A DNA stretch of 64,000 nucleotides from assembly GCF_000821065.1 (NCBI RefSeq), contig NZ_CDGG01000001.1, positions 2,666,001 to 2,730,000 on the forward strand, given 5' to 3'. Shown piece after piece: positions 1 to 64,000 of the stretch (its first letter is position 1; each line of letters starts with the position of its first letter). The DNA is from Oceanobacillus oncorhynchi (lineage in GTDB: Bacteria; Bacillota; Bacilli; Bacillales; Amphibacillaceae). Below the pieces are notes generated by a model, which was not told the origin of the DNA, searched no databases, and saw only the letters and a program-made list of their open reading frames with translations. The position numbers were made by a program, and so were the translations under genes.

Positions 1-66
1 GACTGCGGTTACTCGCCCCACCGAAAACCATTGCGATTACTCGCCCCATCAAAAACCGTCGCTAGT
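1..66. repeat. Two direct copies of the GGGACTGCG-type intergenic repeat module
   Basis: Two tandem copies of a roughly 30-bp module with core GCGRTTACTCGCCCCAYC are followed by AAAAACCGTCGCTAG. The same module occurs near 29.1-29.25 kb and 58.66-58.85 kb in this window, each time as an inverted pair. The element may continue to the left of the window. No gene is visible in bases 1-304. Confidence 0.7.
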
Positions 67-174
67 TACTGTTTTCAATCATTATTTCGTGATTTTTATA
101 AGAAAAATAAAGTGTAATTTCTTACTTCAATTTATATAGTCTTATTTTAGATGATTTTCAGCTAAACTGTAATA

Positions 175-221
175 AACCTTCATTTTATCAGTACTCTCGC
201 AAGTCCCGTAAAATGAAGGTT
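175..221 (-). terminator. Stem-loop at the 3' end of the ndh2-eetA-eetB-dmkB operon
   Basis: AACCTTCATTTTA pairs with TAAAATGAAGGTT across a 21-base loop. It lies downstream of dmkB on the minus strand. The trailing T-run in the minus direction is short, so it may be a weak or bidirectional terminator. Confidence 0.55.
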
Positions 222-304
222 TTCATTATATAAAACACCTATAGTTTTTATTTTATTATAGATAACGGTTTGGAAAATTACTATGCAAGTTTCATTGCAG
301 GCCA

Positions 305-1309
305 TTATATTTTCCGCTCCAACAGCATCGCAGTCAATTCATACAAGGTCTCTTTATAATTCCCGACCGGCAGTTTGTTTAAGGATTTTAATGCCTTGTC
401 TGTATACTTCAGGGCAAGCCGCCTGGATTTTTCTATGCCTTTTGTTTTTTCGACAATAGCTAATATCTCCATTAATTCTTCATCTGTTAAATCAGCTTTC
501 TTATCTAAATAAGGATGTAATTGCTCTGGCTGTTCACGTAATGCGTAAATCAGCGGCAGGGTATACACGCCTTGACGAATATCTGCAAGCGTAGGTTTTC
601 GCATGGTGTTGAAATCACCTTTAAAGTCTAGTATGTCATCGATAATCTGAAAGGCCATGCCAATATAGTGCCCCATATTCCAGGCGAGCATGGTCTGCCT
701 TCGTGTTGCTTGACTGGTCACTGCTCCTGAATAGCAGCTGACAGCAAAGAGCTGCGCGGTTTTTCCGGAAATACGCGTTAAATAATCTTTGATGCTGGTT
801 CCCTTTTGGTAGCGCGCATGGAGCTGATCCAGTTCCCCTGTGAGAATCTTTTCCATACTGCGCGCATTAAACTCAAGATGTGCTAATGTGCGCGCGTACT
901 TAGATAAAATAGTAAAACAGACACAAAATAAATAATCACCGGAATAGATGGCAAATTGATTGCCCTGCTGGGTATGGATGGTTGGATTTCCGTGACGGAA
1001 GTCTGCTTCATCAATGACATCATCATGGATCAGAGTGGCCATATGCAAGGTTTCCAGTGCTGCGGCAACGGCTATCGACCTTTCTTTTTCCTGATGTGTT
1101 ACGTCCCCAATCTGGGAACATAGAAGCGTATAGGCAGGACGCAATAATTTTCCTCCTGAATAGACCAAATCCTTAATTGTAGCTTCGATTTGTTTATCGT
1201 GGATTTGCAGGTGAGATTCAATCACCTGTAAAACGGATTGTAAATCAGATTGTAAACGGGGATAAGGTTCCCACATTGGATGAACAGGAATAGTTGGAAT
1301 CGCCATCAT
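305..1309 (-). CDS. dmkB: Polyprenyl diphosphate synthase (DmkB/HepT-like)
   Basis: This 334-residue protein is a trans-isoprenyl diphosphate synthase that makes the long prenyl chain of a quinone. It has the GGKLLRP motif near residue 53, the first Asp-rich motif DDVID near residue 97 and the second, DDILD, near residue 225; these bind Mg2+ and diphosphate. I start it at 1309 because GGAGG lies just upstream; an ATG at 1321 would overlap that ribosome site. It is the last gene of the minus-strand arm after ndh2, eetA and eetB. In Listeria the equivalent gene supplies demethylmenaquinone for extracellular electron transfer. The same family serves general menaquinone synthesis as HepT, so the EET assignment rests on its neighbours. 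Confidence 0.85.
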   Translation of the reverse strand: MMAIPTIPVHPMWEPYPRLQSDLQSVLQVIESHLQIHDKQIEATIKDLVYSGGKLLRPAYTLLCSQIGDVTHQEKERSIAVAAALETLHMATLIHDDVIDEADFRHGNPTIHTQQGNQFAIYSGDYLFCVCFTILSKYARTLAHLEFNARSMEKILTGELDQLHARYQKGTSIKDYLTRISGKTAQLFAVSCYSGAVTSQATRRQTMLAWNMGHYIGMAFQIIDDILDFKGDFNTMRKPTLADIRQGVYTLPLIYALREQPEQLHPYLDKKADLTDEELMEILAIVEKTKGIEKSRRLALKYTDKALKSLNKLPVGNYKETLYELTAMLLERKI

Positions 1310-1354
1310 GATAACCTCCATTTAACGAGCATAAGGATTTTTCTGTAGCCAAAG

Positions 1355-1909
1355 CTATGATACTTGATTGGGTTGCGTATATTTCATTTCTTGCAGGTCC
1401 CGGTAATAGTCCAGTTTTTCTACGTGATTTAATAAATAATTAGCTGCCAGACCCATGGCAATGCCTGATAAAATCCCGAAAAAAGATAAAACTGGGAGGT
1501 AGAGAAGTACCGTCCATGTTTGGGCAATCCAGCTGGCAATCGTTAATTGTCCAATATTATGCATAATAGCGCCGGCTACGCTGACTCCAATCAAGCTGAT
1601 TCGGGATGGTCCGAGCTTTTTTACTCCACACATGCCGATAAAGCTTAAAATGGCGCCGGCCGCACTATACATAAAAGAGGAGAGTGTACCTCCCAAGAGG
1701 GTAGCAAGGATAATCCGTATCATCACAACCTTAGACGCATCTTTTGTAGAGAGCGTGTATAACGCCATGCACGTAATAATATTCGCTAAACCGATTTTTG
1801 CACCTGGAGCGATGGCAAAAGGGGAGGGGATGGCTCTTTCTACTAAACTGATAATGACTGCCTGCGCAGCTAATAATGCAATGTATACAAGACGCTGGTT
1901 ATTTGTCAT
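1355..1909 (-). CDS. eetB: EetB-like membrane protein (Gx transporter / heptaprenyl diphosphate synthase component I family)
   Basis: This 184-residue hydrophobic protein has about five membrane segments and belongs to the family annotated as Gx transporter or Hpre_diP_synt_I. The loop with PSPFAIAPGAKIGLANI near residue 25 is typical of the family, which resembles ECF-type S components. The ATG at 1909 is preceded by GGGAGGG at good spacing; an in-frame upstream start at 1957 has no ribosome site. It lies between eetA and the prenyl synthase, as in the Listeria EET locus, where EetA and EetB are membrane parts of the electron transfer system. Whether it transports anything is unknown. It could partner the ECF ATPases encoded on the other arm, which is inference. 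Confidence 0.8.
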   Translation of the reverse strand: MTNNQRLVYIALLAAQAVIISLVERAIPSPFAIAPGAKIGLANIITCMALYTLSTKDASKVVMIRIILATLLGGTLSSFMYSAAGAILSFIGMCGVKKLGPSRISLIGVSVAGAIMHNIGQLTIASWIAQTWTVLLYLPVLSFFGILSGIAMGLAANYLLNHVEKLDYYRDLQEMKYTQPNQVS

Positions 1910-1964
1910 CGCCAGACCCTCCCAATCTATTTCCGAACGTGTATATAAGCTGCTCAAAATTGAT

Positions 1965-2381
1965 TTAAGAGCTGATAATCATATCTTCTGTTTCCCCGCT
2001 GTCTGATTGAATCTCGACGACAAGCTTATGAGGCAGGCAGACAATCGTCTGTCCCGGCCTGGAAATATAGCCGGTTCGCACACAGATTTGGTCAGAGCAG
2101 GTAGCACTTTTGATATGAATGCGTTCATTGTCTACTTCAATAATGTTATTGTCATGATCGGATACCTCAATCTCAATTTCTCTGGTTTCGGTATTCCCTG
2201 TCAGCTGGATTTCTTCTACAATTTCATTATCTACTGTAATCACCGCAACGTTTACTGAATCTTCTTCAGCATATTGTGACTGCTGTAAAACAAAGATGCC
2301 AATAGGGAGAAAAGATAGAAGAACCAACAGGATAACAAGAATAACATCCCAAGGTTTCAGCATATGATAGAAATCCTTCAT
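1965..2381 (-). CDS. eetA: EetA-like membrane-anchored NusG domain II protein
   Basis: This 138-residue protein has one N-terminal membrane anchor (WDVILVILLVLLSFLPIGIF) followed by an extracytoplasmic domain of the NusG domain II family (DUF1312). The conserved segment ATCSDQICVRTG and the later PGQTIVCLPHKLVVEI carry the family cysteines. The start is uncertain by two codons: ATG 2381 lies 7 bases after a G-run ribosome site, while ATG 2387 touches it. It is 55 bases after eetB's start in operon order and 74 bases below the ndh2 stop. In Listeria the homologue is needed for ferric iron reduction at the cell surface; its biochemistry is not settled. Confidence 0.82.
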   Translation of the reverse strand: MKDFYHMLKPWDVILVILLVLLSFLPIGIFVLQQSQYAEEDSVNVAVITVDNEIVEEIQLTGNTETREIEIEVSDHDNNIIEVDNERIHIKSATCSDQICVRTGYISRPGQTIVCLPHKLVVEIQSDSGETEDMIISS

Positions 2382-2455
2382 GCCCATCCCCCCTTATAGC
2401 TCATTCAGTAAATATTGACTCATCTCCCCGGCAAAAGCCGGGCTGCCCGATGTTT

Positions 2456-4330
2456 TTATTCACGATCTTTATAGATAGCCTGCTCTTTTCCATACCAGAA
2501 TCTTCCCAGTGTTCTTTGCAGCCATGGAACAGCCCAGTAATCTAAACCAATGGAACGTCCCGAACCATTCATTAAAGCGATAGAAGCAGGGAGTGCCCAG
2601 ATTTGATCCCAGCCGAGCATTGCGGATAAAGTAAACATCATCAGGAATCCGGCACTTGCAGCACTGGCAAGCCAAGTGAAAAGGCCGAATACAATAGCAA
2701 GGCCGATGAATAACTCAATGAAAGTCATAACCTTCTGCATAAAGATAGCTATTTCCGGTGTCGGCAGCATAATCTGCATAAACCATTCAAAAATACCTGG
2801 CATATCACTTAAAATAGGAGTGGCCCATTCTGCACCGCCATCTACCGCTTCACTTGCACTGCTGGTGGTTGTTTGCAGCCATTCAAATGGCATGTTCACG
2901 CTGTTCCCGGTCAGCCAGGAATCTTCTCCGAGTCCCTGAAATAATCGAGAAATACCTGCAGAGCCTGAGGTGACTTCACCCCAAACAGATTCTCCCCAAA
3001 TTTTAGAGGCTGCTTCATCGAGCCAAAAACCGCCGACAAATAATCGCAATGGCAAGCTCCACAAAACATTTCCATATCTGGTAATTGTATCTCTGAAAAT
3101 GTTGCGCTTATCCTTGGTTTGGAAAAATTCATGCATAATATAATGAAACATATAATAGCCGCTTCGTATCCCGAAGAAATAATACAGGTTAACCAAGTGC
3201 TTCATCAGATTAGCCAGCCAGCCGCTTAAACGCAGCCCCATTAAATTCGCCACACCATATCTGGCTCCGATGGAAACCATCGTGCCATGGTATTTCCCTT
3301 CAAATGCTTCTTTTTGGCCATTATCGATTTCCGCAATAATGGATTTAGCAGCTGTCACACCTGTCTGTTCGGCCGCTTCGACAATTTGCGGCGTCGGCTT
3401 GCCTTCCTCTTCTTCAAAATAGGCTAAGTCGCCGATAACATAGACGTTCTCCAAGTTTTCTGCTTCCATATATTCATTTACTTTCAGACGTCCTGCTCTG
3501 GCAGTCGGGATGCCGTAATCTTCTGTATCCGAATTTGCTTTGACCCCGGCTGTCCAAATCAATGTGTGTGTGGAAAGTGTTTCCCCTGATTTAAATACGA
3601 CGCTATCCTCTTTTACTTCAACGATTGGTGAGTTTTTAAGCAAGGTAACGCCTTTTTTATTTAAATACTTTTCTGCTTTATCCGCACTTTTGCGATCCAG
3701 CATGTTTAAAATAGAGGATGCTGCTTCCACAACATAAAGTTGAATTTCACCTTCGTCCAGTTTATTTTCCTTTGCTAAACGGTATTTCCACTCGATAAGC
3801 TCTCCAATCATTTCAATACCGGTAAACCCGGAACCGCAAACTGTAAAGGTGAGCATGGCACGGCGTTTTTCCGGGTCATGTTCTAATGCTGCCCGTTTGA
3901 CGACATCCTCTAAATGATGCCGGATGCGGATTGCATCTTCCCAGGACCAGAGGGTAAAGCCGTTCTCTTTTACACCTGGTGTACCAAAGTCGTTTGCTTC
4001 GCCGCCCATCCCGAGAATAAGGTAGTCATAAGCGAATTCACCGTGTTCCGTGGTGACGGTCTTCGTATCATGATCGACGTTGGTAACATTGTCTGTGACG
4101 AGTTTCACTTTGGTGCGGTTAAATAATTTTCGTAAATCAAATTGAATAGCAGATGGTTCTACCCGGTGTGCAGCTACTTCATGTAATTCTGTCATCATGG
4201 TGTGATAGGAATGTCGATCTATCAGAGTAATAGAAACAGAATCATCACGTTTGTATTTTTTGGCCAGCTTCTTAGCTGCATGCACCCCTGCGTAGCCGGC
4301 GCCAATAATAACAATATTTTTCTCCGCCAT
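2456..4330 (-). CDS. ndh2: Type II NADH dehydrogenase with C-terminal DoxX-like membrane domain (EET Ndh2)
   Basis: This 624-residue protein oxidises NADH and passes electrons to a membrane quinone. The N-terminal 400 residues are a pyridine nucleotide-disulfide flavoprotein: the FAD fold IVIIGAGYAGVHAAKKL at residues 5-21, a second nucleotide site with CGSGFTGIEMIGEL, and the FAD motif VYVIGDLA. After residue 430 a DoxX-like multi-helix membrane domain follows. Ordinary NDH-2 is about 400 residues, so this fusion marks the EET type found in Listeria (Ndh2). The start at 4330 has AAAGGAG upstream. It heads the minus-strand operon and faces apbE across a region with Rex-type operators, which suggests control by the NADH/NAD+ ratio. 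Confidence 0.9.
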   Translation of the reverse strand: MAEKNIVIIGAGYAGVHAAKKLAKKYKRDDSVSITLIDRHSYHTMMTELHEVAAHRVEPSAIQFDLRKLFNRTKVKLVTDNVTNVDHDTKTVTTEHGEFAYDYLILGMGGEANDFGTPGVKENGFTLWSWEDAIRIRHHLEDVVKRAALEHDPEKRRAMLTFTVCGSGFTGIEMIGELIEWKYRLAKENKLDEGEIQLYVVEAASSILNMLDRKSADKAEKYLNKKGVTLLKNSPIVEVKEDSVVFKSGETLSTHTLIWTAGVKANSDTEDYGIPTARAGRLKVNEYMEAENLENVYVIGDLAYFEEEEGKPTPQIVEAAEQTGVTAAKSIIAEIDNGQKEAFEGKYHGTMVSIGARYGVANLMGLRLSGWLANLMKHLVNLYYFFGIRSGYYMFHYIMHEFFQTKDKRNIFRDTITRYGNVLWSLPLRLFVGGFWLDEAASKIWGESVWGEVTSGSAGISRLFQGLGEDSWLTGNSVNMPFEWLQTTTSSASEAVDGGAEWATPILSDMPGIFEWFMQIMLPTPEIAIFMQKVMTFIELFIGLAIVFGLFTWLASAASAGFLMMFTLSAMLGWDQIWALPASIALMNGSGRSIGLDYWAVPWLQRTLGRFWYGKEQAIYKDRE

Positions 4331-4392
4331 TGTATTCACTCCTTTGTAATCAAAATAGATAATGTTAACTTTGTGAAACATTGAACAATTTC

Positions 4393-4420
4393 ATTCTAAC
4401 ATATTCATAAAAAAAGTCTA
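4393..4420 (-). promoter_or_regulatory. Putative sigma-A promoter of the ndh2 operon
   Basis: On the minus strand TAGACT (4420-4415) and the extended -10 TGTTAGAAT (TAGAAT at 4398-4393) are separated by 16 bases. A Rex-like site overlaps just upstream at 4426-4443. Confidence 0.5.
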
Positions 4421-4425
4421 TAGAT

Positions 4426-4443
4426 TTGATAAATAGTTCACAA
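4426..4443. promoter_or_regulatory. Rex-like operator next to the ndh2 promoter
   Basis: TTGATAAATAGTTCACAA matches the Rex consensus TTGTGAAWWWWTTCACAA in 16 of 18 positions, with a perfect right half. It sits just upstream of the inferred ndh2 promoter. Confidence 0.5.
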
Positions 4444-4568
4444 ATTAAAAATAAAATATCAAATAATCAGGTGTGTCATTTTCATGACAAAATCCTTGGT
4501 AATAATAGATTTGTTTGTGTTTTTTATAGACATGATACGAAATAAATTATACAATAAACATGTAATAT

Positions 4569-4586
4569 TTGTGAAATTATTCACAA
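4569..4586. promoter_or_regulatory. Perfect Rex operator between the two EET arms
   Basis: TTGTGAAATTATTCACAA is an exact match to the Gram-positive Rex consensus TTGTGAAWWWWTTCACAA. Rex represses when NADH is low. The site lies about 90 bases upstream of apbE and 240 bases upstream of ndh2, so it could control both arms. Confidence 0.8.
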
Positions 4587-4604
4587 TTAAAATCATACAA
4601 ATAA

Positions 4605-4622
4605 TTGTGAATTAAATCACAT
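4605..4622. promoter_or_regulatory. Second, imperfect Rex-like site upstream of apbE
   Basis: TTGTGAATTAAATCACAT has a perfect left half and two mismatches in the right half relative to the Rex consensus. Its centre is 36 bases from the centre of the perfect site. Confidence 0.5.
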
Positions 4623-4677
4623 GAAAATAATTATTATAGTGTTTATTAACATTCACAAGGGCGAGGGAGGTATGAAA

Positions 4678-5730
4678 ATGAAGAAACAAATTGGTATCTC
4701 ACTGATGCTGCTGATGCTGATTATTGCAGGCTGTTCTAAAAATGCCGATTCATCAAGCGATGCATCATCATTAATCAGCAATCCATATAGTGAGACAGAA
4801 TTTTTACTGGGAACAGTTATCACGATAAAGGTGTATGACAAGGATAAAGAGCCGGCGTTAGATAAGGTGTTTGACCGAATTGAAGTATTGGAACAGCAAA
4901 TGACTGCCAATGAAGCTGGGTCGGAAGTGGCTGAAATCAATGAACAGGCCGGAAAAGACCCTGTCGAGGTGTCAGAGGATGTATGGCAGGTGATTAAGCA
5001 AGGAAAGGATTACAGTGAATTGGCAGAGGGCTCCTTTGATATTGCTGTCGGTCCATTAACCAGCCTTTGGAATATCGGGATGGATGATGCAAGAAAACCG
5101 TTGCAGGAGGAAATTGATGACATACTGCCGTTGATTGATTATAAAAAAATAGAACTCGATGAAGCAGAGCAAAGCGTGATGCTGACAGAATCCAGTATGC
5201 GGTTAGACCTGGGAGCAATTGCGAAGGGTTATATTGCTGATGAAGTCATAGAACTGTTAGAGGAGGAAGGGGTCACCACTGCTGTGGTTGATTTAGGAGG
5301 CAATATATATGTTATGGGGAACCAGACATCAGGTGATCCCTGGGTTGTTGGTGTTCAAAATCCATTCTTGCCAATGGGAGAAACTGTTGGCAGATTGACT
5401 GCTTCGAATCAGTCTATCGTTACTTCTGGTATTTATGAACGTTTTTTAGAAGTGGAGGGTGAAATCTATCATCATTTATTAAATCCGCAGACTGGCTATC
5501 CGTTTGAAGGAGAGCTTGCCAGTGTTTCGGTTATCAGTGAGCATTCAATTGACGGGGATGCACTTTCGACACTGCTATATTCAAAAGGGTTAGAGGAAGG
5601 ATTGGACTTTATTCAACAGATGCAGGATGCAGAAGCCATCTTTGTGACAAAGGACAAAAATGTTTATATCACCGATGGATTAGCCGGCAATTTTGAACTG
5701 ACAGATGAGGAATTTACGTTAATAGAATAG
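4678..5730 (+). CDS. apbE: FAD:protein FMN transferase, lipoprotein (ApbE/FmnB)
   Basis: This 350-residue secreted lipoprotein attaches FMN covalently to Thr/Ser of target proteins, using FAD as donor and Mg2+. The signal peptide ends in the lipobox IIAGC (Cys near residue 19). ApbE signatures are TEFLLGTVITIKVY near residue 40, LDLGAIAKGYIAD near 175 and VVDLGGNIYVMG near 203. ATG 4678 is 7 bases from the ribosome site GGGAGG; the upstream ATG 4672 is too close. It opens the plus-strand arm, 16 bases before the prenyltransferase. In Listeria FmnB flavinylates PplA; no protein in this window carries an obvious flavinylation motif (DxxxSGAT type), so its substrate must lie elsewhere or differ. 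Confidence 0.9.
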   Translation: MKKQIGISLMLLMLIIAGCSKNADSSSDASSLISNPYSETEFLLGTVITIKVYDKDKEPALDKVFDRIEVLEQQMTANEAGSEVAEINEQAGKDPVEVSEDVWQVIKQGKDYSELAEGSFDIAVGPLTSLWNIGMDDARKPLQEEIDDILPLIDYKKIELDEAEQSVMLTESSMRLDLGAIAKGYIADEVIELLEEEGVTTAVVDLGGNIYVMGNQTSGDPWVVGVQNPFLPMGETVGRLTASNQSIVTSGIYERFLEVEGEIYHHLLNPQTGYPFEGELASVSVISEHSIDGDALSTLLYSKGLEEGLDFIQQMQDAEAIFVTKDKNVYITDGLAGNFELTDEEFTLIE

Positions 5731-5746
5731 GTGAGGGGAGCGGGCT

Positions 5747-6688
5747 ATGATGACACTGCCTACGTTTTTAAAGCTGGTAGAAATTCGCACCAAATTAGCT
5801 AGTTTATTTCCGTTTTTAATTGGACTATTATTTGTTATCTATCGTTATGATATGTTTGAACCGCTAAACACAGCTATTTTCTTTAGTGCCATGCTGCTGT
5901 TTGATTTAACTACAACGGCTATCAATAATTACATGGATTATAAGAAGGCATTAAGTGATGACTATCGCAGACAATCCAATATTATCGGACAGGAAAATAT
6001 CCCTGAAAAGAGAGTGGTGGCCACGATTATTACCATGCTGGCGATAGCTTCACTATTAGGGATTTGGCTGGTATTTCGTACGGATTTATTTGTGCTGGTT
6101 ATTGGCATGCTTTGTTTTGCGATTGGTATTTTTTATACATTTGGACCGATTCCGCTGTCCCGTATGCCGCTTGGCGAGGTGTTTTCCGGTGTGACGATGG
6201 GATTTGGCATTACATTTCTAGCTATCTATGTCAATGCCGCTAATCAGGGAATAGCCCATTTAGGCTGGACTGGACGCATGATTACCTTTGAAATGGATGT
6301 CCTGCTGCTGCTGGAGATTTTCCTGGTCTCGCTCCCCTGTATACTGACCATTGCGAATATCATGCTGGCAAATAATATCTGCGATCTGGAAGAGGATATT
6401 GCCAATAAGCGTTTTACCCTTCCTTATTATATCGGCAGAAAGCATGCTTTGTTATTATTCCATCTTCTCTATGTACTCACATTTGCAGCGATTGTAACCG
6501 CTGTGCTGCTTCAGGTGCTGCCTGTCTATGCCTTGCTTGTATGCCTGGTGCTGATTCCAATCACGAAAAGCATCAGACGGTTTAGACAAAAGCAGAGTAA
6601 GCTGGAAACTTTTCCATTATCTTTGAAAAATATGATGCTCGTAAATGGAACGATGGCGATTACCTTGCTTGTATCCGTTATTTTGTAA
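5747..6688 (+). CDS. dmkA: UbiA-family prenyltransferase (DmkA/MenA-like)
   Basis: This 313-residue integral membrane protein joins a prenyl chain to a naphthoate ring to make demethylmenaquinone. It has eight to nine hydrophobic segments. The first UbiA Asp motif is seen in NNYMDYKKALSDDYR near residues 62-76, and the second in NNICDLEEDIANKR near residues 207-220. A GAGGGGAG ribosome site precedes the ATG. It follows apbE directly. In Listeria the matching gene, dmkA, makes a quinone dedicated to EET, separate from MenA of aerobic respiration; that role is inferred from context here. Confidence 0.85.
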   Translation: MMTLPTFLKLVEIRTKLASLFPFLIGLLFVIYRYDMFEPLNTAIFFSAMLLFDLTTTAINNYMDYKKALSDDYRRQSNIIGQENIPEKRVVATIITMLAIASLLGIWLVFRTDLFVLVIGMLCFAIGIFYTFGPIPLSRMPLGEVFSGVTMGFGITFLAIYVNAANQGIAHLGWTGRMITFEMDVLLLLEIFLVSLPCILTIANIMLANNICDLEEDIANKRFTLPYYIGRKHALLLFHLLYVLTFAAIVTAVLLQVLPVYALLVCLVLIPITKSIRRFRQKQSKLETFPLSLKNMMLVNGTMAITLLVSVIL

Positions 6689-6710
6689 TCTAGAAGAGAG
6701 GGGTGGAGAA

Positions 6711-7523
6711 ATGTCAACGCCTTGTGTCAACGTAGAAAATGTCTTTTTTCATTATAATCTGCAAAAGCAGGAGGAAACGATAGCAGACCTTTCCTTTACC
6801 GCAGAGCGCGGGGAGTGGCTGGCTGTTGTCGGACATAATGGTTCGGGGAAGTCAACCTTAGCCAGTTTGCTGGTCGGGCTGCGCGCGCCCTCCTCAGGAA
6901 GCATTTATATTAATGGAATCGAGCTGACAGAGGAATCCAAGTGGGAGCTTCGCAGTCATATCGGATTAGTATTTCAAAACCCGGAAAATCAATTTATTGG
7001 AACAACCGTAAAAGACGACGTGGCATTCGCCTTGGAAAATCAGAACATGCCTTATCATGAAATGAAGCAGCGGGTAAATCGTGCGTTGGAAATGGTTGGA
7101 ATGAGCCGCTATGCAGATCATGACCCTTCCCGTTTATCTGGGGGACAGAAGCAGCGCGTCGCTATTGCCGGACTTTTAGCGTTACAGCCTGCCATTATTG
7201 TATTAGACGAAGCCATGGTGATGCTTGACCCTAAAAGCAGACAGGAATTCATGCATTTTTTACATGATTTGCGAAAACAGCAACAGCTGACCATTATTTC
7301 GATAACCCATGATATGAATGAAGCGGAAGCCGCGGATAGAATGCTGGTTTTACAGAAAGGCAGTGTGAAGGAAATAGACAGACCTGCCCAGATTTTTCAA
7401 AGAGAGGATTGGCTGGATGTTCCTTTTATAGAAGCATTGAGAAGAAAATTAAAAGAACGGGGCAGTGCCGTACCTGACCAATATATGACAGAGCAGGAAA
7501 TGATGCGATGGCTATGCAGATAA
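6711..7523 (+). CDS. ECF transporter ATPase (EcfA1-type) in the EET locus
   Basis: This 270-residue ABC ATPase has Walker A GHNGSGKST near residue 44, Q-loop FQNPENQF, signature LSGGQKQR, Walker B IIVLDEA and switch His ITHD. The second Walker B residue is followed by AMVMLDP, the usual EcfA1 pattern. The start at 6711 is supported by GGGGTGGAG; a longer in-frame start upstream lies inside the prenyltransferase gene. Its end overlaps the next ATPase by 16 bases. Energy-coupling factor modules drive vitamin uptake. In the Listeria EET locus such genes are tied to export or supply of flavin for ApbE. Cells usually have a second EcfA1A2T set near ribosomal genes. Confidence 0.85.
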   Translation: MSTPCVNVENVFFHYNLQKQEETIADLSFTAERGEWLAVVGHNGSGKSTLASLLVGLRAPSSGSIYINGIELTEESKWELRSHIGLVFQNPENQFIGTTVKDDVAFALENQNMPYHEMKQRVNRALEMVGMSRYADHDPSRLSGGQKQRVAIAGLLALQPAIIVLDEAMVMLDPKSRQEFMHFLHDLRKQQQLTIISITHDMNEAEAADRMLVLQKGSVKEIDRPAQIFQREDWLDVPFIEALRRKLKERGSAVPDQYMTEQEMMRWLCR

Positions 7524-8371
7524 ATTTACAGGAAGTAACCGCAGATTATCAAGCAGGTCCGATTCGCAGCCCGGAGATATTAAAGTCAATTAGTACAACG
7601 ATAAAGTCAGGCTCCTTTACAGCTGTAGTCGGCCAGACCGGTTCCGGAAAATCAAGCTTATTGAAGCTGATGAATGGATTGCTCCTTCCGAAAAAAGGGG
7701 AGGTAGCTGTCGGCGAAGTAACAATTACGCTGGAAAATGCGAAGCAATCCGTAAAAGAAGCACGGCGAAAAGTGGGGATGGTTTTTCAATTCCCAGAATC
7801 CCAGCTGTTTGCAGAAACGGTGGAAAAAGATATTATGTTCGGACCGATGAATTTTGGAGTGCCTGAAGCAGAGGCGAAGGAGATTGCCCTAGAGGTTATT
7901 GGGCGTGTCGGTTTAGATGCATCTATTTTGTCGAAGTCACCATTCTCTTTGTCCGGCGGTCAAAAACGGTATGTGGCGATGGCGGGAATATTAGCCATGC
8001 GTCCAGATATTCTTGTTTTAGATGAACCTGACGCCGGGCTGGATCCAAAAGGGAAGAAAGAAGTGATGGACCTGATCCATGCCTGGCATAAAGAGCGCGG
8101 ATTAACAACGTTGCTGGTTACCCATGATATGGATGATGCAGCTTATTATGCAGACGAAGTTGTCGTGATGGAGGAAGGCAGAATAGTTTTTCAGGGAGAG
8201 CCTGAGCAATTATTTGCCGATGTATCTGCGGTTCATCAATGGGGACTGGAATTGCCGCAGGCCAGGAAGCTGCAGGTAAAGCTGGAGCAGGAAGCGGGCG
8301 TTACCTTGCCACAGGTTTGTCTGACGCTGGATCAGCTGGCAGATGCTTTAGTAGAGGCGGGATTAGCATGA
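7508..8371 (+). CDS. ECF transporter ATPase (EcfA2-type) in the EET locus
   Basis: This 287-residue ABC ATPase has Walker A GQTGSGKSS near residue 40, FQFPESQLF as Q-loop, signature SLSGGQKRYVAMAG, Walker B ILVLDEPDAGLDP and switch LVTHD. The DEP triplet distinguishes it from the preceding EcfA1-type partner, with which it should form a heterodimer. It overlaps that gene by 16 bases and ecfT by 4 bases (ATGA), which indicates translational coupling. The start could be the ATG at 7508 or 7514. Confidence 0.85.
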   Translation: MAMQINLQEVTADYQAGPIRSPEILKSISTTIKSGSFTAVVGQTGSGKSSLLKLMNGLLLPKKGEVAVGEVTITLENAKQSVKEARRKVGMVFQFPESQLFAETVEKDIMFGPMNFGVPEAEAKEIALEVIGRVGLDASILSKSPFSLSGGQKRYVAMAGILAMRPDILVLDEPDAGLDPKGKKEVMDLIHAWHKERGLTTLLVTHDMDDAAYYADEVVVMEEGRIVFQGEPEQLFADVSAVHQWGLELPQARKLQVKLEQEAGVTLPQVCLTLDQLADALVEAGLA

Positions 8372-9180
8372 ACAAATTAATCTTAGGACGTTATTTCCCT
8401 GGCGATTCGCTGCTTCATTGTATTGATCCCAGAGCTAAACTAATCGCAGGGATTTCGTTTATTTTTATCTTATTTATTGCCAACAATTGGCTCACGTATC
8501 TGGTGCTGTGGCTTTTTACCTTTACGATGATGAAGATTTCCGGAGTCTCCCTCCGCATCTATATTCGCGGTGTCCGGCCGCTGATATGGCTGATTTTATT
8601 TACCGTGCTGTTACAGGTAATGTTTACGGCAGGGGGCGAAATATATATCGATTGGGGACCAATTACCATTTCATCCTTTGGTTTAATCAATGGGGTATAC
8701 ATTTTTAGCCGCTTTGCCATGATTATTTTTGTATCGACAGTCATTACTTTAACCACGAAGCCAATTGATTTGACAGATGCGATTAATTATCTGCTTCAAC
8801 CTTTGAAACGGCTCAAACTGCCGGTCGACGAAATATCACTCATGCTGTCGGTAGCGCTTCGTTTTATTCCCATTATACTGGACGAAACGCAGAAAGTGCT
8901 GGATGCACAGCGTGCCAGAGGGATTGTATTTGGCGAAGGGTCACTGCTTCAGCAGATGAAGAAAATCGTTCCGATGTTTGTTCCATTGTTCGTCAGCTCC
9001 CTGGTCAGGGCAGAGGATATGGCGAATGCGATGGAGGTAAGAGGCTACCAGTCCAATCAACCAAGATCCTCCTTTCGACGCTTGCATTGGCGGAAGGGAG
9101 ATACGTTCACTCTTTTTGCCATGGTGCTGCTGTCGGTTATCCTGATCGTATTACGGACAGAGGGGCATCACTTTCATTGA
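8368..9180 (+). CDS. ECF transporter transmembrane T component (EcfT-like)
   Basis: This 270-residue membrane protein is the scaffold subunit of an energy-coupling factor transporter. It has about five membrane helices and the two coupling-helix motifs, AQRARGI near residue 177 and AMEVRGYQ near residue 219, which dock the ATPases. It overlaps the EcfA2-type gene through ATGA. No riboflavin S component (RibU) is encoded nearby; the EetB-like protein or an S unit elsewhere must provide specificity. It is the last gene of the plus-strand arm. Confidence 0.85.
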   Translation: MNKLILGRYFPGDSLLHCIDPRAKLIAGISFIFILFIANNWLTYLVLWLFTFTMMKISGVSLRIYIRGVRPLIWLILFTVLLQVMFTAGGEIYIDWGPITISSFGLINGVYIFSRFAMIIFVSTVITLTTKPIDLTDAINYLLQPLKRLKLPVDEISLMLSVALRFIPIILDETQKVLDAQRARGIVFGEGSLLQQMKKIVPMFVPLFVSSLVRAEDMANAMEVRGYQSNQPRSSFRRLHWRKGDTFTLFAMVLLSVILIVLRTEGHHFH

Positions 9181-9313
9181 TAGATGGATTGGTGTCATTT
9201 TTAGAAAAGAAGGTTACACGAAAACGTCTCTTCTCTGATTTTTGAACAGGGAGGAGACAGTATGATGGAATAAAGAAAAAACGCAATAAGAACGGCCGAT
9301 TTTTCTACTATTT

Positions 9314-9349
9314 AAAAAAGCGGACAAGCTTTGACTTGGCCGCTTTTTT
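9314..9349. terminator. Bidirectional terminator between ecfT and the lipoprotein gene
   Basis: AAAAAAGCGG-CAAG pairs with CTTG-CCGCTTTTTT, giving A-runs and T-runs on both sides. It would end the plus-strand EET arm and the convergent minus-strand lipoprotein gene. Confidence 0.85.
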
Positions 9350-9422
9350 AGCGAGGTATCTGTTTATTTAATTTGAATCGGGGAGGGGGAACAGGACGCA
9401 TCCTGTTAGAGCCTTGCTATTT

Positions 9423-9974
9423 TTATTCGATTTCGCCTGTTACTTCTCCATCAATGGTTGCGGAGCTTTCTGCTTCTTCATTTGCAAATTGTAAATTTCC
9501 GTCAATGGTTGCTGTTTCATCCAGCATAAAGCCGTTTGCTTCGACAATTACGTCACCTTCCAGAGTACCGCCTTGAAAATTCAAGTTTTCACTCTGTACG
9601 GTCATGCTGGGAACGGTAATCGTAAATGAGTCTGTAATGTTATGGTCTTCATCTTGTGTATATGGAGCAATTTTACGATAAATATCACTGGATTCGTCGT
9701 CTTTATCATAGAATTCGCCGGCAACCACGACATCCTCATCTATGGCGATATCATCCAGTGTAGCGATAATCCAAGTTCCATCCTCGCTGACTGCGTTGAC
9801 AAAGGCGTCGGGCTGATCAACAAGGGATGCGGTTGTGACGACATCTTCTTCTGTTTCCTCCGTATCGTTTGTTGCATTTTCGTCTGTCTGCTCCTCTTCG
9901 TCAGCACCGCATGCGGCCAAAAATCCCACTAACAATAGGGACAAAAAGGACATAAATATAAGCTTGAATCTCAT
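9423..9974 (-). CDS. Acidic lipoprotein of unknown function with a bactofilin-like repeat tail
   Basis: This 183-residue protein starts with a lipoprotein signal (FLAAC lipobox). An acidic linker rich in Glu, Asp and Thr follows, then a domain of unknown function. The last 50 residues have a repetitive pattern (GGTLEGDVIVEANGFML, ATIDGNLQF, ATIDGEVTGEIE) resembling the right-handed beta repeats of polymer-forming cytoskeletal proteins. The ATG at 9974 is 7 bases from AGGAGG; the ATG at 9977 is also possible. It converges on the EET operon across a shared terminator. It has no SGAT-type flavinylation motif, so it is not a PplA equivalent. Function unknown. Confidence 0.75.
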   Translation of the reverse strand: MRFKLIFMSFLSLLLVGFLAACGADEEEQTDENATNDTEETEEDVVTTASLVDQPDAFVNAVSEDGTWIIATLDDIAIDEDVVVAGEFYDKDDESSDIYRKIAPYTQDEDHNITDSFTITVPSMTVQSENLNFQGGTLEGDVIVEANGFMLDETATIDGNLQFANEEAESSATIDGEVTGEIE

Positions 9975-10013
9975 CATAAAACCTCCTAAGTGTTGTCTTG
10001 TGATTATCTTCAC

Positions 10014-10305
10014 AATAAGTATATCATAGAATATGGAGGTATTTCGTGAAGTATTTGTGAAATAATGAACATGATGAATAGAAAGTGTGACAAATTTAAA
10101 TCAATAAAGTAAAAAGGGGTTGTATGTATAAGCTGCCTTCGTATAATGCTTCGTCCAAACGACTAAAAGGAGATGAATTGGAAAAGGAATGGCATCATAA
10201 ATTTTGAATCTGTTATTTTGCAAAAACCATCCTCCCATGTTATTATACGTTTAAATATAAGTAAATTTATAAGAATTATATAATTAAAGTGAAGGAGTGC
10301 ATATA
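10014..10305. other. Intergenic region with no recognised gene
   Basis: About 290 AT-rich bases separate the divergent lipoprotein and sulfurtransferase genes. Both promoters must lie here, but I see no clear operator or structured RNA. Confidence 0.5.
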
Positions 10306-11199
10306 ATGAGTCATGTTCCATTCATTGTAACAACAGACTGGCTTGCGGAAAGATTGGATGATTCAAAACTGAGATTAGTAGATGCAACGACTTTTTTAAA
10401 ATTGCCGGCAAGCGGTTATTATGATATTTGGTCAGGGAAAGAGGCGTATGAAAAAGGGCATATTCCAGGTGCTGTTTTTGCCGATTTATTAGAAGATTTA
10501 TCCGATACGGATGCGGAGTATGCTTTTACCCTTCCGCCAAGAAAGGAGTTTATTAAAAAAATCACTGAATTAGGAGTCGGCGATGAAGACACGTATGTGG
10601 TCGTTTATGACCAAGGTGCGCAAGTAGATAGTCCTGTTGTGGCTTCGGATTGGGCATCCCGCTTGGCTTGGCAGCTGCGCTATGAGGGCTTGGAAAATGT
10701 CGCGGTGCTTGATGGCGGCTTTCCAAAGTGGAAAAAAGAAGGCAGACCGGTAACCACAGAGTCAGGCTCATATCCAAAAGCAAGCTTTAGCGGCGGGCGA
10801 AAACCCGAGCTGTTTGTTAACAAGGAAGAGGTAAAACAAGCGATAGATGATGACAATGTTATTATTATCAACAGCTTAAATGAAGCTGCTCATAAAGGCG
10901 AAGTGAATACGTATGGCCGTCCAGGACATATTCCAGGAAGTGTAAACGTCTTTTTCGGAGATCATTCTGACTCCGAAACATTGGAGCTTTACGATGATGA
11001 GATAATCCGGGAAACGTTTGAGAAAGCAGGAGCCCTTGATCCGGATAAGAAGGTGATTACCTATTGCGGCAGCGGGATTGCAGCAACTTGGAATTCAACG
11101 CTGTTAAACAAGCTTGGTCAGCATAATGTTGCCGTGTATGATGGCTCTCTGACGGAATGGGCAAGTGATCCTGACCTTCCGCTGGAAACAGATAAGTAA
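10306..11199 (+). CDS. Thiosulfate/3-mercaptopyruvate sulfurtransferase (two rhodanese domains)
   Basis: This 297-residue protein has two rhodanese domains and transfers sulfane sulfur to cyanide or thiol acceptors in the cytoplasm. The N-terminal domain is inactive and has DATTFL and KGHIPGAVF. The C-terminal domain carries the active Cys in ITYCGSGIAAT near residues 245-255. The loop CGSGIAA resembles that of mercaptopyruvate sulfurtransferases more than the CRKGVT loop of thiosulfate enzymes. The start at 10306 has GAAGGAG 8 bases upstream; a GTG at 10297 overlaps that site and is rejected. It appears monocistronic, with a terminator after it. Confidence 0.85.
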   Translation: MSHVPFIVTTDWLAERLDDSKLRLVDATTFLKLPASGYYDIWSGKEAYEKGHIPGAVFADLLEDLSDTDAEYAFTLPPRKEFIKKITELGVGDEDTYVVVYDQGAQVDSPVVASDWASRLAWQLRYEGLENVAVLDGGFPKWKKEGRPVTTESGSYPKASFSGGRKPELFVNKEEVKQAIDDDNVIIINSLNEAAHKGEVNTYGRPGHIPGSVNVFFGDHSDSETLELYDDEIIRETFEKAGALDPDKKVITYCGSGIAATWNSTLLNKLGQHNVAVYDGSLTEWASDPDLPLETDK

Positions 11200-11216
11200 A
11201 TAATGGAGAAAGATCG

Positions 11217-11256
11217 AAGCGCCCCTGCATAGAAGCTGCAGCAGAGGCGCTTTTTT
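11217..11256 (+). terminator. Terminator of the sulfurtransferase gene
   Basis: AGCGCCCCTGC pairs imperfectly with GCAGAGGCGCT and is followed by TTTTTT. Confidence 0.75.
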
Positions 11257-11296
11257 AAGGTGATTTAATAAAGTTATCATTTCCTATTTAAAAAAA

Positions 11297-11325
11297 TTGA
11301 TATGCTTGGTTGATCTATATATTAT
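11297..11325 (+). promoter_or_regulatory. Strong sigma-A-like promoter antisense to the small toxin-like gene
   Basis: TTGATA (11297-11302) and TATTAT (11320-11325) are separated by exactly 17 bases. The -10 box ends at the stop codon of the small minus-strand ORF, so the RNA would run antisense through the whole ORF and its ribosome site. The downstream reductase gene has its own promoter at 11471-11499, so a separate antisense RNA is the simplest reading. Confidence 0.5.
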
Positions 11326-11411
11326 CATTCGTTCTTCTTGTTTTGGCTAGTGACAATGATCAACACGGTTAAAGATGTAATAAAAGAAGCTGTAGCCATT
11401 ATAAGTGTCAT
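11325..11411 (-). CDS. 28-residue hydrophobic peptide, candidate type I holin-like toxin
   Basis: This small gene encodes MTLIMATASFITSLTVLIIV followed by TSQNKKNE. That is one membrane helix and a charged Lys-rich tail, the plan of the holin-like toxins of Gram-positive type I systems (TxpA/BsrG type). A strong ribosome site AGGAGGGG lies 8 bases upstream of the ATG. A consensus promoter on the opposite strand begins at its 3' end and would make an antisense RNA. Such peptides depolarise or damage the membrane when the antisense RNA is lost. Homology is judged by eye on a very short protein; it could also be a small membrane peptide of another kind. Confidence 0.55.
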   Translation of the reverse strand: MTLIMATASFITSLTVLIIVTSQNKKNE

Positions 11412-11470
11412 ATTGATACCCCTCCTATAATAAAATCCCAAGTGCTTTCCAAAATAATCAACCCGTTTAA

Positions 11471-11499
11471 TTGAGAATTATTATCATTTGTAGTATATT
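11471..11499 (+). promoter_or_regulatory. Promoter of the FAD reductase gene with overlapping Fur box
   Basis: TTGAGA (11471-11476) and TATATT (11494-11499) are 17 bases apart. TGAGAATTATTATCA at 11472-11486 matches the Fur/PerR 7-1-7 core TGATAATNATTATCA with one mismatch and covers the -35 box, so repression under iron-replete conditions is expected. Confidence 0.75.
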
Positions 11500-11536
11500 A
11501 GATACTAAAGGCAAATATAATGGAGGAGAATATATT

Positions 11537-12253
11537 ATGCAAATATACTGGACGAAAATAAATAAAATTATTGATGAAACACCTGAGGTTAAAACATATA
11601 TGCTTGACTGCCCGGAAGGTTTTACGTGGGAAGAAGGTTCCCACACCCACTTCGCACTGGAAGGGTTTAATGCCGGAGAGAAACCGAACCGCAGTCTGAT
11701 TCGCCACATGTCGATTACTACATTACCGCATGAAAATTCCATCGGCATCACAACACGTATTAAAGAGCAATGTTCTGAGTTTAAAACGATTTTAAGAAAT
11801 ATGGAAGTCGGTCAAGAGGTTGCTATATTTAAAACGCATTCGAATGTACCGCTTAAAAGAGAAGATAAAAATGTTTACTTGCTGTCGGCAGGTGTCGGTT
11901 TGGCAACCTTCAGGCCGCTTGTACTGGATTATCTCGAACGTGCTGATAACGTTAATCAAATTCATTCTCTGAACATCGATTCAACAAAGGATTTCTTATT
12001 CACGCCTATTTTTGAATCCGCACCTGATAAAAAATTCACGTCGCAGTTTGTTGATAATCGGAAAGACTACTATGAAGAAGTGAAAAACCTTGCAGCTGAT
12101 AAAGAGGGCCTCTTCTATGTTGTCGGCAGTGACGAATTTCTTCAGCAGAATATTGACGTGCTTTTAGAGCAGGGAATCAAGCCGGAGCAGATTATGCTTG
12201 ATAAACATAAACAACAGCTGCCAGCGTTTTTAACACTGAATGTATCCATGTAA
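11537..12253 (+). CDS. Iron-regulated ferredoxin reductase-like FAD/NAD(P) oxidoreductase
   Basis: This 238-residue protein has the two-domain fold of the ferredoxin-NADP reductase family. The FAD domain has RSLIRHMSITTLP near residues 52-64, which replaces the usual RxYS motif. The NAD(P) domain contains LLSAGVGLATFRPLV near residue 115 and VVGSDEF near residue 196. There is no iron-sulfur or heme domain. A Fur box over its promoter suggests a role in iron assimilation, for example reducing ferric siderophores or feeding a heme oxygenase; that role is inference. The ATG is 10 bases after GGAGG. Confidence 0.75.
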   Translation: MQIYWTKINKIIDETPEVKTYMLDCPEGFTWEEGSHTHFALEGFNAGEKPNRSLIRHMSITTLPHENSIGITTRIKEQCSEFKTILRNMEVGQEVAIFKTHSNVPLKREDKNVYLLSAGVGLATFRPLVLDYLERADNVNQIHSLNIDSTKDFLFTPIFESAPDKKFTSQFVDNRKDYYEEVKNLAADKEGLFYVVGSDEFLQQNIDVLLEQGIKPEQIMLDKHKQQLPAFLTLNVSM

Positions 12254-12510
12254 GCAAGTCACTTCTAGTTGGTAAATAAAAAAGAGCGGCCGTTTTCAGC
12301 CGTTTCGCTGAGCTAATAAATGAATTGGTTTATTACGAAGGAAAGTGTATCCTGATGTATCGCCCACTGTTTTTACACATCCTTCGAAGAATACAGAAGA
12401 TAGAAAAGTTAAACCCATACTCGCCAGTTTTTATAAACGACAGGAGAAAATTTCGGCTAAAAACCCCTCTAATGGACAAAATAAAATGAAACAAAGCAGG
12501 AGGGGTATAA

Positions 12511-12720
12511 ATGCAGAAAAATCAGGATAAGAAATTTACAGCGGCTGGGACAAATATTGAAGCCGTAAAAAAGGCAAACCAAAACTCAGGTATGTCTTAT
12601 AATGAAGTCAAAGAATTCCTAGCTAAAACAACGGGAGGTCACGGGACAGAAATATACAGTGATACCAATTTGGAAGAAGTAAGCGTGCAGAATCAGCAAT
12701 CTCCTAAAAACAGTAAATAA
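12511..12720 (+). CDS. Gamma-type small acid-soluble spore protein
   Basis: This 69-residue, Gln- and Asn-rich protein resembles gamma-type SASPs, which store amino acids in the spore core for outgrowth. It has two GTE/GTN-type segments: AGTNIEAVKKANQNSG near residues 12-27 and GHGTEIYSDTNLEEVSVQNQ near residues 43-62. The spacer is unusually rich in Lys and Glu compared with SspE. A strong GGAGGGG ribosome site and a terminator bracket the gene. Expression in the forespore under sigma-G is expected from the family. Confidence 0.7.
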   Translation: MQKNQDKKFTAAGTNIEAVKKANQNSGMSYNEVKEFLAKTTGGHGTEIYSDTNLEEVSVQNQQSPKNSK

Positions 12721-12723
12721 CAA

Positions 12724-12752
12724 GGAAGCATCTGCTTTTTAGCAGGTGCTTT
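12724..12752 (+). terminator. Terminator of the spore protein gene
   Basis: AAGCATCTGCT pairs with AGCAGGTGCTT with one G-T mismatch and a TTTT loop, followed by TT. Confidence 0.7.
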
Positions 12753-13281
12753 TCAGTTTCTTCTGCTATAATATAAATCAATGAAAATCAAGTAAAATAG
12801 CAACATCTTATTCTTTGTTTTAAAAAGATAAAGGAGGGTATCTTCAAGGTTTATCTCTCAAATGTTTGATATTTTCATAAAAAGGGAAAAGAGGTATTAA
12901 TTCATCTCGCTGCTTCACCACAAATATAAAGAAAAATCAGAAATAATGTATGTGAAAATAATCGTTTAAGGATATATTCATTTGTCTTTTTCTCGATGAG
13001 AGCGGTGAAAAGGTTAACTGTTTAAAATGGAAAATAAACACTTTTGCATCATGAATTTATCACGGAGAACCTTCCGTATAACTCCCTCCTCAAAATAAAA
13101 AGAGAATAAATTTATTTAGGCGGGAGTTCAGGTGAGCTAATTCCCTGAATCGCTCAGGCTAATTCAGTGGGAGAATGTAGGAAACAGACTTCATTCTCCC
13201 ACTGAATGAAGTTTCGTTTTATCATTTTTTTCAAAAAAATGATATGATAATTCTACGGTAATTGGAACAGGAGGAAACAAC
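12753..13281. other. Intergenic region with one long hairpin
   Basis: No gene is recognised. At about 13161-13208 ATTCAGTGGGAGAATG pairs perfectly with CATTCTCCCACTGAAT across a 15-base loop, just before the ppc promoter region. Part of its right arm (GAATGAAGTTTC) recurs near 29.26 kb and 35.03 kb. It may be a terminator-like repeat or a regulatory leader of ppc. Confidence 0.5.
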
Positions 13282-16032
13282 ATGAGAGAAACAATCGATA
13301 AAAATGCCTCATTGCGAAATGATGTCAATATGCTTGGAAACATATTAGGAGAAGTTTTGAAGTTACATGGAGGTACAGCATTATTTGATAAGGTAGAATC
13401 GATTCGGGAAATGACGAAAAGTATCCGAAATGAGTATGATGAAGATACATATCAAACGTTAAAAAGAGAAATCAGCAATTTAAAACCGCCTTTACGTCAG
13501 CAGGTCATCCGTGCTTTTTCTATCTATTTTCATTTGATTAATATTGCGGAGCAAAATCACCGGATCAGGCGCAAACGCCAGTATCTGCTGGATGAGGAAA
13601 GCAGCCAGTCTTTTTCTATTGAAAAAGCCGTATCCAAAGTGAAAGAAAGCAACCTTACCAATAAAGGAATTCAAGAGATACTTAATGAATTATCCATTGA
13701 ACTGGTTATGACAGCACACCCGACAGAGGCAACGAAGCGGACGGTGCTGGAAATACAGAAGCGCATATCGGCGCATTTACGGACATTGGACAATCCGCAG
13801 ACTTCACAAAGAGAGAAGGCGGATGTGGAAGAAAGTCTGTTTAATGAAATCACTGCTTTATGGCACACCAATGAGCTGAGGCAAAGGAAGCCGGGAGTAT
13901 TGGATGAAGTAAAAAATGGACTTTATTATTTTGACCAGACATTATTTGAAACCTTACCCGATGTCTTTCAAGAAATGGAAACACAGCTGCAGAAACAAAT
14001 TCCAGAGGGAAATTGGGAAGTACCAAATTTCATTCATTTTGGTTCCTGGATTGGAGGAGACAGGGATGGCAATCCGAATGTAACTCCAGTAATCACTTGG
14101 CAGACATTGGAGATGCAGAGGGAATTGATTTTGAAAAAATACGAAGCTTCTATCGTTGAGCTGATGAGACGATTTAGCCAATCAAGTCAACGAATATCTA
14201 TTAATCAGCAATTTATTGATAGAATGGAAAAAGAAGAGACCAGCTATTTAAATGAGAACGATAAATGGCCAATCAAGTCAGAAGTATATCGACGTAAATT
14301 TGCCATTATTCTAAAACGTTTGCGTGAAACAGGGAAAACGTCACAGGGTTATGATTCTCCAGAAGAACTGGTTCATGACCTTAAAGAAATCAAAGAAAGT
14401 GCCGAAGCACATTTGCCAAAGACGAAAAAGCTGAAAACGATTCGAAAGGTCATCCGGCAAGTAGAGATGTTTGGTTTTCACTTAGCCACATTGGATGTAC
14501 GAAATCATAGTGGAGAGCATGAAACGGCTGTTCATGAGATTTTAACGGCTGTTCATGTTACAGATGACTATGCTGCGCTTGGTGAAGAAGAGAAACAAAA
14601 AGTATTGTGTGAGGTTTTGAATGATCCGAGACCTCTGCTGCTTTTCGATGGCGGTTATTCTAAAGAAACACAGGATATTTTGAAAGTCTTCAAAACGATA
14701 AAAAATGCACATGAGGAATTTGGAAAACGAGCAATTGAAGTCTATTTAATCAGCATGTCAGAATCGCCGAGCGATCTCTTGGAAGTGTTGGTACTTGCTA
14801 AAGAAACCGGGATTTATCGTCTTTATCCAGATGGAACGGCGGAAAGTGATCTTGATGTCGCTCCATTACTGGAAACAATCGATGATTTGATTGCAGGTCC
14901 GGATATTATGAAGACATTGTTTGAAACAGAGGTATATCAGAAACAATTAAAAGCACGCGGGCAACATCAGGAAATTATGCTTGGCTATTCAGATGGAAGC
15001 AAAGACGGCGGTACGTTAAGCGCTAACTGGAACCTGTTTAAAGCACAGGAGGAAATCCATAATATAGCAAGACAATACCAAATCCGTCTGAAATTCTTCC
15101 ATGGCCGCGGGGGTTCGCTTGGCCGTGGAGGCGGTTCATTGAGTACCAGCATCCTTTCCCAGCCTGCGGAGACTCTAGAAGATGGTGTGAAAATTACGGA
15201 GCAGGGAGAAGTGCTTTCTTCCAGATATCTTCTTGAAGATATTGCTTACCGAAATTTAGAGCAGGCAGCCTCTGCTTTATTTACAAGGTCCGCCAAGGTT
15301 TCAAATACACCGGATCAAGAAGAACTGCGTCAAAAAGAATGGGAAATCACAATGGAATCTATTTCCCAAAAATCATTGAAAAAATATCAATCGCTGGTGT
15401 TTGGCGACCCGGATTTTCTAGCGTTTTTTAATCAGGCAACTCCTTTGACGGAATTGGGTGCTTTAAATATTGGATCGCGGCCGATGAGCAGGAAGAACAG
15501 CCAGCGTTTTGAAGACTTACGGGCTATTCCATGGGTATTTGCGTGGACACAATCCAGGTACATGCTGCCTGCATGGTATGCAGCGGGCACAGGTCTGCAA
15601 TCTTTCATTGAGGAAGATGCGAGTCATTTAGAAGCTTTACGAGCAATGTATAAAGAATGGCCTTTCTTCAAAGTGACGATTAATAATTTACAAATGGCAT
15701 TGATGAAAGCAGATATGAAAACTGCTGAAGAATATCTGGAATTAGTTGAGGATTCGGAGACTGCAAAACGGATATATGAAGATATTGCAGATGAATATGA
15801 ACGTACAAAAAAGGCGCTGCTGGACATTTCCGGCAATGAGGAACTGCTAAGCCACACGCCAAATATTCAAGGTTCTGTTCATCTTCGTAATCCATATGTC
15901 GATCCGCTTAATTTCCTGCAGGTGGATTTAATCCATAAATTAAGAGAAACAGCTAATCCTCCTGAAGATCTGGTGACCGAGGTGTTACTGACAATCAATG
16001 GGGTAGCTGCAGGATTAGTGAATACAGGCTGA
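13282..16032 (+). CDS. ppc: Phosphoenolpyruvate carboxylase
   Basis: This 916-residue cytoplasmic enzyme adds bicarbonate to phosphoenolpyruvate to give oxaloacetate, refilling the TCA cycle. The catalytic His motif TAHPTEATKRTV lies near residues 140-151. The second signature is the Gly-rich FFHGRGGSLGRGGG near residues 610-623, and the C-terminus ends in the typical NTG. GGAGG lies at good spacing before the ATG. It appears monocistronic with a strong terminator. Confidence 0.95.
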   Translation: MRETIDKNASLRNDVNMLGNILGEVLKLHGGTALFDKVESIREMTKSIRNEYDEDTYQTLKREISNLKPPLRQQVIRAFSIYFHLINIAEQNHRIRRKRQYLLDEESSQSFSIEKAVSKVKESNLTNKGIQEILNELSIELVMTAHPTEATKRTVLEIQKRISAHLRTLDNPQTSQREKADVEESLFNEITALWHTNELRQRKPGVLDEVKNGLYYFDQTLFETLPDVFQEMETQLQKQIPEGNWEVPNFIHFGSWIGGDRDGNPNVTPVITWQTLEMQRELILKKYEASIVELMRRFSQSSQRISINQQFIDRMEKEETSYLNENDKWPIKSEVYRRKFAIILKRLRETGKTSQGYDSPEELVHDLKEIKESAEAHLPKTKKLKTIRKVIRQVEMFGFHLATLDVRNHSGEHETAVHEILTAVHVTDDYAALGEEEKQKVLCEVLNDPRPLLLFDGGYSKETQDILKVFKTIKNAHEEFGKRAIEVYLISMSESPSDLLEVLVLAKETGIYRLYPDGTAESDLDVAPLLETIDDLIAGPDIMKTLFETEVYQKQLKARGQHQEIMLGYSDGSKDGGTLSANWNLFKAQEEIHNIARQYQIRLKFFHGRGGSLGRGGGSLSTSILSQPAETLEDGVKITEQGEVLSSRYLLEDIAYRNLEQAASALFTRSAKVSNTPDQEELRQKEWEITMESISQKSLKKYQSLVFGDPDFLAFFNQATPLTELGALNIGSRPMSRKNSQRFEDLRAIPWVFAWTQSRYMLPAWYAAGTGLQSFIEEDASHLEALRAMYKEWPFFKVTINNLQMALMKADMKTAEEYLELVEDSETAKRIYEDIADEYERTKKALLDISGNEELLSHTPNIQGSVHLRNPYVDPLNFLQVDLIHKLRETANPPEDLVTEVLLTINGVAAGLVNTG

Positions 16033-16059
16033 TGAAAGAACGGAAATAATTTTAAAATG

Positions 16060-16102
16060 AAAAAGCCAATTGGTTACCCGTTTTATAACCAATTGGCTTT
16101 TT
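16060..16102. terminator. Terminator after ppc
   Basis: AAAAAGCCAATTGGTTA pairs perfectly with TAACCAATTGGCTTTTT around an 8-base loop; runs on both sides allow use in both directions. Confidence 0.9.
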
Positions 16103-16195
16103 CCTGTGGGATGTGTGGTTTAAATCATGGAGAATCGTTATTCAACCTTCTGTTAAGTGAAGTATAATCCATAACAGGGGAACATCATCCAGAAA

Positions 16196-16213
16196 ATATG
16201 ACAAGTGTCATAT
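16196..16213. promoter_or_regulatory. Candidate DesR operator upstream of the desaturase gene
   Basis: ATATGACAAGTGTCATAT is a near-perfect palindrome about 85 bases before the desaturase ATG. A related half (TGACAACTGTAT) follows at 16222. In B. subtilis phosphorylated DesR binds paired sites in the des promoter; the des, desK, desR order here supports that reading. Confidence 0.6.
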
Positions 16214-16298
16214 CAAATTACTGACAACTGTATCTAACATTTCATTGCTCGATTCCTTATACTGAAATCATAGTAAGTTTATAAGGGCGGGGATACCA

Positions 16299-17351
16299 AT
16301 GAGCAAACAAAAGCAAGCACAGCTTAGAAAAGACGTTATGCCATTCGCAACATCTAAAACGAAAACGAGTATTGTTCAACTATTGAATACGATACCTCCA
16401 TTTTTTATCCTGTGGATTTTAGCTTATCAAAGTTTAGCTGTTTCCATTTGGTTAAGTTTGTTATGCAGCATTGCTGCGGCGGGCTTCATGGTCCGAACGT
16501 TTATTATCTTTCATGATTGCGCGCATCAATCTTTTTTCAAAAAACCGAAATTAAATCGACTGCTTGGCACCATTACCGGCGTAATTACTCATTTTCCCTT
16601 TGAAAAGTGGAAAAGAGAACATGCGATTCATCATGCGACAAGCGGCAACTTAGATCAGCGAGGCACCGGTGATATCTGGATTATGACTGTAGAGGAATAT
16701 GAAAAGGCAACAAAATGGGAGAGACTGCAATATCGCTTATATCGCAATCCAATTATTTTGTTTGGTTTAGGACCATTTTCGCTATTTCTCTATAGTAATC
16801 GGATTAATCGTAAAGATGCGAAAAAAAAGGAACGAAAGAATACCTATATTATTAATATCTCATTAATTGTGATTTACTGTCTTATAGGCTTTCTGCTTGG
16901 CTGGCAGGCGCTTGTATTCGTGCAGCTGCCGATTGCTTATATTGCAGGTTTCTTAGGAATCTGGTTATTCTATGTTCAGCATCAGTTCGAGGATTCTTAT
17001 TTTGAGAATGAGTCAGAATGGGATTATGTGAAAGCAGCGGTAGATGGCAGCTCCTACTATAAGCTGCCGAAATGGTTAGAATGGATGACGGGAAGTATTG
17101 GTTATCACCATGTGCACCATTTAGCACCCAAAGTCCCTAATTACCATTTGGAGCAAGCACACCGCGAAACGCCGCCATTACACAATGCGACTATCATTAC
17201 GTTAAAAACGAGTTTGAAATCAATCAAATTCCGTCTCTATGATGAAGAACAGAAAACATTTATCAGCTTCCGCGAAATGAAGCATCGTTTAAATCAATCA
17301 AAAAATCAAAGGATAACGACAGCAAAGTCAACTTCTACGATTCGCTCATAA
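16299..17351 (+). CDS. des: Membrane acyl-lipid desaturase (Des-like)
   Basis: This 350-residue membrane diiron enzyme introduces a double bond into the acyl chains of membrane lipids when temperature falls. The three His boxes are HDCAHQ near residue 73, HAIHH near residue 109 and HHVHH near residue 272. At least four membrane helices flank them. It is followed by a histidine kinase and regulator matching DesK and DesR, so it is the likely target of that cold-sensing circuit. A palindromic operator lies upstream. Confidence 0.9.
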   Translation: MSKQKQAQLRKDVMPFATSKTKTSIVQLLNTIPPFFILWILAYQSLAVSIWLSLLCSIAAAGFMVRTFIIFHDCAHQSFFKKPKLNRLLGTITGVITHFPFEKWKREHAIHHATSGNLDQRGTGDIWIMTVEEYEKATKWERLQYRLYRNPIILFGLGPFSLFLYSNRINRKDAKKKERKNTYIINISLIVIYCLIGFLLGWQALVFVQLPIAYIAGFLGIWLFYVQHQFEDSYFENESEWDYVKAAVDGSSYYKLPKWLEWMTGSIGYHHVHHLAPKVPNYHLEQAHRETPPLHNATIITLKTSLKSIKFRLYDEEQKTFISFREMKHRLNQSKNQRITTAKSTSTIRS

Positions 17352-17453
17352 CTGGCTTGGCTGCACACCCCCTGCACGTTTTAGGGGGTTCTTTATCGTT
17401 CACGAGATATATTTGGTATAATAACGTCAAGCGAGAAAATAGGGGGACAAATC

Positions 17454-18578
17454 GTGCGTCAATGGTATTATATTTTTCCAAGAAACACAGGATTAAGCAT
17501 ATATATTTGGGTTATTTTTTGTGTGTTGCCGTTTTACTTTATTTTTCGCTCTACTTCGATTTGGGAGATCGGTGTTGGCGTATTGTTAACATTACTTTTC
17601 TTTGCGATTTACTGGTTTACCTTTAACTCCCTTGAACCGTTTATGTATATCGGGTTAACGATGGAATTTATTATTAATACGGTGATGACAATTCTATATG
17701 GATACGTTTATTTTGCTTTATTTACTGCATTTTTTGTTGGGAATGTTCGTGGCAAAGCAGGGTTTATCACGATGTATGTGATACACATGGTCGTGATTAT
17801 AGGTTCCATCACGGCAGGATTTTTCTTTAATTATTCCCTGTTTCTAAATCAGCTGCCATTCTTGATTATGACCATATTAGGAGTTATTCTGATACCTATT
17901 AATCGTTATAATCGTTTGAAACAGGAGGAGCTGGAGGAACAATTGGAAGATGCTAACCGCAAAATTGCTGAACTTGCAATTGTAGAAGAGCGGCATCGAA
18001 TAGCCCGTGATTTACATGATACCTTAGGTCAGAAATTATCGATGATCGGTCTGAAAAGTGAACTTGTGGGGAAACTGCTGGAGAAAGACCCTGCAAAAGC
18101 GAAAAAAGAGCTGCAGGATGTGCAGAATACAGCCAGACATGCATTAAAAGAAGTGCGGGAAATGGTGTCGGATATGAAAAATGTTCGCTTGGAAGAAGAG
18201 CTTGCGCATGTCGAACAATTAATGGAAGTCGCACAAATCAAGCATGAAATTATAATTAAAGTAGATCAATCATCGTTGCCAATGTTAATGGAAACAGTAT
18301 TAAGTATGTGCTTGAAAGAAGCAGTAACGAATGTCGTAAAGCATAGTCAGGCAGATCACTGTTCCGTGGAATTTTCAGAAACAGAAAAGGAAATAAGACT
18401 GCAGGTAGAGGACGATGGGATAGGGAAGAATAGTGTTCCTGAATTTGGAAATGGCCTTCAAGGGATGAGAGAGCGTTTATCCTTTATCAACGGGACATTA
18501 GCTATCACTGCACATTCGAAAGGGTTTAAAGTAGATATGACGGTGCCAAAGATATTAAGGCAAATGGAGGAGGTTTGA
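17454..18578 (+). CDS. desK: Membrane-fluidity sensor histidine kinase (DesK-like)
   Basis: This 374-residue kinase has four to five N-terminal membrane helices (residues 15-145), then a coiled linker and a HisKA_3 domain with phospho-His in EERHRIARDLHDTLGQKLS near residues 180-198. The HATPase domain follows (KEAVTNVVKHSQ; VEDDGIG; GLQGMRERL). DesK thermosensors share this plan and activate desaturase transcription when the membrane becomes ordered. The GTG start at 17454 has AGGGGGA upstream. It ends next to desR. Confidence 0.9.
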   Translation: MRQWYYIFPRNTGLSIYIWVIFCVLPFYFIFRSTSIWEIGVGVLLTLLFFAIYWFTFNSLEPFMYIGLTMEFIINTVMTILYGYVYFALFTAFFVGNVRGKAGFITMYVIHMVVIIGSITAGFFFNYSLFLNQLPFLIMTILGVILIPINRYNRLKQEELEEQLEDANRKIAELAIVEERHRIARDLHDTLGQKLSMIGLKSELVGKLLEKDPAKAKKELQDVQNTARHALKEVREMVSDMKNVRLEEELAHVEQLMEVAQIKHEIIIKVDQSSLPMLMETVLSMCLKEAVTNVVKHSQADHCSVEFSETEKEIRLQVEDDGIGKNSVPEFGNGLQGMRERLSFINGTLAITAHSKGFKVDMTVPKILRQMEEV

Positions 18579-18580
18579 AT

Positions 18581-19180
18581 TTGATTCGGATTGTAATTGC
18601 AGAAGATCAACAGTTATTGTTAGGAGCTTTAGGCGCGCTCCTGGATTTAGAAGAAGATATGACCGTGGTAGGAAAAGCAGGTAATGGGGAAGAACTGTTG
18701 GCATTAGTCAAGCAAGAGTGCCCTGATATCTGCTTAATGGATATTGAGATGCCAGTTATGACAGGTCTGGATGCTGCAGAGTATCTAAGGGAGGATTCCT
18801 GCAAAATTATTATTCTGACCACCTTTGCAAGACCCGGCTACTTTGAACGGGCTAGAAAGGCAGAAGTCGATGGTTACTTATTAAAAGATAGCCCCAGCGA
18901 GGATTTGGCCGACTCCATTCGTCAGATTATGAAGGGGAAGCGTTTGTATTCCTCCGAATTGATCGATCTTGCCTTTGCAGAAGAAAACCCCTTAACCAAA
19001 CGGGAAATAGAGGTCCTGCAGCTGTTAACACAGGGGGGAACAACCAAGGCGATTGCAAAAGAATTACATTTATCCAATGGAACCGTTCGAAACTATATTT
19101 CAATTATCTTGGATAAACTAGAGGTGGATAACCGGATAGAAGCCATAGCGAGAGTGAAAGAAAAAGGCTGGTTAAGTTAG
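18581..19180 (+). CDS. desR: NarL/FixJ-type response regulator (DesR-like)
   Basis: This 199-residue protein has a receiver domain with the phosphoacceptor Asp in CLMDIEMPVMTG near residue 54 and a C-terminal LuxR-type HTH (LTKREIEVLQLLTQG; NGTVRNYISIILDKLEV). The length equals that of B. subtilis DesR and the segment ILTTFARPGYFERA closely recalls it. I prefer TTG 18581, 7 bases after GGAGGAGG; TTG 18575 touches that site. It sits directly after desK. Confidence 0.9.
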   Translation: MIRIVIAEDQQLLLGALGALLDLEEDMTVVGKAGNGEELLALVKQECPDICLMDIEMPVMTGLDAAEYLREDSCKIIILTTFARPGYFERARKAEVDGYLLKDSPSEDLADSIRQIMKGKRLYSSELIDLAFAEENPLTKREIEVLQLLTQGGTTKAIAKELHLSNGTVRNYISIILDKLEVDNRIEAIARVKEKGWLS

Positions 19181-19420
19181 TGCTGTAAGGACATTACTTT
19201 CGGTTTGAAGAACGTTGGTATTTTTGAATTGCCAAGATTTTTGTTAAAACACGACTACTTTTACCGCAATCTAATTCAACAGTTTCTTATTATCACTTTG
19301 GAGCAGCAGATTTACTTCTTCTCACTTTTTTAAAAATAGTATATACTTATTCTCAACTGAAAGAATTGTATTCTTATCAGAATGAAGGAGATTCTACATA
19401 GAAAATGAGGGGGAGTAAAT

Positions 19421-21007
19421 TTGAAGAAGATAATTGGATGGACGATACTGTTTTCCTTGTTAGTTATGATGGCAGCATGTGCAGATGACAGCGGTCCAGA
19501 AGATGAAACAGAAGCACCTGCCGAAGAAACGGCGGAAGAAACACAGCTGAAGGCAGGCTTAGCGTCAGAACCTGTATCGCTTGATCCGCATGCAGCAAAT
19601 GATGGTAATTCGTTATATGTAATGAATACCTTGTATGATACATTGGTAGAACAGAATACAGACTTGGAAATACAGCCTGCACTGGCGGAAAGCCTGGAAC
19701 AAATCGAGGATACGGTCTGGGAGGCGAAGCTGCGGGAAGACGTTACTTTCCACGATGGTTCTCCTTTTAATGCGGAAGTGGTAAAAGCAAATTTAGACCG
19801 TGTACGTGATACGGAAATAGGTTCTCCGCTTGGCTTTCTCTTTGACATGATTGAAAACGTTAAAGTGATCGACGAATACACGGTTCAAATTGAAACAGCA
19901 TATCCGTTTTCCGCATTACCTGCCCATTTAGCACATCCAGGCGGGCATATGATCAGCCTGGAGGCGATTGAAGCAGATAATGAAGCAATTGCAAATGGAG
20001 AAGAACCTTTTTCTGTTGTAAATGAAAATCCGATAGGAACAGGTTATTTTAAATTTGAGGAACGTGCTGTCAGCGGGGAAATAACCGTAGTAAAGAACGA
20101 AGACTATTGGGGAGAGCAAGCTGGAATGGACTCTATTGCATTCCATTTTGTTCCGGAGGATTTAACTCGCATTGCGGAGCTTCAGACTGAGGACTCTGAT
20201 TTTATTTATCCGGTAAATGCCAATAATGTGGAGGAAGTCGACAATAATGATGGCACACATGTGATGCAGTCTGATAGTGCCAGTATGACGTATCTAGGCT
20301 TTAACGTAGAGCGTGAGCCGTTTGATGATGAAAGAGTCCGTCAAGCGATTGCGATGACCTTAGATAAGGATGAAATTATTAATGGCGTTTTGAACGGAGT
20401 TGCTTTACCGGCAAAAGGGCCTCTTGCACCGACTGTATTTGGATATGATGAAAATATAGAGCCTATTGACAGAGATGTGGAAGAAGCCCAGTCTCTGATG
20501 GAGGATGCCGGCTATGCAGATGGCTTAGAGGTAACCCTGATGGCTTATGATACAAATACAGGCGATATCGCACAAGTCATCCAATCGCAGCTGAATGAAA
20601 TCGGAATAGACGTGGACATTCAAATGACAGAAACAGCTACTTATTTAGAAGATACTGCAAACGGAAGCGTTGACATGTTTTTAGGAAGCTGGGGAACGGT
20701 AACGCTGGATGCGGATTACGGTTTATACCCCATGTTTCATTCTGATAATGCTGGTGCGCCGGGGAATCGTTCCTTCTATGCAAATGAAGAAGTGGACGGG
20801 TTGCTGGAAGATGCCAGACAAGAGGGCGATGAAGCAGAAAGGCTATCTCTCTATGCAGATGCACAGCAAATGATTGTAGATGAGGCGCCGATCGTGCCGA
20901 TTTATCATTCTGTTCTTTTATCCGGCTTGCGTGATGAAGTAAATGGATACTATCAATTTCCAAGCAGCTTCCCATTCTTTAGAGATGTCACAATTGAAGC
21001 AGAATAA
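19421..21007 (+). CDS. Oligopeptide/glutathione-type ABC transporter substrate-binding lipoprotein
   Basis: This 528-residue SBP_bac_5 family protein has a signal peptide with lipobox MAAC near residue 20, and binds peptides or glutathione-like ligands outside the membrane. The family signature appears as LYDTLVEQNTDLEIQPALAE near residue 70, followed by EDVTFHDGSPFNA. It uses a TTG start with AGGGGGAG upstream. No permease or ATPase gene follows, so it must work with a transporter encoded elsewhere. Confidence 0.85.
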   Translation: MKKIIGWTILFSLLVMMAACADDSGPEDETEAPAEETAEETQLKAGLASEPVSLDPHAANDGNSLYVMNTLYDTLVEQNTDLEIQPALAESLEQIEDTVWEAKLREDVTFHDGSPFNAEVVKANLDRVRDTEIGSPLGFLFDMIENVKVIDEYTVQIETAYPFSALPAHLAHPGGHMISLEAIEADNEAIANGEEPFSVVNENPIGTGYFKFEERAVSGEITVVKNEDYWGEQAGMDSIAFHFVPEDLTRIAELQTEDSDFIYPVNANNVEEVDNNDGTHVMQSDSASMTYLGFNVEREPFDDERVRQAIAMTLDKDEIINGVLNGVALPAKGPLAPTVFGYDENIEPIDRDVEEAQSLMEDAGYADGLEVTLMAYDTNTGDIAQVIQSQLNEIGIDVDIQMTETATYLEDTANGSVDMFLGSWGTVTLDADYGLYPMFHSDNAGAPGNRSFYANEEVDGLLEDARQEGDEAERLSLYADAQQMIVDEAPIVPIYHSVLLSGLRDEVNGYYQFPSSFPFFRDVTIEAE

Positions 21008-21013
21008 TTAATA

Positions 21014-21046
21014 AAGAAGCAGTTCTATAAAAGGAGCTGCTTCTTT
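21014..21046. terminator. Terminator between the binding protein and copper protein genes
   Basis: AAGAAGCAG pairs with CTGCTTCTT (plus flanking bases) and is followed by T-rich sequence. It lies between convergent genes. Confidence 0.75.
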
Positions 21047-21056
21047 ATTTATGCGT

Positions 21057-21383
21057 TTAAGCACTCTTTTTACATGCCTCTGCACATTGGAAGCAGGCAT
21101 CCGCACATTTCTGACAATGCGCATGGCTATGTTTTTTACATTCATCTCCGCATGCTTCACAAATGTTAGCACAAACCGAAGCAAGTTCCTTGGCAAAAGG
21201 CGTATCTCTGCATAGAGCTTGTGCCAGATAGGAACAAATTTCGGCGCACTCTCTATCCAAACGGATGCATTCGGCCATCATTTTAATATCTTCTTCTTTT
21301 AGACATGCATCGTAGCAATGATTACATGCAACAATACAGTTTTGCAGTGCGTCAATGAGCTGCTGATGTTGTTGATGGGACAT
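21057..21383 (-). CDS. Four-helix-bundle copper-binding protein (Csp-like)
   Basis: This 108-residue protein of the DUF326/Csp family stores Cu(I) in a four-helix bundle lined with Cys. It has about fourteen Cys, many spaced CxxxC along helices (CIVACNHCYDAC near residue 16; CQKCADACFQCAEACKK at the end), plus a His-rich stretch KKHSHAHC. It lacks a signal peptide, so it should act in the cytoplasm. GGAGGAGA precedes the ATG. Confidence 0.85.
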   Translation of the reverse strand: MSHQQHQQLIDALQNCIVACNHCYDACLKEEDIKMMAECIRLDRECAEICSYLAQALCRDTPFAKELASVCANICEACGDECKKHSHAHCQKCADACFQCAEACKKSA

Positions 21384-21907
21384 GAATAATCTCCTCCAAA
21401 GTGTATGTTTTTAGCTTGCAAGTTATAACATTCCCGAGAAGGCAGTGATTCATTCTTTTTCTGTTGGAGTTTATCGCAAACAATTGCCTGTAAGAATAGA
21501 ATGCTAAGGTGTTCATAAAAACATCAGTTATATATAAGACAATTTATTCATATACATACTGGTAACATGACTTAAGGGAAGTATAGTCTATAAAAATAAA
21601 TGGTATACCTAAGAAGTGCTTAAACAAAGTACTTCGAAATTAATGTAAGGGTATATAATTAACTCGGGATGAACCTTCGTACTAACCTTATTAATTTAGC
21701 AGTTTTTTCATTTTTAGTAGATAGACAACAGGCATGTTCTTCTGTTTTCCATAGGTAACCTAGAATTTTTAGGTTCTTCACAGATGTTTGTTTTCTAGTT
21801 ATGATGACCACATATTATATATAATAGCAGTCTTTTTACATAAGCTTGAAAGGAGGAGCTTCGAAAATATATTTTACATGTGTGATTGTAAATAAGGGGG
21901 GAGTCAC
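21384..21907. other. Gene-free stretch before the gluconate dehydrogenase remnant
   Basis: About 520 AT-rich bases with no ORF or RNA I can recognise. Its length and the decayed gene that follows suggest an eroded region. Confidence 0.5.
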
Positions 21908-22270
21908 ATTTCAGAGAATAAGGATGACAAACAGGGGAAGGTAAGTGAAAACCAGCAATAAGTGGATGTATCTCGACGTCAATTTATTAAAACAGCAGGA
22001 ATGACAACGGGTGGGATTGTTGGCTAAGTACTCCTTTTTCAGCATAATAGTGGCGGAGCAATTATGGGAGATGACCCGGAAACATCCTTTGTGAATAGCT
22101 ATTTACAAATGTGGAATATGGATAATTTATTTGTATGTGGATCGAGCGCTTTTCCACACTTTGGAGTAACCAATCCTACCACCACAGCTGCAGCTTTAAC
22201 CTATCGTGCAACAGAAGGAACGATTGATTTTCTAAAAAATGGCGGGCAGCTTGTGGAAGCGAAAAATTAA
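21908..22270 (+). pseudogene. Remnant fusing a gluconate 2-dehydrogenase subunit 3 start to a GMC oxidoreductase end
   Basis: Read in one frame, the first part is a Tat-signal region (SRRQFIKTAGMTTGGIVG) typical of gluconate 2-dehydrogenase subunit 3. It has stop codons where GAA and GGA would be expected, and ATT in place of ATG after a G-rich ribosome site. The second part (GGAIMGDDPETSFVNSYLQM, then GSSAFPHFGVTNPT) is the C-terminus of the large GMC flavoprotein subunit. An internal deletion has joined them and removed most of both genes. A tatA gene follows, which fits their Tat export. Confidence 0.8.
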
Positions 22271-22321
22271 AAGAAAAAGGTTTAATGTAAAAAATCCATT
22301 AAGAGCTGGAGGCGATTTTTA

Positions 22322-22510
22322 ATGGGGTTAGCAAACATAGGAATTCCTGGATTAATCCTTATTGTTGTTCTGGCATTAATCATTTTTGGACCGAAAAAAT
22401 TACCGGAGATTGGTAAAGCGGCTGGAGAAACATTAAGAGAATTTAAGAGCACGGCGAATGATATTATGGAGGATAAGTCCGAGAATGTAGAGCAAAAAGA
22501 TAAATCGTGA
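22322..22510 (+). CDS. tatA: Sec-independent translocase subunit TatA
   Basis: This 62-residue protein has one N-terminal membrane helix ([17 protein letters not shown]), the [10 protein letters not shown] hinge and an amphipathic helix, then an acidic tail. TatA oligomers form the pore for folded Tat substrates. It directly follows a decayed gluconate dehydrogenase gene, a Tat substrate, so it was probably a dedicated TatA of that operon. No tatC is seen; the IS element begins immediately downstream. Confidence 0.9.
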
Positions 22511-22549
22511 TTACAAAAAAGAGGCTGGGACAAAACCCAGTAAAAACAG

Positions 22550-22592
22550 AAAAAGTGACTTTCTACTAAGGCAAGTAGGAAGTCACTTTTTT
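22550..22592 (+). terminator. Hairpin inside the left end of the IS element
   Basis: AAAAAGTGACTTTCTACT pairs with AGTAGGAAGTCACTTTTT with one mismatch, ending in TTTTTT. It lies upstream of the transposase gene and would stop read-through from tatA. Confidence 0.75.
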
Positions 22593-22685
22593 AATTGGAT
22601 AAAAAAAATGAAATAAATGTACAAAAAAAGGATACCTTCTGATAAAGTTAAAGTACCACTACAAAAACAGAATCGAGGTATCCTT

Positions 22686-24347
22686 ATGTATAAATATTAT
22701 AACGTAAATCAAATCGTTTTGCCATTAGATTTCGAGATGAAATTACAAGAAAATGATATAGCTTATACAGTCCATGAATTTATTGAACAGATTCCAGAAG
22801 AAGCTTTCACCGGTTTTATCCGTCAGACAGGCTGTCCAGCCTATCATCCGCGTATGATGATGAAAATTATTTTATGTGCTTATACCCAGTCAGTGTTCTC
22901 TGGCCGAAAAATCGAAGGATTATTAAAAGACAGTGTGCGGATGATGTGGCTTGCGCAAGGATATGAGCCCAGCTATCGTACCATCAACCGTTTTCGTGTG
23001 AATCCGGAAGTAAAAGAACTATTGCGTCAGTGCTTCGTTCAGTTTCGTTGTCAGCTGGTGGAAAAAGAGTTGATTGATGCAGAGGCTATCTTTATCGATG
23101 GAACCAAAATCGAAGCCAATGCCAATAAATTCACGTTTGTCTGGCGAAAATCGATTGAACGCTATCAAGCAAACCTTATCAAGAAATCGAATGCACTCTA
23201 TGAAGAACTGGTAGAAAAAGAAATTATTCCAGAAATCGAACGGGAAAGCCCTGAGGCTCTAACGACAAAGGAACTTCAACAGATGGCAACGGATTTGGAT
23301 AAGTCTGTCCAAACCTATACGGAACAAATCGAATCAAGGGAAGAAGCACAAGACCGAAAAGTTTTGCGTTCGGAACGAAAGCAACCAAAACAAGCCTTAA
23401 AAAAGGTACACGATTTCATTCGCCGTAAAGAAAAATATGAAGAAGCATTGGAGATTTTAGAAGAACGTAACAGCTATTCTAAGACGGATCATGACGCCAC
23501 CTTTATGCGGTTGAAAGATGATCATATGAAGAATGGGCAGTTGAAAGCTGCTTATAATGTGCAATTGGCAACGGAAGGACGTTACGCATTAGCCTATGAT
23601 ATTTTTCCGAACCCTACGGACACACGAACATGGATTCCTTTTTTAGATCGGATAGAAAAGGATTATTTTGCGTTGCCTGATTTCCTCGTAGCAGATGCAG
23701 CTTATGGAAGTGAACAGAATATAGAAAATGTCACCCTGGAACGATTACGAACTGCCCTTATCACTTACAATATGTATCGTAAGGAGAAGAAGAAAAAATA
23801 TAAAAACAATCCTTTTAACACCGCCAACTGGGATTATGATGCCAAACAAGATGCCTTTACTTGTCCAAACGGACAAGCTGTTACCTATCGTTATGATGCC
23901 AAGCGGACAGATAAGTATGGTTACCAGCGACAATTTAAGGTCTATGAATGTGAAGATTGTACAGGCTGTCCTTTACGAGAGCAATGTACCAAAGCAAAGG
24001 AAGGCAACAACCGAAAAATATTTTATAATGAAAAATGGGAAGCACAAAAGAAGACGATACGAGAACAGCTTTCAGATGAAGAAATGGGCAAGCTTTACGG
24101 AAAACGTAAAATAGATGTAGAGCCTTTCTTTGGATTCTTGAAGGCTAATTTGGGTTTCACTCGTTTCTCTGTACGAGGAAAACCCAAAGTGGAAAATGAA
24201 TTGGGATTCGCCTTAATGGCAGTGAATCTGAGAAGATACGCTGCCTCTAGCCGCTTTTTATGTACCTACCTATCAATGATTTCAAAAAAAGATGGATTTC
24301 ACATTAAAATCCGATGTGAAATCCATCTTTTCATTATTTTTGGCTAG
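22686..24347 (+). CDS. IS1182-family transposase
   Basis: This 553-residue DDE transposase has an N-terminal DUF772 domain (HPRMMMKIILCAYTQ near residue 57) and catalytic segments FIDGTKIEANANK near residue 136 and VADAAYGSE near residue 336. The C-terminal DDE_Tnp_1_6 part has CPNGQA, a Cys-rich CEDCTGCPLREQC knuckle and DVEPFFGFLKANLGFTRF. It looks intact. The ATG at 22686 is preceded by GAGGTATCC. The last 20 codons run through a hairpin near the right IS end. Confidence 0.9.
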   Translation: MYKYYNVNQIVLPLDFEMKLQENDIAYTVHEFIEQIPEEAFTGFIRQTGCPAYHPRMMMKIILCAYTQSVFSGRKIEGLLKDSVRMMWLAQGYEPSYRTINRFRVNPEVKELLRQCFVQFRCQLVEKELIDAEAIFIDGTKIEANANKFTFVWRKSIERYQANLIKKSNALYEELVEKEIIPEIERESPEALTTKELQQMATDLDKSVQTYTEQIESREEAQDRKVLRSERKQPKQALKKVHDFIRRKEKYEEALEILEERNSYSKTDHDATFMRLKDDHMKNGQLKAAYNVQLATEGRYALAYDIFPNPTDTRTWIPFLDRIEKDYFALPDFLVADAAYGSEQNIENVTLERLRTALITYNMYRKEKKKKYKNNPFNTANWDYDAKQDAFTCPNGQAVTYRYDAKRTDKYGYQRQFKVYECEDCTGCPLREQCTKAKEGNNRKIFYNEKWEAQKKTIREQLSDEEMGKLYGKRKIDVEPFFGFLKANLGFTRFSVRGKPKVENELGFALMAVNLRRYAASSRFLCTYLSMISKKDGFHIKIRCEIHLFIIFG

Positions 24348-24388
24348 TTATGTCCCAGCCTCTTTTTGTGAAGGGAAAAGAAACGGAA

Positions 24389-24874
24389 TTAGTTTAATTT
24401 TACGCCTTGCAGCCGTTTACGTGCCGAATTATGCTGTGCTGTGATAGGAATATGCTTTTTCGCATTTCCCATGCCGAATAAGGGCATATTTCGATAGACA
24501 GATTCATAACTCCCGGCTTTTATCTGATAGGTTTCATGATAGAAGCCGACAGCATCATTTTCCCCAACTTTCTTGTTGAAATTCTGCCATGCTTTCAAAT
24601 GTTTTTTTCCTTTGGCATAAGCGAGCAAATCCTCTGTAGAACGCCAGTATTGAACCATGATGGTAGTGCGCAGACCAAAATAGCTTTCCATGGAAAGAAA
24701 CCCTAATTCCTCTTGGTTTTCATACAATTCTTTAATCATACCGGGCATGGCTGTAAACACAGGTCCCCACTTCCGGACCGCGAGCCGTTTATTAATACGC
24801 ATCCCAATAATAAAAACAACAACATCCTGATCATTTTCCGTAGTATACCTGCCAGAGTAGATTTTTTTACCCAT
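24389..24874 (-). CDS. DUF4188 family protein
   Basis: This 161-residue protein belongs to the DUF4188 family, distantly like aldoxime dehydratase or heme monooxygenase folds. Recognisable segments are FIIGMRINK, KWGPVFTAMPGM and YFGLRTTIMVQYWRS, and a helix rich in His and Lys near residue 90. It lies 20 bases downstream of a PadR regulator with an AAGGAGG ribosome site, so the two form an operon. The family often pairs with PadR- or TetR-type regulators. Reaction unknown. The IS element ends only 20 bases past its stop codon. Confidence 0.75.
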   Translation of the reverse strand: MGKKIYSGRYTTENDQDVVVFIIGMRINKRLAVRKWGPVFTAMPGMIKELYENQEELGFLSMESYFGLRTTIMVQYWRSTEDLLAYAKGKKHLKAWQNFNKKVGENDAVGFYHETYQIKAGSYESVYRNMPLFGMGNAKKHIPITAQHNSARKRLQGVKLN

Positions 24875-24894
24875 GGATGATTCCTCCTTAAAAA

Positions 24895-25434
24895 TTAGAG
24901 TTCCTTAATTGTGGCCTCACACCATGCGATAGCAGCTTCCGTCACACGTTTTCCATAATCTAAAGTAAACAGCCAATATTTTGCATCCTGATGATTCGTG
25001 TTATGGCGGGAAATACCTTCTTCAATTCCTTCATATGTTTGATACAGCTTCTCTAGCTTTTGCTTATAATCCGCTAACAGATAGAGACTTTGTTCCTTTG
25101 TCTGATGCCTGCCAAAAAACAGCTTCAGCAATACTTCATTCCGCTCGACTGGCAATTGCGTTAACGGCTGCTCCAGCCAATTTTTTAAAACATCTTTGCC
25201 TTTCTCTGTCAGAAAATATTCCTTGCGCTCTGGTTTTCCTTCTTGTACTAATGTTTGAACGGTAGCTAAACCTTCTTCTTCCAGCCGCTTTAATGTCGGA
25301 TAGATTTGTCCATAGCTAATTTTCCAAAAATGATTCAGGCTATTATCAATAAACTGTTTTATTTCGTAGCCTGAACGACAGTTTGTGGTTAAAATGCCAA
25401 GTATGGCGTATGTGCTGTCATTATATTTTTGCAT
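24895..25434 (-). CDS. PadR-family transcriptional regulator
   Basis: This 179-residue regulator has a PadR winged-helix N-terminus (YAILGILTTNCRSGYEIKQF; ISYGQIYPTLKRLEEEGL) and a C-terminal coiled dimer domain (Vir_C type). It is the first gene of a two-gene operon with a DUF4188 gene. Palindromes of ATATC/GATAT type lie just upstream and may be its own operator. Family members respond to phenolic compounds or drugs; the inducer here is unknown. Confidence 0.85.
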   Translation of the reverse strand: MQKYNDSTYAILGILTTNCRSGYEIKQFIDNSLNHFWKISYGQIYPTLKRLEEEGLATVQTLVQEGKPERKEYFLTEKGKDVLKNWLEQPLTQLPVERNEVLLKLFFGRHQTKEQSLYLLADYKQKLEKLYQTYEGIEEGISRHNTNHQDAKYWLFTLDYGKRVTEAAIAWCEATIKEL

Positions 25435-25447
25435 TTATCTCACCTTA

Positions 25448-25485
25448 TATCTTTTTGATATATATTATTTAGATATATAATAAAT
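25448..25485. promoter_or_regulatory. Likely PadR operator region
   Basis: ATATCTTTTTGATATAT and TATTTAGATATATAATA form overlapping AT-rich dyads directly upstream of the padR-like gene, covering its likely promoter. Confidence 0.45.
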
Positions 25486-25571
25486 GAATTTGGGCTGGAA
25501 GTAAAGAGTGGAATAATAGTTTTATGTTTTTTCAATTAGTTCGGTTCGTATATACCTTCTAATATGAAAAA

Positions 25572-25623
25572 GCTAATCAGCAGGGCATCACCTTATTGAA
25601 AAAGCTTCTGCCGTGCTGGTTAA
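25572..25623 (-). terminator. Possible terminator of the alcohol dehydrogenase-like gene
   Basis: AATCAGCAGGGCA pairs with TGCCGTGCTGGTT with mismatches; on the minus strand it is followed by a short T-run (GCTTTTTC). Confidence 0.4.
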
Positions 25624-25662
25624 AGAGAGAAAGATATAATTAAAACATACATCAAGAACAAG

Positions 25663-26673
25663 TCACTTGATTTTAATAACAATTTTACCTTTTGCCCTGC
25701 CTGATTCGGAATATTCCATTGCTTTTTGTACATCTTCAAAAGGAATAACCCGATCAATGAATGGTTTGATTTTTTCAGCCTCGATAAGTTCTTTGATTTT
25801 ATTTAATTGCTCGCCGCTGGGCTTCATGAATAAAAAGTTATATTGCACTTGATATTGCTTTTCTAATTTTGTTAATTTCCTTGAAATCAATCTAAAAGCG
25901 ATTGTTTTCCAAAAAGGATAATTATTCTCTTTTCCAAAGCGGCCATTTGGGAGGTCGGAGATTGATACAATTTTTCCGCCGGCTTTCAGGATTTGAAACG
26001 AATTAACTAGAGCATCGCCGCCTAAGGTATCATATACGTAATCATAATCAGCTAATACTTCTTCAAAATTTTCTTCCCGATAATTTATGACCTTATCTGC
26101 ACCCAGGCTCTCTACTAAATCTTTCCCGGCACTACTTGCGGTTGTAGCGACGTAAGCTCCCATCTCTTTAGCTAATTGAATCGCAAAGGTTCCAATTCCG
26201 CCAGAGCCTGCCTGAATCAAAATTTTGTCTTTCGGCTTAAGATTTAATATCTCATGAAATGCCTGATAGGTAGTTAACCCGACTAATGGTACGGACGCTG
26301 CTTCTTCAAATGTTACGTTTTCTGGTTTGAGTGCAATATCATCTTCATGAATAGCAATATATTCAGCAAAAGTACCGATCCTTGATTTTCTTGGACGTCC
26401 ATAAACAGAATCCCCAGCTTTAAATTTCGTTACATTTTTCCCGGTTTTGAGGACTGTTCCGGAAAAATCATTTCCAAGAATCAATGGCATTTTATAGTTG
26501 ATGAGCGGCTTTAATTTTCCGTCTCTAATTTTGAAATCAACCGGATTAATACTCGCAGCGTGAATTTCTACTAATACATCATCATCAGATATTTCAGGAA
26601 TAGGAACATTCTCCAATTGCATATTTTTTTGTCCATATTTATGAATAAGCATTGCTTTCATATGTTTTTTCAT
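25663..26673 (-). CDS. NADP-dependent quinone oxidoreductase / alcohol dehydrogenase (zinc-free MDR family)
   Basis: This 336-residue medium-chain dehydrogenase has an N-terminal GroES-like domain (AASINPVDFKIRDG near residue 41; GNDFSGTV) and a Rossmann domain with GSGGIGTFAIQLAKEMGA near residue 155. The structural zinc Cys set is absent, as in quinone oxidoreductases. It is divergent from an ArsR-type regulator with shared operator-like repeats between them, so that regulator probably represses it. AAGGAG precedes the ATG. Confidence 0.8.
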   Translation of the reverse strand: MKKHMKAMLIHKYGQKNMQLENVPIPEISDDDVLVEIHAASINPVDFKIRDGKLKPLINYKMPLILGNDFSGTVLKTGKNVTKFKAGDSVYGRPRKSRIGTFAEYIAIHEDDIALKPENVTFEEAASVPLVGLTTYQAFHEILNLKPKDKILIQAGSGGIGTFAIQLAKEMGAYVATTASSAGKDLVESLGADKVINYREENFEEVLADYDYVYDTLGGDALVNSFQILKAGGKIVSISDLPNGRFGKENNYPFWKTIAFRLISRKLTKLEKQYQVQYNFLFMKPSGEQLNKIKELIEAEKIKPFIDRVIPFEDVQKAMEYSESGRAKGKIVIKIK

Positions 26674-26701
26674 TTGATAAATCTCCTTATTAGAATAATG
26701 G

Positions 26702-26725
26702 TTTAAACATTTAAACGTTTGAACT
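26702..26725. promoter_or_regulatory. Operator-like repeat near the oxidoreductase start
   Basis: TTTAAACATTTAAACGTTTGAAC contains overlapping TTTAAAC/GTTTGAA dyads just upstream of the oxidoreductase gene; TTTGAAC recurs in the site at 26855-26878. Confidence 0.45.
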
Positions 26726-26824
26726 AATAATGTATGATAGCTTGATTTTTAAAAAATGTCAACTAATCAAATGAAAAGTAACTTCAAAGATCATTTTCTA
26801 ATTATGCACAACGAATCCATGCTA

Positions 26825-26878
26825 TTGACGTAATAAAAATTTAATGGTTTAATAATTTGAACGATTGATTATTCAAAT
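26825..26878 (+). promoter_or_regulatory. Promoter and operator of the ArsR-type gene
   Basis: TTGACG (26825-26830) and TTTAAT (26848-26853) are 17 bases apart. ATTTGAA-N10-TTCAAAT at 26855-26878 is a dyad at the expected transcription start, typical of an ArsR-family operator. Confidence 0.6.
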
Positions 26879-26893
26879 GAAACGAGGATGTAT

Positions 26894-27247
26894 ATGAAAA
26901 CAAATAAAATAGAGAATTTAAAGAATGAATTTGATGAAGTAAAGGATTTTCTTATCGCTTTAGGGGATGAAAAAAGACAAATTATCATTGTTGCTTTATT
27001 GAATGACCATGCTTGCAATGGATGCCAAGGGCTTCGTGTAATTGATTTAACAGAAGCAACGAAGCTGTCACGACCAGCTGTATCACATCATTTAAAGATT
27101 TTGAAACAAATTGGAATCGTTGATATCCGCCGGGAGGGAACAAAGAATTATTACTATCTTTGCAATGCAGTGCCGGAAATGAAAAAGCTGAGGGATTTGC
27201 TGGATAATGTTATGTCGGTCATGGCAGAAGGGAAAGAGAAAGTGTGA
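26894..27247 (+). CDS. ArsR-family winged-helix regulator
   Basis: This 117-residue protein has an ArsR/SmtB-type winged helix: LGDEKRQIIIVALLND, then LSRPAVSHHLKILKQIGIVD and the wing RREGTKNYYYL. It has Cys in HACNGCQG, which could sense metal, thiol or oxidant, but lacks the classic ELCVCDL site. ATG 26894 is chosen because ATG 26888 abuts the GAGG ribosome site. It is divergent from a quinone oxidoreductase with shared operator-like sites, suggesting that pair is its target. Confidence 0.8.
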   Translation: MKTNKIENLKNEFDEVKDFLIALGDEKRQIIIVALLNDHACNGCQGLRVIDLTEATKLSRPAVSHHLKILKQIGIVDIRREGTKNYYYLCNAVPEMKKLRDLLDNVMSVMAEGKEKV

Positions 27248-27478
27248 AACGAATTTTTTGTGCTGACCGATTAGCTTGAATATAGCGAGGATATTAGGAC
27301 GGCAATATGTTGAGCAATTGTAGAAGCTGGATTATGTGAATTTAAAGGGGCTATTCTAATTGACCCTCGCAGTCTAGAGGGACTGATGGGGCCGTGTTTT
27401 CTATTAGTATAAAGACGATGAGTGTATTGGTTTATCAATATAACTCATATTAAACATATATACAGCAAGCAAAGTCGC

Positions 27479-28306
27479 TCAGTTATTTTCTTCTACCTCA
27501 ATCATTATTTTAATTACGTAATTTGCACTTACATTCAAGCTGCTTCCATCCATTAGGTAGAGATACTCTTCAAAGCTGTCACCACAAATACGATATCCTG
27601 TCTCATTCAAATAATCTTTTATTTGTTCATATGTTTGATACGTATGCATATAGCTTCCTTTATGATAGCCAATGACATATTTTCCAGCTTTTTTCTCAAA
27701 TGTCTTTGTTAAATGAAGCTGGTTCTCACGTAAATAGAAATAGGAATAATTTAAATAATCTCCTGTTTCTATTTGTTCGTGGCGAATAAGAGCACCCCAA
27801 TTTTCCACATTGATTTCGCCTTGTTTTACATATTTCATAAACGATATAACCATTTTTGTGATGTCTTTATGAGAATAATTTAAAATATTTTCACTTAATA
27901 CAATCTGTTCTACCTTCATATCCTCGATAGTAAATTGATCAAGGTCTAATTGTGATGCTTCTTCCATTTGCCTTTTCTGATTTTTAATGAGGTGCTGGAT
28001 ACGCTGCATTTTCCGTATTTTTATATCCACCAGTTTTTCTTTTTCCGTTAATAAATCAGTAATCTTCTTTGTGTTTTTGGAATGTAAAAAGTCTTTGATT
28101 TCCGCCAAAGACATTCCGATTTCTTTTAACATATCAATCACGCTATAAGCCTCAGCTTGTTGAATCGTGTAATAACGGTATCCATTTTCATTTTTGTATT
28201 CCGGTTCTAACAGACCAATTTCATCATAATGGAATAGCGTTTGCTTTTTGACCTCACATAAATCTGCAAATTCTCCAGTTGTCATCATTTTTTTGGAAGA
28301 ATCCAT
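27479..28306 (-). CDS. MerR-family regulator with effector-binding domain (BltR-like)
   Basis: This 275-residue regulator has an N-terminal MerR HTH (TTGEFADLCEVKKQTLFHYD; NGYRYYTIQQAEAYSVIDML), a dimer coiled coil to about residue 120 and a GyrI-like C-terminal ligand domain. Multidrug-binding regulators such as BmrR and BltR share this plan. It is divergent from a small membrane export protein whose promoter has the 19-base spacer that MerR proteins untwist. Confidence 0.85.
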   Translation of the reverse strand: MDSSKKMMTTGEFADLCEVKKQTLFHYDEIGLLEPEYKNENGYRYYTIQQAEAYSVIDMLKEIGMSLAEIKDFLHSKNTKKITDLLTEKEKLVDIKIRKMQRIQHLIKNQKRQMEEASQLDLDQFTIEDMKVEQIVLSENILNYSHKDITKMVISFMKYVKQGEINVENWGALIRHEQIETGDYLNYSYFYLRENQLHLTKTFEKKAGKYVIGYHKGSYMHTYQTYEQIKDYLNETGYRICGDSFEEYLYLMDGSSLNVSANYVIKIMIEVEENN

Positions 28307-28325
28307 TTCATCACCAACTTTACGC

Positions 28326-28356
28326 TTGAGTATACGGTAACCATATACTTTATATT
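28326..28356 (+). promoter_or_regulatory. MerR-type promoter with 19-base spacer
   Basis: TTGAGT (28326-28331) and TATATT (28351-28356) are 19 bases apart, and the spacer holds the dyad GTATACGGTAACCATATAC. This is the classic layout of a MerR-activated promoter and drives the export gene at 28409. Confidence 0.85.
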
Positions 28357-28408
28357 ATACTATAGGAATAAAGAAAATGTAGTGTAAAGAAAGAGGAGAG
28401 TATAATTT

Positions 28409-28843
28409 ATGTTTAATTATTTGAGCTTAGCGGCTACTGCATGGTTTATTGGGTTCTTTCCAATGTTTGAAATATATATTGCAATTCCAGCTACGATGGT
28501 GATGGGATTAGATGCGGTTTCTTCCATTATCTGGTCCAGTTTTGGGAATTTTCTTCCGGTCCCGTTCATTGCTTTTTTCTATCAGCTTCTTGCAAAATCA
28601 GAACGTATTAAGAAATGGCTGGATAAATTAGCAAACAGCAAATATAAATATCGTATCGAAAAGCAAGGACCATTAGTTGTTGTGTTGCTGACACCGATCA
28701 TTGGTTCATGGGCTGTTGCAGTGATTGCCAATGGAATAGGGATGAATAAAGTGAAGTTATTCATATCCGCTGGTGCAAGTATTTTGGTATATGGGATTGT
28801 TATTGCAGTTTTGACATATTATGGTGTCGCTTTTGTAGGCTGA
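28409..28843 (+). CDS. Small multidrug export family membrane protein (COG2426)
   Basis: This 144-residue protein has about four membrane segments and belongs to the Sm_multidrug_ex (COG2426) family, seen in MFEIYIAIPATMVMGLD near residue 19 and the LLTPIIGSWAVAVIANGIG segment near residue 91. It is controlled by a divergent MerR-type gene through a 19-base-spacer promoter, so it should be induced by a small toxic ligand. Actual drug export by this family is poorly established. Confidence 0.8.
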   Translation: MFNYLSLAATAWFIGFFPMFEIYIAIPATMVMGLDAVSSIIWSSFGNFLPVPFIAFFYQLLAKSERIKKWLDKLANSKYKYRIEKQGPLVVVLLTPIIGSWAVAVIANGIGMNKVKLFISAGASILVYGIVIAVLTYYGVAFVG

Positions 28844-28848
28844 TAAAA

Positions 28849-28906
28849 TGCAGCAGAAATATAAATCCACCTATGCAGCCGGAGTAGGTGGATTTATATT
28901 TCTGCT
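28849..28906 (+). terminator. Very long perfect hairpin after the export gene
   Basis: From 28849 a 24-base left arm (starting GCAGCAGAAATATAAATC) pairs without mismatch to a right arm ending CTGCTGC. There is little T-run, so it may also act in RNA processing. Confidence 0.75.
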
Positions 28907-28964
28907 GCTTATTTCAAGTCTATTGTTCACAGTACCATTAATTCTAGAAAAAAAAGCAGACTAC

Positions 28965-29968
28965 ATGAAGCATGATCGGCTGAAAAAAAAGCTGATACAA
29001 GAGTTTTTTGAAGAATTTATCGAAGCTTTTTTCCCCAATCTTCACCCTCACATTGATTTCTCCAAGGTCACCTTCCCCGCAGTGTAACTGGCTGGGACTG
29101 CGGTTACTCGTCCCACCGAAGTGCTTTTGTAAGACTTCCACATCAAAAATAAGAAAATCTGTTATTTCAAAGTGGAAGGTCTAACAGCCAGTAACGGCCC
29201 GATTGGTTCAACTAACAGCGGTTTTGATGGGGCGAGTAGTCGCAGTCCCATTCAGAATACCGCTGAATGAAGTTTCACTTTATCGAACAAGAAGTGTATC
29301 TGGACTACATCAATGGCCGCAAGAAAGAAATTGACGTTCTCGCAGCAGTAAAGCTGAACCACGAAGACAAAATACTCCATATTTATACCGAAGCGCAATC
29401 AACTCATGAAGCAAATTTTCCCGAAAGAATGTTTCTCTATTTTTCTTACCTTTACGCCAAACACCGCAAACCCATCGCTGTTTTGAGTTATAATAGGGAA
29501 AAAGAAGAACCGACGCAATTCAGAATCGATCCCCCCACCCAAGACGTCCTTCAATTTAACTTTTTACAATTACACTTAATCAAGAAAAACTGGAAAGCAT
29601 ATATTCAATCAGACAACCCGGCCGCCGCAGCCTTGCTCAGTCAGATGGGATATGAAGAGCATGAGAGGGTTCAGGTGAAGCTGGAGTTTCTGCGCATGAT
29701 CACCCGTATGCAAATCAACCCGGCACAAATGATGGAGCAAATGGAGAACTTGCCGGAGGAGGAAAAAGACATGGTTTTACAGCTGCCGAATTCTTATTTT
29801 GAGAGAGGAAAAGAGGAAGGGATAGAAGAAGGCATAGAGAAAGGAAAGCAAGAAATCGTTTTAAAATTGATAAAAAAGGGCATGTCTATCAGCGAAGTAG
29901 CAGAAATTACAGAGTACAGCGAAGCAGAGATTAAAAAGCTTGCAGGCAAGCAAGGAAAAGAAGAATAA
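28965..29968 (+). pseudogene. Rpn/PD-(D/E)XK nuclease-like gene interrupted by a repeat insertion
   Basis: The N-terminal piece (MKHDRLKKKLIQEFFEEFIE, then FPNLHPHIDFSKVTF) and the C-terminal piece from 29267 (FIEQEVYLDYINGRKKEIDV onward) belong to one Rpn-family protein of the Bacillaceae type. The C-terminal piece has the RKKEIDVLAAVKL and HIYTEAQST nuclease segments, and ends in Glu/Lys repeats (RGKEEGIEEGIEKGKQE) and an HTH-like tail. A segment of about 180 bases with inverted GGGACTGCG modules separates them and shifts the frame. The 233-codon distal ORF may still be made but lacks the conserved start. Confidence 0.75.
29092..29251. repeat. MITE-like insertion with inward-facing GGGACTGCG modules
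   Basis: The left module (GGGACTGCGGTTACTCGTCC) and the right module (inverted; GGGACTGCGACTACTCGCCC on the minus strand) bound about 160 bases inside a broken Rpn-like gene. No ORF lies inside. Related modules occur at 1-66 and 58664-58850. Confidence 0.7.
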
Positions 29969-29984
29969 GTAATCCGCATGCTAT

Positions 29985-30036
29985 AGTATAAAAAAAGTGA
30001 GCAGGTTATATTTCAAACTGCTCACTTTTTATACTG
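29985..30036. terminator. Bidirectional terminator between the Rpn-like and helD-like genes
   Basis: AGTATAAAAAAAGTGAGCAG pairs with CTGCTCACTTTTTATACT, with A- and T-runs inside the stem, between convergent genes. Confidence 0.75.
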
Positions 30037-30097
30037 AAATAAAAAGCAACTTCCACCAGCCAAATGAATTGCTTTTCATCTCTGTCTAATTCAATAT

Positions 30098-32140
30098 TTA
30101 TACATTAGAAATCAGCTTCGATGCATTTCCGCTGTGAATAACGGATAAATGATGCAGCGCTCTGGTACAGCCAACATATAATAATTTTGCGGTTTGCTCT
30201 GTCACTGGATAACGCGTTTCATCAACATCGACCATTAATACCGTATCAAATTCCAGTCCTTTAGATACATATACAGGCAATAAGGAAATGCCTCCTTCGT
30301 ACGACTTATCCTCGGTAGTAATCATGGTTAACTCTGGAATCTTTTCTTTTAGCTTTGGATAAACCGCATTACAATCAGCTTCCGATCTTAAAATAACTGC
30401 AATGGTCTTCATCTCTTTATTTTTCATATCATGTATCCAGCTTGTGATTTTCTCTAATTTTTCCTCTGTATCTACTTGTTGGATCTGTACCTCCTCACCG
30501 CTTCGAAATACCGGTTCTGCATAGGCCGGACGATTGGCAAGATGACGGAGAATGGTGTTGGAAAACGCAATAATCTCATACGTGGAGCGGTAGCTTTTTG
30601 TCATTTGGAAGAATTTCGAGCGGGATGTGCCGAAAAGGTCAATAAAGTTTTCCCACTCGTCAATTCCTTCGTTGCTGTGAATACCTTGTGCTAAATCTCC
30701 TAATATCGTAAATGACGCTGTTTTAGTCCGTGCATGCAATACAGAAACCTGATAGGGCGAAAAATCCTGTGCTTCATCAATCACCACATGATCAAATCGC
30801 TCGTCTCTTTCAATTCCATACCAATAATCATGAATATCGAGCAGGGGAGCCAGGTCATCTAAAGTTATTTTATCCTTAGGCGGCAAAAGGTCTGTTCTTT
30901 CCATCTTTTTTAAGATTTGTGCGTACAGTTCATAAGGTTTTCTTTTTTTCCATTTCCTTAAATATCTTCTTAATTCCTTTTTGCCGTCTTTACGGGCTTG
31001 CTCCTGTTCTTTTTTCTCTTCATACATCTTAGCTTCTATTTCTATCCACCGTGTTAATTTTGCTTTAAGCCTATCATATTTTTTAGTGGCTGGATTGCCT
31101 TTAAAATCAGCTTCAATCCAAGTGTTAATTTGTTCTAAGGGAACACCTTTTTTATTTTCCCAGGGAATAAAATCTTCTTCCGGGATCCAATCCTTTTCTA
31201 GTTGCGATAACTGCTCCCTGATTTGCTGCTGGAATTCTAAAGAGCCTTTCCAATTATTCTGTTCTGCTGTGCCGGATTCAAAAAAAGCCTTCCTTCTTTC
31301 ACTGAGAGATTCCAGCTTACATTTCGGATCATCGATAATGGAGGTCATGACCCACTTTGGAAAGGTGGTCTGGACAATATCTCCGACCCCTAATTCCGGC
31401 AATACTTGTGAAATATAATCAAGAAAGATGGTATTCGGTGCAAAAATAATCATCCGGTGCGCCGTTAATTGCTCCCGGTATTCATATAATAAATAAGCTA
31501 ATCGGTGCAGTGCCACAGTGGTTTTTCCGCTTCCGGCAACACCTTGGATGATAACAGCCTTGTTTAAAGGATAACGGATGATTTCATTCTGCTCTCCTTG
31601 GATGGTCGCAACAATATCACGAAGTCTGTTATCCTTTTGGTCTTCCAGCTTATATAATAAGAATTCATCTCCTCCGGAAGCCTCCTGCTCTCCACGAATA
31701 TAGCGGTCTACCACTCTTTGAAGCTCCTGATTGTAAGTGACGATATTTCTTTTTAAATAAATTTCACCTTCTACGATGCCGTCTGGTGAAAGATAATAGA
31801 CGTCATCCTCACTCCCGCTAAAGCCATAGAACAGGCTGGCTATCGGGGCACGCCAATCCGTAATCAGAACATCTCCGGTGTGCTCATCAAAAACACCGGC
31901 TTTCCCGATATAGGTGGCTTTCACTTCCTCCTTTTCTTCTTCTTTAAAATCAAGACGGGCAAAATAGGGTTCCTTTTTAGCAATCGTCAGAGATTCTCTT
32001 ACACGCTGCCGGCTGCCTTCCAATACGTTTTCTGTGAAATCATCGCCGATATATTCCGGTATTTCGGCTAAACGTTCATATTGCTTGTTGATAATTGATA
32101 AGGTTTCATGTAATTCCTTTTTTTCTTCCTCAAATGCCAT
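30098..32140 (-). CDS. HelD-like superfamily 1 helicase (RNA polymerase recycling)
   Basis: This 680-residue UvrD/Rep-like ATPase has Walker A GVAGSGKTT near residue 200, motif II VVIDEAQDFSP near residue 458, motif IV region SYRSTYEI, and motifs V/VI SKGLEFDTVLMVDVD and LYVGCTRAL. The N-terminal 90 residues form a charged coiled coil, as in HelD, which enters RNA polymerase and frees it from stalled complexes. It is about 90 residues shorter than B. subtilis HelD (774). A DNA helicase of related type is the alternative. AAGGGGGA precedes the ATG. Confidence 0.75.
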   Translation of the reverse strand: MAFEEEKKELHETLSIINKQYERLAEIPEYIGDDFTENVLEGSRQRVRESLTIAKKEPYFARLDFKEEEKEEVKATYIGKAGVFDEHTGDVLITDWRAPIASLFYGFSGSEDDVYYLSPDGIVEGEIYLKRNIVTYNQELQRVVDRYIRGEQEASGGDEFLLYKLEDQKDNRLRDIVATIQGEQNEIIRYPLNKAVIIQGVAGSGKTTVALHRLAYLLYEYREQLTAHRMIIFAPNTIFLDYISQVLPELGVGDIVQTTFPKWVMTSIIDDPKCKLESLSERRKAFFESGTAEQNNWKGSLEFQQQIREQLSQLEKDWIPEEDFIPWENKKGVPLEQINTWIEADFKGNPATKKYDRLKAKLTRWIEIEAKMYEEKKEQEQARKDGKKELRRYLRKWKKRKPYELYAQILKKMERTDLLPPKDKITLDDLAPLLDIHDYWYGIERDERFDHVVIDEAQDFSPYQVSVLHARTKTASFTILGDLAQGIHSNEGIDEWENFIDLFGTSRSKFFQMTKSYRSTYEIIAFSNTILRHLANRPAYAEPVFRSGEEVQIQQVDTEEKLEKITSWIHDMKNKEMKTIAVILRSEADCNAVYPKLKEKIPELTMITTEDKSYEGGISLLPVYVSKGLEFDTVLMVDVDETRYPVTEQTAKLLYVGCTRALHHLSVIHSGNASKLISNV

Positions 32141-32271
32141 TGCGAATCCCCCTTAACTGAATGTCTTGTTCATTTTAGCAATGAAATTAAGAAAAAAATA
32201 GACTTATATATTTCGTTGATGTATACTATTAAATACAGTCATGCCAAAAAATAAAATTACATATAATGGAA

Positions 32272-32312
32272 AAACACTTGAAGAAGCGAATCCTTTTTCA
32301 AGTGTTTTTTTG
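32272..32312 (+). terminator. Terminator-like hairpin upstream of the first TrxR-like gene
   Basis: AAACACTTGAA pairs with TTCAAGTGTTT and is followed by a T-run. No plus-strand gene precedes it closely, so it may be an attenuator or an old gene end. Confidence 0.6.
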
Positions 32313-32496
32313 GAATAAAAATGTAAATCTAATTCAAGCAGAGAAGCTTTGTGGATAACAGTGAATTATTCGAAGTGGTTTCATTTTCCTATGATGTGAA
32401 TTATATCGACTTCCATCTTGATAAAGCACATGGATTCCTTTATAGTAAATTCATCATTACGAAATTTCATCCTGCAGTAAAAAGGAGGAAATCATC

Positions 32497-33393
32497 ATGT
32501 TGTATGATTGCGCAGTTATTGGAGGAGGACCTGCCGGATTAAATGCATCACTTGTTTTAGGCAGGGGTAGAAAAGAAATTATTTTATTTGATGACGATAC
32601 ACCTCGTAATGCCATAACACAGGAATCTCATAATTTTATTACCAGAGATGGGATTCATCCAGCAGCATTTAAAAAAGCGGCTTATGAAGATTTAAATAAA
32701 TATCCAACGGTTTCCGTTGAAAGAAATCAAGTGGTTGATATTGTTCCTGCTGCCTCTTATTTTCAGATTCAAACAGGGAGAGGGCAGGTCTTTGATGCGC
32801 AAAGAATTATTTTGGCAACGGGATTAAAAGATATTCTTCCTGAGATAGAAGGTATCCAACAATTTTACGGAACAAGTCTTTTTGGATGCCCGTACTGTGA
32901 TGGGTGGGAGCTGAAAGATCTTCCATTGGTTTATATTGCTGCATATCCACATGCTTTTAACAGTGTGAAAATGGTTTCGAATTGGAGCAAGGATATTGTT
33001 GTTTGCACAAATGGGAAGGATAGTATATCTCCAGAGGAAAAAGCTATCCTAGCACAAAAGAATATTCCGGTTTTAGAAGACGAAATTTTGCGGCTGCAAG
33101 GAGAAGGCGGGCAATTAAAAAGCATTCAATTTAAGAATGGGAAGGAACTCCGTCGCGAAGCCGGGTTTATTTCGTATAAATTACAGCAGGCTGCACCATT
33201 TGCCGGGCGTCTGGGTTTAGAATCCAATGGCGCGGGGGGAATTAGAATAGATCCCTATGGACGCACAAGCAGGAAAGGTGTATATGCTGCAGGAGATAAT
33301 GCTGGCGGTCTGCCTCAACAGATTGTAGCTGCGGCTGAAGGAAGCAAAGCGGCGATAAGTGTACTCAGTGATTACGTGGCAGAAAACTTTTAA
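32497..33393 (+). CDS. Thioredoxin reductase-like FAD oxidoreductase, paralogue 1
   Basis: This 298-residue flavoprotein has the FAD site VIGGGPAGLNASLVLGRG at residues 8-25, a redox pair in CPYCDGWE near residue 132 and the second FAD motif GVYAAGDNAGG near residue 266. The NAD(P) domain lacks a clear GxGxxA motif, unlike true thioredoxin reductase, so the electron donor is uncertain. A second gene at 34073 is clearly similar along the whole length. Only a weak Zur-like half site (ATTACGAAATT, about 32456) lies upstream here. Confidence 0.8.
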   Translation: MLYDCAVIGGGPAGLNASLVLGRGRKEIILFDDDTPRNAITQESHNFITRDGIHPAAFKKAAYEDLNKYPTVSVERNQVVDIVPAASYFQIQTGRGQVFDAQRIILATGLKDILPEIEGIQQFYGTSLFGCPYCDGWELKDLPLVYIAAYPHAFNSVKMVSNWSKDIVVCTNGKDSISPEEKAILAQKNIPVLEDEILRLQGEGGQLKSIQFKNGKELRREAGFISYKLQQAAPFAGRLGLESNGAGGIRIDPYGRTSRKGVYAAGDNAGGLPQQIVAAAEGSKAAISVLSDYVAENF

Positions 33394-33410
33394 ATAATTT
33401 ATTGTTTACA

Positions 33411-33443
33411 TACACCCTTTTATCATTAAAAGAGGGTGTATTT
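33411..33443 (+). terminator. Terminator after TrxR-like paralogue 1
   Basis: TACACCCTTTT pairs with AGAGGGTGTA and is followed by TTTTT. Confidence 0.75.
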
Positions 33444-33505
33444 TTGAGGAAGGAAATGATAAAATAACTTCCTTATTATTAGAGAATATTGAAGGAGTTT
33501 ATTGG

Positions 33506-33832
33506 ATGGAAGGGAATAAATTATTATCATCATTATGTTATTTTAGTATCTTTTTTGCGCCATTTTTATTTCCGATTTTGGTATGGATTCTTGGAGATGA
33601 GGAAACAAAAGGGCACGCGAAGAAAGCCTTATGGACACATCTTATTCCAATTATCGCAACCATTATTGCAGGAATCATTATCTTTTCAATTGGCATCGGA
33701 CAAGTTTGGACAGATGAAGTAAGCGGCAGATTATTTATTGCAATGATAATTGCGATAGCTGTGTGTTTTATCATTGATGTGTATTATTTTATCTGGAATA
33801 TTGTTAAAGGGATTAAGGTACTGAGCTCTTAA
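33506..33832 (+). CDS. DUF4870 family small membrane protein
   Basis: This 108-residue protein has three membrane helices and the DUF4870/Tic20-like pattern: LCYFSIFFAPFLFPILVWI, then ETKGHAKKALWTHL and a C-terminal helix pair. GAAGGAG precedes the ATG. It stands alone between the two TrxR-like genes. Function unknown. Confidence 0.75.
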   Translation: MEGNKLLSSLCYFSIFFAPFLFPILVWILGDEETKGHAKKALWTHLIPIIATIIAGIIIFSIGIGQVWTDEVSGRLFIAMIIAIAVCFIIDVYYFIWNIVKGIKVLSS

Positions 33833-33998
33833 TAACGAATTTAGAAATGAAATATAAAAATAAGTAGAATCTATAGATGATGGGATATTTTTCTATAGGT
33901 TCTTTTATTTTACATATAGTACAGATTGAAGTAAAAAAGAATCTCATCAGCTTCTGCTTGAATCAAAGAATGGATAAGAAAGAATCTCCTTACTTGAT

Positions 33999-34019
33999 AA
34001 ATCGTAATCATTACGATAT
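33999..34019. promoter_or_regulatory. Zur box upstream of TrxR-like paralogue 2
   Basis: The halves AAATCGTAAT and ATTACGATAT around a central C match the B. subtilis Zur box in 20 of 21 positions. It lies 54 bases before the TTG start. A hairpin (TTACGCA/TGCGTAA) sits between box and ribosome site. Confidence 0.85.
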
Positions 34020-34072
34020 AGTTAATAAAAATTACGCAAAACAGAACCTGCGTAACGAAGGAGGAGATTATA

Positions 34073-34969
34073 TTGGTATATGATTGTGCTGTTATCGGGG
34101 GAGGCCCTGCCGGGTTAAATGCATCTCTTGTTTTAGGCAGAGGAAAAAAAGAAGTGATTTTATTGGATGATGATGCCCCGCGCAATGCTGTCACACAGGA
34201 ATCTCATAATTTTATTACCAGAGATGGTGTAAAACCAGCTGAGTTTCGGGAAGCGGCCCATGCAGATTTAAAAAAGTATCCGAATATAGTGATTCAAAAA
34301 GACCGGGTGACCGATATAGATTCGGCTGCTTCTCCTTTTCGCATTCACACAGAAGCAGGGAAGGATTACGAAGCAAAAACCATTATTCTGGCAACAGGAC
34401 TGAAGGATGTATTGCCTGATATCCAAGGAATCCATGATTTTTATGGAAAGAGCCTGTTTGCCTGCCCTTTCTGTGATGGGTGGGAGCTAAAAGACATTCC
34501 GCTGGTTTATATTGCTGATGGAGAATTTTCTTTTCATGGTATAAAAATGATTTCCAATTGGAATAAAGATATAGTCATTTGCACAAATGGCAAAGAAAGC
34601 TTCTCCGCTGAAGAAAGAGATATTTTGAAGCAAAAGCAATTCGAGGTTATTGATGATGAAATTTTACGATTGCAAGGAGAAAATGAGCAATTAAAAGCAA
34701 TTTTATTTAAGAATGGAAACGAATTGTATAAAGAAGCAGGTTTTATATCTTATAAAATGGAGCAGGCTGCCCCTTTTGCTGAGCGCCTGGGTTTAGAGCT
34801 GAACGAGATGGGTGGAATTAAAACAGATTCGCAAGGCCGGACAAGTATCAAAGGGATTTATGCCGGCGGAGATAATGCATCTGGTCCGCCGCAGCTGATT
34901 ATTGCTGCAAGTGAAGGGAGTAAAGCGGCGATAGGGGTGATTAGTGATTTTGTGGAGGAAACATTTTAA
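34073..34969 (+). CDS. Thioredoxin reductase-like FAD oxidoreductase, paralogue 2, Zur-controlled
   Basis: This 298-residue flavoprotein matches paralogue 1 throughout: VIGGGPAGLNASLVLGRG for FAD, the redox pair as CPFCDGWE near residue 132, and GIYAGGDNASG near residue 266. It starts with TTG after GAAGGAGGAG. A near-perfect Zur box upstream means it should be made when zinc is scarce. A role in thiol redox chemistry during zinc starvation, for example freeing zinc from or protecting Cys sites, is inference; the substrate is unknown. Confidence 0.8.
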   Translation: MVYDCAVIGGGPAGLNASLVLGRGKKEVILLDDDAPRNAVTQESHNFITRDGVKPAEFREAAHADLKKYPNIVIQKDRVTDIDSAASPFRIHTEAGKDYEAKTIILATGLKDVLPDIQGIHDFYGKSLFACPFCDGWELKDIPLVYIADGEFSFHGIKMISNWNKDIVICTNGKESFSAEERDILKQKQFEVIDDEILRLQGENEQLKAILFKNGNELYKEAGFISYKMEQAAPFAERLGLELNEMGGIKTDSQGRTSIKGIYAGGDNASGPPQLIIAASEGSKAAIGVISDFVEETF

Positions 34970-34983
34970 ATCATAAATTGATA

Positions 34984-35042
34984 AGTGAAACCTTATTCAG
35001 CAGGGATTTTCTTTTTAACCCTCGCGGAATGAGGTTTCACTT
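34984..35042. terminator. Hairpin between TrxR-like paralogue 2 and the MurE-like gene
   Basis: GTGAAACCTTATTC pairs with GAATGAGGTTTCAC around an inner imperfect stem. It separates convergent genes and shares GAATGARGTTTCACTTTAT with the sequence at 29.26 kb. Confidence 0.65.
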
Positions 35043-35051
35043 TATTCGCAG

Positions 35052-36518
35052 CTATTTTAATAAATTACGCAGTTTTAAATGTTCCTTTTCTAACACCCTT
35101 TTCCCTTCTTTTTGCAAAACATACTCCACAGTTTCTCTATCGGAGCTCACTGGCAAACTGAAATCCAAGCGATAACGTTCATTTCCTTTCCCCGTGATGA
35201 TTACCCAGTCTTTTTCCGCTGCCTTTTCAATAGCATACTGTATAGCTAAGGTGCGATCTGAAATAACCTGTCCTTCGTTTAGTTCATTGAGCTCTTGGAG
35301 CATAGCAGCAGAGGGGACGCCATTTAAGTCATCAAATGTAAGAATGATTTCATCCGCCAGTTTTTTAGAAACAGTTATCATTTTATTTCTTTTACTGGAA
35401 TCTCTGTCTCCTCTAAAACCAAAAACATGAAAAACTTTTTCGGCGCCCTCGATTTTAGCAGTGGTAAGACAATTAGAAAAAGCTTCTGCAGTATGGGCAT
35501 AATCTACAACAATTGTTGTCCCATTTGAACGCTTGAATAGTTCAAATCTTCCGGGAACACCAGAGAATGTACGTAATGATTTCATGATTTGCTGAATGGG
35601 GACGCCTATTTGCGAGGCTGTCAAGAATGCCATCGCCGCATTATACGTATTATGCTGTCCCAGGATAGTTAATTGAAGGGGAAGGTTACATCCTTTATAG
35701 GAGATTTCAGAAAAACCAGGGGTTATTTTATTTATCTTTAGCGCATCGCTTTCTTTATTCCCTAAAGTAATTAAGGAGAAATTACGGGATGGAAGTATGC
35801 TGCTAAGCTTTGCTCCCCATTCATTATAGTTGTTGATAATCGCATACCCATGGTCTTTTAATGCTTCAAACATTTTGGCTTTGGTTAAGAAATAATCTTC
35901 CATCGTGTGATGATAATCAAGGTGGTCGTGATCTAAATTGGTAAACAGACCAAAATCAAATTCAATTCCATGTATCCTGCCCTGCGCTATTCCATGTGAA
36001 GAAACCTCCATAATAACAAATTCGTCCTTACTTATTGCCAGGTGCTTTTGCAGGCTCAGCGCATCGGGTGTTGTATTCAGCGAAGGATACGTTTCCCCAT
36101 TGATTATCGTGTTTACGGATCCAAACATGGCACATGTATGACCAGAATCCTCTAAAATATGTTTTATCATATAAGCTGTCGTGGTTTTCCCGTTTGTACC
36201 GGTGATACCAATTATTTTTTTGTCTTTTGCGGGGTTTCCGTAAAATTCAGAAGCTATTTCAGCTAAAGCCAGACGGCTGTCAGGAACTCGAATATATGGT
36301 ACGGATAACTCTTGGAGGTCTTCTTCTCCTATAATACAAACCGCACCGGCCTTGATTGCCTGATTAATAAAATCATGACCATTAAAACTGTATCCCTTTA
36401 TAGCGATGAATAAGTCATTTTTATCTGCAGATTTGGAATTTGTTGTTATTTTATTGATTATCATATTTGGTATACTCATCGGTTTACTAATATTTTTCAA
36501 TAGTTGTTGTAAATTCAT
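35052..36518 (-). CDS. MurE-like Mur ligase with atypical substrate motif
   Basis: This 488-residue Mur ligase joins an amino acid to a UDP-MurNAc-peptide using ATP. It has the ATP loop GITGTNGKTTTAYM near residue 102, the EVSSHG motif near residue 170, NLDHDHLDYH and the C-terminal GKGNERY. In MurE the meso-diaminopimelate site reads DNPR and the lysine site DNPA; here the equivalent position reads DDLNG (TFDDLNGVPSA near residue 393). Substrate choice is therefore unclear, and it is likely a second MurE-type enzyme. It stands apart from any cell-division cluster and near a penicillin-binding protein. AAGAGGTGA precedes the ATG. Confidence 0.8.
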   Translation of the reverse strand: MNLQQLLKNISKPMSIPNMIINKITTNSKSADKNDLFIAIKGYSFNGHDFINQAIKAGAVCIIGEEDLQELSVPYIRVPDSRLALAEIASEFYGNPAKDKKIIGITGTNGKTTTAYMIKHILEDSGHTCAMFGSVNTIINGETYPSLNTTPDALSLQKHLAISKDEFVIMEVSSHGIAQGRIHGIEFDFGLFTNLDHDHLDYHHTMEDYFLTKAKMFEALKDHGYAIINNYNEWGAKLSSILPSRNFSLITLGNKESDALKINKITPGFSEISYKGCNLPLQLTILGQHNTYNAAMAFLTASQIGVPIQQIMKSLRTFSGVPGRFELFKRSNGTTIVVDYAHTAEAFSNCLTTAKIEGAEKVFHVFGFRGDRDSSKRNKMITVSKKLADEIILTFDDLNGVPSAAMLQELNELNEGQVISDRTLAIQYAIEKAAEKDWVIITGKGNERYRLDFSLPVSSDRETVEYVLQKEGKRVLEKEHLKLRNLLK

Positions 36519-37341
36519 GTGTTGTCACCTCTTAAACATAGGGAATGATACGGGAGAATGTAATATTACCTTAGGTTTTGCCATTTGAAGATAATTTATT
36601 ATAATGATGGGCAGGTAATTTGCCATCGAGAAGAAATAAATTCGTCATGGGAAATCCCGATAGAAGAGAGGCTGTAAAAATTTCAAAGTATTTGCTTTAA
36701 AATATGGCGATTCTTCTAGTAAGGAAAGCTTATAACGCAGATGCGTTAATAATTTATTATCATTATATGTAGGAAGAGAAGAGCAAAGGCAAATTCAAAG
36801 TAAATATATTTCTTCTCTTCCAGAACCAATGGATGTCACCCTTTTAAATAGCTGTTTGGGCGTTAGTATAACCACTGATCATTTAAAAAATTCTCTGTGA
36901 AAAATGGCTGATTGTCATCATTAAAATCGACACCAACTCCTAATTCAGCAAAGTTATCCTGCAATATATTCTCACGGTGCCCTTCGGAATTCATTAAACC
37001 CTGATGAGCAAAAACGCTGCTGAATTGTCCATAGGCCAGGTTCTCGTTAGAAAAATAACTGCCTCATATCTTATAAAGGGATTTTTTATAAAACAGGGTT
37101 TATTTATACAAGGAAAGAGGTATTAAATAGATGAAAAAGCGTACCAATATTAAAAAGAAATTTCTGAAAACATTAAAACGGATTGGTTAACTTGATATGT
37201 ACTTACTTGAGCTTTACAATCTGAAATGGGAATAATCAGCAGAATGAATTATTTTAAATTTGTTGCTCAATCAGCTGACAAAGTATTTCAAGAAAGATAT
37301 CATATTGATAATATACTTGAAATAGAACAAGGAGGGGAAAA
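36519..37341. other. Eroded intergenic region with gene remnants
   Basis: Besides the CAP-domain remnant described separately, it holds a palindrome GTAATATTAC near 36560 before the MurE-like gene, a hairpin GGAAGAGAAG/CTTCTCTTCC near 36771-36821, and a 19-codon basic ORF at 37131-37190 (MKKRTNIKKKFLKTLKRIG). That ORF has a weak ribosome site and may be the start of a lost gene. Confidence 0.5.
36863..37053 (-). pseudogene. C-terminal remnant of a CAP/SCP-domain secreted protein (YkwD-like)
   Basis: On the minus strand 62 codons read SYFSNENLAYGQFSSVFAHQ, then GLMNSEGHRENILQ and ELGVGVDFN, ending TENFLNDQWLY and stop. These are the last motifs of a CAP domain, with the HREN signature. A stop codon precedes them in frame and no start or upstream half is present, so the gene has lost its N-terminus. 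Confidence 0.8.
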
Positions 37342-39459
37342 GTGGCAGACAAAAAAAATAAGAAAAAACGAGCCCCGCTCTCTATACGTATGAATATCCT
37401 CTTTTTTGCCATCTTCCTATTATTTTCTGCGCTCGTACTTCAGTTAGGTGTTGTTCAGATTTTAAATGGAGAATCGTATCAAGATGAAATTCAGAGGACG
37501 AATTTAGATACAACGAATGTACCCGTACCCCGGGGGAAAATCTATGATACCAATGGAGAACTTATTGTAGATAATGAAGCAATGTATTCTATTACGTACA
37601 CACCTTCGAATGATGTGCAAGCAGAGGAGCGTCTGGAAGTAGCTGAAAAGCTGGCGCAATATATCGATATGGGTGATGAACAAACCATCGATCGAATAAC
37701 AGACAGAGATAGAAGAGAATATTATCTATTGCATCATGAGGAAGAGATAGAAGAGCGGCTAGAGACGGTCAATACAGAAGAAATGGAGAATTCCGAGGTA
37801 TATGATGCCACGCTGGAATTAATCACAGATGAAGAAATTTCCGATTTTACAGATGATGAATTAGAGATTATTGCGATAAAAAAAGAATTGGATAGTGCCT
37901 ATGCTTTAACCCCGCAGGTTGTCAAAAATGAAGATGTCACAGCCGAGGAATATGCAGCTGTAGCGGAAAATTTAGATGAACTGCCTGGAATCAATGCCAG
38001 TACAGATTGGGACCGCGTTTATCCAAATGGAGACACGTTAACTAGTATTCTAGGCAACGTCTCCAGTCAGGAAGAAGGTATTCCTGAAGAGGATTTGAAT
38101 GCTTACTTAACAATGGGATACAGCAGAAACGATCGTGTTGGTACAAGTGGACTTGAGGAGCAATATGAAGATTTCCTTCGCGGTCGTAAAGAACAAATCC
38201 AATATACGACAAGCCAAAATGGATCGATTATCGGTTCAGAAACGATTGTGGACGGCGAACGGGGAAAAGATTTAGTATTAACGACAGATTTAGAATTTCA
38301 GCAGGAAGTGGATGATATTTTATTAGATGAATTTCAATCCATGAAAGCAAGCAGCCCATATGAAAATCGGTTTGCAACCAATGCCTATGCTGTTGTTATG
38401 AATCCGAAAACGGGAGAACTGTTAGCCACTTCTGGTGTAGAATATGATACCGAGAATGATGAATATAATAATAATGCCGGGTTTACAGCGTTGGCTAACG
38501 CGCATGAGCCTGGTTCCAGTATTAAAGGGGCAACAATTCTGGCAGGTTATGATTCCGAAGTTATTTCTCCCGGGGAAACGTTTAACGATGCACCGATGCG
38601 GCTGGCAGGATCGGAAGTGAAAAGGTCGGTTCAAGATATGGGAACGGTAAATGATTTAACTGCACTGGAAAGGTCCTCTAACGTTTATATGTTCTATGTT
38701 GCCTTGCGGTTAGGGGGAGACTATCGTCATCCGATGCCGCGAAATGCCAATTTAGATATAAACATGGGTGAAACGTTGCAAACCCTGCAAAATTATTTTA
38801 ATCAATTCGGACTCGGTTCGACTACAGGAGTGGACTTTCCATATGAGAGTACTGGATTAAGAGGACAGGTTCCTGATAATCCAGGGAATCTGCTTGATTT
38901 TGTCATCGGGCAGTATGATACGTATACGACCATGCAGCTTGCTCAGTATGTATCCACGATTGCGAATGATGGCTATCGTGTTCAGCCTCATTTCTTAAAG
39001 GAAGCCCGTGATCCAGTTGCTTCCATGGATGAGCTTGGCCCATTGTATTATTCGTCCAATACAACGACGATGAACCGAATTGAGATGACAGATGATGAAA
39101 TTAGTCGTGTGCAGGACGGGTTTCGTCTTTCCTATCAAGGGTCACAAGGAACAGGTAATGATTATTTCGATGATAAATCATATAACCCGGCAGGAAAAAC
39201 AGGGACAGCAGAGTCAGCGGAATTTGTTGATGGAGAGCGGTTTGACCTCAATAATTTAACCTTAGTCGGCTATGCACCATTTGATGATCCGGAAATTGCT
39301 TTTGCAGTAGTTGTACCGCATGTTGGAATTGGTGAAGGAGATCAGATTAACTTAAAAGTTGGGGAACGTGTTTTAGATTCCTATTTTGAAGTCAAAGAAG
39401 ATCACGACGAAGAAGCTGAGGGTTCTGATGGTGATAGTGATAATGAAGAGGAAGAATAA
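37342..39459 (+). CDS. Class B penicillin-binding protein (PbpA/PbpH-type transpeptidase)
   Basis: This 705-residue membrane-anchored transpeptidase crosslinks peptidoglycan, probably for side-wall elongation. It has one N-terminal helix (residues 18-40), the dimerisation domain starting VPVPRGKIYDTNGELI and the transpeptidase domain. There the SxxK motif is SSIK (EPGSSIKGAT), the second motif is SSN (ERSSNVYMF) and the third is KTGT (NPAGKTGTAE). The C-terminus is an acidic tail. It starts with GTG after GGAGGGG. An atypical MurE-like gene is nearby, which may mark an accessory wall-synthesis pair. Confidence 0.9.
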   Translation: MADKKNKKKRAPLSIRMNILFFAIFLLFSALVLQLGVVQILNGESYQDEIQRTNLDTTNVPVPRGKIYDTNGELIVDNEAMYSITYTPSNDVQAEERLEVAEKLAQYIDMGDEQTIDRITDRDRREYYLLHHEEEIEERLETVNTEEMENSEVYDATLELITDEEISDFTDDELEIIAIKKELDSAYALTPQVVKNEDVTAEEYAAVAENLDELPGINASTDWDRVYPNGDTLTSILGNVSSQEEGIPEEDLNAYLTMGYSRNDRVGTSGLEEQYEDFLRGRKEQIQYTTSQNGSIIGSETIVDGERGKDLVLTTDLEFQQEVDDILLDEFQSMKASSPYENRFATNAYAVVMNPKTGELLATSGVEYDTENDEYNNNAGFTALANAHEPGSSIKGATILAGYDSEVISPGETFNDAPMRLAGSEVKRSVQDMGTVNDLTALERSSNVYMFYVALRLGGDYRHPMPRNANLDINMGETLQTLQNYFNQFGLGSTTGVDFPYESTGLRGQVPDNPGNLLDFVIGQYDTYTTMQLAQYVSTIANDGYRVQPHFLKEARDPVASMDELGPLYYSSNTTTMNRIEMTDDEISRVQDGFRLSYQGSQGTGNDYFDDKSYNPAGKTGTAESAEFVDGERFDLNNLTLVGYAPFDDPEIAFAVVVPHVGIGEGDQINLKVGERVLDSYFEVKEDHDEEAEGSDGDSDNEEEE

Positions 39460-39523
39460 TCAACGTTTACTATCTCCTATATTGTATGGATGAAGATAAA
39501 AAAACTATATTAGAAATTATAGT

Positions 39524-39556
39524 AAACCGTGATGTGAACTAACCACATCACGGTTT
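39524..39556 (+). terminator. Terminator after the penicillin-binding protein gene
   Basis: AAACCGTGATGTG pairs perfectly with CACATCACGGTTT around a 7-base loop. The T-run is short. Confidence 0.7.
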
Positions 39557-39758
39557 ATAAATGATTAGGATTAGCTTTCTAACCCTTGAGCTAAAGCAAA
39601 TGCAAAATCATCTCCAGAAGAGTACCGCATGATTACAATATTTTTGCATCTGTATTGTGTAAAATCTTTTTCTAGGTTGGAAAAACGTTATCGAATGATT
39701 TTTGGTACTGCTGCTTTGAGTGAATTAGTACGAATATTATGTGATTTGTGAGAGGGAT

Positions 39759-39890
39759 TTGAAGATAAGAATTATTAAATACTTTTTAACGGTTGCTTTA
39801 GAAACAAGTATCACGAAAGCTGCCAAAAATTATACAGCCGACATTAACGAGATAACAGCAACAAGCCGCCGGAGGTATTCTTTTCTATAA
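39759..39890 (+). pseudogene. N-terminal remnant of a LysR-family regulator
   Basis: From TTG 39759, after GAGAGGG, 43 codons read KIRIIKYFLTVALETSITKA followed by AKNYTADINEIT and stop. The pattern matches the first helices of a LysR HTH (RxLRYFLxVAxxxSITxAA). The rest of the gene is gone. Short unassigned fragments lie upstream at 39560-39750. Confidence 0.6.
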
Positions 39891-40020
39891 AAAAACAGAT
39901 TCATAAATAATCATGATACTGTTTTTACAGTGTCGGGCATCTCTCCATTTTTGTCGTATAAGGGGTATATTTCTCATTTGCTTGGTTAAATTACATAGAA
40001 GAATTATTAAATTAAATAAA

Positions 40021-40362
40021 ATGATAAAAGGGCTGATAAAATTGAGAAATGTTTTTTTTACAATAGGGCTTACGCTTATTCTATACTTCTCAATAGGGTT
40101 GCCTAAAGCAGGAGCAGAAATTATTGAGGGAGACACGACGACGGATGAAATAGAACACAATTGGGAAATATCAAGCACTAATTATGAAATAATCCACGTT
40201 GACACACATGAATATACTTATTGGAAAAATTTCCTCAGGGAAACACGCACCTGTGATGTTTTTCATAAAATAAAAACCGTCGTGTATTATTGTGATATCC
40301 ATGGCCATACAAAGTCAGAGTCACATTTAGTGGAAGTAATTCATAGCGAGAAACATGCATAG
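40021..40362 (+). CDS. Small secreted protein of unknown function
   Basis: This 113-residue (or 106-residue, from TTG 40042) protein has a signal peptide (FFTIGLTLILYFSIGLPKAGA) with likely cleavage after AGA. The mature part is about 75 residues, rich in His, Glu and Thr, with two Cys (TRTCDVF and VYYCDIHGH) that could form a disulfide or bind metal with the His. A terminator follows. It lies next to the Zur island but has no Zur box. I do not recognise a family. Confidence 0.55.
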   Translation: MIKGLIKLRNVFFTIGLTLILYFSIGLPKAGAEIIEGDTTTDEIEHNWEISSTNYEIIHVDTHEYTYWKNFLRETRTCDVFHKIKTVVYYCDIHGHTKSESHLVEVIHSEKHA

Positions 40363-40365
40363 AGA

Positions 40366-40408
40366 GAGAATCGGATTACTATGAAAAGGTTAATCCGATT
40401 CTTTTTTT
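40366..40408 (+). terminator. Terminator after the small secreted protein gene
   Basis: AGAATCGGATTA pairs with TAATCCGATTCT and runs into TTTTTTT. Confidence 0.85.
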
Positions 40409-40860
40409 CTGCACTTATTCCTAATTGGGAGAGATTGCTGTTAAAATAGATGGTTGTTTAAAAAAGACATGGGAATCAAAAATTTATATAGAAATAGGAG
40501 TGGCCGTATCCTATCCTTCGTCGGAATTCAAGCATTTCCAAGGTTGAGCGAAGGAGAATCCGAACAGCAGGTTAGGATGATGAAATTGCTGATGCGGTAT
40601 TACGGCTAAGCAGTTAATCCTCAAGCTTTGTTATCGTGCAGTCTATTGCTGCGAACGGCGGCGTTACAATGAAATAAAGCAGCTTATCAATCATGGATAT
40701 CTGACTCTACTTGGGGGCAGGTGTCCATGGTTTTTTACTTTGACGATTCTAATGTTCGCAGCTGGAACAGGAACCTTCTATTAATTATTGTACAAATTTT
40801 TTATTACAGGTAGGGTTAACCTTTGAGGCTATCAGATAAAAAAACTAAAACGTAATAATT
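40409..40860. other. Gene-free stretch before rpsN
   Basis: About 450 bases with scattered stops in all frames. It is less AT-rich than the usual spacers here, so it may be a decayed gene, but I recognise no family. Confidence 0.45.
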
Positions 40861-40864
40861 ACTG

Positions 40865-40893
40865 TTTACATATTTAATAAAATAGTTTATAAT
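40865..40893 (+). promoter_or_regulatory. Promoter of the alternative rpsN gene
   Basis: TTTACA (40865-40870) and TATAAT (40888-40893) are 17 bases apart. The Zur box at 40900-40920 sits over the expected start of transcription. Confidence 0.75.
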
Positions 40894-40899
40894 AAATTC

Positions 40900-40920
40900 C
40901 ATTCGTAATCGTTACGATTT
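40900..40920. promoter_or_regulatory. Zur box upstream of rpsN
   Basis: CATTCGTAAT, a central C, then GTTACGATTT match the Zur box in 17 of 20 scored positions. B. subtilis also controls its zinc-free S14 gene with Zur. Confidence 0.8.
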
Positions 40921-40974
40921 AAATTTATTAAGAAATACAAAATAAAGAGTACTATTGAAAGGAGAAAGTGTAAA

Positions 40975-41244
40975 ATGGCTAAAAAGTCAAAAGTTGCAAA
41001 AGAGAAAAAACGCCAGCAAATGGTTGCACAATATGCAGAGCTAAGAAGAGAGCTAAAAGCAAAAGGAGATTATGAAGCGCTTCGTAAACTGCCTCGGGAT
41101 TCTTCACCAACCCGTTTGAAAAGCCGTTGTGAGGTTACAGGCAGACCACGCGGATATATGCGTAAATTCAACATGTCCCGTATTGCTTTTAGAGAATATG
41201 CGCATAAAGGACAAGTTCCTGGCGTGAAGAAAGCCAGCTGGTAA
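40975..41244 (+). CDS. rpsN: Zinc-independent 30S ribosomal protein S14 (C-minus paralogue)
   Basis: This 89-residue S14 is the long form without the zinc ribbon. It keeps one Cys ([21 protein letters not shown]) but lacks the two CxxC pairs of the short 61-residue zinc form. Under zinc starvation it replaces the zinc-binding S14 in new ribosomes and saves zinc. The Zur box and promoter upstream fit this. AGGAG precedes the ATG. Confidence 0.92.
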
Positions 41245-41327
41245 TCAAATCATGCAGTTATCTAAGCAGCAGTATCATCTAAGCTGACGCTGTATTTTCA
41301 TGTACCACACGATATAAGATAGGAAAG

Positions 41328-41368
41328 AAAACAGCTTTTAACGGATACTTGGCGGAAAGCTGTTTTTT
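41328..41368 (+). terminator. Terminator after rpsN
   Basis: AAAACAGCTTT pairs with AAAGCTGTTTT and is followed by TT. It lies 26 bases before the next gene, which shows no promoter of its own, so partial read-through is likely. Confidence 0.75.
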
Positions 41369-41393
41369 CTTTCATGGATAAGGAGGAAACGCA

Positions 41394-42353
41394 TTGTCAC
41401 AAGAAAGCCCCATCCCTGTAACGATTCTAACTGGGTTTTTAGGAGCCGGGAAAACAACATTGTTAAATAAACTGCTGCACGATATGCCCAATGAGAAGGC
41501 TGCTGTGATCATTAATGAGTTTGGTGATACATCGATTGATAGCCAATTAGTGATACGAACAAAGGAAGAAATCGTTGAAATTAACAGCGGCTGTATCTGT
41601 TGTAATGTACGCGGTGATTTGATCAGCTTGCTAACTGATTTAATGAAGCAGAAAGAAAAGGTGGACCGGGTTGTCATAGAAACAACGGGCATGGCGAATC
41701 CGGCTCCAGTTATTCAAACGTTTTTGATGGATGAGCAGATGGCTGATACCTTTGAAATCGACAGCGTAATCACGATGGTCGATGCGAAGCATATCGAGCA
41801 GCATTTGCAGGAAGAGGAGCCGGAGCAGCAGATTGCATTTGCCGATATTTTGCTTGTGAACAAGACCGATTTGATTACAGAAGACGAAAGAAAGCAGCTG
41901 GAAGCACAGTTAACGCATATGAATCCAAATGCCCATCAGTTTTATACGACATATGGAAACGTAGATACCAAAGAATTAATCGGAAAAAAATCGTTTGATT
42001 TAGATTATGCCTTAAACATTAATCCCGAACTGCTGACAGAACCGCATCACCATCATCATCACGTGACATCCTTTGTATTTCAAGATGAACGCCCGCTTGA
42101 TTTGGACAAAGTGAATAAATGGTTTGCTTACTTAGTTCGTATCAAAGGAGAAAGCCTCTACCGTTATAAAGGAGTGCTTTCCATTAAACAAATGGAGCAA
42201 AAAGTGGTGTTTCAAGGAGTGCATATGCTGTTTGCAGGTACAGAAGGTGATGTATGGACAAAGGATGAAAAGCGCAAAAGCGAGGTTGTTATTATTGGAA
42301 AGCATCTTGACCATCAAGAGTTGGAAAAAGGCTTTCAATATTGCCTTGCTTAA
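41394..42353 (+). CDS. COG0523 (CobW/ZagA-like) GTPase with His-rich loop
   Basis: This 319-residue GTPase belongs to the zinc-linked COG0523 metal chaperones. It has Walker A GFLGAGKTT near residue 14, the metal-binding CICC motif near residue 63, ETTGMANP, and NKTD for guanine near residue 162. A natural run of six His near residue 217 likely binds metal. The C-terminal CobW_C domain follows. It starts with TTG after AAGGAGG, right after Zur-controlled rpsN and just before the next Zur box. Such GTPases hand zinc to key enzymes when it is scarce. Confidence 0.88.
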   Translation: MSQESPIPVTILTGFLGAGKTTLLNKLLHDMPNEKAAVIINEFGDTSIDSQLVIRTKEEIVEINSGCICCNVRGDLISLLTDLMKQKEKVDRVVIETTGMANPAPVIQTFLMDEQMADTFEIDSVITMVDAKHIEQHLQEEEPEQQIAFADILLVNKTDLITEDERKQLEAQLTHMNPNAHQFYTTYGNVDTKELIGKKSFDLDYALNINPELLTEPHHHHHHVTSFVFQDERPLDLDKVNKWFAYLVRIKGESLYRYKGVLSIKQMEQKVVFQGVHMLFAGTEGDVWTKDEKRKSEVVIIGKHLDHQELEKGFQYCLA

Positions 42354-42365
42354 TTTTTGAATATA

Positions 42366-42386
42366 AAACCGTAATCATTACGATTT
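42366..42386. promoter_or_regulatory. Zur box of the flavoprotein-feoB-cobW-dcd operon
   Basis: AAACCGTAAT, a central C, then ATTACGATTT match the B. subtilis Zur box at all but one position. A -10-like TATAAA overlaps its left edge at 42362 and the ribosome site follows directly at 42388. Confidence 0.88.
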
Positions 42387-42399
42387 GAGGAGGGTAACC

Positions 42400-43509
42400 A
42401 TGAAAGGAATATATGATGTCGTTATTGTAGGGGCAGGCCCTTCAGGTATTGGTGTTGCGGCAATACTCAAGCAAATGAATGCATCCTGTCTGATTTTAGA
42501 AAAAGATGATGTTGGTGCTTCTTTTCAAAGCTGGCCGGAGGAAATGCGCTTTATTACGCCATCATTCCCGGCGCAAGGATTTGGTCAAACCGATTTAAAC
42601 GCCATCGTTCCGAAAACGTCACCGGCTTATACCCTTGATATGGAGCATCCCACAGGACCAGCTTATGCGAAATATTTGGAGGTAGTGGCAAATCATTTTG
42701 CCATTTCAATCAAAAAAGGGGTTCAGGTGAATCACATAGATAAAAAAGACACCGTTTTTTCTATAAATACGTCAGACGGAATTTATCAAAGCCGCTATGT
42801 TGTCTGGGCTGGGGGAGAATACCAATTTCCTGATGTAACGCCGTTCCCCGGTGCGGATTTGGGAATCCACAACAGTATGATTTCATCCTGGCAGGAGCTC
42901 GATGGAGATGATTTTCTTATCATTGGCGGTTATGAAAGCGGCATGGATGCTGCCTATCAATTAGGGCAGCTTGGTAAAAAGACGAGAGTGATTGCCAGAA
43001 CGAATACATGGGAAGTGGAGAGCAGTGATCCAAGTATTGCGCTGTCCACCTATACTTACAATCGGGTTCGCCCCTTATTCGATGCGGGTTTATTAACTGT
43101 AACAGGTAATACAACTGTCGCAAAGATAGAAGAAAATTCTTCAGGCTACGATGTCTATACGAAGGATGGAAAAGTATATTTTACAAAGGCGAGACCTATT
43201 CTGGCAACAGGCTTTACTGGCAGCACGAAGCAAATAGAGAATTTAGTGTCACGCGGGAAGCATAACGAAGTACTTGTGAATGAGCAGGATGAATCAACAG
43301 CAGTGAGCGGACTGTTTTTGGCAGGTCCAGAATTGCGGCATGGCAGTCATATCTTCTGTTATATTTATAAATTCCGCCAGCGGTTTGCGGTAATCGCAGA
43401 AACGATTGGAAGACAGCTGGATTTGGATTTATCCATTTTGGAAGAGTATAGACAAGAAAACTTCTATCTGGATGACCTTTCCATGTGCGGGGAGATGTGC
43501 CAATGCTAG
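42400..43509 (+). CDS. CzcO-like FAD/NAD(P) oxidoreductase with Cys-rich tail, Zur-controlled
   Basis: This 369-residue flavoprotein of the CzcO/monooxygenase-like family has an FAD motif VIVGAGPSGIGVAAIL near residue 8 and an NAD(P) motif IIGGYESGMDAAYQLGQLG near residue 173. The C-terminus ends in MCGEMCQC, a CxxxCxC cluster that could bind metal. It is the first gene of an operon under a near-perfect Zur box and overlaps the FeoB-like gene by 7 bases. CzcO-type proteins are often linked to metal genes but their reaction is unknown. Start at 42400; GGAGG lies upstream. Confidence 0.8.
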   Translation: MKGIYDVVIVGAGPSGIGVAAILKQMNASCLILEKDDVGASFQSWPEEMRFITPSFPAQGFGQTDLNAIVPKTSPAYTLDMEHPTGPAYAKYLEVVANHFAISIKKGVQVNHIDKKDTVFSINTSDGIYQSRYVVWAGGEYQFPDVTPFPGADLGIHNSMISSWQELDGDDFLIIGGYESGMDAAYQLGQLGKKTRVIARTNTWEVESSDPSIALSTYTYNRVRPLFDAGLLTVTGNTTVAKIEENSSGYDVYTKDGKVYFTKARPILATGFTGSTKQIENLVSRGKHNEVLVNEQDESTAVSGLFLAGPELRHGSHIFCYIYKFRQRFAVIAETIGRQLDLDLSILEEYRQENFYLDDLSMCGEMCQC

Positions 43510-45176
43510 AGCAGGCTCAAGCCTTTTCCCTTACGCAGGAGGAGGTGGTGCTGATTGGCAGTGAATCGGTTGGGAAGTCGGGTTTGTTCCGTGCGCTGAC
43601 AGGTGAAAAAAGTGCTGTTGCCAGGAATGTAAAAGGGTCCACGATTGCTGCTTTGAAAGCTTCCTGTCAATTACATCCCGATGTCCGTCTAACAGATCTT
43701 CCCGGGCTGCAATTTGATATGGACAGCCAGAATACACAGCTTACCCTGAACCATTTTCAGGATGATAAAACGATTTTATTAGTTGTGAAAGCCACTAATT
43801 TAAAGGAAGAATTGACCGAGCTGCAGGACGAACTAAATTTGAAAGGCAAAAGGATTGCAGTTGTTGCAACACATCGAGATAAGTATTTACCACCCGAGTC
43901 TGAACAAAATCGAATAAAGGAATTAGTACAGGTTCCCGTTATCTGGGTAAATACAAGAAAAATGGATGAGCAGGATCAGGAAGCAGTGATTGCGGGTGTT
44001 AAACAGGCTGAAGTCTGGGGAGCTTCTAAAAGTATTCTAAGCTTCCTTCCTGATTCGGGCGATACAGCTAATCAATTAATTCCGGCATTCCGTATGCCGA
44101 TTGCCGGACCAATCCTGGCTTGCTTCTTTATTTTAGGAATGTTTGCTGTCCCTGTCATGGGTGCTTATTTATTTGTCAGCTGGCTTGAGCCGATAGCTGA
44201 TCAATATGTTCTTGACCCGATTACAGGCTGGATCAATCAGGCTCCTTCTTTTTTGGCGGAGGTATTAACAGGTGATTACGGCTTGATTACGCTAGGCTCT
44301 TATTCCTTTCTGTGGGCTTTTCCTGTTGTACTGCTGATCAGTGTGATGACAAGTCTTACCGAGGAGACAGGTATACAGGAGCATGTCACACGTGCACTGG
44401 ATCCATGGCTTCGTAAAATTGGTTTGACGGGAAGGGACCTGCTTCCGGTTATCACGGGGTTCGGGTGTAATGTTGTGGCGGTTTTCCAAAGCCGGGGCTG
44501 CAGCAGCTGCACCCGCACGAGCTGTGTTTCACTGATTGCATTCGGCTCGGCATGCAGTTATCAAATCGGAGCAACGCTGTCTATCTTTAGTGCGGCACAT
44601 GTCCCGCTGTTATTTATTCCATATCTATTTATCTTATTTATCGTTGGAGCGATTCATACAAGAATTTGGAATCGGAATGAGGCAGATAATTTAACGCGTA
44701 TTGCTCCGCTTCCTTATATTCAAAAAATAAACTGGCAGGCATTTGCATGGAAGGTAGCCAGTTCGGTTAAACAATTTTTACTGCAGGCAATGCCGATATT
44801 TTTAATAATATGTCTGGCGGCATCTGTGCTCCAGGCTATGAATATATTATCTCTTCTCCATTGGCTTGCGATGCCGATACTTTATTTATTTTCCTTACCT
44901 GTAGATGCGGCGCCGGGGCTGATATTTTCTTTCATTCGAAAAGACGGTCTGCTTATCTTAAATGAAGGGCAGGGCAGCTTATTAATGGAGATGCCGCTCA
45001 GCCAGATTTTTATTCTTGTCTATCTGGCATCGACACTCTCCGCCTGTCTGGTTACATTATTTACAATTGGGAAGGAACTCGGCTGGAGGACTTCCCTGTC
45101 TATTGGCGGAAAGCAAATGCTGACCAGTGTTGTCAGTACAGCAATTCTTGCTGGAGGATTACATTTCATATTTTAA
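43503..45176 (+). CDS. FeoB-like GTPase/transporter with Cys-rich core, Zur-controlled
   Basis: This 557-residue protein has an N-terminal G domain (G1 GSESVGKSG near residue 17, G3 TDLPG near residue 63) and a membrane part with Gate/nucleoside-recognition domains. The FeoB signature is present as ITGFGCNVVAVFQSRGCSSC near residue 318, followed by TRTSC and later SACSY, giving a much higher Cys count than FeoB. The G4 motif is degenerate (THRDK), and no FeoA is nearby. Canonical FeoB imports ferrous iron and is longer. The Zur operon and flanking zinc GTPases suggest zinc or another divalent metal as cargo, which is inference. Confidence 0.78.
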   Translation: MLEQAQAFSLTQEEVVLIGSESVGKSGLFRALTGEKSAVARNVKGSTIAALKASCQLHPDVRLTDLPGLQFDMDSQNTQLTLNHFQDDKTILLVVKATNLKEELTELQDELNLKGKRIAVVATHRDKYLPPESEQNRIKELVQVPVIWVNTRKMDEQDQEAVIAGVKQAEVWGASKSILSFLPDSGDTANQLIPAFRMPIAGPILACFFILGMFAVPVMGAYLFVSWLEPIADQYVLDPITGWINQAPSFLAEVLTGDYGLITLGSYSFLWAFPVVLLISVMTSLTEETGIQEHVTRALDPWLRKIGLTGRDLLPVITGFGCNVVAVFQSRGCSSCTRTSCVSLIAFGSACSYQIGATLSIFSAAHVPLLFIPYLFILFIVGAIHTRIWNRNEADNLTRIAPLPYIQKINWQAFAWKVASSVKQFLLQAMPIFLIICLAASVLQAMNILSLLHWLAMPILYLFSLPVDAAPGLIFSFIRKDGLLILNEGQGSLLMEMPLSQIFILVYLASTLSACLVTLFTIGKELGWRTSLSIGGKQMLTSVVSTAILAGGLHFIF

Positions 45177-45194
45177 AAAGAGGAGGATGAATAC

Positions 45195-46400
45195 ATGAAG
45201 AAGATTCCTGTTACGGTATTAAGCGGGTATTTAGGTTCTGGAAAAACAACGTTATTAAATCATGTCTTACATAACCGGGAAGGGTTAAAGGTGGCGGTCA
45301 TCGTCAATGACATGAGTGAAGTCAATATTGATAGTGAGCTGGTCCAATCCCAAGGAGGATTTTCGCGGACAGAGGAAAAGCTGGTTGAAATGTCTAATGG
45401 CTGCATCTGCTGCACACTGCGGGAGGATTTATTAGTGGAAGTGGAAAAACTGGTGAAACAGGGAGAATTCGATCATATCCTAATTGAATCTTCCGGGATT
45501 AGTGAACCGATTCCTGTAGCCCAAACCTTCTCTTATATTGATGAAACGATGGATATTGATTTAACCCAATATTGCCGATTGGATACCATGGTTACCGTTG
45601 TTGACGCGAACCGCTTCTGGCACGATTTCGGTTCAGGCGATTCGCTTCTTGACCGGAAACAGGCGGTCAGTGATGTAGATGAACGAAATATTGCTGATTT
45701 ATTAATTGACCAAATTGAATTCTGTAATGTGCTTATTCTCAATAAAACGGATTTAGTCAAAGCAGAGGATTTAGAAAAGCTGGAGAAGGTGATTCGTACC
45801 TTACAGCCGGAAGCAAAAATCATCCGCACGCAGCATTGTAAGGTCGATTTACAGGAAATTGTCAATACGAATTTGTTTGATTTTGAGAAGGCAAGTGAGT
45901 CAGCCGGCTGGTTACAGGAATTAAATGCAGGCGTGGAAAATCATACGCCGGAAACCGAAGAATACGGGATCAGTTCCTTTGTATACCGGTCCAGATTGCC
46001 ATTTCATACGGAACGGCTGGTAAGCTGGTATCAGGATTTGCCAAGAGAAATTGTCCGCATGAAAGGCGTTGTCTGGTGTGCGACACATAATAATCTAGCC
46101 TTATTGCTATCGCAGGCAGGCCCTTCTGTCGAGGTGGAGCCGTTAGCTTATTGGGTCGATTCGCTGCCAAAAGCCCAGCAAAGGGAAATATTCGAGAATA
46201 ATCCGGAGGTCAGAGAGCTGTGGGATCCGCAATTCGGAGACCGCCATACCAAGCTGGTATTCATTGGCATGGACTTGGATAAGGAGCAGATAACGGAGGA
46301 TTTAGAACGCTGCTTGTTGAGTGAAACAGAAATGGATGAGGACTGGACCGCGTTTAGAAATCCATTTCCATGGCAGCTATCGGGAAGTGCGAAGGCATGA
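45195..46400 (+). CDS. COG0523 GTPase, ZagA/YciC-like
   Basis: This 401-residue GTPase has Walker A GYLGSGKTT near residue 10, CICC near residue 74, ESSGISEP and NKTD near residue 185. The C-terminal CobW_C domain has the YciC-type segment YGISSFVYRSRLPFH. In B. subtilis YciC (ZagA) is Zur-repressed and delivers zinc to the folate enzyme FolE under starvation. Here it lies 18 bases after the FeoB-like gene and overlaps dcd by 4 bases, so all are one operon. Which enzyme it serves is unknown. Confidence 0.9.
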   Translation: MKKIPVTVLSGYLGSGKTTLLNHVLHNREGLKVAVIVNDMSEVNIDSELVQSQGGFSRTEEKLVEMSNGCICCTLREDLLVEVEKLVKQGEFDHILIESSGISEPIPVAQTFSYIDETMDIDLTQYCRLDTMVTVVDANRFWHDFGSGDSLLDRKQAVSDVDERNIADLLIDQIEFCNVLILNKTDLVKAEDLEKLEKVIRTLQPEAKIIRTQHCKVDLQEIVNTNLFDFEKASESAGWLQELNAGVENHTPETEEYGISSFVYRSRLPFHTERLVSWYQDLPREIVRMKGVVWCATHNNLALLLSQAGPSVEVEPLAYWVDSLPKAQQREIFENNPEVRELWDPQFGDRHTKLVFIGMDLDKEQITEDLERCLLSETEMDEDWTAFRNPFPWQLSGSAKA

Positions 46401-46939
46401 TTTTATCCGGACAAACGATAAAACAGTATGTTGATGATAAGCAGTTAACAATTACCCCTTTTCAGGAATTAAGTGTTCAGCCAGCTTCGATTGATTTGCG
46501 GCTGGGGAAAGATTTTTTAGTTGTTGATGACTTGTCTACGCCTTATTTATCGGTTGATCAACCAGCAGATTATCGGAAAATCAAGATAGCAGAGCAAGAA
46601 ATCATCACGATTCCGCCGCAAAGTTTTCTATTGGGAACAACATTGGAACAAATTGGTCTCCCAGAACAGTTAACTGCCTTTGTGGAAGGAAGAAGCTCGA
46701 TCGGTCGGCTCGGTGTTTTTATTCAAAATGCAGGCTGGATCGTTCCGGGATTTTCTGGACAAATTACACTGGAATTGTTTAATGCAAATCGCGTGCCTGT
46801 TCAGCTGCAGGCCGGAATGCGAGTTTGCCAGCTGGTTATTGCCAAAGTGGATCAAAAAACGGAAGGGTATAGTGGAAAGTACTTGTATCAGCAAGGGACG
46901 ACACCGAGCCGTGTTTATTTGGACAAGGAAAGAACGTGA
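46397..46939 (+). CDS. dcd: dCTP deaminase (Dcd), possibly bifunctional, in a Zur operon
   Basis: This 180-residue trimeric enzyme of the Dcd/dUTPase fold converts dCTP to dUTP, or directly to dUMP in bifunctional forms. It has the start MILSGQTI, the nucleotide motif EGRSSIGRLG near residue 97, and AGWIVPGFSGQITLELFN with the catalytic Glu near residue 129. The NAGW stretch recalls bifunctional archaeal enzymes. The ATG overlaps the cobW stop (ATGA). Dcd needs no zinc, whereas the usual Bacillus route uses the zinc enzyme dCMP deaminase. Its place in a Zur operon suggests a zinc-sparing route to dUMP, which is inference. Confidence 0.88.
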   Translation: MILSGQTIKQYVDDKQLTITPFQELSVQPASIDLRLGKDFLVVDDLSTPYLSVDQPADYRKIKIAEQEIITIPPQSFLLGTTLEQIGLPEQLTAFVEGRSSIGRLGVFIQNAGWIVPGFSGQITLELFNANRVPVQLQAGMRVCQLVIAKVDQKTEGYSGKYLYQQGTTPSRVYLDKERT

Positions 46940-47002
46940 ATCTTTCATTGGCGGAGAGGAAGCTTCTTTATATATAGAAAAAAATATAGGAATAAAGACG
47001 TT

Positions 47003-47051
47003 TAGTTGGCTGTAATGCTGTCATTTCCAGAATGACGGTTACAGCCAGTTC
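47003..47051 (+). promoter_or_regulatory. Hairpin leader between dcd and the third COG0523 gene
   Basis: TTGGCTGTAA and GTCATT pair with AATGAC and TTACAGCCA in a two-part stem 26 bases before the cobW start. There is no T-run, so it may be a processing or attenuation structure rather than a terminator. Confidence 0.5.
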
Positions 47052-47076
47052 ATCTGTAAGAAAGGTGTGAAATAAA

Positions 47077-48258
47077 GTGAGCAAGAAAATACCAGTAACG
47101 GTGTTAAGCGGATTTCTAGGTGCAGGGAAAACAACTCTGCTGAATCATCTGCTTCAAAATCAGCAAGGATTGAAAATAGCCGTTATCGTGAATGATATGA
47201 GTGAAATAAATGTGGATGCCAAATTGGTAAAAGAAGGCGGCTTTATCCGTACGGAAGAAAATATGGTAGAAATGACTAATGGCTGTATTTGCTGCACATT
47301 AAGAGAAGACTTAATTGTAGAGCTGGAAAAATTAGCAAAACTTGATATCGATTATGTGTTGATTGAATCAAGCGGTGTGTCGGAACCTATTCCAGTTGCG
47401 CAAAGCTTTGTCTATGCGGATGATGAATTGGGAATCGACTTAAATGCCTTTTTTCAGCTTGATACGATGGTAACGGTCATCGATGGACATCAGTTTTGGA
47501 AGGATTATCAATCAGAGGATTTATTGATGGACCGCGGGATGGAAGTCGCTGAGGACGATGAAAGAGGCATTGTCGATTTACTGGTAGACCAGATTGAATT
47601 TGCCAATGTGATTATTTTAAATAAAACAGATCAGATGATGGAGGAAGAGATTACTTCATTAAAGAGCTTACTTTATAAATTAAACCCGGATGCGAAATTT
47701 ATCACAGCGGCCTTCGGGAAAGTAGACCCGTTACAGGTGCTTCAAACCGGTCAGTTTGATTTTGAAGAAGCAAAGCATGGCGCCGGCTGGATAAAGGAAT
47801 TGAATGAGGAGCATATTCCGGAAACAGAAGAATATGGAATCAGCTCCTTTGTCTATCGAAGCAGAAAACCGTTTCATCCCGAGCGTTTTCAAGGTTGGCT
47901 GGAAAATTGGCCGAAGGAAATCCTCCGGGCGAAAGGCTTCTTTTGGTTAGTCACCAGAAATAATGTAGCAGGGTTTTTGTCTCAGGCAGGTTCAATGATG
48001 ACACTGGAAGGAGCCGGCAGATGGCTGGCAAGCTATTCGGAAGCAGAACAGGAAGCATTAAAAGTGCAGGACCCCTCTTTGTTTGAGGACTGGGATGAGC
48101 AGGCCGGGGATCGGATGACAGAGCTTGTTTTGATTGGCAGTGAGATGGATAAGGAAGGGATTGCGGCGTCATTGGATGCTTGTTTAGTGACGGAGGAGGA
48201 AGCGGAACAGGATATTTCTGCTTTTGTGGATGATTTACCTGCTTTTCCTGTGGTTTAA
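47077..48258 (+). CDS. COG0523 GTPase, second ZagA/YciC-like paralogue
   Basis: This 393-residue GTPase closely resembles the one at 45195: GFLGAGKTT near residue 11, NGCICC near residue 69, ESSGVSEP, NKTD near residue 189 and YGISSFVYRSRKPFH in the C-terminal domain. It starts with GTG after AAGGTGTG. It lies 137 bases after dcd behind a hairpin and shows no Zur box of its own, so it is probably read from the upstream operon. Three COG0523 genes in 7 kb imply different client proteins or conditions. Confidence 0.88.
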   Translation: MSKKIPVTVLSGFLGAGKTTLLNHLLQNQQGLKIAVIVNDMSEINVDAKLVKEGGFIRTEENMVEMTNGCICCTLREDLIVELEKLAKLDIDYVLIESSGVSEPIPVAQSFVYADDELGIDLNAFFQLDTMVTVIDGHQFWKDYQSEDLLMDRGMEVAEDDERGIVDLLVDQIEFANVIILNKTDQMMEEEITSLKSLLYKLNPDAKFITAAFGKVDPLQVLQTGQFDFEEAKHGAGWIKELNEEHIPETEEYGISSFVYRSRKPFHPERFQGWLENWPKEILRAKGFFWLVTRNNVAGFLSQAGSMMTLEGAGRWLASYSEAEQEALKVQDPSLFEDWDEQAGDRMTELVLIGSEMDKEGIAASLDACLVTEEEAEQDISAFVDDLPAFPVV

Positions 48259-48282
48259 AGAAATTTATTATATTAAAATTCA

Positions 48283-48333
48283 AGTATAAGAGGGGAAGAA
48301 TGCATAAATTATGTATTCTTCCCCTCTTATACT
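48283..48333. terminator. Long hairpin ending the zinc island
   Basis: AGTATAAGAGGGGAAGAAT pairs with ATTCTTCCCCTCTTATACT around a 13-base centre that can partly pair. It has no T-run. Confidence 0.65.
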
Positions 48334-48486
48334 ATAGGAAAACAAGAAGTTTAAGTGGAGAAATTAATGATAATAAATATTTTTACAAATAAAAGTGCAA
48401 AGTAAAAAAAGGTGATTCATTCAAGTAAAATATACTTATATGTTATCCTAAAGAAAACGAACAGTTTAAATAAAGGAGGCGATCCG

Positions 48487-49944
48487 ATGACAGATAAACA
48501 GAATCAAGGCTGGAGCTTAGAAAATACCTACCAGCAATTGCCCAAGCTTTTCTTTACGAATGTAAAACCAGCAAAAGCAGATGCCCCTGTGCTAGCCGTG
48601 TACAATGAAAAGCTCGCAGCAGAATTAGGGTTGGATAGTTCCGCCTTGAAGCACGAAGCGGAAATCTTCGCAGGCAATAAGCTTCCAGAGGGAAGTAATC
48701 CAATCGCTCAAGCTTATGCAGGACATCAATTTGGTTCTTTTACGATGCTTGGAGACGGTCGTGCTGTATTATTTGGAGAGCAAGTGACTCCGAAGGGTGA
48801 GCGCTATGATATTCAGCTGAAAGGCTCTGGCAGAACGCCTTATTCCCGCGGCGGGGATGGACGGGCGGTCCTTGGACCGATGCTGAGAGAATATCTAATC
48901 AGCGAAGCAATGCATGGATTGGGCATTCCGACAAGCCGCAGTTTAGCGGTAGCAACCACCGGGGGAACGGTATTTCGTGAAGCTCCGCTGCCCGGCGCTG
49001 TTTTGACAAGAGTGGCAGAAAGCCATATTCGGGTTGGAACGTTTCAATATGCAAGGCAGTGGGGGAATAAAAAGGATTTACAAGCGTTGGCAGACTATAG
49101 CATGAAGCGGCATTATCCAGAGATTGCAGAGGATGAAAATCGTTATTTGACATTCTTGTATAAGGTGGCAGACAAGCAGGCCGAGCTGATTGCGGATTGG
49201 CAGTTAAAAGGCTTTATCCATGGTGTGATGAATACAGATAATGTTGCTATCAGCGGAGAGACGATTGATTATGGTCCATGTGCTTTTATGGATCAATATG
49301 ATCGGAAAACAGTTTTTAGTTCGATTGATCAGCAAGGGCGTTATGCTTACGGCAATCAGCCGGGAATTGGTGCTTGGAATATGGCGCGCTTTGCAGAATC
49401 CTTGTTAGTTCTGATGGATGAGGATGAAGAAGAAGCGATTCCAAAGGCAAAAGAGGCTGTGGAAACCTATGTGCAGTCAGTAGAAGCCTATTGGTTAGAC
49501 GGTATGAGGAAGAAGCTGGGGATTATCGGTCAAAGTGATGATGATAAAACATTGATTCGAAGCTTGTTGGATTTGATGGAGAAATATCATGCAGACTTTA
49601 CCAATACCTTCCGTGCTTTAACGCTGCAGCAGCTTGATGCTGATTCCGTTCTTTTCCAATCCACTGCTTTTAAAGAGTGGCATCAGGCATGGCAGGATAA
49701 GCTTGAAAGTCAGACGGCATCTTTAGAAGAAGCTTATCAATTAATGAAACGGCATAATCCATCGATTATTCCCCGAAATTATTTGGTGGAAGAGGTGTTG
49801 GCTGCGGCTGTGACAGAAGGCGATTACGAACCTTTTCATGCTTTATTAACAGCATTGGAAGATCCTTATGCGTATACAGAGGAGCAGGAGAAATATGCTG
49901 TTGATCCGCCGGAACAGGATTTTCAGACGTTTTGTGGTACGTGA
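48487..49944 (+). CDS. selO: Protein adenylyltransferase SelO (YdiU family)
   Basis: This 485-residue pseudokinase transfers AMP from ATP to Ser, Thr or Tyr of target proteins. The family core is clear: [31 protein letters not shown] near residue 110, [20 protein letters not shown] and the catalytic/metal site [20 protein letters not shown] near residue 244. SelO is tied to oxidative stress response in other organisms. It starts at 48487 after AAGGAGG and has its own terminator. No Zur box is visible. Confidence 0.92.
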
Positions 49945-49980
49945 TGATATACTTTGGAATTGTAAGAATGGAACAGAAAG

Positions 49981-50016
49981 AAGCCCAAGAAATTATCAAC
50001 ATAATCTCTTGGGCTT
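49981..50016 (+). terminator. Terminator after selO
   Basis: AAGCCCAAGA and ATTAT pair with ATAAT and TCTTGGGCTT with one bulge, followed by TTTTTA. Confidence 0.85.
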
Positions 50017-50194
50017 ATTTTTAGGGCTGCTCCATCTGATAGGGGAAGTATTTTCTATTTTTAACAATAGTTATGTTATTGGTTCCATTCATGTCGAGTT
50101 ATTGGTAAGCTGTTAACAGAAGATAATTAGCAAAACAGTCTAAAAATCCCTTAATACGTTTCAACCATAGCATAATGGCAAAGGAAGTGACAAA

Positions 50195-51469
50195 ATGGAA
50201 GAAAGATATACAAGAACCTATGCTGAAAAGCTAGATGCGGAGGATACATTAAGGTCCTTCCGAAATGAATTTTATCTCGAAAATGAATACGTTTACATGG
50301 ATGGGAATTCCTTAGGTTTGATGAGCAAAAGAGCAGAGCAGTCCGTCTATGATTTGCTTGCTTCCTGGAAAAAGCATGCGATTGATGGATGGACGCAAGG
50401 AGAGAACGCCTGGTACTACTTATCGGAATCGCTTGGTGAAAAAATGGCCGTGCTTGTTGGTGCCCAAAAAGAGGAGGTTGTCGTAACTGGTTCAACAACC
50501 GTAAATCTGCATCAGCTTGTGTCCACATTTTATAAACCAAAAGGAAGCAAAACAAAAATTTTAGCAGATGCATTAAACTTTCCCAGTGATATTTATGCTT
50601 TAAAAGCACAGCTGAAGTTAAAAGGGTATGATGAATCCCACCTTATTCAAGTACAGAGTGAGGATGGGCACATACTGGATGAAGAGACCATTATAGATGC
50701 AATGACAGAAGAGATTGCATTAATTGTATTGCCGAGCGTCCTGTACCGGAGCGGACAAATCTTAGATATGGAAAAGCTGACAACAGCAGCGCATGAGCGC
50801 GGTATAAAAATTGGTTTTGATTTATGTCATTCGATTGGGGCTGTCCCGCATCAACTGCATGATTGGGACGTTGACTTTGCGTTTTGGTGTACCTATAAAC
50901 ATTTGAATGGCGGGCCGGGCAGTGTGGCGGCGCTTTATGTGAATGAAAAGCATTTCGGGGCTGTGCCTGGACTTGCGGGCTGGTTTAGCTCCAATAAAGA
51001 AAAGCAGTTTGATATGGAGCATACGTTGACGGCCGCCGGGAATGCCGGAGCTTTTCAAATCGGGACACCACATGTGTTAAGTACTGCTCCGCTAATTGGA
51101 GCATTAGAGCTGTTTCATGAAGCCGGAATAGAAAAAATACGCGAAAAGTCCTTGCAGCTGACCGCATATATGGTGGAATTAATTGAACACGAATTAAAGG
51201 AATTTGATTTTGAGATTTGTAATCCAGTAAATGAAAAACAGCGTGGAGGGCATATTTACCTTGAACATCCGGAGGCTGCGAGAATTTGCAAAGCATTAAA
51301 GAGGAAGAAGGTCATTCCTGATTTTAGAAAACCATCTGGTATTCGGCTTGCGCCGGTGGCTTTATATAATTCGTTTACGGATGTTTATGAATGTATACAA
51401 ACACTAAAGAATATTATGGAAGAAAAAGCTTACGAGCAATTTTCCAATGAAAGAGAGGTTGTTTCCTAA
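50195..51469 (+). CDS. kynU: Kynureninase
   Basis: This 424-residue PLP enzyme cleaves kynurenine to anthranilate and alanine. Seen motifs are MDGNSLGLM near residue 35, [22 protein letters not shown] and the PLP lysine in [12 protein letters not shown] near residue 234. GGAAGTG precedes the ATG. It leads a three-gene operon with kynB and kynA; its TAA shares the A with the next ATG. Together they break down tryptophan to anthranilate. Confidence 0.93.
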
Positions 51470-52101
51470 TGTCTAAATGGATCGATATTTCCCAACCGTT
51501 AAATAACCATCTGGCACACTGGCCGGGGGATGAACCATTTCACTATGATACGCCCGTAACAAAAGAGGTGTCGGGAGTTGTTAATATCGGCAAAATCACA
51601 ACAAGTGTACATATCGGAACACATGTTGATGCACCGTTTCATTTTTCAAATGAGGGCAAACGGATACTGGATTTAGATATTGAGCGCTATATTGGTCTCT
51701 GTAAAGTGATTGATTTAAGTGATTTTAATGAAATTAGCGAAAAAGCTTTAAAGACAAAAGGAATTTCGCATGCGGAGCGTTTGCTGATTAAAACAGCGCT
51801 TCCAAATAAACCGGATCGTTTTCCAGAAGAAGTGTCTCCGATAACAGCAGACGGAGCAGCTTATATGAAAGAGCTCGGTGTAAAGCTTGTAGGTGTAGAC
51901 ACTCCATCTGTGGATTCGATTTCAAGTAAAGACCTGGCCGGGCATCATGCATTGTATAAGCAAGATATTTATATTTTGGAGAATGTGATGCTGGACCAGG
52001 TTGAAGAAGGTGATTATGAACTGATTGCCTTGCCATTAGCGTTGGAAGAAGGGGATGGGTGTCCTGTTCGTGCCGTCATAAAACCAATAGAGGAGCGTTA
52101 A
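51469..52101 (+). CDS. kynB: Kynurenine formamidase
   Basis: This 210-residue cyclase-family hydrolase removes the formyl group from N-formylkynurenine. The metal motif [12 protein letters not shown] near residue 48 and the catalytic GHHAL near residue 161 are present, as is the N-terminal [18 protein letters not shown]. Members of this family bind zinc (two ions in studied cases). It overlaps kynU by one base and lies 2 bases before kynA. Confidence 0.93.
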
Positions 52102-52103
52102 AA

Positions 52104-52952
52104 ATGAAATCGGTCAATCAACACCAAGCTTTTGAAAATGAAAAGAGTATCCAAACTGATTTTAAAGAGAAGATGACATACAGTGATTATTTAAGCCTGG
52201 ATACGTTATTATCGAGCCAGCATCGTTTGAGCGGCCATCATGACGAAATGTTATTTATCATTGTTCATCATGTAAGCGAGCTGTGGATGAAGCAGATTCT
52301 GCATGAAATTCATTCTGCCACCCGAGATATACAGGCAGATAATCTAAGGTCTTCCTTTAAAAAGCTCGCACGCGTATCTCAAATACAAGAGCAGCTAAAA
52401 AGTGTATGGGACGTCCTTTCTACGCTGACGCCAAGCGAGTATATCGAGTTTAGAGATAAATTGGGAAGTGCTTCTGGATTTCAATCCTATCAAAATAGAT
52501 TAGTAGAATTTGCTCTGGGATATAAAACAGAATATGTTCTCAAAATATATGAAAATGATACGGAGCTTCATCCAATTTTACAAGAAGCATACGATGCGCC
52601 AAGTCTTTATGATGTGTCGATTCAAGCTCTCTCCAGAGCAGGGTTTTCCATTGATAAAGAAGTATTAAACAGGGATGCCCGTATCACGCATCAGACGAAT
52701 GAGAGCGTGAAAAGAGCCTGGATGATAGTCTATAAAAATGTAGAGCAGTATTGGGAGTTATATGAGCTTGCTGAAAAATTGGTGGACATAGAAGGCTTAT
52801 TTCAGCAATGGCGCTTCAGGCATATGAAAACGGTAGAAAGAATTATTGGCTTTAAAAAAGGAACAGGCGGTTCTGGCGGCGTGAGCTACTTGAAAAAAGT
52901 ACTCGATCAATATTTTTTCCCGGAATTGTGGGATCTGCGAACAGAACTTTAG
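52104..52952 (+). CDS. kynA: Tryptophan 2,3-dioxygenase
   Basis: This 282-residue heme enzyme opens the indole ring of tryptophan to N-formylkynurenine, the first step of the pathway. Conserved segments are [14 protein letters not shown] near residue 22, [20 protein letters not shown] near residue 41, [12 protein letters not shown], the heme-binding region with [14 protein letters not shown] near residue 232, and [16 protein letters not shown] 52104 follows GAGCG; an upstream in-frame start lies inside kynB. Confidence 0.93.
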
Positions 52953-53117
52953 ATGACACATATTTCGAATGTTGACCAGTATGATTTATCCTAAATGTTT
53001 ATACTGTGAAATTTATCCTATACGACACGTTATTTCTGATTAATATCCTTTGTTTCAATGAAGCCAAGGCCATTTTTATATTATATTCAAAACTCAGGTT
53101 CAGCTAACGGAGATAAT

Positions 53118-53518
53118 GAATACTCCCACCACTTAATTTCTACCGAAATTTGAAGTGTGGGTTTCTGGGGTGTCGACTTTCAAGATGACGATTAACCACC
53201 AGTGGAGTTGACACATCGGTGTGCTAAAAACACCCAACCCCGCTATCCCATTGGTCCTGCCTTTGGGACTACTTTTCAGCCTAATTAAGGTTCACACATT
53301 TATGTGCCTTGGCTGACATGTTTGGCTTGAACATTTTACATGGCAAAGCAACGATTCTTGCCACAACCTGCTATGTTCAGTTTTCAAAGAACGTCTTTCA
53401 AGAATATTATACCATGCAAACCTATGTTCGTAAATGCGAAAAGGCAATTCACCTCCCACCTACTCATTGGGTTTCACCCTGCACATCCCTTGAGGTTGGG
53501 AGCCCTCTCGCCTAACTA
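53118..53518 (-). ncRNA. Structured ORF-less element, candidate IS605-derived non-autonomous element or RNA gene
   Basis: About 400 bases are dense in hairpins: CTCCCAACCT/AGGTGGGAG (about 53455-53510), TGGCAA/TTTGCCA (about 53340-53363), GTCCC/GGGAC (about 53251-53268) and a terminal stem CCCACACTTCAAATTTC/GAAATTAAGTGGTGGG (53121-53161). On the minus strand a promoter TTTACG-N17-TATAAT (53434-53406) with a LexA-like box would start an RNA of about 280 bases ending at the terminal stem. The terminal stem followed by GAGTATTCA resembles the right end and guide-RNA scaffold of IS200/IS605-type elements, but no tnpA or tnpB is present. Confidence 0.4.
53406..53434 (-). promoter_or_regulatory. 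Minus-strand promoter with LexA-like box in the structured element
   Basis: TTTACG and TATAAT are 17 bases apart on the minus strand. CGAACATAGGTTTG between them matches the Bacillus LexA consensus CGAACATATGTTCG in 12 of 14 positions. Confidence 0.5.
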
Positions 53519-53638
53519 AGATAGAAGCATAGCGTAAGATAGAATGGATAAGAACGAATGGAGAATATAAAAATAAATATATTTTACTACCTATATCAGG
53601 AAGTGCTTAAACAGTTAGGTAAAAAATCTACTTTCCTG

Positions 53639-53667
53639 TTGCATTTGAAACCGTAATCATCTATAAT
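53639..53667 (+). promoter_or_regulatory. Promoter of the beta-glucoside antiterminator gene
   Basis: TTGCAT and TATAAT are 17 bases apart, 14 bases before the RAT sequence. A Zur-like half site (AAACCGTAATCAT) falls in the spacer but lacks the other half. Confidence 0.65.
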
Positions 53668-53680
53668 GAAGTTAACTAAA

Positions 53681-53773
53681 GGATTGTTACTGTTCGGCAG
53701 GCAAAACCTGGGTTAATCACAGTGGATTGTATGGCTTTTTGTCTACAATTTTGGATTAATCCAGGTTTTTTTC
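53681..53773 (+). promoter_or_regulatory. Ribonucleic antiterminator (RAT) and terminator upstream of licT
   Basis: GGATTGTTAC with AGGCAAAACC (53681-53708) is a standard BglG/LicT target. It overlaps the left arm of a terminator (AACCTGGGTTAATC with GATTAATCCAGGTT, then T-run). The antiterminator protein should therefore control its own gene. Confidence 0.9.
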
Positions 53774-53829
53774 TGGACAAACAGGTATCAGAAGAATTTA
53801 AAAAATACTCATTTCAGGTGTGAATGCAA

Positions 53830-54687
53830 TTGAAAATTACAAAAGTATTAAATAATAATGTAGTTATGTCAAAAGATGAATCCAATCAGGAAATCGTTGT
53901 CATGGGCAAGGGTTTGGCTTTTCAAAAAAAGACTGGAGATGCGATTGAATCATCGAAAGTGGAGAAAACCTTTGTGCTGGAGAATTCTAATGTAGCTAAG
54001 AAGCTTGCGGAATTAATGAAAGAAACTTCTGAGATCTACTTGGATCTTTCTTACAAAATCCTTGAACTGGCTAAATCTCAATTGACATATAAATTGGATA
54101 ATTATTTATATGTTGCCTTAACGGATCATTTAAGCTTTGCAATTACAAGGCATAAAAACGGCATCGACTTGAAAAATCCGCTGTTGTGGGAAATTCGCAG
54201 GTATTATAAACAGGAGTTTCAGATTGCATTAAAAGCGTTGGATATGGTGGAAGAGGATACTGGAGTAAGGCTTGTAGAAGATGAAGCGGCTTCTATTGCG
54301 CTGCATCTGGTCAATAGTCAACTATCCGGTGAAAACATGGATACCGCAATTAAAGTAACGGAACTGGTTAATAATATCCTGAATATTGTCAGATACTATT
54401 TCAAAATTGAATTGGATGAGGATTCTATCAACTATGAACGGTTTCTGACACATCTGCGGTTTTTTGCTACCCGTTTTATCCGGAAAGAAAAAGCAGAAAA
54501 TACGCATGATGATTTCCTGTATGAACAGGTGAAAAAGAAATATACAGCTGCATTTGAATGCACAGAGAGAATTGCAGCCTATATTGCTAAAAACTATGAT
54601 TGGGACATTTCCAATGATGAAAAAGTTTACTTAACATTGCATATCCACCGAATTACCAATCGGCACCAAATAGATTCTACATCGTGA
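53830..54687 (+). CDS. licT: BglG-family transcription antiterminator (LicT-like)
   Basis: This 285-residue protein binds RAT RNA hairpins and prevents termination when beta-glucosides are present. The N-terminal RNA-binding domain reads KITKVLNNNVVM and VVMGKGLAFQKKTGD. Two PRD domains follow, with phospho-His sites in LTDHLSFAI near residue 98, ASIALHLVNS near residue 155 and a third in LTLHIHRI near the end. TTG 53830 is preferred by spacing to AGGTGTG; ATG 53824 is two codons upstream. Both its own leader and that of the PTS gene carry RAT sequences. Confidence 0.88.
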   Translation: MKITKVLNNNVVMSKDESNQEIVVMGKGLAFQKKTGDAIESSKVEKTFVLENSNVAKKLAELMKETSEIYLDLSYKILELAKSQLTYKLDNYLYVALTDHLSFAITRHKNGIDLKNPLLWEIRRYYKQEFQIALKALDMVEEDTGVRLVEDEAASIALHLVNSQLSGENMDTAIKVTELVNNILNIVRYYFKIELDEDSINYERFLTHLRFFATRFIRKEKAENTHDDFLYEQVKKKYTAAFECTERIAAYIAKNYDWDISNDEKVYLTLHIHRITNRHQIDSTS

Positions 54688-56984
<2,297 letters not shown>

Positions 56985-57002
56985 CGGATACCAAATAGAT
57001 AG

Positions 57003-58487
<1,485 letters not shown>

Positions 58488-58569
58488 TTTGATTTAGAGG
58501 GTAACCGAGAGTTGTTAAGATGAATATTTCCAATCAAAAATAAATCGATATAAACGAAAAATGTATTTC

Positions 58570-58616
58570 AAAAGCCTCGCTGATAGATGGAATGTCATCA
58601 TTTCAGCGAGGCTTTG
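58570..58616 (+). terminator. Terminator of the beta-glucoside operon
   Basis: AAAGCCTCGCTGA pairs with TCAGCGAGGCTTT around an 18-base centre. Confidence 0.8.
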
Positions 58617-58663
58617 TTCAAGAATAGGAAAGTATATAAAAAAGCTGAAGATAGCCGCTCCAA

Positions 58664-58850
58664 CGGGTTTCATGGGGTGAGTAATCTTAGGCCCCAGAAA
58701 TACACTCCGCTTTCCGTGGGCTTGAGCTCAGCCTCCTCGAAAAAAGAAGTTCGCTTTTTTCTGCGGGGTCTTCGCTCTGCGCATTCCCACAGGAGTCTCC
58801 GTGTATTTCTTCTGGGACTGCGATTACTCGCCCCATCAAAACCGTCGCTA
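58664..58850. repeat. Element with outward-facing GGGACTGCG modules
   Basis: The left end (GGTTTCATGGGGTGAGTAAT) and right end (ATTACTCGCCCCATCAAAACC) are inverted modules like those at 1-66 and 29092-29251, here facing outward. Between them lies a copy of the GC-rich repeat CCGCTTTCCGTGGGC...CAGCCTCCTCG. No ORF. Confidence 0.65.
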
Positions 58851-59030
58851 GAATTAGCGTCATTTCTTTGTAAGAAGAAAACAAATAAACATATTTCTTC
58901 TTAGATGGGAGCGGATGTTGTCGACTCCTGCGGGAAAAGCAACAGGTGAAGGCCCCGCAGGAAGCGGTTTTCTTCCGAGGAGACTGAGCCGTTGCCCGCG
59001 GAAAGCGACTTCCCGCAGCGGACATCTCTT
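58697..59030. repeat. Inverted pair of GC-rich Bacillaceae-type repeats
   Basis: One copy (plus, about 58697-58800) carries CCGCTTTCCGTGGGC, CAGCCTCCTCG, TGCGGGGTCTTC and CACAGGAGTC. The other (minus, about 58922-59025) carries the same blocks as CGCTTTCCGCGGGC, CAGTCTCCTCG, TGCGGGGCCTTC and CGCAGGAGTC. They are much richer in GC than flanking DNA. The spacer has no gene. Confidence 0.7.
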
Positions 59031-59085
59031 TAGCAAGAACAGCTGTGTTTTAAGGACCAAGTATTCTCCTTGGTTTTTCTTATGT

Positions 59086-60888
59086 TTAAGTCAGTTTATT
59101 TTTCTGCAAAACAACGAGCTGGTCTTCTTCATCTAACATTATTTTACTTCTTAACGTAATCAGCTGAATGGTATGGTTCTTCTTTTTGATAAACAGTGGA
59201 ACCGTATTTTCCGGCAATTGCTCCTTCTCAAGCTTTCCTTTTTGATTTAATGGGAACTCTTGTATCGTGTAGCCTGTATTGATTTTCTTATTTAATTCGG
59301 TAAATACAGCATCTTCATGAAACAGGAGATGTCCTTTTCCTGCAAACGGAATTTTGTTCGACCCCTCTTGTTTATAGTTGTTGCTGGTAAGGGTAAATGT
59401 ATGATGGTGACCAAATTTAGGTGCATAGGACTGGCTGACCAATATGTTGATTGCGTCATCTCCGGTCAAAGAAAGAATGGTCTCATATGGCGTCAGGTCT
59501 ACTTCATATTCGCTGTGCTCTGCCAGGATTTGACCGTGATAAACAGGGATTTTCTTATTTACAGCCGGCTGCAGCTGTGTAGCGGAAGAATCACTGATTA
59601 ATACAGGTAAATCCATCTTTTGTAAATAGGAAGCCAATGCAATGGAAAAGCTGTTTGCTCCCACTAATAGGACGCCTGGTGCGGTATCATTGGCAAGATG
59701 GAGCGCCTTAGCAATTGGCCGCAATGAAAATCCATGCGCGCATACGGTAATAAATACAAGTGCAAAGGTTAAAGCTGTTAGCATAGCAGCCCCTTCATGC
59801 CCGTCATTCAGCAGAATGGTTGCAAAATAACCGGAAACAGACAGGGCAACAATTCCCCGCGGTGCAATCCAGCCGATCAGCATCTTTTCAGAATTGGAAA
59901 GCTCTGTGCCAATAGTAGAGAGCCAAATCGATAAAGGGCGTACAATAAATAACATGACAAGAACAAAGCCGATAATCGGCCAGGTGAACATCTCCGCGAT
60001 TGTTTCCCGCGTTAAAGAAGCCGTCAGTAAAATGAAAATAGTGGATGTCAGCAGGACAGAAATATTTTCAACAAAGTGACTGACTTCATGGCCGATAGAG
60101 GATATATAATGTTTGGTACGGCCAATTGTTAATCCCATAACGGTAACAGCCAGCATGCCAGTTTCATGCATAATAACCTCGGCTACGGTAAAACAAAGCA
60201 GGAGAAAGGATATAATAATCGGTGTTTTTAGGTACTCGGGAAATACGCCCTTGCTGATCATTAAACTGACTACCATGCCGATCACATAGCCGAGAATAAC
60301 GGCAATAATGGCACTGAGAAAGAAATGAATTAAATAATTCGCATGCAGACTTTCTGTTGTAAGTACCTTAATAATTTCGTAAGCAAATAATGCGAGCAGC
60401 GGACCGAATGGATCAACAATAATTCCTTCCCATTTAAGGACAGCTGCCGTACGCGGTTTTAATTTTGCATTCCGCAGCAAAGGCAGAATAACAGTCGGTC
60501 CGGTTACAATAAATAAACCGCCAATAATGAAAGATATCTCCAAGCTCAAGCCTGCGATAAAATGAGCAGCGAGTGCTCCGCCGATCCAGGCAATGAAAGC
60601 ACCGAACGTAACAATCCGGAATACGGATTTAGATACGCCTCTGATTTCCCGGACATCGAGGCTGGAGCTGCCTTCAAATAAAATAATGGCGACCGCAAGC
60701 GAAATCAATGGACTGTACAGGCTGCCCAATGCTTCTTGCGGGTTGAACAAACCAAGCACAGGTCCCAATAATAGTCCGGCAATGGACATGATGACAATGG
60801 AAGGCCATTGAATTCGCCAAGCCAGCCATTGCGAGAAGATACCAACGACAATAATAACAACGATACTGACTAGAGCAATATTTTCCAT
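59086..60888 (-). CDS. Cation:proton antiporter (NhaP/CPA type) with cytoplasmic domain
   Basis: This 600-residue membrane protein exchanges Na+ or K+ for H+. The first 400 residues hold about 12 helices with FEGSSSLDVREI near residue 72, the transport-core GPTVILPLLRNAKLKPR and WIAPRGIVALSVSGYFA near residue 338. Residues 410-600 form a soluble part with a TrkA-N-like fold (VLLVGANSFSIALASYL; LTGDDAINILVSQSYA) that may sense nucleotides. Such proteins support salt and alkaline tolerance. It appears monocistronic. Confidence 0.85.
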   Translation of the reverse strand: MENIALVSIVVIIVVGIFSQWLAWRIQWPSIVIMSIAGLLLGPVLGLFNPQEALGSLYSPLISLAVAIILFEGSSSLDVREIRGVSKSVFRIVTFGAFIAWIGGALAAHFIAGLSLEISFIIGGLFIVTGPTVILPLLRNAKLKPRTAAVLKWEGIIVDPFGPLLALFAYEIIKVLTTESLHANYLIHFFLSAIIAVILGYVIGMVVSLMISKGVFPEYLKTPIIISFLLLCFTVAEVIMHETGMLAVTVMGLTIGRTKHYISSIGHEVSHFVENISVLLTSTIFILLTASLTRETIAEMFTWPIIGFVLVMLFIVRPLSIWLSTIGTELSNSEKMLIGWIAPRGIVALSVSGYFATILLNDGHEGAAMLTALTFALVFITVCAHGFSLRPIAKALHLANDTAPGVLLVGANSFSIALASYLQKMDLPVLISDSSATQLQPAVNKKIPVYHGQILAEHSEYEVDLTPYETILSLTGDDAINILVSQSYAPKFGHHHTFTLTSNNYKQEGSNKIPFAGKGHLLFHEDAVFTELNKKINTGYTIQEFPLNQKGKLEKEQLPENTVPLFIKKKNHTIQLITLRSKIMLDEEDQLVVLQKNKLT

Positions 60889-60995
60889 AGCATTTTCTCC
60901 GTTCTTTTAGATTCATGTAAAGTAGTTTATCAATTCTGGGAGAGTTTGTCTTATATTTTGTCAGAAGGTGAATAGATCATATTACTGAATATCGT

Positions 60996-61958
60996 TTATT
61001 TCTTATAATGTGCAACAGCGGCTTCTGCCATCCGAAGAATTTCTGCATGGAGTTCTTCTGGTTCGGTAACGGTCATTTGGTCTGTAAATCCAAGAAGAAA
61101 TCTTTTTGCTTCTTCTTTTGTATCAAAAGCTAATTTAACGCGTGTCCATCCTTTTTCGTCAGTAGATGCAGTCTCTATTATCCGTACAAAAAAAGTAGAA
61201 AAGGAAAGTCTTGGCAGCACTTCTCTGGAAGTCTTTACCCATACCTCATAAGTCGGCAAGGCCTTGATAAATGCTTGTTTCGAGTTTTTCCAGTATGCTG
61301 CAATATCAAAATCAACCGGTCTTTCAAAGGTTTCTTTGCTTGACACAGCAGACTGGATTCGTGAAGCGCGATAATTCCGGATATCTCCATTTTCCTTTAC
61401 GGCAATCACGTACCAGCTGCTTCCTTTCGCAACTAGTCCCAGCGGCTGTACGATATAATGATTTGTTTGTCCGTCTCCACGCTGATAGAGGATATTCAAT
61501 TTATTATTTTTCCATATTGCATTTTTCAGAACCTCAAAGGATGCGATTTTTTCTTTTGTGCCCCTCCAGGAGCTGGTATCAATATGAATGCGGCTCCATA
61601 CATCCTTTGCACTTTCACGGTAAGCTGCAGGCAGGGATGCGATAACTTTGTTTCTGGCGTCTTCAGAAGTGCGGGTTAATCCTAAATCATCCAGTAATTG
61701 AGGAGCTGCAGGCACGAATAAAGCGCGTATTTCCGATTCCTTTAAGCCGGTCAAATCAGTCTGATAGCCATCAACTAAAGACCAGCCGCCATTTTTGCCG
61801 CGATCAGCAAAAACGGGAATACCAGATCCGCTTAAAACCTCCATATCTCTGTAAATCGTCCGTTCGGAGACTTCCAGTTTTTCAGATAATTCTTTAGCAG
61901 TCATTCGACCTTGAGACTGCAGCAATAAAAGAATGGATATGAGACGGTCCCCTCGCAT
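60996..61958 (-). CDS. YafY-type HTH/WYL-domain transcriptional regulator
   Basis: This 320-residue regulator has an N-terminal HTH_11 domain (RMTAKELSEKLEVSERTIYR, then DMEVLSGSGIPV), a central WYL domain (GDGQTNHYIVQPLGLVAKGS, then SWYVIAV) and a C-terminal WCX extension. Start 61958 has AAGG 8 bases away; the in-frame GTG at 61967 lies in that site. It is divergent from a short-chain dehydrogenase 110 bases away, a probable target. WYL proteins bind small ligands or nucleic acid; none is known here. Confidence 0.82.
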   Translation of the reverse strand: MRGDRLISILLLLQSQGRMTAKELSEKLEVSERTIYRDMEVLSGSGIPVFADRGKNGGWSLVDGYQTDLTGLKESEIRALFVPAAPQLLDDLGLTRTSEDARNKVIASLPAAYRESAKDVWSRIHIDTSSWRGTKEKIASFEVLKNAIWKNNKLNILYQRGDGQTNHYIVQPLGLVAKGSSWYVIAVKENGDIRNYRASRIQSAVSSKETFERPVDFDIAAYWKNSKQAFIKALPTYEVWVKTSREVLPRLSFSTFFVRIIETASTDEKGWTRVKLAFDTKEEAKRFLLGFTDQMTVTEPEELHAEILRMAEAAVAHYKK

Positions 61959-62068
61959 GAACATCACCTTTTTTCTAATGAATTATATTAATTAAATGAA
62001 ATATGACAATAGATGTCAAGAATTAGTTTGTATAATGAAAATATCTGAGGAAGAAAGGATGGAAAAGA

Positions 62069-62902
62069 ATGAAACCATTGAATGGAAAAGTAGCTCTTGT
62101 CACAGGCGGGAGCAGAGGAGCTGGACGCGGCATTGCGGCAGAGCTGGGGAAAGCCGGTGCAATTGTATATGTCACAGGCCGCAGTGTTCGGGGAGCATCT
62201 ACGAATCATTGGCCGGGAACTGTGGACGACACGGTTTCAGAAATAGAAGCTGCCGGTGGAAAAGCCATTGCAATACAGTGCGACCATACCAAGGACGCAG
62301 AAACAGAGGCTGTTATTTCTCAAATTCGCAAAGAGCAGGGAAAGCTGGATATTTTGATAAATAATGTGTGGGGCGCACATGACTTAGGTGTGGAAGGAAA
62401 ACCTTTTTGGGAGCTGACCTTGCAAAATTGGGATACAATGTTTACAGCAGGTGTAAGAGCACAGCTGGCTGTCAATCACTTTGCTGTTCCCCTGCTTCGA
62501 GAAAATAAACAGGCTTTGATAATTCATACAACATTCTGGGATTATGGCAAGTACACTGGCCAATTTTATTATGATTTAGCAAAAAATGCGTTGGTGCGAA
62601 TGGCATATGGGCTATCTATCGAATTAAAAGCGGATAATATTGCTGTTCTTGCTGTTTCGCCAGGATTTATGCGGACTGAGCTTGTATTGAAATATCACGG
62701 CGCCGATGAAGAAAACTGGAGGGAAGCGGATGATTTACAGCAAACAGAAACACCCTATTATGTCGGACGGGGAATAGGGGCATTAGCAGCTGATCCAAAT
62801 GTGATGGAGAAAAGCGGGCAGGTGTTCCGAGCTGGAGGGTTAGCGAAGGAGTATGGATTTACAGATATAGACGGGCGTTATATCCCGCCATTTACCATAT
62901 AG
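62069..62902 (+). CDS. Short-chain dehydrogenase/reductase
   Basis: This 277-residue SDR has the NAD(P) motif TGGSRGAGRGIA near residue 12, NNVWG near residue 94 in place of NNAG, and a YxxxK active site in FYYDLAKNALVRM near residue 171. The catalytic Ser position reads HTTFWDYG and lacks an obvious Ser, so activity is uncertain. It is divergent from the WYL regulator. AAAGGATGG precedes the ATG. Substrate unknown. Confidence 0.85.
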   Translation: MKPLNGKVALVTGGSRGAGRGIAAELGKAGAIVYVTGRSVRGASTNHWPGTVDDTVSEIEAAGGKAIAIQCDHTKDAETEAVISQIRKEQGKLDILINNVWGAHDLGVEGKPFWELTLQNWDTMFTAGVRAQLAVNHFAVPLLRENKQALIIHTTFWDYGKYTGQFYYDLAKNALVRMAYGLSIELKADNIAVLAVSPGFMRTELVLKYHGADEENWREADDLQQTETPYYVGRGIGALAADPNVMEKSGQVFRAGGLAKEYGFTDIDGRYIPPFTI

Positions 62903-62965
62903 ATTCCGATTTACATTATTGTTAAAAGAATGGATTGCTTGGAAAACAGGTATTCTCTATATAAA

Positions 62966-63002
62966 ATAGCCAGTGTTCTTATATAATAAGGCCACTGGCT
63001 AT
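62966..63002. terminator. Terminator between the SDR and caxA-like genes
   Basis: ATAGCCAGTG pairs perfectly with CACTGGCTAT around a 17-base loop between convergent genes. Confidence 0.75.
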
Positions 63003-63028
63003 AAAATGCGTATATTCTATTATAAATC

Positions 63029-64000
63029 TTAGATGAAGTAAAATCCGATGCCCATAATCACATATGCAGCTAATAAAGTAAGCCCTTCAAACCAATTGGA
63101 ATCCCCATCATTCGAAATGGTAATCATTAAAAATACAGCTGTCACCATGCTAATCAGCTCCGGCCATGTAAAGACAAGCGGCATGGATGTGGAAAAGAAG
63201 AGGGATAACAAAACAAGAATCGGCAGAACAAACATCGTAATCTGCAGGGTGGAACCAACGGCAATTTCAACAGCGACGTCCATTTTATTTTTATAAGCCA
63301 TGACAATCGCTGATGCGTGCTCTGCTGCATTTCCGACAATTGCTACAATAATGATTCCGATAAATAATTCAGACCATCCAAAGGCAGCGCCGACAGTATC
63401 AAATGTCGATACCAAATGCTCCGAAACATAAGCAACAGCAGCTGTTGCAAGTGCCAGGATAACAATTGCTTTGCCTTTCCCCCATTCAGGTTCCTCCTCC
63501 TGTTTCGATTCATTTTGTTCGTTATCTGAATGATACACGCCACGGTGGGTAACGAATTTAAATAGTAATGCTGCCAAATATAACACAATTAAAATAACAG
63601 CTATTCCAACACTGACAATCATCGTATCACGTTCGTTCAGCGACTGGGTGAATACTTCTGGAATTACAAAGGCAACAATCACAGCAAAAATCAGCATACC
63701 GGCATTATGGCGCGCATCGTGTACGCTAAAGGATTGTCTTTTATATTTTAGTCCCCCGACAAAAAAGGATAAGCCGCCGACAAGCAGTAAGTTCCCTAAT
63801 ACAGAGCCCGTTAATGAAGCCAGTACGATTCCGATGAGTCCGGCTTTTAATGCAAAGATAGAAATAATAAGTTCAACCGCATTTCCGAAGGTTGCATTTA
63901 GCAATCCTCCAGCTCTCGGCCCTAAAACGATTGCTAAACTTTCCGTAGCTCTGCCGATAAAGCCCGCTAAAGCAATAATCGTCAAGCAATAGATGATAAA
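63029..64000 (-). CDS. Calcium/proton exchanger CaxA-type (ChaA), 5' end outside the window
   Basis: At least 324 codons of a cation/H+ antiporter are visible; the frame stays open to base 64000, so the first roughly 30 residues lie outside. The two family repeats are clear: GGLLNATFGNAVELIIS with GSVLGNLLLVGGLSFF, and IIIVAIVGNAAEHASAIVMA with EIAVGSTLQITMFV. An acidic loop (NEQNESKQEEEPEWGKG) joins the halves. It expels Ca2+ (and possibly Na+ or K+) in exchange for protons. Confidence 0.92.
   Translation of the reverse strand, partial: FIIYCLTIIALAGFIGRATESLAIVLGPRAGGLLNATFGNAVELIISIFALKAGLIGIVLASLTGSVLGNLLLVGGLSFFVGGLKYKRQSFSVHDARHNAGMLIFAVIVAFVIPEVFTQSLNERDTMIVSVGIAVILIVLYLAALLFKFVTHRGVYHSDNEQNESKQEEEPEWGKGKAIVILALATAAVAYVSEHLVSTFDTVGAAFGWSELFIGIIIVAIVGNAAEHASAIVMAYKNKMDVAVEIAVGSTLQITMFVLPILVLLSLFFSTSMPLVFTWPELISMVTAVFLMITISNDGDSNWFEGLTLLAAYVIMGIGFYFI

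What the first reader, a model, noticed from the sequence alone, without database searches (positions are those of the whole stretch)
32497..48258. Extended Zur zinc-starvation island with new candidate members
Three good Zur boxes (33999, 40900, 42366) sit before a TrxR-like flavoprotein, zinc-free S14 and a four-gene operon. Three COG0523 GTPases lie in 7 kb. S14 and YciC/ZagA are known Zur targets; the TrxR-like, CzcO-like, FeoB-like and Dcd genes are not usual members as far as I know. Together they suggest a fuller zinc economy: import, allocation and replacement.
Basis: partly seen in the sequence, partly recalled or inferred. Interest (0 to 1): 0.8.

Follow-up and report, generated by a model that had tools for sequence, protein, structure and literature searches.

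The report
Zur-controlled zinc-starvation gene island
A Bacillus relative, probably an Oceanobacillus, keeps a set of genes behind switches that should open when zinc runs out, among them an unstudied relative of an iron pump that nearly always comes with the same flavin enzyme and may be an unrecognised way for bacteria to take in zinc.

Summary
The window has four Zur boxes, not three: 33999 and 42366 (1 mismatch to the 21-mer), 40900 and a missed one at 40847 (3 each). Genome-wide the 21-mer has 10 sites at up to 3 mismatches, 0 for the reversed pattern, including sites before znuA and znuCB-zur. The 40847/40900 pair brackets the S14 promoter; the 33999 box fills the promoter spacer of the second TrxR-like gene. 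The first (32497) has no box.

S14, CobW, [box] CzcO-like, FeoB-like, CobW, Dcd, CobW recurs in this order in 12 of 22 loci from relatives and in part in the others. CzcO-like and FeoB-like are each in 23 of 159 family genomes, 22 shared, and adjacent in 71 of the 80 best named loci. Reading, from sequence alone: the pair imports a metal, probably zinc; COG0523 proteins allocate it; zinc-free S14 and Dcd replace zinc proteins; the boxed TrxR-like protein resembles dithiol oxidases that disarm zinc-chelating toxins. Regulation, substrate and activities are untested. My paper searches, judged mostly from listings, showed no link of this FeoB-like family or Dcd to Zur.

The parts
33994..34022 (+). 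Promoter of the second TrxR-like gene: TTGATA, 17 bp, TATAGT, with Zur box 33999-34019 filling the spacer
   Evidence: Promoter scan; box 1 mismatch; a box 71-79 bp upstream in 7 of 7 loci with 73% identity or more (the window's own gene and 6 relatives), in 0 of 23 more distant homologues examined
34073..34969 (+). TrxR-like flavoprotein (298 aa, CPFC), closest in the PDB to HlmI/DepH/GliT-type chains
   Evidence: PDB ranking 4fk1, 4ntd, 3fbs, 4nte, 4jn9, 4ntc, 5nii, 2q0k; no NADPH motif found by pattern
40847..40867 (+). Upstream Zur box of S14 (3 mismatches), overlaps the -35 hexamer
   Evidence: box pairs 53-54 bp apart occur 14 times in the 22 loci L053-L074
40865..40893 (+). S14 promoter TTTACA, 17 bp, TATAAT, between the two boxes
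   Evidence: 11 of 12 matches; the scan as a whole finds no more promoters than shuffles (42 against 44.3)
40900..40920 (+). Downstream Zur box of S14 (3 mismatches)
40975..41244 (+). Zinc-free ribosomal protein S14 (89 aa)
   Evidence: PRK08881 121.7 bits, cut-off 77; zinc-type S14 elsewhere at G000:C1:1470817
41394..42353 (+). COG0523 GTPase CobW_a (319 aa, His stretch)
   Evidence: cobW and CobW_C
42366..42386 (+). Zur box just before the ribosome-binding site of the CzcO-like gene (1 mismatch)
   Evidence: a box directly before CzcO in 19 of 22 family loci
42400..43509 (+). CzcO-like flavoprotein (369 aa) ending in CGEMCQC
43503..45176 (+). FeoB-like GTPase-membrane protein (557 aa); overlaps the CzcO-like gene by 7 bp
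   Evidence: FeoB_N and Gate in 76 of 76, FeoB_C in 0 of 76; invariant cysteines
45195..46400 (+). COG0523 GTPase CobW_b (401 aa, ZigA-like)
   Evidence: cobW 7.5e-60; NF038288 514 bits, cut-off 600
46397..46939 (+). Dcd, dCTP deaminase (180 aa)
   Evidence: TIGR02274 181.8 bits, cut-off 92.8; PDB 4xjc 1.3e-62
47077..48258 (+). COG0523 GTPase CobW_c (393 aa, ZigA-like)
   Evidence: cobW 1.1e-54; NF038288 512.6 bits, cut-off 600
32497..33393 (+). First TrxR-like gene, paralogue without a Zur box: listed to exclude it from the regulon
   Evidence: Best 21-mer within 200 bp upstream has 8 mismatches

Best explanation
This is part of a Zur regulon. With zinc bound, Zur sits on the boxes and blocks RNA polymerase (inside the promoter spacer of the TrxR-like gene, on both sides of the S14 promoter, at the start of the CzcO-like operon); when zinc falls the genes open. 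Shown by sequence: the boxes, their conservation, gene order, families and invariant residues. Inferred: the repression itself; (1) the FeoB-like protein is a GTPase-coupled importer, most likely of zinc, with cysteines beyond those of FeoB; (2) the CzcO-like flavoprotein is its cytosolic partner, whose C-terminal cysteine tail accepts the metal or keeps the transporter's thiols reduced; (3) the COG0523 proteins pass zinc to chosen clients; (4) zinc-free S14 and Dcd replace zinc-dependent S14 and dCMP deaminase; (5) the boxed TrxR-like protein oxidises dithiol zinc chelators such as reduced holomycin or gliotoxin to harmless disulfides.
For: Zur boxes: 10 against 0 control genome-wide, among them sites before znuA and znuCB-zur; a perfect 15-bp core, not among the 10, stands before a His-rich lipoprotein. 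Box directly before CzcO in 19 of 22 family loci. In 53 named Bacillota loci 38 have a box of up to 4 mismatches within 250 bp and 48 one of up to 3 within 4 kb upstream; reversed pattern 0 and 0. CzcO and FeoB-like: 22 of 159 genomes hold both, 2 hold one: G087 with fragments only, and G140, whose Dcd pieces lie about 23 kb apart. COG0523 match within 6 kb in 42 of 53 Bacillota and 14 of 27 other loci, Znu match in 10 and 4. Dcd: all 25 matches below 1e-40 in 159 genomes lie by COG0523 or S14 genes, 21 of them at the FeoB-like locus. A dCMP-deaminase-like protein with a zinc motif is in the genome (L159). TrxR-like. Cysteines: C333, C336, C341, C437 and H385 differ in E. coli FeoB; C322, C351, C515 are shared.
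Against: No expression, binding or transport data. 15 of 53 Bacillota loci lack a box of up to 4 mismatches directly before the pair, and 5 of 53 one of up to 3 within 4 kb upstream; L120 and L130 fail both, though each has a 4-mismatch box before S14. Three of 22 family loci have no box directly before CzcO. Outside Bacillota the B. subtilis-type box is absent in 27 of 27. Of 18 of these 27 scanned with a recalled E. coli Zur consensus, six proteobacterial loci have 5-7 mismatches of 22 (reversed control 9-12) and the other twelve 8-12 (control 9-14), which is weak. 11 of 27 have neither a COG0523 nor a Znu match nearby, and some COG0523 matches there are only 24-31% identical. The genome has no strong canonical FeoB, so the FeoB-like protein could be its only Feo-type carrier, for iron. 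The loci were picked by two motifs and are the best 80 of 325, so part of the conservation, C351 included, is by construction. The TrxR-like protein has Asp after CxxC where 4ntd and 3fbs have His.
Confidence: 0.62

Rival explanations
1. The FeoB-like protein carries another divalent metal (Fe2+, Mn2+ or Co2+) that stands in for zinc during starvation; Zur control is real.
For: FeoB_N and Gate domains and shared core cysteines with E. coli FeoB; no strong canonical FeoB in the genome (best FeoB_N match 50.4 bits; E. coli FeoB 217.2); zinc-starved C. metallidurans can use cobalt (PMC11340326, start of abstract in a search listing).
Against: FeoB_C and FeoB_Cyto absent in 76 of 76 while E. coli FeoB has both; extra invariant thiols; neighbours are zinc genes.
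Confidence: 0.22
2. The CzcO-like and FeoB-like pair does not import metal but exports or recycles thiol-bound zinc, or regulates another transporter.
Against: Derepression by zinc starvation is the wrong logic for export; znu-type genes lie within 6 kb in 10 of 53 Bacillota and 4 of 27 other loci.
Confidence: 0.12
3. The boxed TrxR-like protein is an ordinary NAD(P)H disulfide reductase that keeps thiols reduced under zinc stress, not a dithiol oxidase.
For: Asp after CxxC as in thioredoxin reductases (recall); Pyr_redox_2 family; several of its PDB relatives, 4fk1 and 4ntd included, are labelled thioredoxin reductase.
Against: 118 bits to TIGR01292 against a cut-off of 343.45; DepH and GliT chains rank before 5nii and 2q0k; no second GxGxxA or HRR motif.
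Confidence: 0.3
4. Dcd is in the operon for general dTTP supply, not as a zinc-free bypass.
For: A dUTPase_2 and a dCMP-deaminase-like protein are in the genome, so Dcd is not the only dUMP route.
Against: All 25 strong Dcd matches in the family lie by COG0523 or S14 genes.
Confidence: 0.2
5. The boxes are chance or dead sites beside unrelated genes.
For: Loose core searches do not exceed chance.
Against: 10 against 0 at the 21-mer level and conserved positions in relatives.
Confidence: 0.02

Closest known systems
Zur regulons of Bacillus subtilis and B. anthracis
   Same: Box type, znuA, znuCB-zur, zinc-free ribosomal proteins, YciC/ZagA-type COG0523 (PMC5007448 abstract and passages; PMC6336718 passages; PMC12288471 passages)
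   Different: FeoB, deaminase and oxidoreductase do not occur in the main texts of PMC6336718 and PMC4324032 (term searches); this island adds CzcO-like, FeoB-like, Dcd and a boxed TrxR-like gene
FeoB ferrous iron transporter
   Same: GTPase plus Gate domains; cysteines C322, C351, C515 shared with E. coli FeoB
   Different: No FeoB_C or FeoB_Cyto in 76 of 76; extra invariant C333, C341, C437, H385 (C336 in 74 of 76) and T-x-x-D at G4; paired with a flavoprotein
DnoP (PA4170), zinc-starvation-induced dithiol oxidase of Pseudomonas aeruginosa
   Same: Flavoprotein with CXXC, related to DepH, HlmI and GliT, expressed when zinc is short (PMC11317636: abstract, passages, sections 8 and 10)
   Different: [quoted passage not shown] here a Zur box lies in the promoter itself; activity here untested
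PDB 3d1c, S. aureus flavin-containing putative monooxygenase
   Same: Same family over nearly the full length, with a like Cys tail
   Different: Function unknown; whether it pairs with a FeoB-like protein was not checked
PDB 4xjc, deoxycytidine triphosphate deaminase
   Same: Closest solved Dcd, 1.3e-62 over residues 1-176
   Different: By recall this is the bifunctional B. halodurans enzyme; bifunctionality here untested
Corynebacterium glutamicum cg0794/cg0795
   Same: Zur-controlled COG0523 gene beside a Zur-controlled oxidoreductase gene (PMC2823685, passages)
   Different: Family of cg0795 not compared; no FeoB-like partner in the passages seen

Membership tests
Bacillus-type Zur regulon | Zur box at the promoter | tested here: met
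   recurs in relatives
Bacillus-type Zur regulon | Zur encoded in the genome | tested here: met
   Fur-family gene after znuC and znuB homologues; Zur rather than Fur or PerR by this context
Bacillus-type Zur regulon | Zinc-dependent repression and binding | not testable with these tools
   No expression or binding data
FeoB | FeoB_N and Gate domains | tested here: met
   76 of 76
FeoB | FeoB_C and FeoB_Cyto domains; feoB equivalog score | tested here: not met
   0 of 76 at E 0.001, both in E. coli FeoB; TIGR00437 92.1 bits, cut-off 315.65
FeoB | Fe2+ transport | not testable with these tools
   No assay
ZigA zinc metallochaperone (NF038288) | Curated score of 600 | tested here: not met
   514 and 512.6 bits; the broader cobW and CobW_C domains are met
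Zinc-free S14 | S14 without CxxC zinc ligands | tested here: met
dCTP deaminase | TIGR02274 cut-off | tested here: met
   181.8 against 92.8
Thioredoxin reductase (TrxB) | TIGR01292 cut-off and NADPH motif | tested here: not met
   118 against 343.45; motif absent by pattern
Natural-product dithiol oxidase (HlmI/DepH/GliT) | CXXC motif; closer in sequence to known dithiol oxidases than to thioredoxin reductases | tested here: met
   CPFC; PDB ranking; 4ntd as HlmI is recall, and no tree was built
Natural-product dithiol oxidase (HlmI/DepH/GliT) | His after CxxC as in 4ntd and 3fbs | tested here: not met
   Asp here; that His defines the family is not established, so this weighs against filing it as a member
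Natural-product dithiol oxidase (HlmI/DepH/GliT) | Oxidation of a dithiol natural product | not testable with these tools
   No assay; not filed as a member

The most novel reading that the evidence does not exclude
The FeoB-like and CzcO-like pair is a separate class of bacterial zinc importer: a GTPase-gated, cysteine-lined carrier that hands zinc to an NAD(P)H flavoprotein with a metal-binding tail, present from Bacillota to Verrucomicrobia, Chloroflexi and Proteobacteria and overlooked because it looks like an iron transporter.
Probability: 0.4. Interest if true: 0.9.

Novelty: new variant of a known kind. Interest (0 to 1): 0.7.

Why it matters
If right, proteins that look like iron transporters at some 325 loci in a collection of one genome per species belong to the zinc response, bacteria have a second energised route for zinc besides ZnuABC, a zinc-free route to dUMP joins the known zinc-sparing swaps, and a Gram-positive Zur regulon holds an enzyme of the kind that disarms zinc-chelating natural antibiotics, which puts the sensor of zinc loss in direct control of defence.

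Tried and rejected
Rejected: Zur control of the gene at 32497 (no box); the 15-bp core at 2-3 mismatches as evidence (at or below control); sites 820319 and 2142090 as regulon members (both inside ORFs); the TrxR-like gene as a thioredoxin reductase equivalog. My first upstream check of TrxR-like homologues assumed that loci were turned to the + strand; minus-strand ones were not, so those rows were wrong and were redone. E. coli FeoB added to A2 with MAFFT is reliable around the GFGCN and SC motifs; the G4 region is misplaced there, and the pairing at H385, C437 and C515 is less sure. Two further scans for tRNA (none) and for B. halodurans dCTP deaminase or czcO in papers gave nothing of use.

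Paper searches: FeoB with Zur or zinc, dCTP or dCMP deaminase with Zur, dithiol oxidase with Zur. No title, abstract or term count listed pointed to this FeoB-like family or to Dcd in a Zur regulon; one search listed 20 of 200 papers and most listed papers were not opened. Term searches inside PMC2770081, PMC6336718, PMC5007448, PMC4324032, PMC6103462 and PMC8000910 found no FeoB. The library lacks most subscription journals. In the structure search of the FeoB-like model no solved full-length FeoB was among the rows shown, which excludes nothing.

Rows dropped: L087, L096, L101, L114 and L129 from the FeoB-like alignment A2 (75 of 80 loci plus the window); L101, L114, L121, L125, L129, L147 and the eight loci without a CzcO match from A3 (66 of 80 loci plus the window). 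TrxR-like homologues: 45 of 159 genomes match; 30 loci were examined, and the second copy in G089 (69% identity) was not.
Full report
What is there. The window is G000:C1:2666001-2730000 of a 4.6 Mb genome. A genome marked 'same genus' (G085) has a contig of the same length, 1298845, as Oceanobacillus sojae NZ_LT727812.1, so the genus is most likely Oceanobacillus (inference). The 21-bp box has 10 sites at up to 3 mismatches in the genome, 0 for the reversed pattern. Four lie in the window. Others stand before znuA (L009), before znuC-znuB-zur (L008) and, as a pair at 1831871/1832367, before a 119-aa ORF and a FAD protein. Two (820319, 2142090) lie inside ORFs and look accidental. A perfect 15-bp core at 2344902, not among the 10, stands 51 bp before a His-rich lipoprotein. 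The zur gene is third in a znuC-znuB-zur order.

Promoter logic. The box at 33999 fills the spacer of TTGATA-17-TATAGT before the TrxR-like gene at 34073; the boxes 40847 and 40900 bracket TTTACA-17-TATAAT before S14. The promoter scan as a whole finds 42 sites against 44.3 in shuffles, so these calls rest on their place, not on the scan. Box starts 53 or 54 bp apart occur 14 times in the 22 family loci, not all of them before S14.

Comparative evidence. FeoB-like: 23 of 159 family genomes at 1e-60. CzcO-like: 23 of 159 at 1e-50. Both: 22. The exceptions are G087, where only fragments of the two remain, and G140, where two Dcd pieces lie about 23 kb apart and the CzcO-like gene is beside one of them. 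In the 22 loci fetched, the seven-gene order S14, CobW_a, CzcO, FeoB-like, CobW_b, Dcd, CobW_c is complete in 12; a box (up to 3 mismatches, or up to 1 in the core) directly precedes CzcO in 19, not in L056, L068 and L074. In L071 and L073 the pair stands without COG0523 or Dcd genes nearby. In a scan of one genome for each of 84,980 species, 410 stretches matched a motif and 325 encode relatives; the best 80 were kept. I sorted these by title into 53 Bacillota and 27 others. CzcO is adjacent in 71 of 80 (49 of 53, 22 of 27), a COG0523 match lies within 6 kb in 42 of 53 and 14 of 27, a box of up to 4 mismatches within 250 bp in 38 of 53, one of up to 3 within 4 kb upstream in 48 of 53, the reversed pattern in none. 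Outside Bacillota the B. subtilis-type box is absent (0 of 27). Of 18 of these scanned with a recalled E. coli consensus, six proteobacterial loci have 5-7 mismatches (control 9-12) and twelve others 8-12 (control 9-14).

Dcd. 25 of 159 genomes have a match below 1e-40; 21 lie at the FeoB-like locus and the other 4 within 1.5 kb of COG0523 and/or S14 genes, two of them with a box. The genome also holds a dCMP-deaminase-like protein with HAE and PCxxC motifs (L159; identified by eye), a dUTPase_2 and no other match to the trimeric dUTPase family. Haas et al. name nine zinc-enzyme families with Zur-linked paralogues; 'deaminase' and 'dCTP' do not occur in that text (PMC2770081, passages).

TrxR-like genes. 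The window's gene and 6 relatives of 73% identity or more carry a box 71-79 bp upstream with 1-3 mismatches (7 of 7); 23 of 23 more distant homologues have none, best 6 or more mismatches, nor has the neighbour at 32497. The PDB ranking is 4fk1 (putative thioredoxin reductase), 4ntd (labelled thioredoxin reductase; HlmI by recall), 3fbs, DepH 4nte and 4jn9, GliT 4ntc, then 5nii and 2q0k, named thioredoxin reductase. P. aeruginosa DnoP is a dithiol oxidase whose gene rises 313-fold with gliotoxin as part of the zinc-depletion response, route unresolved (PMC11317636, sections 8 and 10). Thiolutin becomes a zinc chelator when reduced in B. subtilis (PMC12288471, abstract and passages). In E. faecalis, gliotoxin brings out a pyridine nucleotide-disulphide oxidoreductase together with a cobalamin synthesis protein/P47K (COG0523-type) protein and S14 (PMC10533825, passages); its family was not compared.

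Verdict. The island is real by the sequence tests I could make, with new candidate Zur members. The most interesting part is the CzcO-like and FeoB-like pair. Function and regulation remain to be shown.

Noticed in passing
G000:C1:1831871 and 1832367; L047:1623-1982 and 2109-3269: Two Zur boxes precede a 119-aa protein without a Pfam match and a 386-aa FAD protein. Weak relatives of the small protein (27-34% identity) follow Zur boxes in four Halobacillus loci (L091, L095, L097, L154); another lies after the FeoB-like gene in L148.
   Followed up: partly
L075:1954-2529: His-rich lipoprotein behind a perfect core box (2344902) and a second, adjacent one with 2 mismatches (2344918); part of it resembles an insert in ZnuA by eye.
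   Followed up: partly
L196 and L197 near 1220-1340 (same boxes in L198): Downstream of the boxed TrxR-like gene in relatives, Zur boxes stand before a substrate-binding lipoprotein that by eye looks like a siderophore- or cobalamin-type binder, perhaps for a zinc metallophore.
   Followed up: no
L074 (G087) and G140:C1:3110448-3135678: Two relatives with decayed clusters: only fragments of CzcO-like and FeoB-like remain in one; in the other two Dcd pieces lie about 23 kb apart.
   Followed up: no
L236 (G089): The CzcO-like gene of the nearest relative has one in-frame TAG within the match.
   Followed up: no
window 22617-24347: A transposase-like ORF of 576 aa (by eye) about 8 kb before the island.
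   Followed up: no
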